Assembly (NCBI GenBank): GCA_017552435.1
Contig: JAFZPZ010000078.1
Location: 1 to 49,259, forward strand
Length of the DNA: 49,259 bases
DNA from: Bacteroidaceae bacterium
Lineage (GTDB): Bacteria; Bacteroidota; Bacteroidia; Bacteroidales; Bacteroidaceae
Reading direction: 5' to 3'
Under the pieces are notes generated by a model, which saw only the letters and a program-made list of their open reading frames with translations, made no database searches and was not told the DNA's origin. Of this stretch, positions 1-49,259 are shown piece by piece. Position 1 is the first letter of the stretch; each line of letters opens with the position of its first letter. Made by a program: the position numbers and the translations under genes.

Positions 1-41
1 AACCACCTCAAAGGGTTTACTGCCCCTCAAAAAGCAAAAAC

Positions 42-90
42 AAAAGCAGATTGCATATGGCCGTCAAATACGGATTTGCAATCTGCTTTT
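42..90. terminator. Bidirectional intrinsic terminator
   Basis: A 14-bp perfect stem (42-55 pairing with 77-90, core GCAGATTGCA) encloses a 21-base loop. Runs of T follow it on both strands. It lies just past the stop codon of the truncated GxxExxY gene on the minus strand and would end that transcript. Confidence 0.75.
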
Positions 91-92
91 TG

Positions 93-302
93 TTAGATAA
101 TCAGAAGATGTTCATGAATGAAGGACTTTTTCAGTGCCCTCTTCTCCTCAAAAGCCACTTTAAGAGCCTCCTGATATACATATTCGTTCAACCAAGGACC
201 TAATTCTTTGTGAACATCTTGGCAACAACCTATAATGTCGTAAACATGCGATTTCAGTTGCGCTATTATTTCTGGGTTGTTGTTTGAGATCTTAATAGTC
301 AT
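93..302 (-). pseudogene. Truncated GxxExxY family protein
   Basis: This 69-residue frame matches the N-terminal half of the GxxExxY protein family, small PD-(D/E)XK-like proteins common in Bacteroidetes. The visible hallmark is HKELGPWLNEYVYQEAL, which carries the G-x-x-x-x-E-x-x-Y core (residues about 31-46). From memory, family members run to about 120-130 residues and end in a nuclease-like core. Here the frame stops after IHEHLLII, directly before a terminator hairpin, so the second half is missing. No domain is known well enough in the remaining part to assign activity. It is either a decayed gene or an unusually short member; I favour decay. Confidence 0.6.
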
Positions 303-628
303 GCTCAGTAAAATGTTTTCTTTGTTTTTCTTTTTGTGTGGTTGAAGTCCCAGCGGGATTGTGATGATGAGATAGGCTTTTATCTGTGAGCTTGCTCACG
401 AGAAAAAGGATATATCATTAGCACAAAAGGCGATAGCCTTAATCACACAAAAAGGGTTTTCTATGTTTTTTTCAAAGATTCGTCAGAAGAAAAAAAGGAG
501 CAAGAGGTAGAGCTATTCTCTTGCCCCTTGCTCCTTTAAAGAAGCGAAGCTTCCTTATTTTACCGCAAACTTGACTTTGTCGAGTTTGCTTGCGTTCGAT
601 GAAAAACGAACAAGCTCGTTTTCTATTC
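303..628. other. Intergenic region with a duplicated C-terminal coding remnant
   Basis: No gene is visible here apart from the terminator at 494-537. Read on the minus strand, bases 557-574 contain AAGTTTGCGGTAAAATAA, which encodes K-F-A-V-K-stop. This is the same ending as the neighbouring type IX sorting domain, repeated about 70 bases past the real stop. A small inverted repeat (AACGAGC...TTCGTT) lies between the two copies. Confidence 0.5.
494..537 (-). terminator. Intrinsic terminator of the type IX-secreted protein gene
   Basis: The 11-bp stem AAAGGAGCAAG (494-504) pairs with CTTGCTCCTTT (527-537). On the minus strand the hairpin is followed by a run of eight T. It lies about 90 bases past the stop codon of the gene ending at 629. 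Confidence 0.7.
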
Positions 629-1435
629 TCACTTTACCGCAAACTTTTGACCCTTGACTACGTAGATGCCTTGGGGCAGGGTCTGCTTGGCAGCGTTGAT
701 GTTGGTCTGGGAGAGAACCAGGGTGCCCTGGGCGTTGTAAACGTCAACAACGGCATTGGCGGCCTGGAGCTTCTCGATGCTTGTCTCGATGTCATCGAGG
801 CTGGTAACGTGCTTAATCTCGAGTTCCGTAGCAGAGCTGGACTGTTGGTCCCAGGTGAAACCGCAACGTGTGGGCAGAAATGCCTTGTCACCATCGGTGC
901 GGATCAGGATGCTCTCCAGGATATAGGTGTCCTGCTGTGCGGGGATGCCATAGCGGCCTTCCACCTTGAGCATCTCCCAAGAGCTACCGAAGGTAACAGC
1001 GTTACCAGCGCCATCGGTCTTGCTAACGCTCTTGAGCTCGGTGCTGATGCCCGATGCATTCTGGGTGTTGGCATGCAGTGTCTGGAAGATGGGGGAGAAG
1101 ATGAGGTAGGGAACACCTGCCTCGATACCCTCGTTAGTGCAATCCAAGAAGTACATGTTCAGGGTGCTGCCCTCCTGACGGATAGTGGCCAGACGCTCTA
1201 CCTGTACGTCCTTAGCAGCTGCCTGGAGCTGTTCTGCGCTCAGACTCATGGGTAGGCAGATGGTGTTGTAGCCAGCGAAGAGAGTGCGGTTGAGTACTAC
1301 GGGCTGTGCCTCGTTCTGCAGTACCTCGAGGTTGAGCTCTGTGGTACTGGTATAGATGTTTCTAGCCCTGTTCTGTGCAAAGGCATTGGTGCAAATGGTG
1401 GCCGCAGCCATCAAAAGAAGAGTAAAATGCTTCAT
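629..1435 (-). CDS. Secreted protein with type IX (Por) C-terminal sorting domain
   Basis: A 268-residue secreted protein of unknown function. Residues 1-21 form a clear signal peptide (MKHFTLLLMAAATICTNAFA, cleavage before Q). The last ~40 residues look like a type A sorting domain of the type IX secretion system: a VDVYNAQGTLVLSQ strand, then LPQGIYVVKGQKFAVK at the extreme end. Family knowledge says such tails carry the protein across the outer membrane and are cleaved or anchored at the surface. The middle (residues 25-215) matches no family I recognise. It has its own promoter (TAGTTTTG at -7, rc 1502-1509) and a ~60-base leader of AAACTTTT-type repeats, and it ends at the terminator at 494-537. 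It is therefore probably transcribed separately from the mscS gene 140 bases upstream. Confidence 0.8.
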   Translation of the reverse strand: MKHFTLLLMAAATICTNAFAQNRARNIYTSTTELNLEVLQNEAQPVVLNRTLFAGYNTICLPMSLSAEQLQAAAKDVQVERLATIRQEGSTLNMYFLDCTNEGIEAGVPYLIFSPIFQTLHANTQNASGISTELKSVSKTDGAGNAVTFGSSWEMLKVEGRYGIPAQQDTYILESILIRTDGDKAFLPTRCGFTWDQQSSSATELEIKHVTSLDDIETSIEKLQAANAVVDVYNAQGTLVLSQTNINAAKQTLPQGIYVVKGQKFAVK

Positions 1436-1501
1436 ATTGTTATGAGTTTAAAAGTTTAAAAGTTCAAGCGTTCAAAGGGCCCTTTTGGGCATTTTGTACC
1501 G

Positions 1502-1532
1502 CAAAACTACTATTTATTTCGGGAAAAAGCAA
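1502..1532 (-). promoter_or_regulatory. Bacteroidetes-type promoter for the sorting-domain protein
   Basis: On the minus strand TAGTTTTG (rc of 1502-1509) fits the -7 consensus TAnnTTTG. A TTG (rc of 1530-1532) lies 20 bases upstream. Confidence 0.6.
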
Positions 1533-1577
1533 CTTTCTTTGAAAGTTTTTTTGATTTTTTAAGAATAATGGGGCTAT

Positions 1578-4223
1578 TTATGCTCCCCCTAAAGGGGGTT
1601 GGGGGGTCTTTATATGAACATCGCGCTGCGGGAAGGGGATTTCGATGTTGTTTTTGTTCAGGGTGTTGTAGATGACCTCCTTGATGCGGGCTGTGAGGGC
1701 GAATTTCTCCTCTACAAGCATCCATACACCGACTTTGAGGTCCACGCTGCTGTCACCGAAGTCGCTGAAGGAGACGCTGACAGGTATCTCGGTGTCGGTA
1801 ATGGGCTGTCCGGCATCGTTCACCTCCTGGCAGATAGGTGTGATGGCATCGATGAGAAGGCGTCGCACCTGCTGCACGTCGGTACCGTATGCCACGCCAA
1901 CGGGTATCTTGATGAGCTCGTAGCGGTGGTTACGCGTCATGTTCTTGAAGTTCTTGCTGAAGAGGGCACTGTTGAGGAAGGCGATGACGCCGCCATCGAC
2001 CGTGGTAATCTGTGTGCTCTGGTAGGTGATGCTCTCCACACGGCCGGCTATGCCGTCACACTCGATGTAGTCGCCCACATGGATGCGTCCCGTCATGAGG
2101 CTGATGCCGTAGAAGAAGTTCTCCAGAATGCTCTGCATGGCAAAGCCAAGACCCGTGGCAAGACCGGCACCCACAATGCTGATGCCGTCCTTCGGTACTT
2201 CGAAGATGATGAGCACGATGATGATATAGAGTCCCCAGCAGAGAATGCCAATGACGTTGCGGGCCAGTGTCTTGTTGATGGCCTCGTTGTTATCACTGAG
2301 CTGCTTGCGGTAATGGAGGTAGAAACTGCGCAGGGCATAGTTGATGTAGCGGAAGATGAAAAAGAGTGCCGCTGCCATGCAAATCCAGTAAAGTGAGACG
2401 CGTATGATGCCCGTCTGGTTGACGATATCCCGTGTGAAGACTTTCTGGCATAGACTTGTCATCTCGAACACCTCTGCTGCCCAGTAGATGCTGATTAGGA
2501 TAGAGAGCACGGCCAGAATGGGTACCAACGTGCGGCAGCAGAAGTCGTAGAACCAGGTCTGATCTATGAACTCGCCCTTCTTCATGCGTCGCAGCAGGTC
2601 CTGGCGCTCATTCTCGTCATCGTCGCTGGAACCGAGGCGATGCAACAGATAGTGTGCCTCGTACTTCTTCGTCAGGTCGTAGATGCAGGTGATAGTCATG
2701 ATGGCCGCCAGTTGGAAAGTCCACCATATCATAATCTGCACAGCGAGCAGGGTGTAGCCGGCCCATGCAGCTAGGCAGGAGAAGAACATTGCCATGGTGG
2801 TGATGTGCATGTAGCACTTGTCCAGCAGAGGCAGGTATTGTCTGTGCCGCCGTGACACGAAGTACTGCCAGATGGAGAAAATGAGCAGGATAGGCGGGAA
2901 GATGAGGTTGACCAGCGCATTGGGGATGAGTACAATGCGGAACAGGATGACGATGAAGGCGAGCATCATCAGTGGCGTGTAGATGAAGGCAGCATGCCGC
3001 ATCTGTTCCCCCTTGAGCCGGACATAAAGACTCAGGAAAATGGCTTCGAGCAGCCAGGCGATGTTGATGATGAGTCCTGTGCCCATCTGTATGAAGTTAT
3101 GCTGAGAGATGCCCCGGACCACCATAGCGATGATGCCAAAGATGGCGATGCCAACCACATTGATGAGCATTGTCCTCTTGACCTTGAAGTCCGGTCCACG
3201 CCATTTCTTCGGCATCAGCCAGCGCAGTATGATGTAGCTGATGCCAAGCGAAAGGGCGAGGTAGAGGACGAGGAAGATGCTGATGAAAAGCACGATGGCG
3301 CCTCGCCATTCGGAATAGAGTTGTCCGTGCCCCTTGAATGGCTTGTACTTCATGTCGATGGTCGATTTTGTCATCATAATCTGCATGGGCAATGAGGCAA
3401 GGATACTGAAGTAGTTGGAGCTGCCATTGCGGAAAATGTTGTCCTGCAGTAGCTTGTACCGGCTCTGTGCATACTCGTCGAGCTCACGAACCTTGTCGCG
3501 TACGCTCTGGTAATAGGCATTCTCTGCCTCGAGACTCTCTAGGAAACGCTGCATGTTGGCCTGTATCGTATCAGCATACAGCAGACAGGCATTGCGGTCC
3601 CGCTGCTGTGCCCTGGTCAGGTATAGCGGCTCGAGATTCTCTTCTTCCTCTTCTGGAATCTCATTGTTTTCGTCCTCCAGGATGGCGATTTCCTCTTCGT
3701 CCATCGAACTGCGTGCGATGAGCAGGGAATCCCGCTTGGACGCTAGGGAGTCAATAGCCTGAAGGAGGATGCTGTCGCTGCTGCTGAGGGTGCTGTCGGC
3801 ATCGATGACGGGCGGCATGCTCTTGAGGGAGCGGATGAGGTAGTCGGTGCGCTCGATCTCCTGCTTCAGACGGGTGATAATCTTGTCGTACTGTCGCATC
3901 TTACTGTTGCGGTTGTCCAGGTCGCGTCTCAGGTCCGCAGCCTGCTGGCAGGCGTATGCCATGTCGAAGGTGTTGTCGGTGCTTTGCGAATAGAGCATGA
4001 GCCCTATCTGCTCGCACTGGTGCATGTACCATACCAACTGTTTGTGCTGCTGCATGCCCTGCTGTTCATAGCTTTGTATAAAAGCCTGCTGCATCTCGTA
4101 GTTGGCTTGTAGCTCGGCTTTGAGCACGCCAAGTGTACGTGCCAGGTCTTTCTCCTTGAGTACGGAGCCGCCAGGAATTGTAAAAATGAGCAGCAAGGCT
4201 GCGAGGGAAAGGATTCTTTTCAT
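1578..4223 (-). CDS. Mechanosensitive channel of the MscS family (large, MscK-like layout)
   Basis: An 881-residue inner-membrane channel expected to open under membrane tension and release solutes during osmotic downshock. It starts with a signal-type sequence (MKRILSLAALLLIFTIPGG). Residues ~25-270 form a charged, coiled-coil-rich periplasmic section. Several membrane helices follow (~300-640), then the pore-lining helix and MscS beta domain: GLGFAMQSILENFFYG at ~686-701 and the stretch from GRIHVGDYIECDGIAGRVES to the C-terminal domain. The length is far above E. coli MscS (286 residues) and resembles extended MscK/YbdG-like members. The last residues TPQPPLGGA come from a G/C repeat element, not from the family. 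It lies 32 bases downstream of the GH31 gene and is probably cotranscribed with it; its ATG lies inside a GGCCCC-type junction repeat. Confidence 0.85.
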   Translation of the reverse strand: MKRILSLAALLLIFTIPGGSVLKEKDLARTLGVLKAELQANYEMQQAFIQSYEQQGMQQHKQLVWYMHQCEQIGLMLYSQSTDNTFDMAYACQQAADLRRDLDNRNSKMRQYDKIITRLKQEIERTDYLIRSLKSMPPVIDADSTLSSSDSILLQAIDSLASKRDSLLIARSSMDEEEIAILEDENNEIPEEEEENLEPLYLTRAQQRDRNACLLYADTIQANMQRFLESLEAENAYYQSVRDKVRELDEYAQSRYKLLQDNIFRNGSSNYFSILASLPMQIMMTKSTIDMKYKPFKGHGQLYSEWRGAIVLFISIFLVLYLALSLGISYIILRWLMPKKWRGPDFKVKRTMLINVVGIAIFGIIAMVVRGISQHNFIQMGTGLIINIAWLLEAIFLSLYVRLKGEQMRHAAFIYTPLMMLAFIVILFRIVLIPNALVNLIFPPILLIFSIWQYFVSRRHRQYLPLLDKCYMHITTMAMFFSCLAAWAGYTLLAVQIMIWWTFQLAAIMTITCIYDLTKKYEAHYLLHRLGSSDDDENERQDLLRRMKKGEFIDQTWFYDFCCRTLVPILAVLSILISIYWAAEVFEMTSLCQKVFTRDIVNQTGIIRVSLYWICMAAALFFIFRYINYALRSFYLHYRKQLSDNNEAINKTLARNVIGILCWGLYIIIVLIIFEVPKDGISIVGAGLATGLGFAMQSILENFFYGISLMTGRIHVGDYIECDGIAGRVESITYQSTQITTVDGGVIAFLNSALFSKNFKNMTRNHRYELIKIPVGVAYGTDVQQVRRLLIDAITPICQEVNDAGQPITDTEIPVSVSFSDFGDSSVDLKVGVWMLVEEKFALTARIKEVIYNTLNKNNIEIPFPQRDVHIKTPQPPLGGA
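1583..1608 (-). repeat. G/C hairpin element, copy 1 (encodes MscS C-terminal tail)
   Basis: On the minus strand the element reads as a C-rich arm (ACCCCCCAA) followed by the hairpin CCCCCTTTAGGGGG. It lies at the 3' end of the mscS-like frame and encodes its last residues, TPQPPLGGA. It shares its layout with about 14 other copies in the window. Confidence 0.75.
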
Positions 4224-4258
4224 GGGGCTAATAGGGCTTATGGGGGGGATGGGGCCTA
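4224..4258. repeat. GGCCCC/TAAGCCC junction repeat
   Basis: The gap between GH31 and mscS is filled by short degenerate units, on the minus strand GGCCCCAT..., CATAAGCCC, TATTAGCCCC. The same word set recurs at 11812-11836 and 25586-25616, also in gaps between neighbouring genes. Confidence 0.6.
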
Positions 4259-7216
4259 TTTGATCATTAGGGTTTGCATTCGCAGGATAGCGTTGTATTC
4301 GTTGTCGTAGAACTCGATGCGGACATTGTATTTTTTGCCTGCTTCGACGGAGATGGTGGCGGTGCGGGTTGTCTCGGCATGGTCGCCCCAGTCACTGAGG
4401 AGTTCCTTGCCGTCGATGATGAGGCGATAGGCATCGTCGCCCGACATGATGAACATTACTTCGCCTGTTTCAGGGGCAGTGAAGATGCTCTCGGCCGTCA
4501 TGCTCCAATAGTCGGCAGGAATGCCCTGTGTAGGACTGCCATTGAAGAACATATCGATTTTCTCCACATGCCCAAAGGCCTTGGCCTCACCATGAAGTTC
4601 CTTGTTGGGGAAGTACTGAAGGGCGAAACCTATGCCTTCTGCTGTGCTGAATGCTTCGGGCGATACCTCGCTGAGCATATTGTCGCTTTCACCGAGCTGA
4701 CGCAGGAAACGGTCGAAGTTGGCGTTCTTGCCCATCTGTTCCACCAGCACCACCGGCAGCTTCTTGTATAGCTCATGGAAGCGGTTGAGTGTCTCCTGCT
4801 GCTTCTCGGGATGATAGGAAAGGCGCAGGGGCGTTGCCTCGAGATACCCGAACTTCTCTGTATAGACCATGTTGGCATCGTGCTGTTTGTAGTCCTGCAC
4901 GGCATGCTGTATGCGATAGAACTGACCTTTCTCTCCGTCCGTCACGGCATAGTCGGCAGAGGGGAATGTTACCTCGATGGTGGCACCCTTGCTGCAGTCG
5001 ATACTGCCCAAGGCAATGCTTGCTTCGAGATTCAAGCCATCGTAGGTGAAGGCCCCGTCTTTACCATTAACCTTGACGGAGGCTGGTGCCTTCTGACAGG
5101 GCAGGGCAAGGGTATAGTCGCGGTGGGCTGGCATGTCCTTGTACTGACCTTTGCGGGTACCGATGGTGATGGTGAGGCGTTCGCCATTGCGCTGGTAGGA
5201 GAGGGGAGTGGTGGCATATTCTGTGACATAGTTCTTGTCCTCGCCGTTGTCTTCGTAGAGCGTGAACTCGTCCTTGTCGCCTCCTGGGAAGATGCGAACG
5301 ATGACGGGCTGTTCTGTGCCGCTCAGGTTCTTGACTTTGCCGTAATAGGGCAGGATGCTGCCGGCTTTGATATAGACAGGGTATTCGTCCATCGAGAAAT
5401 GACGCTCTGCGGCCCGACCGCCCTGAAGCATTGTGCCGGTCTCGTATTCCAGCCACTCGCCTTCGGGAAGCCATACATTAATGGTGGCAAAGCCGTCCTC
5501 CTTGTTCACTTCCTTTGTGATGGGTGCAATCAGCATGTTGTCACCGAACATGTATTCTTCCTTATACTCATAGGCTTCCTTCACCTCAGGGCAATCATAG
5601 TAGAGCGGACGGCAGAGGGAGACACCCGTCTCATACGTCTTGCGTGCCATCGTGTAGATATAAGGTATGAGGGCATAGCGGCCATTGATGACAGCTGTGA
5701 GACGACGCTGAGTCATCTGGTCGAAGGCCCAAGGTTCCTTGTTCAGGCTGGGGTCCTTTGCGCTGTGGCTGCGGAGGATGGGCAGGTATTGTCCCATCTG
5801 CATGGCACGGGTATAGAGTTCAGTATCGACCCCCATGCCATACTTCCTGACCTGATGTCCTCCGATGTCGTGGCTCCAGTAGCCGTACAGCACATTGGAA
5901 GAGGTGCTGTTAAAGTAGGGCAGGAAGCGAAGGCTCTCCCATGTGGCGTAGGAGTCGCCCGAGAAGCCAATCTGATAGCGGTGGTTGCCCAGACCACCCC
6001 AACGGTGGTAAAGCAAAGGACGCTTCGTGCCGTTCAGCTCCATATCAGAGAACCAGATGTAGTTGCACCAGAAGACATTGTCGAGGTTCTTGAGGGTACG
6101 GTCCTTCTCCCACTGCTGCCAGTCGAGCCACCAGAAATCAACGCCTTCGTCAACATACTGGTGCAGGTAGGTGTCGAAGAGTGCCTTTACGTATTTCTTG
6201 TCGGAACCCATCCATTCGTAGGTCTTGCCGTCGTTTTTGCCATAGCGCTGCATGAACTCGTTGTACTTTTTCTCGTACGGGCGAACACCGTCGGCAGGGT
6301 GGAGGTTCATGGTGGTCTTCACGCCCTGTTCGTCGAGGTAGGCGAGTAGTTTCCTGTAGTCGGGGAAGATAGACTCGTTCCAGTCCCAGCCTGTCCAGCC
6401 GCCGCCGGTTTCTTTGGTGTTGGGATGCCAATCCATGTCGATGACCAGCACATCGAGAGGCAGGTTCAGACGATGGAAATTGTCGATGAGGTCATGCAAA
6501 TCCTTGTCGCTGTAGGTCCAGTAGCGGCTCCACCAGTATCCGAAGGTGTAACGTGGAGGCAGGGGCACCTTGCCTGCGAACTTCGTGAAGCTGAGCAGGG
6601 CATCTTTGTAGTCGTGACCGTAGACCATGAAGTACCAGTCCTGGGCACCTTCTGCACTGTTACGCTCCGTCACCCAGTCCCAATCCTTTGCTCCGTCGAA
6701 GATGTAGTTTTTGGAGTCGTCGATGAGCGTCCAGCCATCGGTAGCAAGCAAACCATCCTCCAGAGGCATGGGGTGCTTGGGGTTGCTGTACTGATAGGTG
6801 TCGCCATCGTAGCCGTCGAGGGTGCGATAGGTGCCCTTCAGGTTGCCCTTCTGCACTGTGCCAGGAGTCCAGGTGAACTGTGTGTCGAGTGTCTTTGCAG
6901 AAGTGATGGTAAGATTCTTGGCGCTCAGCGGTGCGCCGTCTTTCTTATAGGTGAGTTTGAACCTACTAGTTGTGATGACCACCTTGCCACCACTGGTTGA
7001 GGCTTTGTGGGGCACACTGCCGTATTCGCGGATGACAGCCACGAAGCTTTTGTTGTCAATGAACTTGCCGTCGGGAGCATATTCTAAACGGATGGTCCCC
7101 TCGTCGATGAGGGTGAATCGAACGGTATTGTCCCGATAAACTTCTTCAGCCTGTGCCGTGCCAGGCATGAAGGAAAAAGCCAATACAGCCGCGAAGGCAG
7201 TCAACAATCTTTTCAT
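4256..7216 (-). CDS. Glycoside hydrolase family 31 (alpha-glucosidase/alpha-xylosidase type) with C-terminal PA14-like domain
   Basis: A 986-residue secreted enzyme expected to release terminal alpha-linked glucose or xylose by a retaining mechanism. I start it at ATG 7216, where a signal peptide begins (MKRLLTAFAAVLAFSFMPG...A-QA). An in-frame ATG 60 bases upstream would bury the signal peptide and overlap the promoter. Residues ~25-210 form the N-terminal beta domain. The barrel carries the likely nucleophile D365 (WWLDWQQW) and acid/base D450 (WSHDIGGHQ). An extra ~260 residues follow the barrel and end in a PA14-like beta domain (GEVMFIMSGDDAYRLIIDGK ... GKKYNVRIEFYDNE), usually a carbohydrate-binding module. 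The ~100 residues before it are unfamiliar. The promoter is at 7246-7277 and mscS follows 32 bases downstream. Exact substrate cannot be read from sequence. Confidence 0.88.
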   Translation of the reverse strand: MKRLLTAFAAVLAFSFMPGTAQAEEVYRDNTVRFTLIDEGTIRLEYAPDGKFIDNKSFVAVIREYGSVPHKASTSGGKVVITTSRFKLTYKKDGAPLSAKNLTITSAKTLDTQFTWTPGTVQKGNLKGTYRTLDGYDGDTYQYSNPKHPMPLEDGLLATDGWTLIDDSKNYIFDGAKDWDWVTERNSAEGAQDWYFMVYGHDYKDALLSFTKFAGKVPLPPRYTFGYWWSRYWTYSDKDLHDLIDNFHRLNLPLDVLVIDMDWHPNTKETGGGWTGWDWNESIFPDYRKLLAYLDEQGVKTTMNLHPADGVRPYEKKYNEFMQRYGKNDGKTYEWMGSDKKYVKALFDTYLHQYVDEGVDFWWLDWQQWEKDRTLKNLDNVFWCNYIWFSDMELNGTKRPLLYHRWGGLGNHRYQIGFSGDSYATWESLRFLPYFNSTSSNVLYGYWSHDIGGHQVRKYGMGVDTELYTRAMQMGQYLPILRSHSAKDPSLNKEPWAFDQMTQRRLTAVINGRYALIPYIYTMARKTYETGVSLCRPLYYDCPEVKEAYEYKEEYMFGDNMLIAPITKEVNKEDGFATINVWLPEGEWLEYETGTMLQGGRAAERHFSMDEYPVYIKAGSILPYYGKVKNLSGTEQPVIVRIFPGGDKDEFTLYEDNGEDKNYVTEYATTPLSYQRNGERLTITIGTRKGQYKDMPAHRDYTLALPCQKAPASVKVNGKDGAFTYDGLNLEASIALGSIDCSKGATIEVTFPSADYAVTDGEKGQFYRIQHAVQDYKQHDANMVYTEKFGYLEATPLRLSYHPEKQQETLNRFHELYKKLPVVLVEQMGKNANFDRFLRQLGESDNMLSEVSPEAFSTAEGIGFALQYFPNKELHGEAKAFGHVEKIDMFFNGSPTQGIPADYWSMTAESIFTAPETGEVMFIMSGDDAYRLIIDGKELLSDWGDHAETTRTATISVEAGKKYNVRIEFYDNEYNAILRMQTLMIK

Positions 7217-7245
7217 AAAGCTAATATAATATGTTATTTGCACCG

Positions 7246-7277
7246 CAAAGTTACGAATAAGCAAGCAAAATGCCAAA
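7246..7277 (-). promoter_or_regulatory. Promoter of the GH31 gene, overlapping an upstream terminator
   Basis: TAACTTTG (rc of 7246-7253) is a consensus -7 box, and a TTTG (rc of 7274-7277) lies 20 bases upstream. That TTTG belongs to the descending arm of the tolC terminator hairpin at 7269-7302, so the two signals share bases. Confidence 0.65.
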
Positions 7278-7302
7278 GAAAAACTGACTTTTCTTTGGCA
7301 TT
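7269..7302 (-). terminator. Intrinsic terminator of the efflux operon
   Basis: A 14-bp perfect stem (AATGCCAAAGAAAA, 69-82, with 89-302 of this interval) lies 26 bases past the tolC stop codon. On the minus strand it ends in TTTGGCATTTTG. Confidence 0.65.
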
Positions 7303-7327
7303 TGAAAGGAATGGGGCCAATGGGGTA

Positions 7328-8686
7328 TCAGAGTGCTTTGCGACGGTAGTCGGACAAGGCAATCTGATAGTTGGCTTTGGCCTGGGCAAGATCGTTTTGT
7401 GCCTGCCGGTTGAGCGTCTCGGCATCGAGCAATTCTGTCAGGGTGCAGGTGCTCGTGCGGTATTGGTCGGAAGTCATGCGCAGATTCTCTGCAGCCTCTT
7501 CGCAACTGGCCTGTGCAATCAGTGTCTGTTTGTAGGTTTCCTGCAGGTTCGTCCATGCCCGTTCGATGTCGATCTGCAGCATTTGGTAAGCATTGTCGCG
7601 GTCTGCCTTTGCCTGCTGAAGTTTAATCTTCTGCCGCCGTATGGCATGGCTGCCGCCCCACCAATCGCTGATGGGAACGGAGAGGGTGCCAAATACAAGT
7701 CCATTGTTTATGCTGGGGGACATGTATTTTGTGATATTGTCGGACAGACCGCCAAGACCGGTGTGGTAGCCGGCCAGACCGACACCCAGATGCGGCAGGT
7801 ATTTTCCACGTTGCATCTTCACCTGTAGCGCCTGTGCCTCCACAGCCTTGTTCATCAGTTGCAGTTCCTCGCGATGATCCGGCGGGAGACTCAGCTGTCC
7901 TACCTCGATGGGTTCTTCCACAGGCTTGTCCTCGAGGACGATATCGAAGCCTTTGTCTGCTTCTGCCGGTGCTATGCCTATTTGCTGTGCGAGCAACAGA
8001 CGCAGCACATGGTCGGCATTCTCGAGTTTGAGTCGTGTGCTGGAGAGTTCCTGCTGGCGCAGACGTACCTTGAGTATGGAGTTGCGTGTGGTGACACCGG
8101 CTTTCAGGAAATTCTCCACCTGTGCCATCACTGCTTCTACCTGCTTCTCCGCAGCCTCGATGGTGTTCAGGTTGTAGCGTACTCGGGCCAGGTTCCAGTA
8201 GCATTCCGTCACCTTCTGCAGCACTTCCTTCTCGGTCAGTTGTTGTTTCAGTGTCATGACATCCTGTTGCACACGGGCAAGCTTGTTGCCATAGACAATC
8301 TGTCCGCCATAGTAGAGCGGTTGGACGAGAGTGGCGGATACAGCATAGCCGCGATTGAGCTCAGCAATGCTGAAAGGTGTACCGATAAGGGGTATGAATT
8401 CTGTACTCAATGCGGCGATTTCCTGCGGATATGTACCGTCTGCCTTTACCAGCTCGTCGAAGCAGCGGAACGCCATCACGTTGGCGCTGATGCGGGGAAA
8501 ATAATTGGTGAAAGCCTCGCGTTTCTGCTCTGTAGCAGCCTCGATCTCGAATGCCGCATTGCGCAGTTCGTGGTTGTTCTGCCTGGCATAGTCGAGGCAC
8601 TGTTCCAAGGTTAGCGTCTGAGCTAATGCTGAATTAAAAATTAAAAGTGAAAAGTGAAAAATTAAGAATATAAATCGCTTTGACAT
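7328..8686 (-). CDS. TolC-family outer membrane efflux protein
   Basis: A 452-residue outer membrane channel that would give the RND pump an exit across the outer membrane. It has an N-terminal signal peptide ending ...FNSALAQ, then the family opening TLTLEQCLDYARQNNHELRN, and two long coiled-coil repeats typical of outer membrane efflux proteins (for example LQKVTECYWNLARVRYNL and the C-terminal ALSDYRRKAL). Length matches the family (about 420-480). It is the last gene of the adaptor-pump-channel operon, 33 bases after the pump gene. The hydrophobic signal peptide (FIFHFSLLIFNSA) is encoded by an AT-rich repeat block, and a second, inverted AT-rich block fills the gap just before the start codon. 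Confidence 0.9.
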   Translation of the reverse strand: MSKRFIFLIFHFSLLIFNSALAQTLTLEQCLDYARQNNHELRNAAFEIEAATEQKREAFTNYFPRISANVMAFRCFDELVKADGTYPQEIAALSTEFIPLIGTPFSIAELNRGYAVSATLVQPLYYGGQIVYGNKLARVQQDVMTLKQQLTEKEVLQKVTECYWNLARVRYNLNTIEAAEKQVEAVMAQVENFLKAGVTTRNSILKVRLRQQELSSTRLKLENADHVLRLLLAQQIGIAPAEADKGFDIVLEDKPVEEPIEVGQLSLPPDHREELQLMNKAVEAQALQVKMQRGKYLPHLGVGLAGYHTGLGGLSDNITKYMSPSINNGLVFGTLSVPISDWWGGSHAIRRQKIKLQQAKADRDNAYQMLQIDIERAWTNLQETYKQTLIAQASCEEAAENLRMTSDQYRTSTCTLTELLDAETLNRQAQNDLAQAKANYQIALSDYRRKAL

Positions 8687-8718
8687 ACAATTTTTAATTT
8701 TTAATTTCTAATTTTTCA
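8633..8718. repeat. Inverted pair of AT-rich repeats around the tolC start
   Basis: An A-rich block (8633-8667: units like TTAAAAATT and AAAGTGAAAA) and a T-rich block (8690-8718: units like AATTTTTAATTTTTAATTT) are near-complementary. Together they enclose the tolC start codon at 8684-8686. In the mRNA they could pair and hide the start codon. Confidence 0.6.
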
Positions 8719-8719
8719 T

Positions 8720-11700
8720 TTATTTCTGTTTGTCGTTCAGTTTCCAATAGACAACCGGCAGGACTGTCACAACGAGGATCAGTGTGCCTATGCCTCCGGC
8801 GAAGATGGTGATACCTACCGGCATCCAGAACGATGAGCCGTCCAGTATCATCGGGATGACACCGACTGCCGTTGTAGCGGTTGTCAGGAAGATGGGCACC
8901 ATGCGACGACGTCCGGCATCGAAGGCAGCATCGCGTACCGACATGCCTTCTGCAATCTTCTGGTCAGCATGTTCGAAGATGAGTATCTCGTTGCGCATGA
9001 TGATACCCATGAGTGTGATGAAGCCAAACAGACTGGTCAGGCCAAGCGTGATGTCCGCAATGCCCAGGCCAATCATTGCCCCAGGTACGGAGAGCAGGAT
9101 AGACAACATGCAGATGCCTGTCAGACCGAAGCGGCGGAAGTTGAAGAGCAGGAAGAAGAATATGATGACCAAAGCAATGCTGAGTCCCCATGCCACTCCG
9201 GGCACGGTCTCATCATTCTTCTCTGGCTCACCGCCAATCTCAGCACGTACGCCGTAGGGTAGGGGGAAATCGTTCTCCAGCATATCCTTGACGCGGTTCT
9301 GCACAGTGGCAGCCAGTACGCCGCGCTTGTTCTCGGCAGTTACAGTGATGCAGCGCTCACCGTTGCGGTGTATGATGTTGGTGGGCATCCAGTGGGCTTC
9401 GATGTTGGCCACTTGGCGGAGTGGCAAGCTACTGAACGGTTGTGTCAGAGGCGTGAGGTAGAGATTCTCCACATCACCGATTGTCATCTGCTCTGCCTGC
9501 TTGTCACGCAGTACCACGGGCACTTCGTAATTCCCCTCCCAGATGGATGCCACCTGTGTCTTGCCAGTTTGCATGGCCAGTTGCAACTCGGCCATGGTAC
9601 GTGTGATGCCGAGCTGTGAGGAGGCAATGGGGTCGAGTGTGATGTCCATGACAGGCGATGGCAGGTCATAGTCGGTATGTACCCATTCCAGTTCGGGCAT
9701 CTGGCGCATGCGTTCCATCAGGCGTTCTGCTGCAAGCTCGATGCTGTCCAGGTCGTTGCTATAGAAACGGTATTCGTAGGTTGGCACAGGCAAGTAGTCC
9801 ATCTGCTTGAAGCGGACATAGGCACCCGGCCAATAATTGCTCAACCGAGGTGCATATTCGTTCAGCATCTCGAAGGTTGTCTCTATACTCGTCGTGTTGA
9901 TGATGAGCTGTGCAAAGTTCTTGCCTCCTAATTGCGGCTCATAGCATGTATGGAAACGTGGTGAGCTACAACCCATGAACGTCGTGACGCTTGTTACCCG
10001 TTCGTCTTTTTCCAGCGAGTCGCGCAACGCCTCTGTGATGGCTCGCGTCTCGTCCAGACCAGCACCTTTTGGCAGAAAGACCTCGCAGGCGAACTGAGCG
10101 CGATCGGCAAAGGGGAACTGCCGGAGCTTCAGCGTCGGGAAAATGAGGGAGGTGAGGGCGACCAGTACGACACTGCTGCATATTGTGAGCCAAGGATGGC
10201 GGAAAGTCCATTTCAGAGCCTTGAAATAGTAGAACTGCACCCGTTCCGTGATACTGCGCTTTCCGGGACGTCTCTCTTGCACTTTCTTGATAAGGCGCAC
10301 GTTCAGAGCTGGGATGACGCAGGCTGCCACGACCAGACTCACCATCAGGCAGATGGTGATGGTGGCGGGGAAGAAGCCTATCACGTCTCCCGGTTCGCCT
10401 GTTACTGTGAAAAGGATAGGATAGAAGATTGCGCAGATGCAGACCGTTGCCAGCAGCATAGGCATGAAATACTGTTTGACAGCCATGACAGCGGCTTCGC
10501 GGCGATCCATGCCAGCACCAAGATATTCCAGATAACCGTCGATGACCACGATGCTGTTGTCCACTATCATACCCAGCACCACAATGAGGGAAGCAAGCGT
10601 AATGATGTTCAGGGGAATGCCCAACAGGTACATGATGCCCACACTGATGAAAGTAGAGAGCGGAATGGTGATAGCAGCCACAATGGCACTGCGCAAGGGG
10701 AAGAGCAGCATCATGACCAGAATGATAACCACCATCGATTCAATCAGGTTGACGAGGAAATCTGAAACACTGGCCTCTACAACTTTCGGTTGATCCGTAA
10801 TGCGCAGCACATCCACGTCGTCCGGCAGATACTCAGCCCGGAAGTTTTCGATAATCTTATTGACCTCCTTGCCGTAGTGCACGATGTTATAGCCTTTGGT
10901 CATCTCGAGCGAGAGTAGTACGCAGCGTTTGCCATTGCTCTCGATGTAGCTGTCGCTTGTGTCATATTCGCGCCGTACCTCTGCAATGTCCCGCACCCGA
11001 ACGACCTGCCCATTGGCATCGGAATAGATAATCTGGTTCATTACCTCCTGCTCCGAATGGCGTGTTGTAGCCAGATGTAATGGGATGTTGGCGGAGGCGG
11101 AACTGACGCTGCCACTCAAGGTGGTGAGCCCCTCGTTCGAGAGGGCTGTCATGAGGGCGGCCTGCCCAATGCCATAGGCAGCGAGGCGCTCGCGGTTCAC
11201 ATAAATGCTCAGTTGCTCCTTCTTCTCTCCGTATTGGCGCACATTGCTGACGCTCTTGATGCGACGCAGGCGGTCTGCCAACTCGTCGCTGTACTCCTGG
11301 AGCTCGCGGTAGGAGCGTTCATTGCTTTCCAATGTAATCAGCAGGGCTGATGCATCACCGAAGTCATCCTTGACGATGAGGGCCACGACGCCACTTGGCA
11401 ACTGGCTCTTGTAGGCATTCACACCATGCTTGATTTTGTTCCATATCGGTGCAAGGTTGGTAAGTCTCGCATCGAAATACACCTTCATGAAGCACATGCC
11501 GTACATGCTTTGTGTGGTGGTCTTCGCACGGTCCACCTCCTTGAAGGTGAAGATATAGCGTTCTAGGGGACGTGCCACTTGGGCCTCTATCTCTTCGCTG
11601 GTTGCTCCTGGCATGACAGCCACCACAACGCCCATTCGCATGGTGAACGGCGGGAACTCGTCCTTGGACATCTGTTCCAGACCATAGAAGCCAAAAGCCA

Positions 11701-11797
11701 GCAGTATAATAGTAATCAGTGCTGTGATGCCTTGGTTCTTGAGTGGCCATGCAGACCAATGCCGCATCAAAACACTTTGTTTAAATTCAGGATTCAT
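8720..11797 (-). CDS. RND efflux pump permease (AcrB/HAE family)
   Basis: A 1025-residue inner-membrane proton-driven pump. The duplicated RND plan is clear: a first helix (ITALITIILLAFGFYGL), a large periplasmic loop, a helix bundle with the conserved GMIVDNSIVVIDGYLEYL motif, then a second half with its own loop and bundle (MGIIMRNEILIFEHADQ near the end). Length fits the family (about 1020-1060). It lies 39 bases after the adaptor gene and 33 bases before tolC, so the three form one operon. The acidic residue of the canonical VDDAIV motif is replaced (VDNSIV), as often seen in Bacteroidetes pumps, so the substrate class cannot be set. It could export drugs, lipids or metals; a general hydrophobic-compound exporter is most likely. 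Confidence 0.92.
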   Translation of the reverse strand: MNPEFKQSVLMRHWSAWPLKNQGITALITIILLAFGFYGLEQMSKDEFPPFTMRMGVVVAVMPGATSEEIEAQVARPLERYIFTFKEVDRAKTTTQSMYGMCFMKVYFDARLTNLAPIWNKIKHGVNAYKSQLPSGVVALIVKDDFGDASALLITLESNERSYRELQEYSDELADRLRRIKSVSNVRQYGEKKEQLSIYVNRERLAAYGIGQAALMTALSNEGLTTLSGSVSSASANIPLHLATTRHSEQEVMNQIIYSDANGQVVRVRDIAEVRREYDTSDSYIESNGKRCVLLSLEMTKGYNIVHYGKEVNKIIENFRAEYLPDDVDVLRITDQPKVVEASVSDFLVNLIESMVVIILVMMLLFPLRSAIVAAITIPLSTFISVGIMYLLGIPLNIITLASLIVVLGMIVDNSIVVIDGYLEYLGAGMDRREAAVMAVKQYFMPMLLATVCICAIFYPILFTVTGEPGDVIGFFPATITICLMVSLVVAACVIPALNVRLIKKVQERRPGKRSITERVQFYYFKALKWTFRHPWLTICSSVVLVALTSLIFPTLKLRQFPFADRAQFACEVFLPKGAGLDETRAITEALRDSLEKDERVTSVTTFMGCSSPRFHTCYEPQLGGKNFAQLIINTTSIETTFEMLNEYAPRLSNYWPGAYVRFKQMDYLPVPTYEYRFYSNDLDSIELAAERLMERMRQMPELEWVHTDYDLPSPVMDITLDPIASSQLGITRTMAELQLAMQTGKTQVASIWEGNYEVPVVLRDKQAEQMTIGDVENLYLTPLTQPFSSLPLRQVANIEAHWMPTNIIHRNGERCITVTAENKRGVLAATVQNRVKDMLENDFPLPYGVRAEIGGEPEKNDETVPGVAWGLSIALVIIFFFLLFNFRRFGLTGICMLSILLSVPGAMIGLGIADITLGLTSLFGFITLMGIIMRNEILIFEHADQKIAEGMSVRDAAFDAGRRRMVPIFLTTATTAVGVIPMILDGSSFWMPVGITIFAGGIGTLILVVTVLPVVYWKLNDKQK

Positions 11798-11811
11798 GTT
11801 TTACAATTATT

Positions 11812-11836
11812 TTGGGGCCAATGGGGCTAATAGGGC
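11812..11836. repeat. GGCCCC/TAAGCCC junction repeat
   Basis: The gap between the adaptor and pump genes contains, on the minus strand, ATAAGCCC, TATTAGCCCC and ATTGGCCCC in a row, a roughly 9-10-base period. It matches the repeats at 4224-4258 and 25586-25616. Confidence 0.6.
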
Positions 11837-12913
11837 TTATAGAATTACCTCGGAACCTTCGCTGACTTTCTGGTAGCCTTCAATAATAACGTTGTCGCCT
11901 TCCGTCAGGCCGGAGAGGATAATGATACGGTCGTCTTGTACCTGACCTGTCTCAACGGGTTGGCGACAGGCCTTCCCACCTTTTGCGAGCCACACGAACT
12001 GGTGGTCGCCGGCATCCTGCTGCACACAGCGAACGGGTACTGTCACGATTCTTTGTTCAGAATCCGCATCCTCAGCTTCTGTCGAAACGTTTACCACCAT
12101 GCCCGGAAGCAGTTCTCCACCTGGGTTGGGCAGAGAGAAGCGTACGTCGTAGGTATGTGTCAGCGCATCGCCCTGGACACTGCGCACAAACTGTGTGCTG
12201 TGGAAAGTCTTGCCACCAAGTGCCTCGGCGGTAACCGTCACACTCTTGTCTTTGCCCTGCTTGGGGTTGAAGAAAGCGATCTCCTTTTCGGGAACAGATA
12301 CTTTTACCTTCACCTTGGTAATGTCCAAGATTGTGCAGACAGGCTGTGAGGGCAAGGCAGTCATGCCATTCTCCATTTGCTTTTTACCCACAACGCCGCT
12401 GCATGGGGCTGTCAAACGGCAGTCGGACAATGCTTTCTTTGCCATGTCGAGGCTGGATTGGGCAGTGCGCACTTTTGTTTGCACGTTAACCCAGTCGATG
12501 TCGGAGATGGACTGCGATTCGTGTAGCACCTGCATGCGTTTCTGGGCATCCAATGCCTGGTCCAGCGTTGCCTTTGCAGCCTGAAGGGTGTTTTCGCATT
12601 GTGTGGGGTCCATTTCTGCGATGAGTTGGCCTTTTGCCACATACTGTCCCTCCTCGACATAGACTCTGGTAACAGTACCCATACCAATGAAGCTGGCAGG
12701 TGTGCTACTATCTTCCTCCACCTTGCCCACATAGTGCTTGCCAATATTGGCAGTGCTTGCACTGACACTCTCTGTGACGACCTTCAGCGCTTCCACCTTG
12801 TAGCTTCTCTCGTTCCTGCCGCAAGCTGTCAAAACGAGAATAAGAAAATACGAGAATAAGAAAAGCAGTCCTGTTTTCTTTGATATTCTCGGTTTTATTG
12901 TCCTTTTATTCAT
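11837..12913 (-). CDS. RND efflux periplasmic adaptor (membrane fusion protein), lipoprotein
   Basis: A 358-residue periplasmic adaptor that links the RND pump to the TolC channel. The N-terminus is a lipoprotein signal with lipobox LTAC (Cys ~31). The usual order of parts is visible: a beta-barrel/lipoyl first half (VTRVYVEEGQYVAKGQLIAE), an alpha hairpin (~110-170), the lipoyl second half (LTAPCSGVVGKKQMENG), then barrel and membrane-proximal domains ending GDNVIIEGYQKVSEGSEVIL. It is the first gene of the operon. It is divergent from an AraC-family regulator across 197 bases, which suggests that regulator controls it. A degenerate -7 box (TTACTTTG, rc 12945-12952) lies about 32 bases upstream of the start. 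Confidence 0.9.
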   Translation of the reverse strand: MNKRTIKPRISKKTGLLFLFSYFLILVLTACGRNERSYKVEALKVVTESVSASTANIGKHYVGKVEEDSSTPASFIGMGTVTRVYVEEGQYVAKGQLIAEMDPTQCENTLQAAKATLDQALDAQKRMQVLHESQSISDIDWVNVQTKVRTAQSSLDMAKKALSDCRLTAPCSGVVGKKQMENGMTALPSQPVCTILDITKVKVKVSVPEKEIAFFNPKQGKDKSVTVTAEALGGKTFHSTQFVRSVQGDALTHTYDVRFSLPNPGGELLPGMVVNVSTEAEDADSEQRIVTVPVRCVQQDAGDHQFVWLAKGGKACRQPVETGQVQDDRIIILSGLTEGDNVIIEGYQKVSEGSEVIL

Positions 12914-13082
12914 AGCTTATATGTACTTTTCTCTTTTTGCGGTGCAAAGTAACAACTTTTTATTAATATGATGTACAAAAAAGCGGCGCAAACCTTGACC
13001 TATTTCTCCACTATCCATCATTTATACTGAAAAAAAGAACAAATTGAGGGCAAGAATGACGCCAAATTCGAGAGAAAAGTCT

Positions 13083-13090
13083 TATCTTTG
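13083..13090 (+). promoter_or_regulatory. -7 box of the AraC-family regulator gene
   Basis: TATCTTTG is a consensus Bacteroidetes -7 element, 20 bases before the start codon at 13111. I see no clear -33 element, as would suit a weak or activated promoter. Confidence 0.55.
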
Positions 13091-13110
13091 CGATGAAATA
13101 GCAAAAAACA

Positions 13111-13992
13111 ATGGAGAAATTAGACCTTCAGGCCATAGCTGACAGTCGACTTAGTTTTCGCTGCAATGACCATATAGCCATTTTCTGTGATTTCGAGGAG
13201 GTGCGTAACCTCAACATTTCGGATATTCTTGTCGAAGGCTTCCTCTTTGCCGTGGTAACCCACGGCCAAGCCCAGCTCTCTGTTGATGAAAAGACCTATC
13301 AGCTTGAGGCAGGTGATGTTTTTACCTGTAAACCGCGTAATATCTTCGAGCAGAGTATGATGAGTATGGATTTTAATGCCCTGGTGCTCTTCCTCTCGCC
13401 CGAGTATGTGGCGCAGCTTTCGCAGATGATTCGCATGGAGTGGACATACTCTATGTTCTCCACTTCTCATAAGATACTACATGCAGATGAAATGGCCGTG
13501 AATCGCTATCGCCTCTATTTCGATCTGCTTAGCAATCACCTGTCCAGCCCGGAAACTCCGCACAAGGAACTCAGCTTGCGGCTACTCTTTGCCTCGATGG
13601 CTTACGACCTGCACGACCTGCACAAGTTCCAGGACGAGGAACTGATGCGCCAAACCTACAGTTCGGGTGAGAACATCCTGCGCCAGTTCATGCAGCATCT
13701 TCACGACCCTGCGCAGCCCTATCTCAATGTCAACGGGTACGCCAGCCTGTTCAATATAACGCCCAAATACTTTTCCAGCATCTGCAAACGCCTCACCGGT
13801 CGTACAGCCAATCAGCTCATCAGTGAGGAGATAATCCGTTCGGCTCAGATTATGCTACATGACAGCAGTAAGAGCATCAAACAGATTGCAGCCATGATGG
13901 GATTTAAGAATCAGTCGCATTTCGGTCGCTTCTTCCGTCAGCAGACAGGTATGTCGCCCCAACAGTACCGCGAAGGTAAGCTGCCAAACTAA
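13111..13992 (+). CDS. AraC-family transcriptional regulator
   Basis: A 293-residue cytoplasmic regulator. Residues ~30-120 form a cupin-like sensor domain (the VTHGQAQLSVDEKTYQLEAG stretch). Residues ~200-288 hold the double helix-turn-helix, with the typical second helix and tail SIKQIAAMMGFKNQSHFGRFFRQQTGMSPQQYR (two parts of one signature, quoted in pieces: SIKQIAAMMGFKNQSHF and FRQQTGMSPQQYR). Length fits the family. It is divergent from the efflux operon, and local activators of this kind commonly control the neighbouring pump. No effector can be named. It could also act on the plus-strand cotH gene 110 bases downstream, although that gene has its own promoter. Confidence 0.88.
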   Translation: MEKLDLQAIADSRLSFRCNDHIAIFCDFEEVRNLNISDILVEGFLFAVVTHGQAQLSVDEKTYQLEAGDVFTCKPRNIFEQSMMSMDFNALVLFLSPEYVAQLSQMIRMEWTYSMFSTSHKILHADEMAVNRYRLYFDLLSNHLSSPETPHKELSLRLLFASMAYDLHDLHKFQDEELMRQTYSSGENILRQFMQHLHDPAQPYLNVNGYASLFNITPKYFSSICKRLTGRTANQLISEEIIRSAQIMLHDSSKSIKQIAAMMGFKNQSHFGRFFRQQTGMSPQQYREGKLPN

Positions 13993-14042
13993 AATAGGCA
14001 GTTTTTTTTCTTCTGTGTTCTAGTAAATTAAGAAAAAAATGC

Positions 14043-14050
14043 TAACTTTG
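14043..14050 (+). promoter_or_regulatory. -7 box of the CotH-type gene
   Basis: TAACTTTG fits TAnnTTTG and lies 52 bases before the start codon at 14103. No convincing -33 element is seen. Confidence 0.5.
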
Positions 14051-14102
14051 CGGCGCTTTATGTGCACAAGTACGCACGTAGGCATGGAAAAATGTATAAT
14101 TT

Positions 14103-17100
14103 ATGAAAAAAGAGATATTCCGCGGGCTCTCCTTCCTGTTTGTCTTATTGTTCGCTACAAACATAATGTATGCCTACGATTCGACTGTGGATCACCTCCT
14201 TGAAGGCACAATCATTTACTCAGGCTCCGAGTCTAAGGCAGCTTTGGCCTTCGATGGTGATGCTTCGACTTATTACAGCACCAGTTCGGACAAAATGCAA
14301 TGGGTTGGCCTGGATCTGGGCGAGCCTTATGTCATAACCCGTGTCGGTTATACGCCTGCTCCGGGCAGCCAGGGTGCCGACCGCATGTTGCTCAGCCTTT
14401 TCGAGGGTGCCAACAGTCCTGACTTCATGGATGCCGTGCCGCTGTCTTTCATCAGTTTCAAGCCCAGCATTGGAACGCCAGCAAGGGCTGATGTCAATGT
14501 CAGTCGGGGCTTCCGCTATGTCCGCTATGTAGGAAGCGCAGGCTCCTACTGTAACATTGCTGAACTGCAGTTCTACGGCCATGCCGGTGAGGGTGACGAC
14601 AGCCAGTTCTATCAGATTACAAACTTGCCTACGCTCAGCGTCCATGTGCAGGGCAACATCCTGCCCACAGTGCGCGGTGAGGATTTTGAGTCACAATCAG
14701 TGCTTATCTACGAAGGTGGCACAATGTTGCAGGAGTATCCCATCCTGTTTCGTGTTCGCGGCAACTTCTCTGCTGCCCCTGAAAACAAGGCCTTCCGCAT
14801 AAAGTTCAATGATGGGAAGAGCCATCACATGATGAAAGACGGACATAACGAGTCGCCCACCAAGTGCAAGAAGTGGGTACTCATTAACAGCTACCGCGAC
14901 AAGACACTGATGCGCAACCCTGTGGCATGGGCCATGTCGAAGCGTACGGAACTGGCTTGGACACCATGGAGCCAGGTAGTTGACCTCGTGGTCAATGGCG
15001 ACTATCGCGGCACCTATACTCTTGCGGATGCAGTCACAACTGACAAGAATCGTATCGACATTACCGAGATGGGCGAATGGGATATTGACGAGGAAACCAT
15101 AACAGGCGGCTACTTTGTCGAGGTCGATAACAATGCCGGACGCGAGCCCTATTGGTTTAACTCGTCTCACGGCAACCCCATTACCGTTCACGACCCCGAC
15201 GAAGATATCATTCAAAACGTACAGTTCCAGTACATCCGAAACACTTGGAACGATATGGAGAATATTGTCTTCGGTTCTGACTATACCGACAAGGAGAAAG
15301 GCATGCGTTCTGTCCTTGATATGGAATCGTTCCTCCGGTATTTCCTTGCAAGTGAGTTCAACGGCAATACCGATATGCTTTGTCAGGACTTTTTATTCAA
15401 GGAGCGTGGCGACGACCACTTCTACACCGGTCCCGTTTGGGATGCTGAGCTTGCCCTGGAGAATGATGAAACCACTTATCCTGCCAACGAGCGCATGGAT
15501 TGGACTTATAAGGTGCGCGACACGGGTAACTGGTCACAGTTTGTCGGGCGTGTTCTTTCTGATCCTTCGGTCTTTGCAAATCTTCAGGAGATGTGGGCTA
15601 AGCTTCGCAAGAAAGGCAACTTCGAGGCAGATGGTGTGGCTGCTGATGTTGATTCGCTTAGGAACGAGGTACGTGCTTCTGCCACCCTCAACTTCATTCG
15701 CTGGCCCTATCTCACCCAGTACATCTCTCTCAATCCGCAAATTCCCGGTTCATGGGAAAAGGAAGTGGATCGTGTGCGTGATTTTGTATATGATCGCGTT
15801 GCATGGATGGACGAAATGCTTTCCTACGGAACAATACGCCAAGAGGATGGCATCTACCAGATTGCCTCTGCTTTGGACCTCTGTGTTTTTAGCCAGATGG
15901 TCAACGAAGGGGGAAAGACTGATGCCAAAGCTGTGCTTGTCACCAACATCGACATGCAGGACTTCAACGACGAGTTTCAGCCTATTGGCACAACGAAGAA
16001 TCTTTTTGCTGGCAATTTCGATGGCAAGGGACACACTATCCGTAACCTTCACATCAACGGTGGCGATGCTGTCGGACTCTTTGGCTATCTCGGTTTCTGT
16101 ACGTTGAGTAACATAGTTTTCGACGAGACATGTTCAGCAGAAGGAAACACGAATGTAGGTATGCTCGCAGGCTGTGCCCGCAATGGTACCGTCACCATCT
16201 CCGGTATCGAGAACCACGGCACTGTTAGTGCTACAGAAGGTTCTGCAGGTGCTCTGATTGGCTTAGGTCGTGTTCTGGCAACAATAAATATAACCAATTG
16301 CAGCAATACGGGCAACATCACAGCCCAGACTAATGCTGCAGCCCTTGCAGGTCCTTCTGCCGGAAAGATGACAGTAGTGAACTGCTACAATATCGGTACT
16401 GTTACCGGCGCCACGGAAGGAAAGGAGTTCGCCTTCGCCACAAAGGGTCTAACCATTGATAACTGCTGGGATTACACTTCTATGCAAACCAACAACATGA
16501 CACCCGGTCAGGTTGATAATGGTTATCTATGCTACCAGCTCAACAACAATGAAAGTGGTGACTCTTGGCGTCAGAACCTTGACAATGGCCGCAAACATGA
16601 CCTCTATCCTGTCCTCAGCAAGACTAGCGGCAAAGTTTATGAGAAAGACGGACTCTATACCAATGTCAATGCTGATGCAACGGGATTCCGCTACTATAAT
16701 CTTGTCGTTACACGTCTGCAAGGAGGAAGAAACGGCAGCCTGCAGTTCTCTGAATTCGACATTTTGGACGAGTCACTTAACGAAGTGGCTGACCTTTATG
16801 TCTATGCAGGGTACGAAGACTCCTACTATAATGAAGGTTGGGAGAATGCAGCCGACAATGATGTCTATACCAAGTATTGTGGTCCCTTCTATGGGAATGC
16901 ATATTTCCTCTTCGATGCTGGCAGTGAAGTTGATGCATACGGCTATCGTATCTATACTGCTAACGACACGCGGAATGTTCCAGACCGCAATCCCTCTTCG
17001 TGGAAGCTCTATGGCAGCAATGACAGGTTGACAAGTCCTGATGATGATGGTTGGATGCTTCTCGACGAGCGAGATAATGATTGGACGATGGAGGCTACCA

Positions 17101-18038
17101 ATTATACGCCTTACGACTTTTACATATCCCGTACACTCGAGTCTCTGACACTGAACCAGCATTTGGCAATGCTTCTCCCCGGCGATGAGTTGCAGTTGGA
17201 GGCCAGCTACACACCCATTACAGTCAATAATCTGAATCTGCGATGGACATCTACAGATGAGGCTGTTGCCACTGTGGATCAGAAAGGACATGTGGTGGCT
17301 ACAGGCCTGGGCACAGCAGACATCATCATCTCTGCCCCCAACATCAGCACGTTGCGTGATACCTGTACCATTACTGTTGTGGAGACGATACCCGGACACC
17401 GTTACTATCAGTTTGCCATCGAGGCGATAGCCAGAGGTTCTACGATTCAGTTCTCCGAGTTTGACCTTCTGGACAAGGAAGGACAGGAGATAAAGCCGCT
17501 TACGATGTATGCCTGCACAGGTACGTACATCAAAACGCATTCGCAGAACAACCTTTTCGATGACGATGTCACCACCAAATATTGCGGCTCCTTCACTGCC
17601 GGCACCACATTATATATTTACATAGATGCGGGTATGCCTGTCGAGCTTTCCGGCTATCGCATCACTACAGCTGCTGATACCAAGACATTCCCGGGACGTA
17701 ATCCTGTCTCCTGGTCGTTGCTGGGCAGTAATACCAAGAGTGAAGTCCCCGACGATGAAGTATGGATGCTCCTTGATCGCCGCGAGAGCGATACTACACT
17801 TGGTGCCGTGAACTACCAGCCCTACGATTTCTTCTTTACAACTCCGCAGCCTGTTATCCCTGGCGACGTCAATGGTGACGGTGAGGTGAATGCGCTTGAC
17901 TATGAAGTACTCAAGGCATACATTGTTGGCAAGCCAGTGGAGGATTTTGTTCCTGCAGCAGCCGACCTCAACGAAGATGAGAAGATTAATGCCCAAGACT
18001 TGATGCTGCTAATACAAATCATCAATGGTAAACCCTAA
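14103..18038 (+). CDS. Secreted CotH-kinase protein with discoidin-like modules, GLUG repeats, Big2 domain and dockerin
   Basis: A 1311-residue multidomain secreted protein. Order: signal peptide (1-24, ...NIMYA); an F5/8 (discoidin)-like domain (~28-160); a CotH kinase-like domain (~195-560) with RNPVAWAMSKR and GPVWDAELALEND, the latter matching the metal-binding D-x-x-W-D region; GLUG-type repeats (~610-790, GNFDGKGHTIRNLHINGG); two further discoidin-like modules with core motifs ANDTRNVPDRNPSSW (~952) and AADTKTFPGRNPVSW (~1189); a Big2 Ig-like domain between them (~1015-1095); and a type I dockerin at the end (GDVNGDGEVNALDYEVLK ... ADLNEDEKINAQDLMLL). CotH proteins phosphorylate proteins in spore coats, and secreted bacterial members have unproven targets. 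The next gene carries the same modules and also a dockerin, so they probably act together. No cohesin is in view. Confidence 0.85.
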   Translation: MKKEIFRGLSFLFVLLFATNIMYAYDSTVDHLLEGTIIYSGSESKAALAFDGDASTYYSTSSDKMQWVGLDLGEPYVITRVGYTPAPGSQGADRMLLSLFEGANSPDFMDAVPLSFISFKPSIGTPARADVNVSRGFRYVRYVGSAGSYCNIAELQFYGHAGEGDDSQFYQITNLPTLSVHVQGNILPTVRGEDFESQSVLIYEGGTMLQEYPILFRVRGNFSAAPENKAFRIKFNDGKSHHMMKDGHNESPTKCKKWVLINSYRDKTLMRNPVAWAMSKRTELAWTPWSQVVDLVVNGDYRGTYTLADAVTTDKNRIDITEMGEWDIDEETITGGYFVEVDNNAGREPYWFNSSHGNPITVHDPDEDIIQNVQFQYIRNTWNDMENIVFGSDYTDKEKGMRSVLDMESFLRYFLASEFNGNTDMLCQDFLFKERGDDHFYTGPVWDAELALENDETTYPANERMDWTYKVRDTGNWSQFVGRVLSDPSVFANLQEMWAKLRKKGNFEADGVAADVDSLRNEVRASATLNFIRWPYLTQYISLNPQIPGSWEKEVDRVRDFVYDRVAWMDEMLSYGTIRQEDGIYQIASALDLCVFSQMVNEGGKTDAKAVLVTNIDMQDFNDEFQPIGTTKNLFAGNFDGKGHTIRNLHINGGDAVGLFGYLGFCTLSNIVFDETCSAEGNTNVGMLAGCARNGTVTISGIENHGTVSATEGSAGALIGLGRVLATINITNCSNTGNITAQTNAAALAGPSAGKMTVVNCYNIGTVTGATEGKEFAFATKGLTIDNCWDYTSMQTNNMTPGQVDNGYLCYQLNNNESGDSWRQNLDNGRKHDLYPVLSKTSGKVYEKDGLYTNVNADATGFRYYNLVVTRLQGGRNGSLQFSEFDILDESLNEVADLYVYAGYEDSYYNEGWENAADNDVYTKYCGPFYGNAYFLFDAGSEVDAYGYRIYTANDTRNVPDRNPSSWKLYGSNDRLTSPDDDGWMLLDERDNDWTMEATNYTPYDFYISRTLESLTLNQHLAMLLPGDELQLEASYTPITVNNLNLRWTSTDEAVATVDQKGHVVATGLGTADIIISAPNISTLRDTCTITVVETIPGHRYYQFAIEAIARGSTIQFSEFDLLDKEGQEIKPLTMYACTGTYIKTHSQNNLFDDDVTTKYCGSFTAGTTLYIYIDAGMPVELSGYRITTAADTKTFPGRNPVSWSLLGSNTKSEVPDDEVWMLLDRRESDTTLGAVNYQPYDFFFTTPQPVIPGDVNGDGEVNALDYEVLKAYIVGKPVEDFVPAAADLNEDEKINAQDLMLLIQIINGKP

Positions 18039-18119
18039 ATATTGACCAATTTTTGTTAAAAAGCGTTAATTATGCCATAATATATGTCAAGGAAAGCAAA
18101 AAGGGAAATAAAAAAATCA

Positions 18120-18127
18120 TACCTTTG
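18120..18127 (+). promoter_or_regulatory. -7 box of the 1700-residue protein gene
   Basis: TACCTTTG lies 97 bases before the start codon at 18225. It implies the gene has its own promoter and a leader of about 90 nt. Confidence 0.55.
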
Positions 18128-18224
18128 CCTGTTGCAAGGGGCAAAAGGCGTGTTCTTGAGCATCAAAAATTAAGGAAAAAATCATATTAATTAACTTTTT
18201 TATTAATTTCAAAAACCAAACAAG

Positions 18225-21200
18225 ATGAAGAAATTATTTACTTCAAGCACTCTTTGGTCATGTCTCGTTGCTTTGGCAATGATGATGATCTCTCAGAGTG
18301 CACGTGCGGAGTACGTAAAACTCACGGCGTTAGCAGGCGTTGATGCCTGGTCAGGTGGTGGCGAAACCCATGCAAGCTTGGTGGATACTAAAATTGATAC
18401 CAAGTGGGGTTGCTGGTTCGACCCAAGCCTTGAAGTGGGATGGCCTGAAGATCCCGAACAATCCTCCAATATCTGCTACATTATCGTGAAGGCAGAAAAA
18501 GCTGTTAACCCTGAGTGGTATTTCCTCGTTACCGGTAATGATACAGGTTCTAACCCTGGCCGTAACTGGGCATCGTGGAAAATCTATGGTGGTAACTTCG
18601 AAAGCGACGAGTTGGCAGTTCGCGGAGGCGAGGGCTGGACGCTCCTCGATGACAAGCAGGACGAACCTCTGCCTGAAGCGAACTATGCACCTGTTAACCT
18701 TCAGTTCGACTATGTCGGAACAGAAACTTTTCAGTACTTCTGGATTGAGGTTGAGGCAACCGTAGCAGGTGCTGATGTGTATCAGCAGATGGCAGAGTGG
18801 GGTCTGGGTTCCTATGGCGAATTAGAAGCATATCTCCAGTGGCTTCAAGATCAGGGAACGAGCAAAGACGAGCCCGTCAACTACTACTTTATTGAAGTAG
18901 ATTCTAATACTGCAGGTTTTGGCGGTGAGGGATGCGCAAACCTCTTCGACGGCAATACTGGCACCAAGTGGTGTACTGGTTTCACTGACAGAGAAGAAGG
19001 CGAGACCACGAATGGCAGCTACTTTATATTCAAGGCTTCCCGTTCTATGGCTCCCTCTTATTACACCATGACTACGGCTAATGACACACAAAGTAACCCT
19101 GGCCGTAACTGGAAACAGTGGCGAATCTATGGTATGAATGCCAGCAGCCAAGACGCGGTGAAGCGCGAGTCAGAGGACTGGGTTCTCCTTGATACAAAGC
19201 AAGGCATTGGCACGGATCAGCTTCCTGCAGCCAACTATACGCAGGCTTTCTTCACCCTCACAGAAGGAAACACCACTGAGTACAGGTACTTCAAAGTGGA
19301 AATTGACAAAGCAGCAACCTCTGGTCTTATTCAGATGTCTGAGTTTGCTCTCGGTGATGAATATACCTTTATCCTTGACCGCAATGCAGTTGTTGAAGGA
19401 ATTGAGGAGCAATTTGATCCCGATATTTTCGCGGAGAAGGCTCTGCTCGATGAAATGACTGCGCTCATCGCAAGCATTAGCGCCAGCACTGATCCCACTA
19501 AGCTTGGTGATCTGAGTACAGCAGCAGATGCCAAGATGGCTGAAATCAATGCCTCTGCCAACAACTATGCAGAATTGTTGACTGCCCGCAATCAGGCTGT
19601 GAATGCTATTGAAGGCGGCAATCTGAAAGAAGAAGCAGTTGCCTACTTGACTTCTTGGATTGGCGAGGCTCCGGTCGTTGTCATTGCTCCAAATGAGGAC
19701 TATCCTGTTGGTAACTTAGCTTACATTAAGGCTAACCGTCAAATCACTGGCGCAGAAGCCCTGAAAGAGGCAAACCGCATCAATGCTTACATTATTAATA
19801 ATGCAGCCGTAGAGGTTGATCCCATCAGAGCAATTTATAAGTTCCTTAGCGGTACAACAGACAACTGGAATGCAGCAGAGGGTCCCGAGTATCTGATTGA
19901 TGGTGACCGTGACAACACCAAGTGGGGTACTGCTACCAGCAGTGATCGTTTCCTCATCTTCAAGAGTATTAACCCGGACACAGAGGAGGATGAACCAATC
20001 CAGCCTACTTACTATGGTCTTGTAACAGGTGGTGATACTAGTGATTATCCTGACCGTAACTGGAAGAACTGGAAGATTTTTGCTGCTAACTTCGATTCTG
20101 ACGAAGAAGCCACCAAGAATTCAGACAAGTGGGTTCTGATTGACAACAAGCAGAATATCGGCACAGACATTCTGAAGACTACTAGTCTGTTCGAGAGCTA
20201 TATCTATCTCTCCGAGGGTTGCGCCCAGCCTTATACATACTTCAAGATTGAGGTTTACCAGTCTGGCGGTATGCAGATGAATGAGTTCACCTTCTACAAC
20301 ACCGGTAACCTGAAAGAGTACCGTGAAAGCTTCATTTTCGAATTCGAGGACTATAATCCCGATGATATGGTACCTGCTTATAGTGGCTATGTCAATGGTT
20401 ATAAGGAGAAGTATGAGGAGTTGTGCACCACCGTCAACGCTCCCGACCTGATGAAGATCAAGAACGAGTTGGTTGACCTGCAGACTTTGATTGAAGAATC
20501 CAATGTCTTGTACGGCGAATATGAGGATATCTATGCAGAAGTTGAAGGACTTAGCATTGATGCAGAAAACCTGGGCGCTTGGCAGAAAGGTTATACCACA
20601 GAGAACGTAGCTCCTTGTGCCAAGTACATACGCGGTACACACGCCTATATTCTGGATCCAGATACCCAGCTTGGTGCTCTCGACAATGATGGCCTCAAGG
20701 CAGAGACAGAGTATTTGACGAGAATTGTCACCGCAGTTGATAACGACCTGTATATTCTGCTTGGCGGTCACACCGTTGGAGAATGGGGTGATGGCTTCTA
20801 CGGCAATCTCATCGACGGTATCGACAAGGATACCAAGGACGAAAATGGTGAGGTTATTGAGAAGGGTACCAAGTGGGGTGGCCAGGCTGATGCCGGTGGT
20901 GATACTTACATCATCTTCCGCACATTCGACCCGACGAATCCATTCTTCTATACTTTGACTACAGGTAACGATACTAAAACACAAACAGGTCGTAACTGGA
21001 AGAACTGGTACATCTACGGCGCTAACTTCGAAGGTGACGGCGACGCTACTAAGGATGCTGAGGGTTGGGTACTCATCGATGCTAAGGAAGACATAGGTCA
21101 GGATCGTCTGCATCCCGAAAATGAAACACCTTCTTACTTTGGCTTCAGCACCGAGACTACCGTTCCTTATATCTACTATAAGGTTGTTGTAACTAAGGCA

Positions 21201-23327
21201 TTCTCTGGAACAGCCGTGCAGATGAACGAACTCCACTTCGGTACTGCCGAAGAGTTCGAGGAAATCAAGGACAACTACACTAACGAGGCTAAGGAATTCG
21301 AGACTGAAGTTGTTGCACAGCAAGAGCTCATTGACAAGTATATAGCAACGATTCCCGAAATCGACGAGTGCATGAACATGGAGGCTCTCTTCCGTGTCAA
21401 CTACCAGCTTGAGACCCTGCGCGATTCTATCACTGCAAGCGCTGCTATGTATGCTAAGTTCAAGGAAAAGGTAGAAGAGGCCAAAGCTTATCTCGAGGAG
21501 AACAAACTGGCTGAAAGCGAAGCTCTGACCAAACTGGTTAACTACATTACTACTGACGAAGAGCCCACTGAAACTTATCCCAACGGTACATTTGCCAACA
21601 TCTATGATGAGCACGTATTGGCAGACAGTGTTATTGCTGAGGAGATTGAGTTCCTGCAGGCTATGAAGGCAGCTGCTGTTGCTGCTGGTTATGGCAAGGG
21701 CATGGTTATCACAGACCTGATTGTCAATCCGACCTTTGCAAAGGCTGGTGAGATGCTGAAGGACGAGAAGGGTACCAACATCGGTCGTGAGGCTGAAGGT
21801 TGGGAAGGCTACATCTATCGTACCGCTAATGCTGGAGGTGACGTATATGCAGCTGAGTTCTGCAACGAGAACGCTAAGTTCGACGTTAGCCAGACACTCT
21901 CAGGCTTGAAGAACGGTTTCTATAAGGTAACGCTCAATGGTGGCTATCGTGCTAATGGTGACGAAAAGATGCTGAGCTACAACTACGCTCCTCTGGCATA
22001 CGCTAATGAAGTTGCTACATACGTTCCTGTTCTTATTGAAGGTGCAGCAGAAACAGAAGAAGAGGCCTGGAAGGGGACATATCCCGACAAGCAGATTTTC
22101 AATGTCGACTCTACCGAGACCTATGGTTATGGTATGTGGGGTTGTGAAGGTGCTGCTAATGCATTTGCTCAGGGTCGTTACGCAATCACTCTGGTTGCTA
22201 AGGTAACTGACGGCAAACTGACCATCGGTGTGAAGAACGAAGGCACAAAGGGTAGCGAATGGACTGGTGTAGGTAACTTCGGTCTCGTTTACCTCGGAGA
22301 GGCAGAAACTGATGCTGCCGACGCTCTTAAGGAAGTCGCTGAGTACAATGCAGCCCGCATCATTTCTCTGACTGAGCTTTACGAGTCTGGCACAGAGTTG
22401 TATGAGGACTACACAGACGCTCCTGGCTTCGGTGCTGCCCAGAAGGAAACACTTAAAGAGAATAGTGGTAAGGCCACCTACGAGGCTGAGTTGACCATCG
22501 GTGAGACTATGAAGTCTATCTATGAGACAAAGAAAGCTTACGTTGCCCTCTTTAATGCTTCCGAAAAGGTTTACAGTCATTGGATTGACTATGCTTTAGA
22601 TACTGCAATGGAAGAAGCTGTCTATGATGTAAGAGACAACCTTGATGCAGGTGCTTACGCCGATGCAGAAGTTGCTTTGGCAGCTAAGGCTCAGCTCTAT
22701 GCTGCATATCCCGACTACCTGCAGTTAAAGAACAGTTCCAAGGTGGCTGTTGATCAGGAAGAGTTCACCTTCTCTCTCGAAACAGAAGGAACGAGACCCT
22801 ATCTTGATTTGGCAAATATCTATGAGCCTCTGACAGAGGATAAGGTAATCCTTGCTTTCGACTACACTGCTGCTCAGGACCTTGAGAATGGTAGGATGTT
22901 GTACAATACTCCTAACCTGATGACAGATCCGGTAGAAGAATTTGCTGCAATGCCCGCAACAGAGGAGTGGACAACTGTTTACGTTAATGTATCCAATGGC
23001 ATGAAGAAACTTCAGTTCGGTAGTGCTGTTGATCATGGCATCCGCTGGTACTTCAACTATAATGTTGCTGCTGATACCGTACTGAAACTTGCAGCTCGCA
23101 ACTTCCGCTTCATCACCAAGGCTCAGATGGAGGCCGAAGGCGGTAAGACTCTCAATGGCACTAAGGGTGACCTGAACGGTGACAACAAGGTTGATATCGC
23201 CGATGCAGTAACCGTTCTCGACATCATGGCTGCTGGTGAGTTTGATGCAGCTGCTGACCTCAATGGTGACCAGAAGGTTGATATTGCTGACTTCGTGACT
23301 ATTCTCGATATAATGGCCGCTCAGTAA
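18225..23327 (+). CDS. Giant secreted protein with four discoidin-like modules and a C-terminal dockerin
   Basis: A 1700-residue secreted protein of unknown function. A signal peptide (1-28, ending QSARA) leads into four related beta modules. Their cores are GNDTGSNPGRNWASWKIYG (~104), ANDTQSNPGRNWKQWRIYG (~284), GGDTSDYPDRNWKNWKIF (~601) and GNDTKTQTGRNWKNWYIYG (~914), each followed by W-x-L-(L/I)-D-x-K. The modules look like degenerate F5/8 discoidin (carbohydrate-binding) folds. Helical linkers (~385-490, ~690-800, ~1020-1150) separate them. Residues ~1170-1370 and ~1490-1640 form unassigned beta regions. The end is a type I dockerin with two calcium loops (DLNGDNKVDIADAVTVL and DLNGDQKVDIADFVTIL). 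No catalytic motif is visible, so a surface adhesin or scaffold is the likeliest role. It lies between the CotH protein and a fasciclin lipoprotein on the same strand. Confidence 0.8.
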   Translation: MKKLFTSSTLWSCLVALAMMMISQSARAEYVKLTALAGVDAWSGGGETHASLVDTKIDTKWGCWFDPSLEVGWPEDPEQSSNICYIIVKAEKAVNPEWYFLVTGNDTGSNPGRNWASWKIYGGNFESDELAVRGGEGWTLLDDKQDEPLPEANYAPVNLQFDYVGTETFQYFWIEVEATVAGADVYQQMAEWGLGSYGELEAYLQWLQDQGTSKDEPVNYYFIEVDSNTAGFGGEGCANLFDGNTGTKWCTGFTDREEGETTNGSYFIFKASRSMAPSYYTMTTANDTQSNPGRNWKQWRIYGMNASSQDAVKRESEDWVLLDTKQGIGTDQLPAANYTQAFFTLTEGNTTEYRYFKVEIDKAATSGLIQMSEFALGDEYTFILDRNAVVEGIEEQFDPDIFAEKALLDEMTALIASISASTDPTKLGDLSTAADAKMAEINASANNYAELLTARNQAVNAIEGGNLKEEAVAYLTSWIGEAPVVVIAPNEDYPVGNLAYIKANRQITGAEALKEANRINAYIINNAAVEVDPIRAIYKFLSGTTDNWNAAEGPEYLIDGDRDNTKWGTATSSDRFLIFKSINPDTEEDEPIQPTYYGLVTGGDTSDYPDRNWKNWKIFAANFDSDEEATKNSDKWVLIDNKQNIGTDILKTTSLFESYIYLSEGCAQPYTYFKIEVYQSGGMQMNEFTFYNTGNLKEYRESFIFEFEDYNPDDMVPAYSGYVNGYKEKYEELCTTVNAPDLMKIKNELVDLQTLIEESNVLYGEYEDIYAEVEGLSIDAENLGAWQKGYTTENVAPCAKYIRGTHAYILDPDTQLGALDNDGLKAETEYLTRIVTAVDNDLYILLGGHTVGEWGDGFYGNLIDGIDKDTKDENGEVIEKGTKWGGQADAGGDTYIIFRTFDPTNPFFYTLTTGNDTKTQTGRNWKNWYIYGANFEGDGDATKDAEGWVLIDAKEDIGQDRLHPENETPSYFGFSTETTVPYIYYKVVVTKAFSGTAVQMNELHFGTAEEFEEIKDNYTNEAKEFETEVVAQQELIDKYIATIPEIDECMNMEALFRVNYQLETLRDSITASAAMYAKFKEKVEEAKAYLEENKLAESEALTKLVNYITTDEEPTETYPNGTFANIYDEHVLADSVIAEEIEFLQAMKAAAVAAGYGKGMVITDLIVNPTFAKAGEMLKDEKGTNIGREAEGWEGYIYRTANAGGDVYAAEFCNENAKFDVSQTLSGLKNGFYKVTLNGGYRANGDEKMLSYNYAPLAYANEVATYVPVLIEGAAETEEEAWKGTYPDKQIFNVDSTETYGYGMWGCEGAANAFAQGRYAITLVAKVTDGKLTIGVKNEGTKGSEWTGVGNFGLVYLGEAETDAADALKEVAEYNAARIISLTELYESGTELYEDYTDAPGFGAAQKETLKENSGKATYEAELTIGETMKSIYETKKAYVALFNASEKVYSHWIDYALDTAMEEAVYDVRDNLDAGAYADAEVALAAKAQLYAAYPDYLQLKNSSKVAVDQEEFTFSLETEGTRPYLDLANIYEPLTEDKVILAFDYTAAQDLENGRMLYNTPNLMTDPVEEFAAMPATEEWTTVYVNVSNGMKKLQFGSAVDHGIRWYFNYNVAADTVLKLAARNFRFITKAQMEAEGGKTLNGTKGDLNGDNKVDIADAVTVLDIMAAGEFDAAADLNGDQKVDIADFVTILDIMAAQ

Positions 23328-23346
23328 TATTTCATATAACTCTTTA

Positions 23347-23383
23347 ATTCTCTTGGTCAGGCCTCGTGCCTGACCAAGAGAAT
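23347..23383 (+). terminator. Perfect 16-bp hairpin after the 1700-residue protein gene
   Basis: ATTCTCTTGGTCAGGC (23347-23362) pairs perfectly with 23368-23383 across a 5-base loop. It lies 20 bases past the stop codon. The following tract is AT-rich but not a pure T run, so it may terminate partially or protect the 3' end. Confidence 0.65.
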
Positions 23384-23421
23384 ATATTTAATTTTAGCGA
23401 ACTACTATTTTAATTACTACA

Positions 23422-25581
23422 ATGAGGAAACTAGTCCTTACACTTTCAACCCTATTCTTTATTATCTGTTCTTGTACAGAGGATATTGACACTTCTGCTC
23501 GATACGTTTTCACGGATCATACTATAGTCAGTTATCTTGAGGCACATGCGGACTATTCGCAGTATGTCGAACTGATGAAAAAGGTGCCTGTGAGTGGGAG
23601 GAGTAGGTCTTCCGTCTATCAACTCCTGACGGCGCGAGGCAATTACACCTGCTTTGCCCTCACCAATACGGCTATTGATGCCTACTTGCAAGACCTGGTA
23701 GAACAGGGCTTGATTAGTGAACCTTCATGGGATGCGTTCACAGACAGTGTTAAACTCGATTCTGTACGTAAGGTCGTCGTGCAAAACACAATCATTGACG
23801 GCGAAGATATGGAATCACAGCGATATACAATGTCGCTGATTACTTCAATTGGAAACGGAAAAGAAAATGCAGAGTTCCCTCTGCCCAACATATATGATCA
23901 TAAATTGACGGTCAGCAGAAAAGCTAAGGTTGACACCCTTTATCTTGACCAAGACTGTGCCATTGATCCCATCAATTGCGACATTCCTGTTATCAATGGT
24001 GTCATACATAAAATCCACAAAGTCATAGCTCCTAAGGACGAGTCCTGTGCCCGCTATCTACAGAATATTTTGGACACAAAGCGAGAAGGTTATCTGATGT
24101 TCGCCAAAGCGATACAGGCTTGCGGACTGCTTGACACATTGGGCAAGGTACGAGACGAGGCATACGAGTCATTGTACCAAGCGGAAGGCGAAAATCTCGA
24201 TATGAAGGATTACCAGTCGAAGGGTGGTGGTGATATGTCCGCAACGGCCGGCGACCCTGATGCACATGCTCCCGAACACCGCAAGTACGGCTTTACCCTC
24301 TTCTGCGAGAAGGATGAGTTCTGGCAATCACAGGGCATCGACCCTGCAGCCTCTGATGCCGTAGAGAAACTGCAAGACTGGATAGTCACAAATAAAATGT
24401 ACCTCAGCGATGGAGGCTATGTTGCCGACACCGATTACGAGTCGCCTAAGAACATGTTGCATCAATGGTTGGTATACCATATCCTACCAATGAGGATTCC
24501 TGCCAACAAACTTGTCTATCATTGCAACGAGTTGGGTTATAGTTACAGCTCTCCTACCAAATACACGATTCCTGTTATGGAGTGGTATCCTGTATATGAA
24601 GGCGGACGTCTGATTAAGATATATGAGAGCCCAGAAAGTCAAGGTATCTACTTGAACAGTTTCCCGGAAAGAAATATCGGCATAAAAGATGATGGACACG
24701 AAAGTTATTGTGCTCCTGACAAGCGTGGTATTTTGATTCTGACAAATGATGCAATGACAGAGGTCACTAACATCGCCAATGCATGCATCTATCCTATAGA
24801 ACAGCCTTTGGCCTATACGGATGTCACTCGCGACGACTTAGGTAAGGAACGTATCCGCTTCGACCTCTTCTCTCTCTTTCCTGAGGCTATCACCAATGGC
24901 ATTCGTCGTGCAGACAGTCCGCTTGGTAAGTGGCAGCATGTTTTCGTTTCTTTATATAATAGGTATAATTATTTCGACAACATGACAGTCATGAACAACG
25001 AGACGCACCTTATCCATTACAATGGTTATAAGACCGCGTGGGCGAACTATAGCGGTGATGAGGACAAGGCCTTCGGTCAGTTTGATATCAGGTTCAGGCT
25101 GCCTCCTGTTCCAAAACGCAATACATACGAGTTCCGTTATAAACTTCTTGCCACTGCGGCCCGAGGCATTGTACAGGTTTATTTTGGCAGTGACCCTGAA
25201 AAACTGCCGGTAGCTGGCATTCCTATCAATATGACGCATGGCGTGGTCTTAACTTTCGGTGAAGACGCAACGTGGGGAGATTTGAGTGATTCTGGTAAGG
25301 ATGAAGATGAAATCATCGACATCGACCACAAACTTCGCAACCATGGTCTGATGAAAGCCACAAAGCATGAGACAGAGATGAGTGCAACGACTGCCCGAGC
25401 TAAAGAGAACTGCTGCCGTATTATCATTACGCGACAGACGCTCGACCCGAACGAGACCTATTATGTCCGCTTCAAGACGGTGCAGCCTGACAAGGAGAGG
25501 CCAGAACTCTATCTTGACTATTTCGAATACTGCCCCAAGGAGATCTATGACAGCCCCGAAAAGCCGGAAGATATCTGGTAA
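23422..25581 (+). CDS. Fasciclin-domain lipoprotein (paralogue of the gene at 41094-43235)
   Basis: A 719-residue surface or periplasmic lipoprotein. The signal peptide ends in a lipobox (FIICSC, Cys ~18). Residues ~25-210 form a fasciclin (FAS1)-like domain with its typical close, INCDIPVINGVIHKIHKVI. FAS1 domains are adhesive in many organisms. The C-terminal ~450 residues are unfamiliar beta-rich sequence, ending YCPKEIYDSPEKPEDIW. The lipoprotein encoded at 41094-43235 has the same plan and nearly the same start (IDTSARYVF) and end, so the two are paralogues. It follows the 1700-residue gene by 94 bases and precedes the GH29 gene by 34, which suggests cotranscription with GH29. Such proteins often accompany SusC/SusD systems in Bacteroidetes, but none is in this window. 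Confidence 0.8.
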   Translation: MRKLVLTLSTLFFIICSCTEDIDTSARYVFTDHTIVSYLEAHADYSQYVELMKKVPVSGRSRSSVYQLLTARGNYTCFALTNTAIDAYLQDLVEQGLISEPSWDAFTDSVKLDSVRKVVVQNTIIDGEDMESQRYTMSLITSIGNGKENAEFPLPNIYDHKLTVSRKAKVDTLYLDQDCAIDPINCDIPVINGVIHKIHKVIAPKDESCARYLQNILDTKREGYLMFAKAIQACGLLDTLGKVRDEAYESLYQAEGENLDMKDYQSKGGGDMSATAGDPDAHAPEHRKYGFTLFCEKDEFWQSQGIDPAASDAVEKLQDWIVTNKMYLSDGGYVADTDYESPKNMLHQWLVYHILPMRIPANKLVYHCNELGYSYSSPTKYTIPVMEWYPVYEGGRLIKIYESPESQGIYLNSFPERNIGIKDDGHESYCAPDKRGILILTNDAMTEVTNIANACIYPIEQPLAYTDVTRDDLGKERIRFDLFSLFPEAITNGIRRADSPLGKWQHVFVSLYNRYNYFDNMTVMNNETHLIHYNGYKTAWANYSGDEDKAFGQFDIRFRLPPVPKRNTYEFRYKLLATAARGIVQVYFGSDPEKLPVAGIPINMTHGVVLTFGEDATWGDLSDSGKDEDEIIDIDHKLRNHGLMKATKHETEMSATTARAKENCCRIIITRQTLDPNETYYVRFKTVQPDKERPELYLDYFEYCPKEIYDSPEKPEDIW

Positions 25582-25585
25582 GAAC

Positions 25586-25616
25586 CTATTGGCCCTATGA
25601 GGCCATATAAGCCCAA
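25586..25616 (+). repeat. GGCCCC/TAAGCCC junction repeat
   Basis: The 34-base gap before the GH29 gene contains CCTATTGGCCC, TATGAGGCC and ATATAAGCCC in a row. It is the same word set as at 4224-4258 and 11812-11836. The first possible GH29 start codon (25616) lies at its edge. Confidence 0.6.
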
Positions 25617-26998
25617 TGAACCTTATGAGAAGAATCTTCTTTTCCCTTTTTTTGCTGGCTGCTTTCTCGGCGGTAGCTCAACAGAAATCGTTGCATGAGC
25701 TACAGCAGGCTTTCGTTGATTTGCGCTTCGGTATGTTCATCCATTACAACATGCCCACCTATTCACTCGAGGACTGGCCCGACCCCGATATGCCTGTGTC
25801 TGCTTTTGCCCCGACACATCTCGATTGTCACCAGTGGGCCAGGGCTGCCAAGGCAGCAAACATGAGCTACGGTTGCCTCACCACCAAGCATCATAGTGGC
25901 TTTTGCATCTGGGATACGAAGACTACGGACTACAACTCTATGCAGTCGCCAGCCCATGTGGATGTTGTTCGTCAATATGTCGATGCTTTTCGAGAGGAGG
26001 GACTTGCCGTGATGCTCTATTTCAGCATCCTCGACACACACCACCGCATCCGTCCGGGGCACATCAAGCCACAGAAGCACACCGACTATATCAAGTCACA
26101 GTTGCGGGAACTGCTCACGAATTACGGCGAGATAACCGCACTCATCATCGACGGGTGGGATGCTCCTTGGTCGCGTATCTCCTACGATGAAATCTCTTTC
26201 CCCGAGATATACGACTACGTCAAGAGCCTGCAACCTAACTGCCTGCTCATGGACCTCAATGCTGCCAAGTATCCCCGCGAGGCACTCTTCTATACTGATA
26301 TCAAGAGCTACGAGCAGGGTGCAGGACAGAAGATTAGCACCACCGAGAACCGTCTGCCTGCCTTGGCTTGCCTGAGCATACAGCGTACCTGGTTCTGGAA
26401 GGAGTCGATGCCTACCGACCAGCTCAAGGATGTCCGCTGGCTTGTCGAGGAAAACGTCCGCCCCTACAACAATGCTTACTGCAACTTCATCCTCAATGTT
26501 GCCCCTAACCGTGAAGGCAGGATGGATGACAATGCTGTCGAGGCACTGCGACAGATAGGTCAGATGTGGCAGAATGAAGGCCCCACGCAACCCATTCCCG
26601 ATTGCGACGCCCCCATCACACTGCGCAATATTGCTAAGAACTGCCCCACTGAGTACAGTTGGAGCGACGATTACGCTCTTGGCGACTTTGCCAACGACGA
26701 TAACTTCGGAAGCAGCTGGAGGCCTTATCCAACTATCAAAGAACCTTGGTGGGAGGTTGACCTGAAAGGTAAGAAGAGCATATCACTCGTTACAATTGTC
26801 GAAGGGACAAAGGGTAGTATGCAGGCATACAGATTGGAGTACAAGCAAGGCAATCGCTGGCAAACGCTCTTCGAGGGAACGGCTCCTGAATGCCGCGTCA
26901 AGCAGCACCGTTTTTCACCTGTTAAGGCCGAGAAAGTGCGTATTACCATTACTCGTCATCAAGGCAAAGTTGCCCTTTCAGAAGTAGGGGTGTACTGA
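25616..26998 (+). CDS. Glycoside hydrolase family 29 alpha-L-fucosidase with C-terminal discoidin-like domain
   Basis: A 460-residue secreted enzyme expected to release alpha-linked fucose by a retaining mechanism. A signal peptide (MRRIFFSLFLLAAFSAVAQ) begins at ATG 25625; the ATG at 25616 adds three residues, so the start is uncertain by 9 bases. GH29 signatures are the RFGMFIHYNMP opening, YGCLTTKHHSGFCIWD with the conserved HH pair, and LIIDGWDAPW, whose first Asp (D179) is the likely nucleophile. The final ~130 residues (from ~330, GDFANDDNFGSSWRPY) form an F5/8-type binding domain. Fucose is a common cap on mucin and plant glycans, and this family can also cleave xyloglucan. The acid/base residue is not conserved enough across GH29 to name. 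A terminator follows at 27013-27057. Confidence 0.85.
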   Translation: MNLMRRIFFSLFLLAAFSAVAQQKSLHELQQAFVDLRFGMFIHYNMPTYSLEDWPDPDMPVSAFAPTHLDCHQWARAAKAANMSYGCLTTKHHSGFCIWDTKTTDYNSMQSPAHVDVVRQYVDAFREEGLAVMLYFSILDTHHRIRPGHIKPQKHTDYIKSQLRELLTNYGEITALIIDGWDAPWSRISYDEISFPEIYDYVKSLQPNCLLMDLNAAKYPREALFYTDIKSYEQGAGQKISTTENRLPALACLSIQRTWFWKESMPTDQLKDVRWLVEENVRPYNNAYCNFILNVAPNREGRMDDNAVEALRQIGQMWQNEGPTQPIPDCDAPITLRNIAKNCPTEYSWSDDYALGDFANDDNFGSSWRPYPTIKEPWWEVDLKGKKSISLVTIVEGTKGSMQAYRLEYKQGNRWQTLFEGTAPECRVKQHRFSPVKAEKVRITITRHQGKVALSEVGVY

Positions 26999-27012
26999 AA
27001 TAACATTTTCCG

Positions 27013-27057
27013 AATGACCTATCTGTTACAGATAATAGCAGATAGGTCATTTTTTTT
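27013..27057 (+). terminator. Intrinsic terminator after the GH29 gene
   Basis: A 13-bp stem (AATGACCTATCTG with CAGATAGGTCATT) around a 13-base loop is followed by eight T. It ends the fasciclin-GH29 transcript. Confidence 0.85.
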
Positions 27058-27068
27058 AGGCAGACGCA

Positions 27069-27098
27069 TTGAAATCCCAAAGGATTTTTGTACCTTCG
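27069..27098 (+). promoter_or_regulatory. Promoter of the V-ATPase operon
   Basis: TACCTTCG (27091-27098) is a near-consensus -7 element with a TTG (27069-27071) 19 bases upstream. The first start codon lies 33 bases downstream, at 27132. Confidence 0.6.
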
Positions 27099-27131
27099 TG
27101 CCGAAATTTTGATTAAATTCACACAAAACTA

Positions 27132-27719
27132 ATGGAAAAGATACAGGAACTCACTGAGAAAATCTTGCGCGAAGGTGTGGAGAAAGGTCAGGCAGAAGCC
27201 GACCGGATCATCCAGCAGGCTAAGGAGCAGGCAGAGCAGATTCTGCAAGATGCTCGCCAACAAGCTCAGGAAATCACAGCACAGGCACAGAAGAAAGCCG
27301 ACGAGACAGCTGCCAACACACGTAGCGAACTTAAAATGTACACCAGTCAGGCCATAAGTGCCCTCAAGAGCGAAGTGACGAATGTCCTGACCGACGGTGT
27401 TGTCAAGGAAGCAGTGGCAGGTCTGACTGCAAGTCCGGACTTTTTGGGTAAGTTTGCTGTTGCCATGGCCGAGAAATGGAGCACCGATGAGCCCATTGTG
27501 ATCTCCAGTTCAGAAGCAGAGAGTCTCAAGGCATATTTTGCAGCCAAGGCAAAAGCTTTGCTCGACAAGGGCGTGACCATCAACAAGGTCAATGGCAAGG
27601 ACACCCTGCTGACTATAGCACCTGCCGACGGCAGTTACAAAGTGAACTTCGGCAAGGAGGAATTCGAAACCTATTTCAAGAACTTCCTGCGTCCGCAGCT
27701 CGTTGAAATGCTCTTCTAA
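27132..27719 (+). CDS. atpE: V-type ATPase subunit E
   Basis: A 195-residue peripheral-stalk subunit of the V/A-type ATPase. It has a long helical N-terminal half rich in K, E, Q and A (MEKIQELTEKILREGVEKGQ) typical of the stalk, and a compact C-terminal half ending FKNFLRPQLVEMLF. Length fits the family. Its gene order (E, DUF2764, A, B) is the usual Bacteroidales arrangement. It is the first gene after the promoter at 27069-27098 and is separated by five bases from the next gene. Confidence 0.85.
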   Translation: MEKIQELTEKILREGVEKGQAEADRIIQQAKEQAEQILQDARQQAQEITAQAQKKADETAANTRSELKMYTSQAISALKSEVTNVLTDGVVKEAVAGLTASPDFLGKFAVAMAEKWSTDEPIVISSSEAESLKAYFAAKAKALLDKGVTINKVNGKDTLLTIAPADGSYKVNFGKEEFETYFKNFLRPQLVEMLF

Positions 27720-27724
27720 GGTAG

Positions 27725-28564
27725 ATGGCCAATTACTATTGCATGATAGCCGGCTTGCCGGAGATTGACCTGCAGGACACGAAGCCCGGGATGAGCATCG
27801 AGGACATGCGGGAGCAATGTGAGGAACAACTTACGCAGCAGGATAAGAAGTTGCTCTTCTATTTTTTCCTGCACTTCGACTGCGTCAATCTGGTCAAGCT
27901 GCTAAAGAATCCTGAGGCAAGCATCGACCAATGGGGCAATTTCTCCCTCGACCAGTTGCGCGACCTCATTACCAGCGCCACCGAGCTTAACTTCAACGTG
28001 CATCGTTACCCGTCCTTTATGAGTATCTTTGCACGTGAGTATGCTTTCAACAGGGACAAGGCAGGCTACTTCCCCGAGGACGAGATGGCTTATCAGTTCC
28101 TCGACTATGCCATCCGCACTTGCCCTAACCGTATGATGCGCCGTTGGTACAAGCTGAACCTTGACATCACCAACATCCTCACTGCTATGCTCGCACGGAG
28201 GCAAGGATGGAGTGTTGGAGACTTCATCAAGGGAGATGGCGAAGTACAGGAAATGATACGCGAGAACAAGACGAAAGACTTCAATCTCAGTCATGAGCTT
28301 GACTACATTCCGCAGCTTATGAAAATTGTTGATGAAGAAGATCCTGTCCGCAAGGAGAAGATGATAGATGCTTTCAAGTGGATATGGCTCGACGAGCGTA
28401 CTTTCTTTGAACCCTTCGATATGACGGCCGTCTTTGCCTATCTCTGTAAACTCGAGATGCAGCAGCGATGGGCAAAACTCGACGTTGAACAAGGTAAGGA
28501 AACTTTCCAAAAGATAATACATGATTTAAGAAGTGAAGCCGAAGTACCGGAAGAATTCAAATAG
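27725..28564 (+). CDS. DUF2764 family V-ATPase-associated protein
   Basis: A 279-residue cytoplasmic protein beginning MANYYCMIAGLPEIDLQDTK, the recognisable start of the DUF2764 family, which is regularly encoded between V-ATPase subunits E and A in Bacteroidetes. No catalytic motif is apparent. Family position suggests it may replace or assist the subunit C-type role in assembly of the stalk, but this is inference. It begins five bases after subunit E, and a G/C hairpin element starts two bases past its stop codon. Confidence 0.8.
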   Translation: MANYYCMIAGLPEIDLQDTKPGMSIEDMREQCEEQLTQQDKKLLFYFFLHFDCVNLVKLLKNPEASIDQWGNFSLDQLRDLITSATELNFNVHRYPSFMSIFAREYAFNRDKAGYFPEDEMAYQFLDYAIRTCPNRMMRRWYKLNLDITNILTAMLARRQGWSVGDFIKGDGEVQEMIRENKTKDFNLSHELDYIPQLMKIVDEEDPVRKEKMIDAFKWIWLDERTFFEPFDMTAVFAYLCKLEMQQRWAKLDVEQGKETFQKIIHDLRSEAEVPEEFK

Positions 28565-28565
28565 C

Positions 28566-28692
28566 GGCCCCACCCCAACCCTCCCGAGGGAGGGAGATTT
28601 ACAGACATAATAAAATATAATTATATGAGCGAAATACAGAATAATGGAACCCTTATGAATTCCTCCCCTCGGGGAGGTAAGGAGGGGGCTAC
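28566..28692. repeat. Inverted pair of G/C hairpin elements around the atpA start (copies 2 and 3)
   Basis: Copy 2 (28566-28597) reads C-rich arm CCCCACCCCAA then hairpin CCCTCCCGAGGGAGGG. Copy 3 (28659-28692) is inverted: hairpin CCTCCCCTCGGGGAGG then the G-rich arm. Copy 3 lies inside the atpA frame and encodes SSPRGGKEGA. The pair brackets the atpA start codon at 28625. Confidence 0.8.
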
Positions 28693-30430
28693 CACTGGAA
28701 TTGTTATTGGCGTAGTTGCCAATATGGTCACACTCCGTGTGGACGGTCCTGTGCTCCAAGGCGAGATATGCTACATCACCACAGGCGGCGACAGACTGAT
28801 GGCTGAGGTCATCAAGGTCGTAGGACAGGATGTCTATGTGCAAGTCTTTGAAAGTACGCGCGGTCTGAAGGTGGGTGCTGAGGCAGAGTTCACGGGGCAC
28901 ATGCTTGAGATACAACTCGGTCCGGGTATGCTCAGTCATAACTATGATGGTCTGCAGAACGACCTCGACAAGATGGATGGCGTTTTCCTGAAGCGCGGTC
29001 AATATACAGAGCCTCTTGACGACGAGCGCCTTTGGGATTTCGAACCTCTTGCTAAGGTTGGTGACAAGGTGCAGGCGAGTGATTGGCTCGGCAAAGTGGA
29101 GGAGAACCACCAGCCCCTTAAGATTATGGCTCCCTTCCAGATGAAAGGAACTGCAACGGTCAAAAGCATCGTGGCTAAGGGTCAGTACAAGATACACGAC
29201 ACCATTGCCGTCTTGACAGACGAGCAGGGAAACGACATCAATGTTGATATGGTGCAGCATTGGCCCGTGAAGTTCGCTATGACCAACTACCGCGAGAAGC
29301 CGCGTCCATTCAAACTCTTGGAGACAGGTGTCCGCACTATCGATACCTTCAACCCCATCGTAGAGGGTGGCACGGGCTTCATCCCCGGACCTTTCGGTAC
29401 AGGTAAGACCGTGTTGCAGCATGCCATCTCGAAGCAGGCAGAAGCTGACATCGTGGTTATTGCTGCCTGCGGCGAACGTGCCAACGAGGTTGTGGAAATC
29501 TTTACCGAGTTCCCGGAACTGGTTGACCCCCACACTGGCCGTAAGCTGATGGAACGTACCATCATCATTGCCAATACCTCCAATATGCCCGTTGCAGCTC
29601 GTGAGGCTTCTGTCTATACAGCTATGACAATGGCGGAGTACTACCGCTCGATGGGCTTGCGTGTGCTGTTGATGGCCGACTCCACTTCCCGTTGGGCACA
29701 GGCTTTGCGTGAGATGTCCAACCGTATGGAAGAGCTGCCAGGCCCCGATGCCTTCCCAATGGACCTCGGTGCCCTCATCAGCAACTTCTATGGTCGTGCC
29801 GGCTATGTCTATCTCAACAATGGCGAAGTTGGCTCTGTCACCTTCCTCGGTACCGTATCACCTGCCGGTGGTAACTTGAAGGAACCCGTTACCGAGAGCA
29901 CGAAGAAAGTGGCCCGTTGCTTCTATGCACTCGAACAGGACCGTGCCGACAAGAAGCGCTATCCGGCTGTCAACCCCATCGACTCCTACTCTAAGTACCT
30001 CGAGTACCCAGAGTTCGCTGAGTACATAAAGGGACATATCAATGATGAATGGATTCCCAAGGTGCTTGCCCTCAAGACCCGTATGCAGCGTGGTAAGGAG
30101 ATCGCCGAGCAGATCAACATCCTTGGCGATGATGGCGTGCCTGTCGATTACCACATCGTCTTCTGGAAGTCCGAGGTCATCGACTATGTCATCCTGCAGC
30201 AGGATGCCTTCGACGAAGTGGATGCCGTAACGCCCCTTGCGCGTCAGGAAGAGATACTGAACCTCGTCACGATGATTTGCGACAAGGACGACTACAAGTT
30301 CGACACCTTCCTCGACGTCATCGACTACTTCAAGAAGCTCATCAATCTCTGCAAGCAGATGAACTACTCACAGTACAAGAGCGAGCAGTACTACGACTAC
30401 ATCAAGCAAATAGAAGAAATGATAAAGTAA
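28625..30430 (+). CDS. atpA: V-type ATPase catalytic subunit A
   Basis: A 601-residue catalytic subunit that binds and hydrolyses or makes ATP. The Walker A motif GPFGTGKT lies at ~255-262, followed by the P-loop neighbour AACGERANEVVEIFTEFPEL and the bulge-domain region typical of the A subunit. The normal family start is the strand TGIVIGVVANMVTLRVDGPV. Here it begins at residue ~22, behind a leader (MSEIQNNGTLMNSSPRGGKEGA) supplied in part by an inserted G/C hairpin element. No in-frame ATG lies between that element and the normal start, so translation must pass through it unless a non-ATG start is used. It is probably translated with genes E and DUF2764 upstream and atpB downstream. Confidence 0.9.
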   Translation: MSEIQNNGTLMNSSPRGGKEGATTGIVIGVVANMVTLRVDGPVLQGEICYITTGGDRLMAEVIKVVGQDVYVQVFESTRGLKVGAEAEFTGHMLEIQLGPGMLSHNYDGLQNDLDKMDGVFLKRGQYTEPLDDERLWDFEPLAKVGDKVQASDWLGKVEENHQPLKIMAPFQMKGTATVKSIVAKGQYKIHDTIAVLTDEQGNDINVDMVQHWPVKFAMTNYREKPRPFKLLETGVRTIDTFNPIVEGGTGFIPGPFGTGKTVLQHAISKQAEADIVVIAACGERANEVVEIFTEFPELVDPHTGRKLMERTIIIANTSNMPVAAREASVYTAMTMAEYYRSMGLRVLLMADSTSRWAQALREMSNRMEELPGPDAFPMDLGALISNFYGRAGYVYLNNGEVGSVTFLGTVSPAGGNLKEPVTESTKKVARCFYALEQDRADKKRYPAVNPIDSYSKYLEYPEFAEYIKGHINDEWIPKVLALKTRMQRGKEIAEQINILGDDGVPVDYHIVFWKSEVIDYVILQQDAFDEVDAVTPLARQEEILNLVTMICDKDDYKFDTFLDVIDYFKKLINLCKQMNYSQYKSEQYYDYIKQIEEMIK

Positions 30431-30431
30431 C

Positions 30432-30558
30432 GGACCCTCCCCCTGCCCTCCCTTGTAGGGAGGGAGAGGTTACCTTTCAAGGCATGATAACAGAATAAAA
30501 ATCAACAGAAATAGTATCTACTCCCCTCCTTACAAGGGAGGGGCAGGGGGGTGGGTCT
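30432..30558. repeat. Inverted pair of G/C hairpin elements between atpA and atpB (copies 4 and 5)
   Basis: Copy 4 (30432-30470) reads GACCCTCCCCCTGCC then hairpin CTCCCTTGTAGGGAG. Copy 5 (30521-30558) is its near-exact reverse complement (hairpin CTCCTTACAAGGGAG then GGCAGGGGGGTGGGTC). The arms agree at most positions and enclose about 50 AT-rich bases. Together they fill almost all of the 139-base gap. Confidence 0.85.
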
Positions 30559-30569
30559 GATTATAAGTT

Positions 30570-31892
30570 ATGAGTACAGCATTTCAGAAAGTATATACAA
30601 AGATAAGCCAGATAACCAAGGCTACATGCTCGCTCAAGGCGAAGGGTGTTGGTTACAACGAATTGGCAACCATCAATGGCAAGTTGGCTCAGGTGGTGAA
30701 GATAATCGGTGACGACGTGACGCTGCAGGTGTTCGAAGGCACTGGCGGTATCCCCACCAATGCAGAGGTTGTGTTCTTGGGTAAGAGTCCTTCCCTCAAG
30801 GTTAGCGACCAGCTGGCAGGACGCTTCTTCAATGCTTACGGTCAGCCCATCGACGGCGGGCCTGAAGTTGAAGGCAAGGAAGTGGAGATCGGTGGTCCTT
30901 CGGTGAACCCTGTTCGCCGTAAGCAGCCCAGCGAGCTCATCGCAACGGGTATTGCAGGCATCGACCTCAACAATACGCTCGTCTCCGGTCAGAAGATTCC
31001 CTTCTTCGCTGACCCCGACCAGCCCTTCAATGAGGTGATGGCTCTCGTTGCCATGCGTGCCAAGGCCGACAAGATTATCCTGGGCGGCATGGGTATGACC
31101 AACGATGACTACTATTTCTTCCGCAACACCTTCGCGAATGCAGGTGCGCTGGACCGCATCATCTCCTTCATCAATACCACCGAGGACCCAGCTGTCGAGC
31201 GACTCCTCATCCCCGACATGGCGCTGACGGCAGCCGAGTATTTCGCAGTCGAGAAGCACGAGACAGTGCTCGTCTTACTGACCGATATGACCAGCTACGC
31301 CGACTCGCTATCCATCGTGAGCAACCGTATGGACCAAATTCCGTCGAAGGACTCCATGCCCGGCTCCCTCTATTCCGACTTGGCGAAGATTTACGAGAAG
31401 GCCGTGCAGTTCCCCGAGAGCGCAGGCGGCGGTTCAATCACCATCATCGCCGTGACAACGCTGTCAGGCGGTGATATCACCCACGCTGTTCCTGACAACA
31501 CGGGTTATATCACCGAGGGTCAGCTCTATCTGCGTCGCGACAGTGATGTGGGCAAGGTCATCATCGACCCGTTCCGCTCCCTGTCTCGTCTGAAACAGCT
31601 CGTGGCCGGTAAGAAGACCCGCAAGGACCACAGCCAGGTGATGAACGCAGCTATCCGACTCTATGCCGACGCTGCCAATGCCAAGACGAAGTTGGAGAAC
31701 GGCTTCGACCTCACCGACTACGATAACCGTTGCCTCGACTTCGCGAAGGATTATTCCAGCAAGCTCCTTGCCATCGACGTCAACCTCAATACCGAGGAGA
31801 TGCTCGATGTCACGTGGAGTCTCTTCCGCAAGTACTTCAAGCTCGAGGAGGTGAACATCAAGAAGGAGTTCACCGACATCTATTGGAAATAG
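30570..31892 (+). CDS. atpB: V-type ATPase regulatory subunit B
   Basis: A 440-residue non-catalytic subunit that alternates with subunit A in the ATPase head. It has the family opening (YTKISQITKATCSLKAKGVG), the conserved GQKIPFFADP and PSKDSMPGSLYSDLAKIYEKA stretches, and lacks a Walker A lysine loop, as expected for B. Length fits the family. It is the last gene of the operon in this window: a terminator follows 70 bases after the stop, and subunits D, I and K, which normally follow in this order in Bacteroidales, are absent. Confidence 0.9.
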   Translation: MSTAFQKVYTKISQITKATCSLKAKGVGYNELATINGKLAQVVKIIGDDVTLQVFEGTGGIPTNAEVVFLGKSPSLKVSDQLAGRFFNAYGQPIDGGPEVEGKEVEIGGPSVNPVRRKQPSELIATGIAGIDLNNTLVSGQKIPFFADPDQPFNEVMALVAMRAKADKIILGGMGMTNDDYYFFRNTFANAGALDRIISFINTTEDPAVERLLIPDMALTAAEYFAVEKHETVLVLLTDMTSYADSLSIVSNRMDQIPSKDSMPGSLYSDLAKIYEKAVQFPESAGGGSITIIAVTTLSGGDITHAVPDNTGYITEGQLYLRRDSDVGKVIIDPFRSLSRLKQLVAGKKTRKDHSQVMNAAIRLYADAANAKTKLENGFDLTDYDNRCLDFAKDYSSKLLAIDVNLNTEEMLDVTWSLFRKYFKLEEVNIKKEFTDIYWK

Positions 31893-31961
31893 CAGAACAT
31901 GAGATGTAATAATTTACGTCTGATGTGGCGTAAGAATTAGGCTCTGAACCTATGAAATATC

Positions 31962-31994
31962 AAAGGAGCACCCCAATCGGGATGCTCCTTTTTA
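31962..31994 (+). terminator. Intrinsic terminator closing the V-ATPase operon
   Basis: AAAGGAGCA (31962-31970) pairs with TGCTCCTTT (31983-31991), followed by TTT. It lies 70 bases past the atpB stop codon, so the operon ends here. Confidence 0.8.
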
Positions 31995-32007
31995 TAATCA
32001 CATTTTA

Positions 32008-32053
32008 TTCCCCCTAAAGGGGACTACCCAGTCGCGACGGAGGCCGGGGGCCT
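32008..32053 (-). repeat. G/C hairpin element, copy 6 (long variant)
   Basis: On the minus strand it reads GGCCCCCGGCC, an inserted GC stretch (TCGCGACTGGG), then the hairpin CCCCTTTAGGGG and AATAA, the same end as copy 12. It overlaps the stop codon of the HU-like gene (TAG from 32054) and lies between two convergent genes. Confidence 0.65.
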
Positions 32054-32672
32054 ACTCAGCGTCCCCGATGGGGCCATCGCCGCCACCACCATCATCACCT
32101 CCGTTATCTCCGGAGCCTCCGCCGCCCGTTCCCGGGTCGGGAGTCACGGGCGTGGTGCCGCCACCCTGGCTGTCGTCATCGCCTGGATTATCGTCGTTAG
32201 GGATAGTTACGTCGGTACCAACGAACTTGACTTTCATTGCCTGCTTGTGCAGGGCAAACTCCTTACTGAACTTGATGCCAACGGTAGCTCCCAAAGTCCA
32301 GGTCAGCATATCTGGCGTCAACATGTCCTCGGTGGCAACGGTGGCCCCGTCGTACTTCTCGGGATCGGCCTGCACTTGGGCATCGCTGATGCCTCCACTC
32401 ACCTTGGGGTAGATGCTCAGCATCTTCGTACCCTGTTCATTGGCAAGGGAGATACGATTGCTTTCCTTCACTTCTTCGGCCACGATGTCGGCAATGGCCG
32501 CGACAATGGCTTGGCACTCGTAGGCCTTGAATCCCGTTCGGGCAGCTATCTTCTGGGCCAGCTCGGCGTTTTCTATGTCGTTGTTGACAACCACTTCTGC
32601 GAACCAGCTGTGGGTTCCTTGGTTTTGTGTCTTCGGAGTGTACTCACGGACACGATATTTCACTTTACTCAT
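32052..32672 (-). CDS. HU/IHF-like DNA-binding protein with a glycine- and aspartate-rich tail
   Basis: A 206-residue cytoplasmic protein. Residues 1-125 match the Bacteroidales HU-like family that resembles a diverged IHF/HU fold (start MSKVKYRVREYTPKTQNQGT, middle KIAARTGFKAYECQAIVAAI). Residues ~125-160 form a short extra module. The C-terminal ~45 residues are low-complexity and rich in G, D and P (for example GGGGSGDNGGDDGGGGDG). Such proteins are thought to bind DNA, but their biological role is not established. The promoter is far upstream (32874-32904), leaving a ~200-base leader that contains a four-unit 23-bp tandem array. The acidic tail could mimic DNA or weaken binding; this is inference. 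Confidence 0.78.
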   Translation of the reverse strand: MSKVKYRVREYTPKTQNQGTHSWFAEVVVNNDIENAELAQKIAARTGFKAYECQAIVAAIADIVAEEVKESNRISLANEQGTKMLSIYPKVSGGISDAQVQADPEKYDGATVATEDMLTPDMLTWTLGATVGIKFSKEFALHKQAMKVKFVGTDVTIPNDDNPGDDDSQGGGTTPVTPDPGTGGGGSGDNGGDDGGGGDGPIGDAE

Positions 32673-32722
32673 GATACATATTTTTATTTGTTATACACTG
32701 AATTTATTCCCTGAAAAACTTA

Positions 32723-32812
32723 GGCGCCATTTTATACCAAAGAATAGCGCCATTCTTCTGGAAGAAAGGCGCCTTTCTTCACCATAGAATGGCCCCCTTC
32801 TTTTCCTATAGT
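32723..32812 (-). repeat. Degenerate 23-bp tandem array in the leader of the HU-like gene
   Basis: Four units lie in a row: 32723-32745, 32746-32767, 32768-32790 and 32791-32812. Each opens with (G/A)GCGCC or GGCCCC and ends with a run like AAGAAT. Neighbouring units can pair (GCGCC...CTTC/GAAG...GGCGC), so the leader RNA could fold into repeated hairpins. Confidence 0.7.
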
Positions 32813-32873
32813 CCTGGCGGTGTTTCCTCCTGCTTCATTGGGTTACTATTTTGTATTATTTGCATTTCTGCTG

Positions 32874-32904
32874 CAAAGGTAGGCGTTTTGAAGATTCCGA
32901 CAAA
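32874..32904 (-). promoter_or_regulatory. Promoter of the HU-like gene
   Basis: TACCTTTG (rc of 32874-32881) is a consensus -7 box with TTTG (rc of 32901-32904) 19 bases upstream. It gives a leader of about 200 nt. Confidence 0.65.
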
Positions 32905-33081
32905 ACGACTTAAGTTTTTTAAACATCACTTAACTTCCTCTAACTTAATATCTTTAACACTCTTCCTACATTTAACTTAATATTAACGTAAGCCCCTGCC
33001 GAATTGTTAATAACAGCTAAACCACCTCGTCCCGTTTTGTGCATTTCTTCTCACACACTCAATATTTTCGCAATAATGTTA

Positions 33082-33111
33082 TTGCCGTATCGGAAATAAT
33101 TCATATCTTTG
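33082..33111 (+). promoter_or_regulatory. Promoter of the long structured leader
   Basis: TATCTTTG (33104-33111) with TTG (33082-33084) 19 bases upstream is a good Bacteroidetes promoter. Transcription would start near 33117. Confidence 0.65.
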
Positions 33112-33116
33112 CAGTG

Positions 33117-33170
33117 CAATCCGAAAGGAAAGCGTCATCTTATTGGAAAAAAAACGAAGCGTTATGCTCG
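33117..33170 (+). repeat. Shared leader motif, copy 1 (GCAATCCG...AAGG...AAGC)
   Basis: The first bases of the predicted transcript (GCAATCCGAAAGGAAAGC, later ACGAAGCGTTAT) match the first bases of the MNT/HEPN transcript at 47934-47980 in the same order and nearly the same spacing. Both directly follow a TAnnTTTG box. Confidence 0.6.
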
Positions 33171-33171
33171 T

Positions 33172-33340
33172 CTTGCTGGTGGAAACGTGAGAAACTTCCT
33201 AGATGTGCAAGAACAGTGTAATGGTTCGCGCGTATAGCGTGGACTGGTTACTACATCTCCACATCAAGGTTATTCTCACGACCTCCATCAGAAGAAGTGG
33301 TATATCAGCTCCACGCTTCTGCATACTATTAAACTGTTCT
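33172..33340 (+). ncRNA. Candidate structured leader RNA with interlocking helices
   Basis: Three long pairings can be drawn by eye. A: 33176-33182 plus 33186-33193 with 33273-33280 plus 33285-33291 (CGTGAGAA/TTCTCACG is perfect). B: 33210-33222 with 33328-33340, 12 of 13 pairs. C: 33237-33243 with 33310-33316 (GCGTGGA/TCCACGC). B encloses C, but A crosses both. The helices are therefore either a pseudoknot or two exclusive folds. The region lies between a promoter and a lipoprotein gene and encodes no credible protein. I do not recognise it as a known RNA class. Confidence 0.5.
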
Positions 33341-33378
33341 CGCGGTGCTGGAGGACGAAGGAAAATAATACAAAGAAA

Positions 33379-34092
33379 ATGAAAACAAAAAGTTTTTGGT
33401 CTGCATTGCTTCTGATGGCAGTATGTGTCGGCAGTGTCAGCATCAGTAGCTGTTCCAAGGATGTCTCAGAGGAAAACAAACCGGTGGATAATACCGGTGG
33501 AGACCCCGGCAGTAATTCCGATGGGAAAACAGGGTTTACACACGGTCATGAGTGGGTTGACCTTGGCCTGCAAAGCGGTACCCTCTGGGCAACGTGCAAC
33601 GTCGGAGCATCAAACCCCGAGGAGTATGGCAGCTACTTTGCATGGGGTGAGACCAAGACCAAGAGCGAATACACGCCGGAAACCTACTTTGACTCTCAGT
33701 ACGAAAAATATCGTTTTGACGGTCGGACCGAGCTCCGCCCCGAAGATGATGCTGCTACGGCAAACTGGGGCAACGGCTGGCAGATGCCAAGCTTAGAGCA
33801 GATGGCTGAACTCGTCAGTGGCGACTACACTACCCCGGAAAGGATGACGCAGAACGGCCATTACGGGCTTAAGATTACAAGCAAGAGCAATGGGAAGAGC
33901 ATATTCCTACCTGCTGCGGGTTATCGGTACAACTCAAGTATCGAATACCAGGGCAGCTTAGGCGACTATTGGACTCGTTCGCTCAGCGGCGGCAACGAGG
34001 CGCACCACCTGGACTTTTACGCGCCTGTCCCTGTATTATACAGCTACAAACGCTGCTATGGTCGAAGCATCCGTCCCGTCCGTAAGAAATAA
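33379..34092 (+). CDS. FISUMP-type lipoprotein (major paralogous domain)
   Basis: A 237-residue exported lipoprotein. The signal peptide ends in a lipobox-like SISSC (Cys ~24). A low-complexity linker (NTGGDPGSNSDGK) follows, then a domain that begins HEWVDLGLQSGTLWATCNVG and contains WQMPSLEQMAELVS and the end CYGRSIRPVRKK. This is the Fibrobacter succinogenes major paralogous (FISUMP)-like domain, widespread in Prevotella and Bacteroides surface proteins. Function is unknown. After its stop codon the frame stays open for 18 codons, ending KKVLVK, which resembles a sorting-domain end. A terminator hairpin follows at 34174-34198. Confidence 0.78.
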   Translation: MKTKSFWSALLLMAVCVGSVSISSCSKDVSEENKPVDNTGGDPGSNSDGKTGFTHGHEWVDLGLQSGTLWATCNVGASNPEEYGSYFAWGETKTKSEYTPETYFDSQYEKYRFDGRTELRPEDDAATANWGNGWQMPSLEQMAELVSGDYTTPERMTQNGHYGLKITSKSNGKSIFLPAAGYRYNSSIEYQGSLGDYWTRSLSGGNEAHHLDFYAPVPVLYSYKRCYGRSIRPVRKK

Positions 34093-34173
34093 ACTAAGAC
34101 CATCATCCACAATTCCGACGGAACGAGCAAAAAGGTGTTGGTGAAATAGCCAGACAAACCATCAATAACAGCG

Positions 34174-34198
34174 AAGGGGAGCAAGTTTCGCTCCCCTT
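34174..34198 (+). terminator. Probable terminator between convergent genes
   Basis: AAGGGGAGC (34174-34182) pairs with GCTCCCCTT (34190-34198). The downstream T run is short (TTTGCTATTT), so efficiency is uncertain. Confidence 0.55.
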
Positions 34199-34302
34199 TG
34201 CTATTTCCCTGTGCCTTGCCTCAAAAAACAATGAGCGGACAGCATCGACATGTCTGTCGGTCTGTCTGCTCAATTTGGCGTTACCTTATATATATATTAG
34301 TC

Positions 34303-36663
34303 TCACTCTCGGAACACTTTCTTATCCTTGCCGATGATAACCTTCGGCAATTGACCCGACCCCCCGGCCCCCTTTAGGGGGAGAACACGGCCGCTGAGGT
34401 CATACCATTTACCATTTACCATTTGGTCTTCTTCACTCTTCATTTCCTTGATGGCATCATCACTGTCTCTTTTTATCATAAAGGTGCCGGCGGGGATGTC
34501 GGCATGTGCCTCGTAGATGCCGTCTTCTATTTGCAGATTCCAGGTGCGGGTGCTGGAGGAGCTTGCTACAAGTGATGATGCGATACCTGGTACAAGCGAC
34601 TCGCCGTCGGTGGCAGGGGCGTAGCAGATGTTGTCCTTGGTGGTGGCTGTTTCGGGCTCTACCACAATCATTGTCCAGAACTGCAGGGAGGGCAGTGTCA
34701 GCGTGATGGTGCCGGTAGTGGAATGGTATTTGTAGCCCGTCAGTTCCTGCATAGCACCGCCGCAGTAGTCTGGCGATGCCACCCAAATGCGTCGCACCTT
34801 GCCCATACCCTTCATGCCTGTCAGCCGTATCGAAAGGTTCTCGAAGCGCTTCGGCCAGGGACGTGTAGCCATGTTGTCATGCCAGCAGAGCATGTAATCG
34901 TCGTTGACATCGGTGGCCGACTCTTCGTGTGTGAAGTTAAGCAGGTGAATGATCTGCCGGCCGTTCACTTCGCGTACCAGCATCGTCACTTGATTGGCCT
35001 TTGGTTCCCATGTGTTGATGGTCACGCCGGAGCAGGTAGCTGTGACGCCTGTCTTTTCCGTCCAGCTGTCGCGCAGCAGGTTCTCGTAGGCGGTGAGGAA
35101 ATCGTAGTAGCGCGTCATCCAGTCCTCAATCTGGCTGTGCCACTTCATGCCGTTGTAGGGGAAGTATTCGCGGCAGAGCATGTGGTCGCCGCCAAGTTCC
35201 AGGTGCGAGCCGCCGAGGGCGAACATCACGGCATCTGCCATCACGACGCCCGGCGTGTTGAAGTCCTTGTTGTCAGTCAGGTAATTCATATAGGCAGCAA
35301 GGACGGAGCGTAGTGTAGGACTCTTTTCGAGGTTCTCGTCGATGACGGCCTTGATGTTCGAGAAGCGTCCCTTGCCGCTTGTCAGGCTGTTGCCTTGCTG
35401 GTTCCCCCACACCTCGGAGTAGAGGAAATCTACCTTTCCCGTTCCTGCAATCTGTGAGACGCCCCATTGCCCGACGGCGTTCATGATGAGCCGCTTGTCG
35501 GGATGCCGGTTCTTCATGTAGTTGATGAACGGCCCGAAGCCGTCGCGTAGATTGAGGTTGTTGCCGTAGTAGTCATAGACGGTGCCGCGTCCGCCCAGCT
35601 GGTCAATCTGGTAGCCGTCGAAGTCGAGGAAGGAATACACCTCGTCGTTGCGTTCCGCCAGATAGGCCTGCCATTCCTCGTTGGCAGGGTTGACCAGATA
35701 GATGTCGCTCTTCCACGAATCGGGCAAGTCGTGCTTGTCCTTTGTCGTGTGGTTCTTGTCCTTGAAGACGAACCATTCGGGCTTTATGCCCAACTCTTCC
35801 CAGCCGTCCAGGACACCGAAGCAGAGGTTGTAGAAGATGCTCTTCATACCTCGGTCGTGCTGTGCCTTGATGTAGTTCTTGACGGCGGAGGTGTAGATGG
35901 TGCGGTTCGCGATGTCCTTATAGGTTGGCCAGAGTCCGCCTTCGCGTGTGCCGCCCAGCGGCCAGTCGTGGCGGTAGTGCCAGTCCTGGAACTGCACGCC
36001 GTTGATGTGACAGCGGTTGAGCCACTTCATTTCGGTCTTCGTCTTGCTGAGAGTTTTGTCGTTGCCGAAGGTGGCCACGAAGCCATAGCGCGGGAAGCGT
36101 GTCCAGTCGGAACTGACATCGATGCCGATGGTGGCAAGGATTTTGTCTGTTTCCTCGTCTGGTTGATAGACCTCAACCATATAGCCCCGGAAGTCCTCGG
36201 GCGGTACCGTCCAGGTCCAGTTGCGCGAGGAGAAGAGTGTGTCGGCGATGATGTCGCCCAGGAAACGGTAGCGGATGCGCGAGCCGGATGACGGTATGGA
36301 TGAGATGGTCAGTGTGACCGTCTCGCCCGGCTTGTAGCAGCACTTGTCGGTCTCAATTTGGTAGCGCAGTTTGGGCAGTTTGATGTTTGCTCCCGAAGCC
36401 AGCACTGGACTGATGGTTCGGGATTCCGTTGCTTTCATGTAGGGCTTGCTGTGCAGAGCTATTGTGCCGCTCGTCAATGTGAGCACGCCGCTGTAGGTGC
36501 CTGCATCTGGAGCATCCTCGTGCAGGGCATAGTCGTTGTTGTCGTTGAAAACCGTGCTGACAGCAGTACCAATAGGGTAGAGGCAGGGCGGGTACAACCG
36601 CTCCTGTGCAGACAAGCCCGTCGCAAGCAGCAGGGAGGTAAGTATGGTATGTCTATAATCCAT
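34303..36663 (-). CDS. Glycoside hydrolase family 66 dextranase-like enzyme
   Basis: A 786-residue secreted enzyme related to dextranases and cycloisomaltooligosaccharide synthases, which act on alpha-1,6-glucans. A signal peptide (1-19) precedes an N-terminal beta domain. The barrel carries FDGYQIDQLG with likely nucleophile D354, and LYSEVWG with likely acid/base E417, the two GH66 catalytic positions. A C-terminal beta sandwich follows. The extreme C-terminus (WYDLSGRV ... LPKVIIGKDKKVFRE) resembles a type IX sorting tail interrupted by a G/C hairpin element that encodes LPLKGAGGSGQ. If the tail is functional, the enzyme is sorted by type IX secretion. The start at 36663 is supported by a TAACTTTG box (rc 36674-36681) just upstream. 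The gene is convergent with the lipoprotein gene. Confidence 0.85.
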   Translation of the reverse strand: MDYRHTILTSLLLATGLSAQERLYPPCLYPIGTAVSTVFNDNNDYALHEDAPDAGTYSGVLTLTSGTIALHSKPYMKATESRTISPVLASGANIKLPKLRYQIETDKCCYKPGETVTLTISSIPSSGSRIRYRFLGDIIADTLFSSRNWTWTVPPEDFRGYMVEVYQPDEETDKILATIGIDVSSDWTRFPRYGFVATFGNDKTLSKTKTEMKWLNRCHINGVQFQDWHYRHDWPLGGTREGGLWPTYKDIANRTIYTSAVKNYIKAQHDRGMKSIFYNLCFGVLDGWEELGIKPEWFVFKDKNHTTKDKHDLPDSWKSDIYLVNPANEEWQAYLAERNDEVYSFLDFDGYQIDQLGGRGTVYDYYGNNLNLRDGFGPFINYMKNRHPDKRLIMNAVGQWGVSQIAGTGKVDFLYSEVWGNQQGNSLTSGKGRFSNIKAVIDENLEKSPTLRSVLAAYMNYLTDNKDFNTPGVVMADAVMFALGGSHLELGGDHMLCREYFPYNGMKWHSQIEDWMTRYYDFLTAYENLLRDSWTEKTGVTATCSGVTINTWEPKANQVTMLVREVNGRQIIHLLNFTHEESATDVNDDYMLCWHDNMATRPWPKRFENLSIRLTGMKGMGKVRRIWVASPDYCGGAMQELTGYKYHSTTGTITLTLPSLQFWTMIVVEPETATTKDNICYAPATDGESLVPGIASSLVASSSSTRTWNLQIEDGIYEAHADIPAGTFMIKRDSDDAIKEMKSEEDQMVNGKWYDLSGRVLPLKGAGGSGQLPKVIIGKDKKVFRE
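34353..34387. repeat. G/C hairpin element, copy 7 (inside the GH66 frame)
   Basis: ACCCGACCCCCCGG is followed by the hairpin CCCCCTTTAGGGGG. It interrupts the C-terminal tail of the GH66 enzyme in frame and adds about eleven residues (LPLKGAGGSGQ). Confidence 0.75.
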
Positions 36664-36673
36664 AATGCTTCTG

Positions 36674-36681
36674 CAAAGTTA
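36674..36681 (-). promoter_or_regulatory. -7 box of the GH66 gene
   Basis: TAACTTTG (rc of 36674-36681) lies 10 bases before the start codon, so the leader is very short. Confidence 0.55.
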
Positions 36682-36733
36682 GGCATTTTCGAAAGAAGTA
36701 GGAAGAAAAGAAGTAAACTTTCTGCCTTCTTTC

Positions 36734-36764
36734 TTGCTTTGTAAGCAAAAACGCCTTATCTTTG
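36734..36764 (+). promoter_or_regulatory. Promoter of the PH-domain gene
   Basis: TATCTTTG (36757-36764) with TTG (36734-36736) 20 bases upstream. It places the true start at ATG 36785, not the in-frame ATG at 36734, which lies in the promoter. Confidence 0.6.
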
Positions 36765-36784
36765 CAGAAGAAATTCATAAGATT

Positions 36785-37321
36785 ATGGCAAATTATATCA
36801 AACGAAGCCTGGAGGAAGGCGAAACAATTATCTACAAAGGACGGCTGCACTGGTCGGCAATCTTCAGATACCTCTTCTTTTCATTCCTATTTGCTGTGGG
36901 CGGAATCGCAGCCATCATTTTGGCTTATACCACTTATCCTGAGCAGAAGGAAAAACTCTTCTGGGGCGGCATCGCTCTGCTGGTGCTGGCGTTCTTCATC
37001 TGGATTGTGGGACGTATTGTCCGCACCCGTAGCGAGTTCGCCGTGACGGACACGCGCTTCGTGCAGAAGGATGGCATCTTCAATATCAAGATGACGGAGA
37101 TTCCCCTGGCCCGCATCGAGACGGTGAACTTCTACCAGTCCCTATGGCAGCGCATCATCAGCACAGGTTGTGTGGAGCTGGTGGGCAGCGGTGGCACTTC
37201 GCATCAGGTGCACTGCATAGAGCATCCCATGCAGGTGCGGAAGATTATCGTGGCGTCGATAAAGAAGAAACCAGAAGCCTCCCCCGTCCCCTCCCAAGTA
37301 GGGGAGAGAAGTGAAGAATGA
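36785..37321 (+). CDS. Membrane protein with bacterial PH domain
   Basis: A 178-residue inner-membrane protein. After a short cytoplasmic start (MANYIKRSLEEGETIIYKGR), two membrane helices (~25-45 and ~55-75) precede a bPH2-type pleckstrin-like domain (~80-160: FAVTDTRFVQKDGIFNIKM ... IPLARIETVNFYQSLWQRI). Bacterial PH domains are thought to serve as scaffolds or lipid- or protein-binding modules; the partner is unknown. The last ~15 residues (EASPVPSQVGERSEE) are encoded by a G/C hairpin element. It is followed by an acyltransferase gene 102 bases downstream across an AT-rich repeat. Confidence 0.8.
   Translation: MANYIKRSLEEGETIIYKGRLHWSAIFRYLFFSFLFAVGGIAAIILAYTTYPEQKEKLFWGGIALLVLAFFIWIVGRIVRTRSEFAVTDTRFVQKDGIFNIKMTEIPLARIETVNFYQSLWQRIISTGCVELVGSGGTSHQVHCIEHPMQVRKIIVASIKKKPEASPVPSQVGERSEE
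37278..37311 (+). repeat. G/C hairpin element, copy 8 (encodes PH-protein tail)
   Basis: CCTCCCCCGTCCC precedes the hairpin CTCCCAAGTAGGGGAG. It forms the last codons of the PH-domain gene, encoding ASPVPSQVGERS. Confidence 0.75.
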
Positions 37322-37375
37322 AAGAAATTAAAGATTTCATGATTTGAGGATTTAAGGATTGTATTGTACGACCAA

Positions 37376-37412
37376 AATCTTAAAATATTAAATCATTAAA
37401 TCATTAAATCAT
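37376..37412. repeat. AT-rich tandem repeat before the acyltransferase gene
   Basis: The words ATTAAATC, ATTAAATC, ATTAAATC and ATAAAATA follow each other at an 8-10-base period directly upstream of the start codon at 37424. Confidence 0.6.
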
Positions 37413-37423
37413 AAAATATCGTT

Positions 37424-38539
37424 ATGAATGATGAATTGAAAGACCGTGTTGCCTTTGTCGATTGGATACGCGTCATTGCTTGCTTTATGGTAATGCTGGT
37501 GCATGCCAGCGAGAATTTCTACGGTGCCGACGACAGCGGATTGGCCGGCAATGTGTCGAAACTCGCTACGGAGGCCAACCGCTTTTGGGTAGCTTTCTAT
37601 GATGGCGGTTTGGGCAGAACGGCTGTGCCTCTCTTTATGACCATCAGCGCCTTTCTGCTGGTTCCCATGAAACCGGGTATGGGCATGACGGACTTTTATC
37701 GTCGCCGCTTCCTGCGCATCCTGCCCCCGATGGTTGTCTTCATGCTGCTCTACTGCTTTTTGCCTTTGGCCTGGGGCGGTATGACGTGGGAAACCTCGTG
37801 GGACGACTTCTGCCGCCTGCCCTGGAACTTCCCCTCGATGGCCGGTCACCTCTGGTTCATGTACCCGCTCATCAGCCTATACCTTATTATACCTGTTGTT
37901 TCTCCTTGGCTGGAGAAGGCCTCGGCAAAGGACGAGCGCCTGTTTCTCTACATCTTTACCTTCTCGACAATCATGCCTTGGTTGCACCGTTTTGTCAGCG
38001 ACGAACTGTGGGGCGAGTGCTTCTGGAACGGCTTCCATGCCCTGTGGTACTGCTCCGGCTACCTTGGCTATCTGGTGCTGGCGCATTACATCCGCTTCCA
38101 CCTCAAGTGGGATGCAAAGAAGCGCATCAGTGTCGGGCTGGTTTGTTTCATTGTGGGTGCTGCCTTCACGGCATGGAGCTTCTGGCTGAAAGGCGTGCCA
38201 GGCGTAGCCATTGAGACGCCGATGCTCGAGTGGAGTTGGGAGTTCTGCACGTTGAATGTATTGATGGCAACATACGGGCTCTTCCTGATGTTCTCCACCA
38301 TACAGAAGCCTGCGCCGAAACTCATTACGTCAATTGCCAAACTGAGCTTCGGTATGTACCTGATGCACATGTTCTTCCTGGCTCCCATCGCTGTCTATTT
38401 TGTTAATGGCAGTCAGGCAGAGCCGCTCATCCCCGTATGGGCCGCCATCCCAGCCATCGCTGTGCTGAGCTACATCTGCTGCGCCGTCACCACGAAACTC
38501 ATCTCCTTATTGCCCGGCAGCAAGTGGATAGTAGGGTAA
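37424..38539 (+). CDS. Acyltransferase family 3 membrane protein
   Basis: A 371-residue polytopic inner-membrane protein that probably transfers acyl groups to a sugar or other envelope component. The family opening is present (FVDWIRVIACFMVMLVHASENFY, with the catalytic-type His near residue ~27). It is followed by about ten hydrophobic helices, including GHLWFMYPLISLYLIIPVV and LSFGMYLMHMFFLAPIAVYF. Length fits acyltransferase family 3 (about 340-400). Its stop codon overlaps the hrpB start (TAATG at 38537-38541), so the two are translationally coupled. Substrate is not predictable. Confidence 0.85.
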   Translation: MNDELKDRVAFVDWIRVIACFMVMLVHASENFYGADDSGLAGNVSKLATEANRFWVAFYDGGLGRTAVPLFMTISAFLLVPMKPGMGMTDFYRRRFLRILPPMVVFMLLYCFLPLAWGGMTWETSWDDFCRLPWNFPSMAGHLWFMYPLISLYLIIPVVSPWLEKASAKDERLFLYIFTFSTIMPWLHRFVSDELWGECFWNGFHALWYCSGYLGYLVLAHYIRFHLKWDAKKRISVGLVCFIVGAAFTAWSFWLKGVPGVAIETPMLEWSWEFCTLNVLMATYGLFLMFSTIQKPAPKLITSIAKLSFGMYLMHMFFLAPIAVYFVNGSQAEPLIPVWAAIPAIAVLSYICCAVTTKLISLLPGSKWIVG

Positions 38540-41034
38540 TGCAGCTTCCTGCTGCAGCCATTGCGGATGCAGTGAACCAGACGCTTGCAGAGCGTCGTGC
38601 TGTTGTTATTACCGCTTCGCCGGGGGCTGGTAAATCGACGTTGTTGCCGCTCACTATCCTTGCCGACGAACCGGTCCCAGGAAAGATACTGATGCTCGAA
38701 CCGCGACGCCTTGCCGTAAGACAGATTGCTGAGCGCATGGCGGAACTACTTGGCGAATCTGTCGGAAAGACAGTTGGCTATCGCATTCGTTTCGAGACGA
38801 AAGTGAGCAAGGAGACACGCATCGAAGTCCTGACAGAAGGCATCTTGACGCGAATGCTTGAGAGCGACCCGACGCTGGACGGTGTGGGCATTGTCATCTT
38901 CGACGAGTTTCACGAACGGAGCCTCCATTCCGACCTTGCCTTGGCTTTTAGCCGTCAGGCACAGCAGATACTGCGTCCAGACCTCCGGATTGTTATAATG
39001 TCTGCCACGATAGATGCTACGACCATCTGCGAGGCATTGCAGGCACCGCTTATCGAGAGCGAGGGACGGATGTTTCCCGTTGAGATTGTATATGCCAAGG
39101 AAGATACAGTACCCTGGGATATGCCGCAGGCAGCGGCGAGTGCCGTGCGTCGCGCCTTGCAGGAGCAGAAGGGCGACATACTGGTCTTCCTTCCCGGACA
39201 GAGCGAGATAATGCGTTGTGCGGAATTGTTGCAGGGTGTTTCTGCTACAGTGCTGCCGCTTTACGGCAACCTTTCGCCAGCAGAGCAGCGTCGTGCCATC
39301 ATGCCGTCGGTCCAAGGAGAGCGGAAGGTTGTGCTTGCCACACCGATTGCTGAGACATCGCTTACGATTGAAGGAGTTCGCATTGTCATCGACAGTGGGC
39401 TTTGCCGCACCCTCGTCTTTGACCAGCGCACAGGACTTAGTCATCTTGAAACAGTTCCCATCAGCATGGATATGGCCAAGCAGCGCACAGGTCGTGCCGG
39501 ACGTCTTGAGCCAGGCATCTGTTATCGCCTGTGGACGAAAGCGGCAGAACACCGTATGGCGGAACAGCGGAAGGCAGAGATGGAGTATGCCGACTTGGCG
39601 CCGATGCTGCTGGACATTGCAGCATTTGGTGAGCCGGACGTTTCGGCGCTGCCTTGGCTGACTCCGCCTCCGGTTCGCGGTATTGTCGCTGCTCGTCAGC
39701 TATTGCTTTCGCTTGGAGCCATTGATGAGACGGGTGTGATTACGCCCCTTGGCAAACAGATGGCAGCCTTGCCTTGCCATCCGCGTATCTCAAGGATGAT
39801 TCTGCGGGCAGCCTCGCTTGGGAATGTTGGGCTCGCCTGCAACATCGCCGCTCTGCTCGAAGAAAAGGACCCGCTTGCAGGAGAAGAAAGCAGCGCAGAT
39901 ATAGCATTGCGCGTCGAGAGCCTCCCCCATCTCCTCCCAAGGAGGGGGGAACCTTCCCGCAGCAATTCGTGGCAACGTATCGTACAGGTGGCTGATGCCT
40001 ATCGGAGGATGGTGAAAGCCCATTCATTCACCTCTCCTTCGGAGGGGATGGGGGAGTCTTCTGGCCCTTTGCTTGCCTACGCCTACCCTGAGCGCATCGC
40101 AATGCAGATGGATCGTACAGGACGTTACAGGCTTGCCAGTGGGGATGAGGTGCGCATTGACCGTAATGATCCTCTATCGTCTTACTCTTGGCTTGCCGTT
40201 GGTCCTCTCCAAACCTCTCCGAAGGGTGGCTTTGGGAAAGTTTTCTTGGCGGCGGCTGTTGAACCATCGGATTTGGAGGAATTGGCTACGGAGCGTGACA
40301 ATGTGGCATGGGACAGTAAACAAGAATGTTTACTCATGCAGCACGAATGGCGCATCGGTCAACTGCTGTTGCGCTCCAAACCTATCCACAATGCTCCGCG
40401 CAATCTGCAAGAGCAGGTGCTTTGTGATGCTGTGACAAAAAACGGACTCAGCATGTTGTCGTGGAATGATGATGTCAGTGCCCTGCAGCGTCGTGTGGCC
40501 CAGGTTGCAGAGTGGCATCCCGAGTTGAACTTCCCTGACCTCTCCACACATCACCTCCTCGCCTCGGCGCATGATTGGCTGCCTTTCTATCTTGAAGATG
40601 GTGGGCACTTGCGTACCACCAAGGCTGCACTCCAGAAAATTGACTTGTGTGCCGCATTGTGGGCATTGATTCCCTACGACCTGCAGCAGCAGATAGAGCG
40701 CCTTGCACCCTCGCATATCGTGGTGTCGACGGGCAGCCGCATTCGTTTGGATTATCGCATCGGTGCAGAAGCTCCTGTGTTGAGTGTGCGTTTGCAGGAA
40801 TGTTTTGGCATGCAGGAGACGCCATGCGTAGATAACGGTCGTGTGCCGGTACTCATGGAACTGCTTTCACCCGGTTACAAGCCTGTTCAGCTTACCCAAG
40901 ACTTACATAGTTTTTGGCAGAACACCTATTTTGAGGTGCGGAACGAACTGCGTCGTCGCTACCCCAAACATTATTGGCCGGACAATCCGCTTGAAGCGGA
41001 AGCTGTGAGGGGAACAAAGAAGCGGACCCCCTAA
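38539..41034 (+). CDS. hrpB: ATP-dependent helicase HrpB
   Basis: An 831-residue DEAH-box RNA helicase-like protein. I choose ATG 38539 because it overlaps the upstream stop codon and starts just before motif I (TASPGAGKSTLLPL); the in-frame ATG at 38437 would lie deep inside the acyltransferase gene. Motif II is DEFHERS and motif VI is QRTGRAGRLEPG. The C-terminal half carries the HrpB-specific region (LLAYAYPERIAMQMDRTGRY, WPDNPLEAE near the end). Length matches HrpB (about 800-850). Three stretches are unlike the family and are encoded by G/C hairpin elements: ~461-471 (SLPHLLPRRGE), ~498-507 (TSPSEGMGES) and ~556-567 (LQTSPKGGFGK). The last residues KRTP end inside a further element. The role of HrpB in the cell is poorly known. 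Confidence 0.9.
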   Translation: MQLPAAAIADAVNQTLAERRAVVITASPGAGKSTLLPLTILADEPVPGKILMLEPRRLAVRQIAERMAELLGESVGKTVGYRIRFETKVSKETRIEVLTEGILTRMLESDPTLDGVGIVIFDEFHERSLHSDLALAFSRQAQQILRPDLRIVIMSATIDATTICEALQAPLIESEGRMFPVEIVYAKEDTVPWDMPQAAASAVRRALQEQKGDILVFLPGQSEIMRCAELLQGVSATVLPLYGNLSPAEQRRAIMPSVQGERKVVLATPIAETSLTIEGVRIVIDSGLCRTLVFDQRTGLSHLETVPISMDMAKQRTGRAGRLEPGICYRLWTKAAEHRMAEQRKAEMEYADLAPMLLDIAAFGEPDVSALPWLTPPPVRGIVAARQLLLSLGAIDETGVITPLGKQMAALPCHPRISRMILRAASLGNVGLACNIAALLEEKDPLAGEESSADIALRVESLPHLLPRRGEPSRSNSWQRIVQVADAYRRMVKAHSFTSPSEGMGESSGPLLAYAYPERIAMQMDRTGRYRLASGDEVRIDRNDPLSSYSWLAVGPLQTSPKGGFGKVFLAAAVEPSDLEELATERDNVAWDSKQECLLMQHEWRIGQLLLRSKPIHNAPRNLQEQVLCDAVTKNGLSMLSWNDDVSALQRRVAQVAEWHPELNFPDLSTHHLLASAHDWLPFYLEDGGHLRTTKAALQKIDLCAALWALIPYDLQQQIERLAPSHIVVSTGSRIRLDYRIGAEAPVLSVRLQECFGMQETPCVDNGRVPVLMELLSPGYKPVQLTQDLHSFWQNTYFEVRNELRRRYPKHYWPDNPLEAEAVRGTKKRTP
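39921..40060. repeat. Inverted pair of G/C hairpin elements inside hrpB (copies 9 and 10)
   Basis: Copy 9 (39921-39953) reads CCTCCCCCATC then CTCCTCCCAAGGAGG. Copy 10 (40031-40060) is inverted: CCTCTCCTTCGGAGGGG then ATGGGGGAGTC. Both stay open in the hrpB frame, 77 bases apart. Confidence 0.8.
40204..40240 (+). repeat. G/C hairpin element, copy 11 (inside hrpB)
   Basis: TCCTCTCCAAACC then CTCCGAAGGGTGG. It closely matches the reverse complement of copy 13 at 41062-41093 and encodes LQTSPKGGFGK in the hrpB frame. Confidence 0.65.
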
Positions 41035-41093
41035 CCCCCTTTAGGGGGAATAACAAAAAAAGCCTCCCCTTATGGGGAGGTTTGGAGAGGTCC
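41023..41093. repeat. Inverted pair of G/C hairpin elements between convergent genes (copies 12 and 13)
   Basis: Copy 12 (41023-41053) reads GGACCCCCTAA then CCCCCTTTAGGGGG and carries the hrpB stop codon. Copy 13 (41062-41093) is inverted: CCTCCCCTTATGGGGAGG then TTTGGAGAGGTCC, ending one base before the fasciclin-2 stop codon. The pair fills the whole gap and may serve as a shared terminator. Confidence 0.8.
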
Positions 41094-43235
41094 TTACCAG
41101 ATATCTTCTGGCGTTTCAGGATTGTCGTAAATTTCCTTTGCGCAATATTCGATGAAGTCCATGTAGAACTCCTTGCGTTCTTCATCGAGCACAGATTTCA
41201 GTTTGATGTAATACGTCTCATTGGGATCGAGCGTTTGACGGACGAAGATGTGACGGATGTTCTCGCGGTCGTTATAGTCTCGCTCGGTGCCGTCGTTGGA
41301 GTTGATGGATTTGGGGCCCTTCATGTATCCGTTGTTACGCATCTTCTTATCGACCTCAGCATCGTAGTCATCATCACCTGTATCCTTTTCCCAACCGACC
41401 AGTCTTGCAGTTATGTCGTTTCTGCAGTCCATAGTCAAGTCCAAGGGGATACCGGCAACAGGCAACTTCTCCGGGTCTGTGCCAAAATAAACCTGCGCCA
41501 CACCACGCTTGGAATTGGCCAATACTTTATAGCGAACCTCGTAGGTGCCGCGGCGTGGTACAGGAGGAAGTTTGAACATTACCTCAAAGCGTCCCACAGC
41601 TTTCATTTCGTCGCGATGGAGGTTGCACCAGTCATCGTTCCATGCATTGTAATAAACAAAGTTCATTTCTCGGTTCTGCTGCATGTTCTCAAGGTAGTTG
41701 TAGGTGCGAACAGTATTGGGAATGTAAACGTGTTTGTAGCGCTCTTCACTGGCTTTCTTCAGTCTGAAGTCATTGTTCATGGCTTCGGGGAAGAGGCTCA
41801 TGCCATCGAAACGGATGCGATTCTTCTGGAGGTTGTCGCGCGTCTTATCATCGTAGGAGATAGGTGCATCGATGGGGTAAACGATGCAGTTGACCATATC
41901 ATTGAGGATTGCTATAGGAGAATCGGAATCTACGAGGCTACCGACTTTGTCGGGGTCGCAGCCAATCTCTTCGCCCGTACCCTTTCGGCCGTTGTCTGTA
42001 ATGGGGAAGCGGTTGATATAAACGCCATTGCTGGCCTTACTTTCCATGAGTTTGAAGAGACGACGCTTACCCATAGTAGTATAGAATTCGTAAACGGGAA
42101 TGGAGTAGGTACTCGGCTTGCTCAAGTTGTAGCCATATTCGTTGATATGGAAGACGAGCTTGCCTTTCGGAATGCGCATGGGTAGTATATGGTAGGTTAT
42201 CCACTGGTAAAGCAGGTTGTTCTCGCTTGTGTAATTCTCGTCGGTTGTGAATTTGTCATCATCGCTGTATTGGTGGTTGTCGAGAATCCACTGGGTAAGC
42301 TTCTTGAGCAGGTTGGGATCTTTTGGGTCTATGCCTTGGTTACGCCAGAATTCGTCGGGCTCTGCAAAAATGGTGAAGCCATAGAGACGGTGTCTGGGTG
42401 CGTAGCCGATGTCGCCCTCGGCAAAGCCATAGACAACTTGCATGCCAACCAAATCCGGTATGAGACCTGCTTGGTAGAGCTCTTCATACTTATCATCACG
42501 CACCTTGCTTAGTGTATCGAGCAAGCCGCAAGCTTGGATGACACGGAAACATGCGAGGAAGTCTCCCTTTTTCTCATCGAGGCATTCCTGAATATAGCTG
42601 GCAGCGGTGATGTCTTTGGGTGCAATGACCTTTTCCATCTGATGGATGATACCGTTGATGTTGAGAATGTCTCGCTCCTTAATGCTGAGAGGGCAGTCGC
42701 CATTGATGTATATACTATCGGGGGCCTTATCGACATACTTCACGGAGAGTTTCTTGTCGTTAAGGGTACCCAGGGTAAATTCATCACCGCTTTTCTCGGG
42801 GAAATCCGTTGTATAGAAGTATGCATTGAGTTCGTTACCGCTGTCGATAATGCTGTTGAAGACGATAACCTGACGAATGGAGTCGCGTTTGTGCTCGCTT
42901 GTGAACGCGTCCCATGATGGTTCAGCGATGAGTCCTTCCTCGACAAGATTCTCAAGGTATTTATGGATTGCTTCGTTGTTTGGCGCGAAAACAGTATAAA
43001 CACCTCGTGCGCTGAGCAACTGACTTACTTTCGAGTCGCTTAGTTTGCTGATGTTGACATGGCGCAGGATGTCAACGTATTCGCTATAGGCTGCGTGCTT
43101 TTCCAGATAACTTAGGATAGTCTCATCCGAGAAAACGTAGCGTGCAGAAGTGTCGATGTTTTCCTTACAACCACACAGACAGACAAGACAGACTGCTAAA
43201 AAGCCCAGTTTCTTTATGTTTAAGAGTCGTACCAT
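41094..43235 (-). CDS. Fasciclin-domain lipoprotein (paralogue of the gene at 23422-25581)
   Basis: A 713-residue surface or periplasmic lipoprotein. I start it at ATG 43235 (MVRLLNIKKLGFLAVCLVCLCGC) because it begins the signal peptide just before the lipobox LCGC; the -7 box (rc 43260-43267) lies too close to the ATG at 43250. A fasciclin-like domain covers ~25-210 (for example INGIIHQMEKVI). The rest follows the same unassigned beta-rich plan as the first paralogue. Start (IDTSARYVFSDETI) and end (YCAKEIYDNPETPEDIW) match the paralogue closely. Unlike the first copy it is not next to a glycosidase, and it is convergent with hrpB. Confidence 0.8.
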   Translation of the reverse strand: MVRLLNIKKLGFLAVCLVCLCGCKENIDTSARYVFSDETILSYLEKHAAYSEYVDILRHVNISKLSDSKVSQLLSARGVYTVFAPNNEAIHKYLENLVEEGLIAEPSWDAFTSEHKRDSIRQVIVFNSIIDSGNELNAYFYTTDFPEKSGDEFTLGTLNDKKLSVKYVDKAPDSIYINGDCPLSIKERDILNINGIIHQMEKVIAPKDITAASYIQECLDEKKGDFLACFRVIQACGLLDTLSKVRDDKYEELYQAGLIPDLVGMQVVYGFAEGDIGYAPRHRLYGFTIFAEPDEFWRNQGIDPKDPNLLKKLTQWILDNHQYSDDDKFTTDENYTSENNLLYQWITYHILPMRIPKGKLVFHINEYGYNLSKPSTYSIPVYEFYTTMGKRRLFKLMESKASNGVYINRFPITDNGRKGTGEEIGCDPDKVGSLVDSDSPIAILNDMVNCIVYPIDAPISYDDKTRDNLQKNRIRFDGMSLFPEAMNNDFRLKKASEERYKHVYIPNTVRTYNYLENMQQNREMNFVYYNAWNDDWCNLHRDEMKAVGRFEVMFKLPPVPRRGTYEVRYKVLANSKRGVAQVYFGTDPEKLPVAGIPLDLTMDCRNDITARLVGWEKDTGDDDYDAEVDKKMRNNGYMKGPKSINSNDGTERDYNDRENIRHIFVRQTLDPNETYYIKLKSVLDEERKEFYMDFIEYCAKEIYDNPETPEDIW

Positions 43236-43259
43236 AACTTTTTTTACCATTTTCGTACG

Positions 43260-43290
43260 CAAAGATAACAGATTTTTCAATACAAAGCAA
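43260..43290 (-). promoter_or_regulatory. Promoter of fasciclin gene 2
   Basis: TATCTTTG (rc of 43260-43267) with TTG (about 20 bases upstream). It excludes the start codons upstream of 43250 and makes 43235 the best one. Confidence 0.6.
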
Positions 43291-43307
43291 CATTTTGCTT
43301 TATTTCT

Positions 43308-43338
43308 TTTGCATTTCACTTACATAATTGTAACTTTG
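43308..43338 (+). promoter_or_regulatory. Promoter of the aldose 1-epimerase gene
   Basis: TAACTTTG (43331-43338) with TTTG (43308-43311) 19 bases upstream. The start codon lies 42 bases downstream, at 43380. Confidence 0.65.
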
Positions 43339-43379
43339 CAACACAAAGATACAAGTAACTAATACTAATTTAACAAGGA

Positions 43380-44534
43380 ATGAAGAAGAATCTTTTTCTC
43401 GGTCTTGCAGCAATAGCTGCCGGACTTTGTCTGACTGCTTGCGACAGCAAGAAAGTCAGCGACACAGAGAGTTTTGTTACCGTTTCCGGTCTTAACCCCC
43501 TTGACTTCGCCAGCGACTCAACAGGTCTCTATGTCATTACCAGCAAGAACATGGAGGTGTGCCTCACCAACTTCGGTGGCCGCATCGTCAGCATCATGGT
43601 GCCCGACAAGGACGGCAACATGACAGATGTCTGTCTTGGTCACGACAACATCGCCGATTATGAGAAGTACGGAGCAGAAGGCTGCAACTTCGGAGCACTC
43701 ATCGGACGTTACGGCAATCGCATTGCAAAGGGTCAGTTCACGCTCGACGGCGAGAGCTATCAGCTTCCCATCAACAATGGCCCCAACAGCCTGCACGGTG
43801 GTGGCCCGATTGCCTTCCACAATCGCATCTGGGAGGTTGAGCCTATCGACGAGAAGAGCATCGCCTTCAAGACTACCAGCCCCGACGGCGAGGACGGCTA
43901 TCCCGGCAACATCGAAGTGAAGGTGACCTATTCTCTCACAGACGACAATGCCCTGCAGATTACCTATCAGGCCACAACCGACAAGGCAACTGTCCTGAAC
44001 CTGACTAACCACTGCTACTTCAACCTCAGCGGCGACGGCTCGAAGGATTGCCTCGACGAGGTGCTTTGGCTGGATGCCGACCAGTTCACCGCTGTTGATG
44101 CTGACGTTGCTGTTACAGGCGAAGTGCTCGACGTAGAAGGCACGCCCTTCGACTTCCGCAAACCTATCTCTATCGGCGTCCGCATCGACGACGAGACAAA
44201 CGAACAGATTGTGAACGGTCACGGCTACGATCACAACTGGATTCTCAATACCAAGGGCGATATCACCAAGCCTTTTGCATTCCTCTATGACCCGAACACC
44301 GGTATCCTGATGAATATGTACACCGACCAGCCCGGCGTTCAGTTCTATGCAGGCAACTTCCTCGACGGTAGCTTCGTTGGCAAGAAAGGCGTGAAGTATC
44401 CCCGTCGTAGCGCTTTCTGCTTCGAGACGCAGCACTATCCTGACAGCCCCAATCATCCCGAGTGGCCCAGCACAACCCTCCGCCCAGGCGAAGAGTACAA
44501 GACCACAACCATCTATCGTTTCGGCGTACAATAG
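43380..44534 (+). CDS. galM: Aldose 1-epimerase (galactose mutarotase), lipoprotein
   Basis: A 384-residue mutarotase that interconverts alpha and beta anomers of hexoses, easing entry of sugars such as galactose into metabolism. The N-terminus is a lipoprotein signal with lipobox LTAC (Cys ~21), so the enzyme is envelope-located, as known for several Bacteroidetes members. Visible motifs are NGPNSLHGGG and FHNRIWEVE, the conserved LNLTNHCYFNLSGDG (His general acid region), and CFETQHYPDSPNHPEWPST with the catalytic-type Glu. Length fits the family plus signal and linker. It ends at a strong terminator (44552-44594) shared with the opposing tRNA. No sugar kinase or transporter is adjacent. 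Confidence 0.9.
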   Translation: MKKNLFLGLAAIAAGLCLTACDSKKVSDTESFVTVSGLNPLDFASDSTGLYVITSKNMEVCLTNFGGRIVSIMVPDKDGNMTDVCLGHDNIADYEKYGAEGCNFGALIGRYGNRIAKGQFTLDGESYQLPINNGPNSLHGGGPIAFHNRIWEVEPIDEKSIAFKTTSPDGEDGYPGNIEVKVTYSLTDDNALQITYQATTDKATVLNLTNHCYFNLSGDGSKDCLDEVLWLDADQFTAVDADVAVTGEVLDVEGTPFDFRKPISIGVRIDDETNEQIVNGHGYDHNWILNTKGDITKPFAFLYDPNTGILMNMYTDQPGVQFYAGNFLDGSFVGKKGVKYPRRSAFCFETQHYPDSPNHPEWPSTTLRPGEEYKTTTIYRFGVQ

Positions 44535-44551
44535 TTTTTGGTTTTTTATAA

Positions 44552-44594
44552 AAAGCAGCGAGCCGGGCATTTGCCAAGCTCGCTGCTTTCTTTT
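44552..44594. terminator. Terminator between galM and tRNA-His
   Basis: AAAGCAGCGAGC (44552-44563) pairs with GCTCGCTGCTTT (44578-44589) around a 14-base loop, followed by TCTTTT on the plus strand. It can also end transcription of the opposing tRNA. Confidence 0.75.
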
Positions 44595-44597
44595 GAG

Positions 44598-44672
44598 GGT
44601 GCCTAGTCGGACTCGAACCGACGACATTCAGAACCACAATCTGACGCTCTAACCAACTGAACTATAGGCACC
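44598..44672 (-). tRNA. tRNA-His (anticodon GTG)
   Basis: On the minus strand a full cloverleaf can be drawn: acceptor stem GTGCCTA/TAGGCAC with an extra G(-1) paired to C73, which is the histidine identity signature; D arm GTTC...GAGC; anticodon stem CAGA/TCTG with loop TTGTGGT and anticodon GTG; T arm with GGTTCGAGTCC. The CCA end is not encoded. Confidence 0.93.
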
Positions 44673-44971
44673 GTGTTAGCTTTTGCGAGGGGGCTTTTGC
44701 CCGTTCTCGCGGTGCAATTCCTCAAAATTGCGGTGCAAAGGTACGACAAAGTGAGAAAAATACAAAATAAATCTGCATTTATTTTTATCTTCGAGCGAAA
44801 AGTAGCTCGACGAAGTCCTCCGCCTGCGCCTGAGACGTCTGGCTTTGCCGCCTGAGGCTTCAGCCGAAGACCAACGGAACGCAAGAAGGTACGACAAAAA
44901 ATGCCCCTCCGTTTGGGGAAGGGGCTGGGATAGGAGAAGCCTCCACATAAAAGGAGGCTGGATAGGGTCTG
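44673..44971. other. Region between tRNA-His and the GlsB gene
   Basis: No gene is seen. Bases 44804-44880 hold a GC-rich stretch (GTCTGGCTTTGCC...CAGCCGAAGAC) that could form a weak hairpin. The region ends in two G/C hairpin elements (44903-44971). Confidence 0.5.
44903..44971 (-). repeat. Tandem G/C hairpin elements, copies 14 and 15
   Basis: Two elements in the same direction: 44903-44936 (hairpin CCCCTCCGTTTGGGG, tail CTGGGATAGG) and 44939-44971 (hairpin GCCTCCACATAAAAGGAGGC, tail TGGATAGGGTC). The second abuts the stop codon of the GlsB gene. Their tail has a slightly different word (TGG-ATAGG) from the other copies, so they form a sub-type. Confidence 0.6.
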
Positions 44972-45208
44972 TTACTTCATTTTCGATACAATCCAGAGGA
45001 TGATGACTGCACCAACGACAGCGCAGATTAGCGAACCGATCCATCCGTTGACAGTAATGCCAAGAAGGCCGAAAAGCCAACTGCCGAAGAGACCGCCAAT
45101 CAGGCCCAGGAAGAGGTTGAGGAGCAATCCCTTGCTGGATCCGCTCTGAAGCTTACTTGCGATGAAACCGGCCAGAATACCGGTAACGATACCAATGATT
45201 AGTTCCAT
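44972..45208 (-). CDS. GlsB/YeaQ/YmgE family membrane protein
   Basis: A 78-residue inner-membrane protein with three hydrophobic segments (IIGIVTGILAGFIASKL, LLLNLFLGLIGGLFGSWLFG and LICAVVGAVIILWIV). The glycine pattern and length match the transglycosylase-associated GlsB/YeaQ family, which is linked to envelope stress. The older family name does not imply transglycosylase activity. It is monocistronic, with its start 75 bases from the nagB end and hairpin elements right after the stop. Confidence 0.85.
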   Translation of the reverse strand: MELIIGIVTGILAGFIASKLQSGSSKGLLLNLFLGLIGGLFGSWLFGLLGITVNGWIGSLICAVVGAVIILWIVSKMK

Positions 45209-45243
45209 AATAGTTTTAGTTGTTTAATTTGTTTGGTTTTATG

Positions 45244-45277
45244 GTCGTTTGGGAGATTCCGAAATCTCCCAAACGAC
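45244..45277 (-). terminator. Hairpin after nagB
   Basis: A perfect 15-bp stem (GTCGTTTGGGAGATT, 45244-45258, with 45263-45277) lies just beyond the nagB stop codon. No long T run follows on the minus strand, so it may act as a weak terminator or 3' stabiliser. Confidence 0.55.
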
Positions 45278-45283
45278 ATATAA

Positions 45284-46075
45284 TTAAAGATTGTTCTTTT
45301 CGATATCCTTGAAGTACTTGTAAGTGCCGTGCTTCAGCTCGTCGGTAGCAGCCTCGTCGCAGACGATGATAGCGTGCGGGTGCATCTGCAGGGCGCTGAT
45401 GGTCCATTCCTGGCTGACGGCGCACTCGATGGCGTGCTGCAGGGCGCGAGCCTTGTTGTGACCGTTTGCCACGATGAGCACTTCCTTTGCGTCCATCACG
45501 GTGCCGACACCTACTGTCAGGGCCGTCTTGGGCACCTTGTTTACATCGTTATCGAAGAAGCGGCTGTTGGCGATGATGGTATCGGTGGTCAGGCTCTTCA
45601 CGCGTGTGCGGCTCTGCAGAGAGCTGAAAGGCTCGTTGAAGGCGATGTGTCCGTCGGGACCGATGCCGCCCATGAAGAGGTCGATGCCGCCAGCAGCCTT
45701 GATGGCAGCCTCGTACTGAGCGCACTCAGCCTCCAGGTCTTTAGCGTTGCCGTTCAGGATATGCACATTCTCCTTCTTGATGTCGATGTGCGAGAAGAAG
45801 TTAGTCCACATGAAGCTGTGGTAGCTCTCGGGATGTTCCTCGGGCAGTCCCACATATTCGTCCATATTGAAAGTGATGACGTTCTTGAAGGAAACCTTGC
45901 CAGCCTTGTTCATCTCGACCAGGTGCTTATAGAGGCCCAGAGGAGAAGAACCCGTGGGGCAACCCAGTTTGAAAGGCTTTTCTGGTGTGGGCTGTGCAGC
46001 GTTGATTTTTGCGGCAACATACTCGGCGGCCCAGCGGCTCAGGTTCTCGTAGTCAGGTTCAATGATTACTCTCAT
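45284..46075 (-). CDS. nagB: Glucosamine-6-phosphate deaminase
   Basis: A 263-residue cytoplasmic enzyme that converts glucosamine-6-phosphate to fructose-6-phosphate and ammonia, feeding amino sugars into glycolysis. I start at ATG 46075 ([20 protein letters not shown]), which matches the family start; an upstream in-frame ATG would add an AT-rich repeat-derived leader. Motifs are [18 protein letters not shown] (phosphate site), [20 protein letters not shown] with the proton-acceptor Asp, and [14 protein letters not shown] with the catalytic Asp, His and Glu. Length matches E. coli NagB (266). No allosteric-site comparison can be made reliably by eye. The gene stands alone, with no NagA in view. 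Confidence 0.93.
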
Positions 46076-46257
46076 AATGCTAAAATTAAAAATGTAGAAT
46101 TGAAAAATTGAGTTGCATATCTTCTTTTCGCGTGCAAAATTACTGCTTTTTGCGGACTTTTTATAGGAAAATGGCAAAAATTTTATCAAAAAAACAACAT
46201 TCTGTCTCAGCTGCCACCTCTGTCTCCGGTTCCACTACACATTATTTATTATTATAA

Positions 46258-46470
46258 GGCGAGATAAAACATTATACTACCCGAGATAAAAGTCCTTAAT
46301 ACTGCGGACAAAACATTTTTCAAGCTTTGAAAATTTATTTTCACGGTTTGATAATATATTTTCAAGGCTTGGTTATATATTTTCAAGCCTTGAAAAAAGT
46401 TTTATAACCCCTCAAAAAGAATTTTATTCCCTAATACAAAATATTTTTCTCCCTAGTATAACATTATTTC
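46258..46470. repeat. Degenerate 21-23-bp tandem array
   Basis: Four clear units run from 46315: 46315-46336, 46337-46357, 46358-46378 and 46379-46400. Each is ATTTTCA plus AGGCTTG-like plus an AT tail; the core CAAGGCTTG is near-palindromic. More diverged units at the same period extend on both sides (GCGAGATAAAAC...TACTACC before, AAAATATTTTTCTCCCTAG after). The 8-bp inverted repeat TTATACTA/TAGTATAA (46272-46279, 46454-46461) flanks the array. Confidence 0.6.
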
Positions 46471-46517
46471 TTTCGTAACCCTCTCAAATTTCGACATCCA
46501 GATTCTGGCGTACACTT

Positions 46518-46610
46518 CAGAAAAAGGTTAGGTGATATGGGAGGTCTGACGGGAGGTTTACGGGAGGTCTGAAAACGAGACCTCCCGTCCTCAATCCCTT
46601 TATCCATCGG
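46518..46610 (+). repeat. GGGAGGTCTGA hairpin repeat, copy 1
   Basis: CAGAAAAAGGTTAGG leads into three tandem words (GGGAGGTCTGA, GGGAGGTTTA, GGGAGGTCTGA), a perfect 10-bp hairpin (CGGGAGGTCT with AGACCTCCCG), and CTCAATCCCTTTATCCATCGG-type sequence. It is repeated at 47692-47762. Confidence 0.7.
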
Positions 46611-46855
46611 CTCTAAAGGCCATTTTTGTAATATGTGAGGTCAATTTCGCGAAACACACTATTTTTCGGAGAATCCTGCAAACTTTTTTGCGAAATTCTT
46701 GCTTGGCGTTCCTGTTATTTGCCTTTATGTCTTAATTCTATCTTTTGGGAGGTTCATTCAAAGATTACCAGTCCTCTTTTTCAAAAAGAGGGCCGTAATA
46801 AATGGGAACATGAAGAAAAATTCTGATTATTTGCGGGTTGTATTGAAAAAATTGC

Positions 46856-46863
46856 TATATTTG
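46856..46863 (+). promoter_or_regulatory. -7 box of the DUF4160 gene
   Basis: TATATTTG lies 31 bases before the start codon at 46895. Confidence 0.55.
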
Positions 46864-46894
46864 CAGTGTAAAACATGAATAATGTAAAGATAGA

Positions 46895-47224
46895 ATGGGA
46901 AAAATCTTTGAGTATTTCGGTTTCATCTTTTACTTCTTCTCAAATGAACATGATCCTATTCATGTCCATGTAAAACACGGAAGTGAAGAGTGTATCTTTG
47001 ACATTATTCTGGAAGATGCAAAGCTGGTTCGCCTCGACAGGAGGGAAAAACAAGGAGCAGAACCAATGAACCCCAAAGACGCAGCAGAAGCAGTTGCGTT
47101 CATCAATGAATACTGGCAACAGATAGTGGAGAAATGGGTATCATTTAACGTTTACCATCAAGTTGTCAAAAACACAAAGATTAACAAACGTATAAAGGGG
47201 AAGAGAGGGAATGAAGACGCTTAG
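46895..47224 (+). CDS. DUF4160 domain protein (toxin-antitoxin-like pair, first gene)
   Basis: A 109-residue protein. Residues 1-85 match the DUF4160 family: MGKIFEYFGFIFYFFSNEHD, then PIHVHVKHGSEECIFDI with the conserved HVHV pair, and INEYWQQIVEKWV. Members are regularly encoded next to DUF2442 proteins in a two-gene unit that is suspected, but not proven, to be a toxin-antitoxin system. Its end overlaps the next gene by 14 bases, indicating coupled translation. The unit is followed by a 145-bp structured repeat. Confidence 0.82.
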   Translation: MGKIFEYFGFIFYFFSNEHDPIHVHVKHGSEECIFDIILEDAKLVRLDRREKQGAEPMNPKDAAEAVAFINEYWQQIVEKWVSFNVYHQVVKNTKINKRIKGKRGNEDA

Positions 47225-47462
47225 AATCATACAAGCAAAAGCTACGGGCAACCTGTCTGTAGAATTAGTATTCAACGACAAAAGCCGTCAATGTATCAAT
47301 GTTGGTGCATTCATAAAGGCACACCCTCACCCACAGTACAACAAGTATTTGGATGAAGATGAGTTTAAGAAGTTTTCCCTTGACGATGGCAATATTGTCT
47401 GGGGAGAAGACTGGGATTTAATCTTCCCAATCGAACAACTCCATGCAGGACATATAGTATAG
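47211..47462 (+). CDS. DUF2442 domain protein (toxin-antitoxin-like pair, second gene)
   Basis: An 83-residue protein matching DUF2442 (MKTLRIIQAKATGNLSVELV, then the FKKFSLDDGNIVWGEDWDLI signature and a short tail). It overlaps the upstream DUF4160 gene by 14 bases, the usual arrangement for this pair. Such proteins often serve as the DNA-binding or neutralising partner; which of the two would be toxin is not established. Confidence 0.82.
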   Translation: MKTLRIIQAKATGNLSVELVFNDKSRQCINVGAFIKAHPHPQYNKYLDEDEFKKFSLDDGNIVWGEDWDLIFPIEQLHAGHIV

Positions 47463-47527
47463 CTGTAGCTTAATCGTTAAGAAATTAGTTTCAATATTCA
47501 ATGTTCAATGAATTAAAGCCTATGATT

Positions 47528-47672
47528 TAAACAAAAGGATTTAGACATAACATAAAGAAGTCCGCGATTAAGCGAGAACAATAACAAACTTGTTTGACTA
47601 TTGCCGAGTGGAAGCGGACTCGCAAAGCAATTCAGCCTTTCCGATATGAGGAAAGGCTTTTTGTTTCTGTAT
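47528..47672 (+). repeat. 145-bp structured repeat, copy 1
   Basis: Nearly identical to 48648-48791. It contains the hairpin CAATA-A-CAAAC-TT-GTTTG-AC-TATTG, an outer pairing GTCCGC with GCGGAC, and ends in a terminator-type hairpin (GCCTTTCC with GGAAAGGC) followed by a run of five T. It lies 65 bases after the DUF2442 stop codon. Confidence 0.8.
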
Positions 47673-47691
47673 CCAGATGTTGTCGAAGCAA

Positions 47692-47762
47692 CCAGAAAAA
47701 GGTTAGGATGTACGGGTGGTCTGAAAACGAGACCTCCCGTGCTCAATCCCTTTATCCATCGG
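47692..47762 (+). repeat. GGGAGGTCTGA hairpin repeat, copy 2
   Basis: Starts with CAGAAAAAGGTTAGG and holds the stem (G)GGTGGTCT...AGACCTCCCG with one mismatch, then the CTCAATCCCTTTATCCATCGG-type end. It matches 46518-46610 but has only one word unit before the hairpin. Confidence 0.7.
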
Positions 47763-47898
47763 TACTACAACCCCACAACGGGAGGTGTGGAGGTATTTTT
47801 GCGTGTAAAGTGTTTTTTCAGAGAATTAAATTTTTAGAAAAAATCACAAAATAACGTGATGCATGACGTGGGCGTTTTCAATTTTTCTGCTTAAAACT

Positions 47899-47929
47899 TT
47901 TGACTTTTCAGAAATAAATCGTACCTTTG
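47899..47929 (+). promoter_or_regulatory. Promoter of the MNT/HEPN pair
   Basis: TACCTTTG (47922-47929) with TTTG (47899-47902) 19 bases upstream. The transcript would begin near 47934 with the shared leader motif. Confidence 0.7.
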
Positions 47930-47933
47930 TACC

Positions 47934-47980
47934 GCAATCCGTAAGGGAAGCACTATCTGTTGTGAACAACGAAGCTTTAT
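47934..47980 (+). repeat. Shared leader motif, copy 2 (GCAATCCG...AAGG...AAGC)
   Basis: GCAATCCGTAAGGGAAGC, then ATCTGTTG and CGAAGCTTTAT. It corresponds to the start of the structured leader at 33117-33170 and lies directly before the MNT start codon at 47986. Confidence 0.6.
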
Positions 47981-47985
47981 AACAC

Positions 47986-48288
47986 ATGAACCAGATTATT
48001 ACAAACTCTTTTGACAAGATTGCTGCACTATGTGAGCAACATAGTGTGGCGAGCCTTTATGTGTTTGGTTCTGTTTTGACTCCCAGTTTTAATTCCGATA
48101 GCGACATAGATTTCCTTGTGCATTTCAAGACCGCCGACATATTAGATTATGTGACTAACTATTTCAGCCTCAAACATTCGCTGGAATCAGAATTAGGGAG
48201 GCCAGTTGATTTGGTAGAAGACAAGTCTATTCGTAATCCTGTCTTCCGCCATAACGTTGATAGAACTAAGGTGCCACTCTATGGATGA
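47986..48288 (+). CDS. mntA: MNT-type nucleotidyltransferase (antitoxin of HEPN/MNT pair)
   Basis: A 100-residue minimal nucleotidyltransferase. The catalytic signature is intact: YVFGSVLTPSFNSDSDIDFL (GS ... D-x-D). In HEPN/MNT systems the MNT partner is known to neutralise the HEPN toxin by adding AMP groups to its conserved Tyr. It starts after the shared leader motif, and its end overlaps the HEPN gene by 8 bases. Confidence 0.85.
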   Translation: MNQIITNSFDKIAALCEQHSVASLYVFGSVLTPSFNSDSDIDFLVHFKTADILDYVTNYFSLKHSLESELGRPVDLVEDKSIRNPVFRHNVDRTKVPLYG

Positions 48289-48619
48289 AACATTACAGAA
48301 ATATTTATATGATGTTCTTGGGGCTGTAACAGAGACACTATCTTACTTTGATGAACGCCCAAAACATTTCAATGAGTTCTCTTCTAATCTCATGCTTAGA
48401 AGGGCTGTAGAGCGTAACATCGAAATCATGGGTGAAGCTATGAATAGGATCCTAAAGATGTGTCCTGACATTAAGATTACCAATGCGCGTAAGATTGTTG
48501 ACACGAGGAACTACATTATACATGCTTACGACAGCCTATCCTCTGATATCCTTTGGAGTATCATTATTAATCATCTTCCCCTACTTAAAACAGAGGTGGA
48601 AGAGTTGGTAAAATATTGA
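48281..48619 (+). CDS. hepT: HEPN-domain toxin (DUF86)
   Basis: A 112-residue HEPN protein. I start at ATG 48281 (MDETLQKYLYDVLGAVTE), which overlaps the MNT stop region; an earlier in-frame ATG would add eight residues. The HEPN RNase motif R-x4-H-x-Y is visible as RNYIIHAYD (residues ~80-88), together with the RRAVERNIEIMGEAMNRI helix. HEPN proteins of this family cut RNA when not modified by the MNT partner. The 145-bp repeat begins 28 bases after the stop. Confidence 0.85.
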   Translation: MDETLQKYLYDVLGAVTETLSYFDERPKHFNEFSSNLMLRRAVERNIEIMGEAMNRILKMCPDIKITNARKIVDTRNYIIHAYDSLSSDILWSIIINHLPLLKTEVEELVKY

Positions 48620-48647
48620 CTCACTACTAATAATACCGTTTGTGGCA

Positions 48648-48791
48648 TAAACAAAAGGATTTAGACATACATAAAGAAGTTTGCGATTAAGCGAGAACAA
48701 TAACAAACTTGTTTGACTATTGCCGAGTGGAAGCGGACTCGCAAAGCAATTCAGCCTTTCCTTAATCGGAAAGGCTTTTTTGTTTCTGTAT
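48648..48791 (+). repeat. 145-bp structured repeat, copy 2
   Basis: Nearly identical to 47528-47672. The outer pairing becomes GTTTGC with GCGGAC, which still pairs through G-U wobbles. The terminator loop differs (TTAATC against GATATGA) while its stem is unchanged. Both changes fit a conserved RNA structure. Confidence 0.8.
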
Positions 48792-49054
48792 TCATTCAGT
48801 TTTCTGCTCAATAACCATTCTGATCTGATAAACAAAATATCGAAGACACCTTAAATACTCTTCCTCTCATTATAATTTTGAAAATGCGGAGGAATTTTTG
48901 TACAGTTTTTGTCAGCTTGTACTTAAAAAGTAATAAAGATGTATTTAAAATCTATTGCGTTGCACTGAATGTGGAAAACATTTAGTATATTTGTGCATGA
49001 AAACTAACAAATAAAGATTTTATATGAACGAACAAAGAGTTCGCAGCTATAACG

Positions 49055-49062
49055 TACCTTTG
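49055..49062 (+). promoter_or_regulatory. -7 box of the WYL-type gene
   Basis: TACCTTTG lies 18 bases before the start codon at 49081. No clear -33 element. Confidence 0.5.
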
Positions 49063-49080
49063 CAGCAAAAACAAAAGATA

Positions 49081-49259
49081 TGCCAACAACAAAGAATGCC
49101 TTAATCAGATATAAGTTCCTGGACAGACTGCTCTCTGACCGGCATCACTACTATGACAGGACAGCGTTGTGGGAGAAAGTAAACGAAATGCTCTATGATG
49201 CCGGCTTCAAAGAGGTGACGAAACGCTGCATAGAGACAGATATCATCGATTTGATGGAT
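49081..49259 (+). CDS. WYL-domain transcriptional regulator, 5' part only
   Basis: The first 59 residues of a gene cut by the window edge. MPTTKNALIRYKFLDRLLSD and the segment KEVTKRCIETDIIDLMD match the start of Bacteroidales WYL-domain regulators (winged helix at the N-terminus, WYL ligand-binding domain later, beyond this window). Such regulators often control defence genes, so the genes that follow are worth viewing. Confidence 0.65.

Follow-up and report, generated by a model that had tools for sequence, protein, structure and literature searches.

The short, C-rich hairpin elements dispersed through this stretch of a Bacteroidaceae genome appear to mark the ends of bacterial mobile DNA of a type not described before, in which a DUF559 gene would be the sole gene. 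Judged by comparison of sequences, including as regards its mobility and activity, this is probably a mobile element that has hairpin ends, is driven by its nuclease, and has given rise to REPIN-like miniatures. The autonomous form would consist of two inward-facing ends around one DUF559 gene (Vsr/I-Bth0305I fold), at the length of 0.44–0.68 kb that is observed for such cassettes. Each end would comprise an AG[AC]CC tip, a C-rich tail, a short linker, and a hairpin of 6–9 bp. The putative non-autonomous forms are REPIN-like doublets that have the same ends and no gene, along with decayed single elements.

Hairpin elements of the window

The window is the whole stretch of DNA analyzed, 49,259 nucleotides in length, and a preliminary description had listed 15 copies of a G/C hairpin family in it. 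The family is real, and 12 of the 15 copies were found by an independent detector for the layout (a C-rich tail plus a pyrimidine-arm hairpin). At score 13 the detector gave 13 matches, which represent 12 distinct elements because one match is the opposite-strand reading of the element at 37276; all 12 were already among those listed. The half element at 32008 fell below the threshold, as did the copies at 40204 and 44939. Four order-1 Markov shuffles of the window yielded 0, 0, 1, and 0 matches. The pairs at 28566/28659, 30432/30521, 39921/40031, and 41023/41062 are inverted with hairpins facing inward, as had been described (Table 1).

A covariance model was built from ten elements, none from the window and one carrying a single-base typing error, and recovered 11 of the 15 listed elements at E<1. 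The model derives from alignment A6; MAFFT alignments A1–A5, in which the C/G runs were misaligned, did not enter it, and RNAalifold on alignment A4 returned just 3 pairs. Genome-wide, at least 96 matches at E≤0.1 bear out the expectation of many copies beyond the window. Among 85 elements aligned to the model, and hence leaning to its structure, the stem is paired in 95.5% of cells versus 65–82% with slid partners. Two-sided changes occupy 11 cells in this set, compared with 1.8 in shuffles (0/500 as high) and 0–8 with slid partners, while further pair types in the stem are not raised (7 versus 8.4).

For most single hairpins, stability hardly exceeds that of dinucleotide-shuffled sequence (z +0.16 to −3.57 in 12 elements), because any C-run that precedes a G-run will fold. 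The G-rich strand might also be read as forming a G-quadruplex. Doublet 2 folds as one long hairpin (DNA z −6.82). The tips AGAC (30) and AGCC (25) account for 55 of 88 cassette elements, in place of a GTAG-type tag at the hairpin foot. Part of this sharpness comes from the detector itself, whose score rises with the tip letters.

Table 1. Hairpin elements and inverted pairs in the window.
Feature	Coordinates	Length	Elements (strand)	Location and remarks
Nuclease-less doublet 1	28565..28690	126 bp, tip to tip	28565-28594 (+), 28662-28690 (-)	Stop of DUF2764 gene / start of V-type ATPase A-subunit gene
Nuclease-less doublet 2	30432..30558	127 bp	30432-30464 (+), 30523-30558 (-)	Between two V-type ATPase subunit genes
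Pair 3	39919..40059	141 bp	39919-39950 (+), 40031-40059 (-)	In frame within hrpB
Doublet 4	41024..41093	70 bp	41024-41048 (+), 41063-41093 (-)	hrpB 3′ end
Single element, CCCCCTTTAGGGGG type	1585..1609		(-)	3′ end of mechanosensitive-channel-like gene
Single element, CCCCCTTTAGGGGG type	34352..34381		(+)	Near 3′ end of GH66-like gene
Single element, AGCCTCCCCCGTCCCCTCC type	37276..37306		(+)	3′ end of bPH_2-domain gene
Decayed element	40202..40230		(+)	Inside hrpB; below detector threshold
Decayed tandem pair	44904..44971		(-)	First copy over threshold, second below; ~230 bp from tRNA gene

The right element of doublet 1 extends the N-terminus of the V-type ATPase A subunit, and the DNA between the elements of pair 3 is mostly host hrpB sequence. 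By eye, the AGCCTCCCCCGTCCCCTCC type is the end type of the same genome's own gmk cassette.

A reading as functional RNAs or as terminators that the host retains would fit the paired, covarying structure and the position of many elements near gene ends, and candidate RNAs with palindromes (80 and 106 bp), known by description, are listed in Bacteroidetes (PMC8040213). Yet 18 of the 29 doublets are in-frame parts of open reading frames, element presence varies between species, and Rfam matched one tRNA and nothing else in the window, all of which makes this reading extremely improbable.

The gene between the ends

The elements had been described as REP/BIME-like and mobilized by a RAYT (Y1) transposase. 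The first part stands insofar as they are palindromic, dispersed, inverted doublets, for which REPIN-like is the better term; REPINs are characterized as palindromic doublets in inverted orientation, whose tip is conserved and whose centre varies (PMC3116915). Mobilization by RAYT is very unlikely, even though RAYT subclass 2.6 is reported from Bacteroidetes with flanking "atypical secondary structures" (PMC6006769), and it was rejected. A PF01797 search of this genome (88% complete) gave no match at E≤1e-3. In relatives, none of 28 PF01797-match loci (20 clear and 8 weak, with E above 1e-6) lies within 350 nt of an element. The number of elements per genome shows no correlation with the presence of Y1 (rho 0.08, p 0.63, 37 genomes). 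Four same-genus Y1 loci inspected by eye bear repeats of other families: three with GCCCT..AGGGC-type hairpins and one (L010) with the GATGCC..GGCATC type. A Y1 gene flanked by the elements was looked for in the relatives and none was found; the gene that is flanked is DUF559.

In the same genus, 40 of 41 examined DUF559 genes lie between two inward-facing elements. Over all 51 loci tested, which exclude L054 and come from 69 DUF559 matches (the rest being partial, at contig edges, or weak), an inward element occurs on both sides at 44, on one side at 5, and on neither at 2. A second, named collection of 80 loci, 4 of which repeat loci of the first set, gave 67, 9, and 4, respectively, and the last four bear double-hairpin ends. 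For mock genes, bracketing on both sides was seen in 19 of 6895 cases (0.28%). Repeat-bracketed DUF559 genes are also present at 12 of 18 loci from Pseudomonadota, Deinococcota, and Cyanobacteriota.

Three of the proteins score 105.8–118.7 bits for PF04480, versus a gathering score of 20.6. Profile matches include 3hrl (E 2.7e-29) and the homing endonuclease I-Bth0305I (3r3p_A, E 1.9e-9), and the fold is also like that of I-Bth0305I (Foldseek E 3.6e-5). The Vsr family cut-off was not reached in the three proteins scanned, of which only L031 matches (TIGR00632, 21.7 bits versus 97.85; Pfam Vsr, 15.6 versus a cut-off of 27). The nuclease is under strong constraint: pN is 0.08–0.23 versus a pS of 0.63–0.92 in 13 pairs, and dN/dS is 0.04–0.09 in 4 unsaturated pairs. 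A defense role was rejected, as PADLOC gave weak matches alone, on shared nuclease domains. Among the open-access papers listed, none points to an association of DUF559 with hairpin ends of this kind.

Ends and nuclease vary together. Across 92 cassettes, the two ends of one cassette are more alike than ends of different cassettes (0.64 versus 0.31; 0/2000 permutations), and nuclease similarity tracks end similarity (Mantel rho 0.24, 0/999; 0.185 for pairs of <60% identity). This correlation could be plain co-inheritance. Per genome, DUF559 counts, compiled by hand, correlate with element counts, of which those near 110 are lower bounds (rho 0.61, p 5e-5, 37 genomes); genome size also correlates with element count (rho 0.50).

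Alternatively, the nuclease might be cargo, serving repair in the manner of Vsr or defense, with another enzyme moving the hairpin ends. Caulobacter VsrA, which has a DUF559 domain, is presented as a proposed mismatch-repair endonuclease (PMC12907096), and a Legionella DUF559 is described beside a transposase in repeated segments (PMC12308824). Some element-rich genomes also lack a DUF559 match: G018 (at least 111 elements), G027 (74), G026 (47), and G014 (21). Such genomes count against the nuclease-driven reading too, as do G025, with DUF559 and no model match, and G031, with two of each. A cassette of this size, however, leaves little room for a second gene, and a strongly constrained nuclease that co-varies with its ends is not what cargo would suggest; this alternative is thus quite unlikely.

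Doublets and occupied sites

In samples of two genomes, 12 and 14 inward pairs of <200 bp were counted versus no outward pairs in either, with doublet lengths of ~70–180 bp. Doublets sit in the reading frames of alanyl- and arginyl-tRNA synthetase and of HrpB, and peptides such as PLEGTGEA, SPLKGE, and SREGGE recur in conserved proteins. Leucyl-tRNA synthetase likewise contains whole cassettes in its reading frame, and other cassettes continue into guanylate kinase.

Doublets fall into families, each of one size and with a centre that varies between two distinct ends. For example, among 18 loci fetched for peptide likeness, nine doublets of exactly 80 bp are near-identical and lie at unrelated genes. 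A host-derived spacer, prompted by the hrpB pair, was considered as a general rule and dropped, since the 80 bp and 108–114 bp families have inner flanks of their own. Inner flanks match the best-fitting cassette end above chance (mean 2.69, versus a maximum of 2.42 in 200 random assignments; 88 ends), while the spacers of 29 pooled doublets are little more alike than shuffles (mean 11.0 versus 10.6). One inward pair of 602 bp encloses host-like coding sequence; with host-like sequence here and host sequence in the hrpB pair, some inward pairs are not units that moved. Direct repeats of 3–6 nt outside the tips, as expected of target duplication, are at chance level in the 40 cassettes and 46 doublets compared, and there is no strong target motif outside the tip.

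Orthologous sites without elements, which had been anticipated for related strains, are seen in relatives at yicC-gmk, argS, alaS, and atpA. At yicC-gmk, a nuclease cassette is present in 7 of 29 readable loci, and others show scar-like remnants; the insert in L147 has no recognizable nuclease and is not among the 7. The argS, alaS, and atpA inserts are absent from most relatives read (16 of 20 atpA loci being readable, and rows L336, L341, and L305 not counted for argS/alaS); the hrpB comparison does not count rows L098 and L100. Nucleases from the same site cluster in the tree, which was rebuilt without L054 (11 changes versus 20.3 when shuffled, 0/200), and 4 of the 11 same-site groups (S3, S5, S10, and S11) are not single clades.

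Nuclease trees that follow sites, patchy yicC-gmk occupancy with scar-like remnants, the kinship with I-Bth0305I, and inner flanks common to cassettes and doublets would all suit pure homing, in which only the cassette moves, by break repair at one fixed site, and doublets and singles are immobile deletion remnants of former cassettes. This is unlikely in view of the copy numbers in this genome, where 3 cassettes contrast with the at least 96 scored elements, and of the near-identical, equal-sized doublets found at genes unrelated to one another.

Proposed mechanism and wider meaning

A nuclease-driven element might work as follows. The nuclease would nick or cut DNA, as its fold and invariant residues suggest. 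Homing would maintain cassettes at particular gene junctions, as cassette-free alleles would be cut and then repaired from cassette-bearing ones, with new sites reached now and then; this step is based on patchy presence and on trees that track sites. The nuclease would also act in trans on hairpin ends, to which copy number, shared ends, and missing duplications point, and doublets would thereby spread without target duplication. The copies now present would be the insertions that hosts tolerate, at stop/start junctions within operons and in the reading frame of protein linkers; their location is observed, and the selection is presumed. In its full extent, this proposal makes DUF559 the mobility enzyme of an old, hairpin-ended class spanning several phyla, which homes and spreads doublets in trans into genes, those of essential enzymes among them. 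This wider version has somewhat less than an even chance of being right.

Among the closest parallels is the REPIN/REPtron-RAYT system. It too combines many copies of inverted doublets (~70–130 bp, with variable centres), whose short palindromic ends carry a conserved tip, with a gene in low copy number that such ends also flank, and the ends vary with the gene. In contrast, the gene here encodes a PD-(D/E)XK/Vsr-type nuclease in place of an HUH-Y1 transposase, the elements are tipped with AG[AC]CC and not with GTAG, in-frame insertion in genes is frequent, and cassettes track sites as homing endonucleases do. Also close are the free-standing homing endonucleases of the I-Bth0305I/EDxHD type. 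DUF559 cassettes share with these a homologous nuclease domain, presence or absence at given sites, and site-bound lineages, and differ from them in having inverted hairpin ends and nuclease-less miniatures, with no intron or intein.

Classical MITEs of DDE insertion sequences are short, gene-less inverted-repeat units with the ends of an autonomous form. The doublets resemble them in this pairing, whereas no target site duplication was found here and the cassette gene is no DDE transposase. Two further families can be compared by description. Rickettsia palindromic elements are ~150 bp palindromic repeats found in frame in many unrelated protein genes; they share this habit, occur in another host, and have no autonomous form named in the account at hand (PMC10969869). 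CGTC-tagged REPs, also known from Bacteroidetes, are described as mainly head-to-head dimers with 8–9 bp stems, a CCA tail, and no dedicated transposase, and differ from the AG[AC]CC-tipped elements in their tag (PMC3733652). Nucleases like DUF559 may also be what mobilizes other palindromic families for which no transposase is known.

We propose that the association of DUF559 with hairpin ends marks a new kind of mobile element. With its small size and well-defined ends, the cassette lends itself to direct testing. Classes of mobile DNA are distinguished by enzyme chemistry, and a Vsr/homing-type nuclease with REP-like hairpins and miniatures would add one. If true, this would explain the role of many DUF559 genes whose present annotation is no more than "endonuclease domain-containing protein" and would provide a candidate enzyme for palindromic repeats described without a transposase. 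Recurring peptides in conserved proteins would then be in-frame insertions, which would bear on annotation, structure prediction, and genome bins.

Hairpin elements of the window

A detector scoring the layout "C-rich tail + pyrimidine-arm hairpin" found 12 distinct elements in the 49,259-nt window, as opposed to 0–1 in shuffled sequence. All 12 are among the 15 copies listed in the preliminary description, and the family which that description proposed is present; its four inward-facing pairs were confirmed as well. Pairing within the hairpin is backed by covariation across 85 elements, and the stability of single hairpins mostly does not exceed that of composition-matched shuffles. Ends of nuclease-bearing cassettes elsewhere provide matches to some window elements (see table). 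Gene names used here (gmk, yicC, rfbB, leuS, alaS, argS, and similar) are those that we presume from protein sequence.

On the G-rich strand of one stretch, several element ends carry four G-runs (e.g., GGGAGGGTTGGGGTGGGG), a possible G-quadruplex. Further along, a 126-bp direct repeat (90% alike) flanks a gene pair of toxin-antitoxin type, and the region resembles a series of small gene cassettes that share a tail.

Coordinates of features in the window and of one nuclease locus on contig C61 of the same genome
Feature	Position	Remark
Ends with four G-runs	28566-30558	G-rich strand
Doublet 2 (inward pair, no gene), right end		best match: cassette end of relative G016 (L075)
Elements	37276 and 39919	match gmk cassette of same genome (by eye)
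Element	41024	best match: cassette end of relative G036 (L058)
Shared block with hairpin	46559 and 47711	
126-bp direct repeat	47550-47675 and 48669-48794	
Nucleotidyltransferase gene	47986-48288	
HepT-like gene	48257-48619	
DUF559 match L031	C61:35791-36108	reads into gmk

A nuclease gene between inward-facing elements

Three strong DUF559 (PF04480) matches occur in this 3.5-Mb genome (88% complete), each between two inverted elements with hairpins toward the gene; a fourth, weak match within a long ORF is not bracketed. DUF559 matches were present in 31/61 genomes. After 17 partial, contig-edge, or weak matches and L054 were left out, 51 of 69 loci were properly examined, and inward elements stood on both sides of the gene at 44, on one side at five, and on neither at two, one of which (L035) is accompanied by long inverted hairpins built differently. 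Among same-genus genes the figure for both sides was 40/41; for mock genes placed in DNA sampled from two genomes rich in elements, it was 19 of 6895. A scan of named genomes (Prevotellaceae, other Bacteroidales, Flavobacteriia, and others) gave, for the best 80 of 528 loci, 67 with both sides, nine with one, and four with none, with 4/80 identical to loci counted before. The four without elements possess a double-hairpin end, which in three reads AGACCCCCTCTGCCC..GGGCATCTCCCC..GGGGAGA.

Cassettes measure 436–684 bp from tip to tip. Their ends begin with AG[AC]CC (AGAC or AGCC in 55/88 elements), a tip partly rewarded by the detector's own scoring. Outside the tips of 81 cassette ends and 92 doublet ends, base preferences were only weak and target duplications were not found. 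Within a cassette, the ends match at 0.64, versus 0.31 between different cassettes (0/2000 permutations), and end similarity tracks nuclease similarity (92 cassettes).

Invariant positions of the nuclease include E, D, ExDG, H, D, R, and N (alignments of 31 and 11 sequences), and its substitutions are under strong constraint (13 pairs). A profile search of solved structures returned an endonuclease-like protein from Neisseria gonorrhoeae (3hrl) and the homing endonuclease I-Bth0305I (3r3p); a fold search with an AlphaFold model (pLDDT 83) ranked the same two on top, followed by PvuRts1I, with E. coli Vsr lower.

Cassettes lie at operon junctions or in frame within genes. For instance, yicC is matched in 98/101 genus genomes, and among the 30 best loci for the yicC-gmk junction, gmk was readable in 29: seven hold nuclease cassettes, 18 are empty, three carry scars or other inserts, and one (L147) has an insert of cassette size with no recognizable nuclease. 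At L031, in this genome, no stop separates the nuclease frame from gmk, and the open frame spans 346 codons. Downstream of the nuclease domain and ahead of the gmk motif it has no in-frame ATG and only two TTG codons, so nuclease and guanylate kinase may be made as a fusion. A cassette also interrupts leucyl-tRNA synthetase (LeuRS), in frame and at an identical point, in two genomes that belong to different, other families of the order (L037 and L053, whose open frames run to 1077 and 1086 codons), and another lies at the start of rfbB in three genomes. Nucleases of the same site cluster (11 changes vs. 20.3 shuffled); certain lineages are nevertheless spread over several sites, and at one site (L056/L057) the lineages differ.

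Gene-less copies and the question of a mover

With ~110 candidates scored per genome, a covariance model found 96 matches here and had matches in 53/61 genus genomes, which bears out the expectation of further copies in this genome and its relatives. Element number correlates with DUF559 count (rho 0.61) and more weakly with genome size (rho 0.50). Stretches totalling 352 kb here and 367 kb in relative G017, in part picked for the matches they contain, have 12 and 14 inward pairs <200 bp, respectively, and no outward pairs. Eighteen of 29 such inward pairs lie in frame inside genes. The orthologous sites read are mostly empty in relatives, as had been anticipated: the alaS insert occurs in 2/11 rows read, that of argS in 1/14 (a second row has a different insert), and the doublet at the atpA start in 1/16 (a second has a single element). 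The inner flanks of doublets resemble matching cassette ends. Eighteen further loci, chosen because their peptides are alike, include nine units of exactly 80 bp, each with a variable center between two distinct ends. This is the REPIN architecture (PMC3116915).

The preliminary description had proposed a RAYT (Y1-type) transposase as mover, a candidate that is rejected here. No Y1 family match was found in this 88% complete genome; such matches occur in 30/61 genomes, and Y1 presence does not correlate with element number (37 genomes). A search for Y1 genes flanked by the elements found none within 350 nt at 28 loci of relatives (20 clear, eight weak). By eye, four same-genus Y1 loci have hairpins of GCCCT..AGGGC type (L015, L018, and L020) or GATGCC..GGCATC type (L010), plausibly "atypical" REPs of subclass 2.6.

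Repeat-bracketed DUF559 genes beyond the Bacteroidota

In a plasmid collection, 49 records had a DUF559-like match. At 12 of 18 loci examined, an inverted repeat across the gene scored above the maximum of 100 shuffles (2/36 for mock genes of the same loci), two of them barely (L289 and L165); in four (L165, L292, L295, and L299) a direct repeat outscores it. The other six had no inverted repeat above shuffles. Repeat-bracketed genes occur in three cyanobacteria, Deinococcus (paaD-paaZ), Neisseria, Azospirillum lipoferum, Sphingobium, Novosphingobium, Qipengyuania, and Sphingomonas (at sufB-sufC, at pnt, and upstream of dnaG). Among the Sphingomonadales loci that were read, tails point toward the gene and hairpins outward, opposite to the Bacteroidota. 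By layout, the repeats found beyond the Bacteroidota could be kin to the Bacteroidota family. The double-hairpin end type of Bacteroidota (L208, L218, and L245) closely resembles a repeat, ACCCCCTCTGCCCTGCCGGGCATCTCCCCC, that follows a DUF559 gene in Sinorhizobium (L166).

No description of a hairpin-ended DUF559 element was found in the open-access literature. The element would work much as REPIN-RAYT systems do, yet the tests do not place it there. It would likewise resemble homing endonucleases, but these are not known to have such hairpin ends or miniature copies. The DUF559 nuclease would catalyze, home, and mobilize copies in trans. The sequences are most simply explained by a mobile element with hairpin ends whose sole gene would encode a Vsr/homing-type nuclease, and which may have given rise to REPIN-like derivatives.
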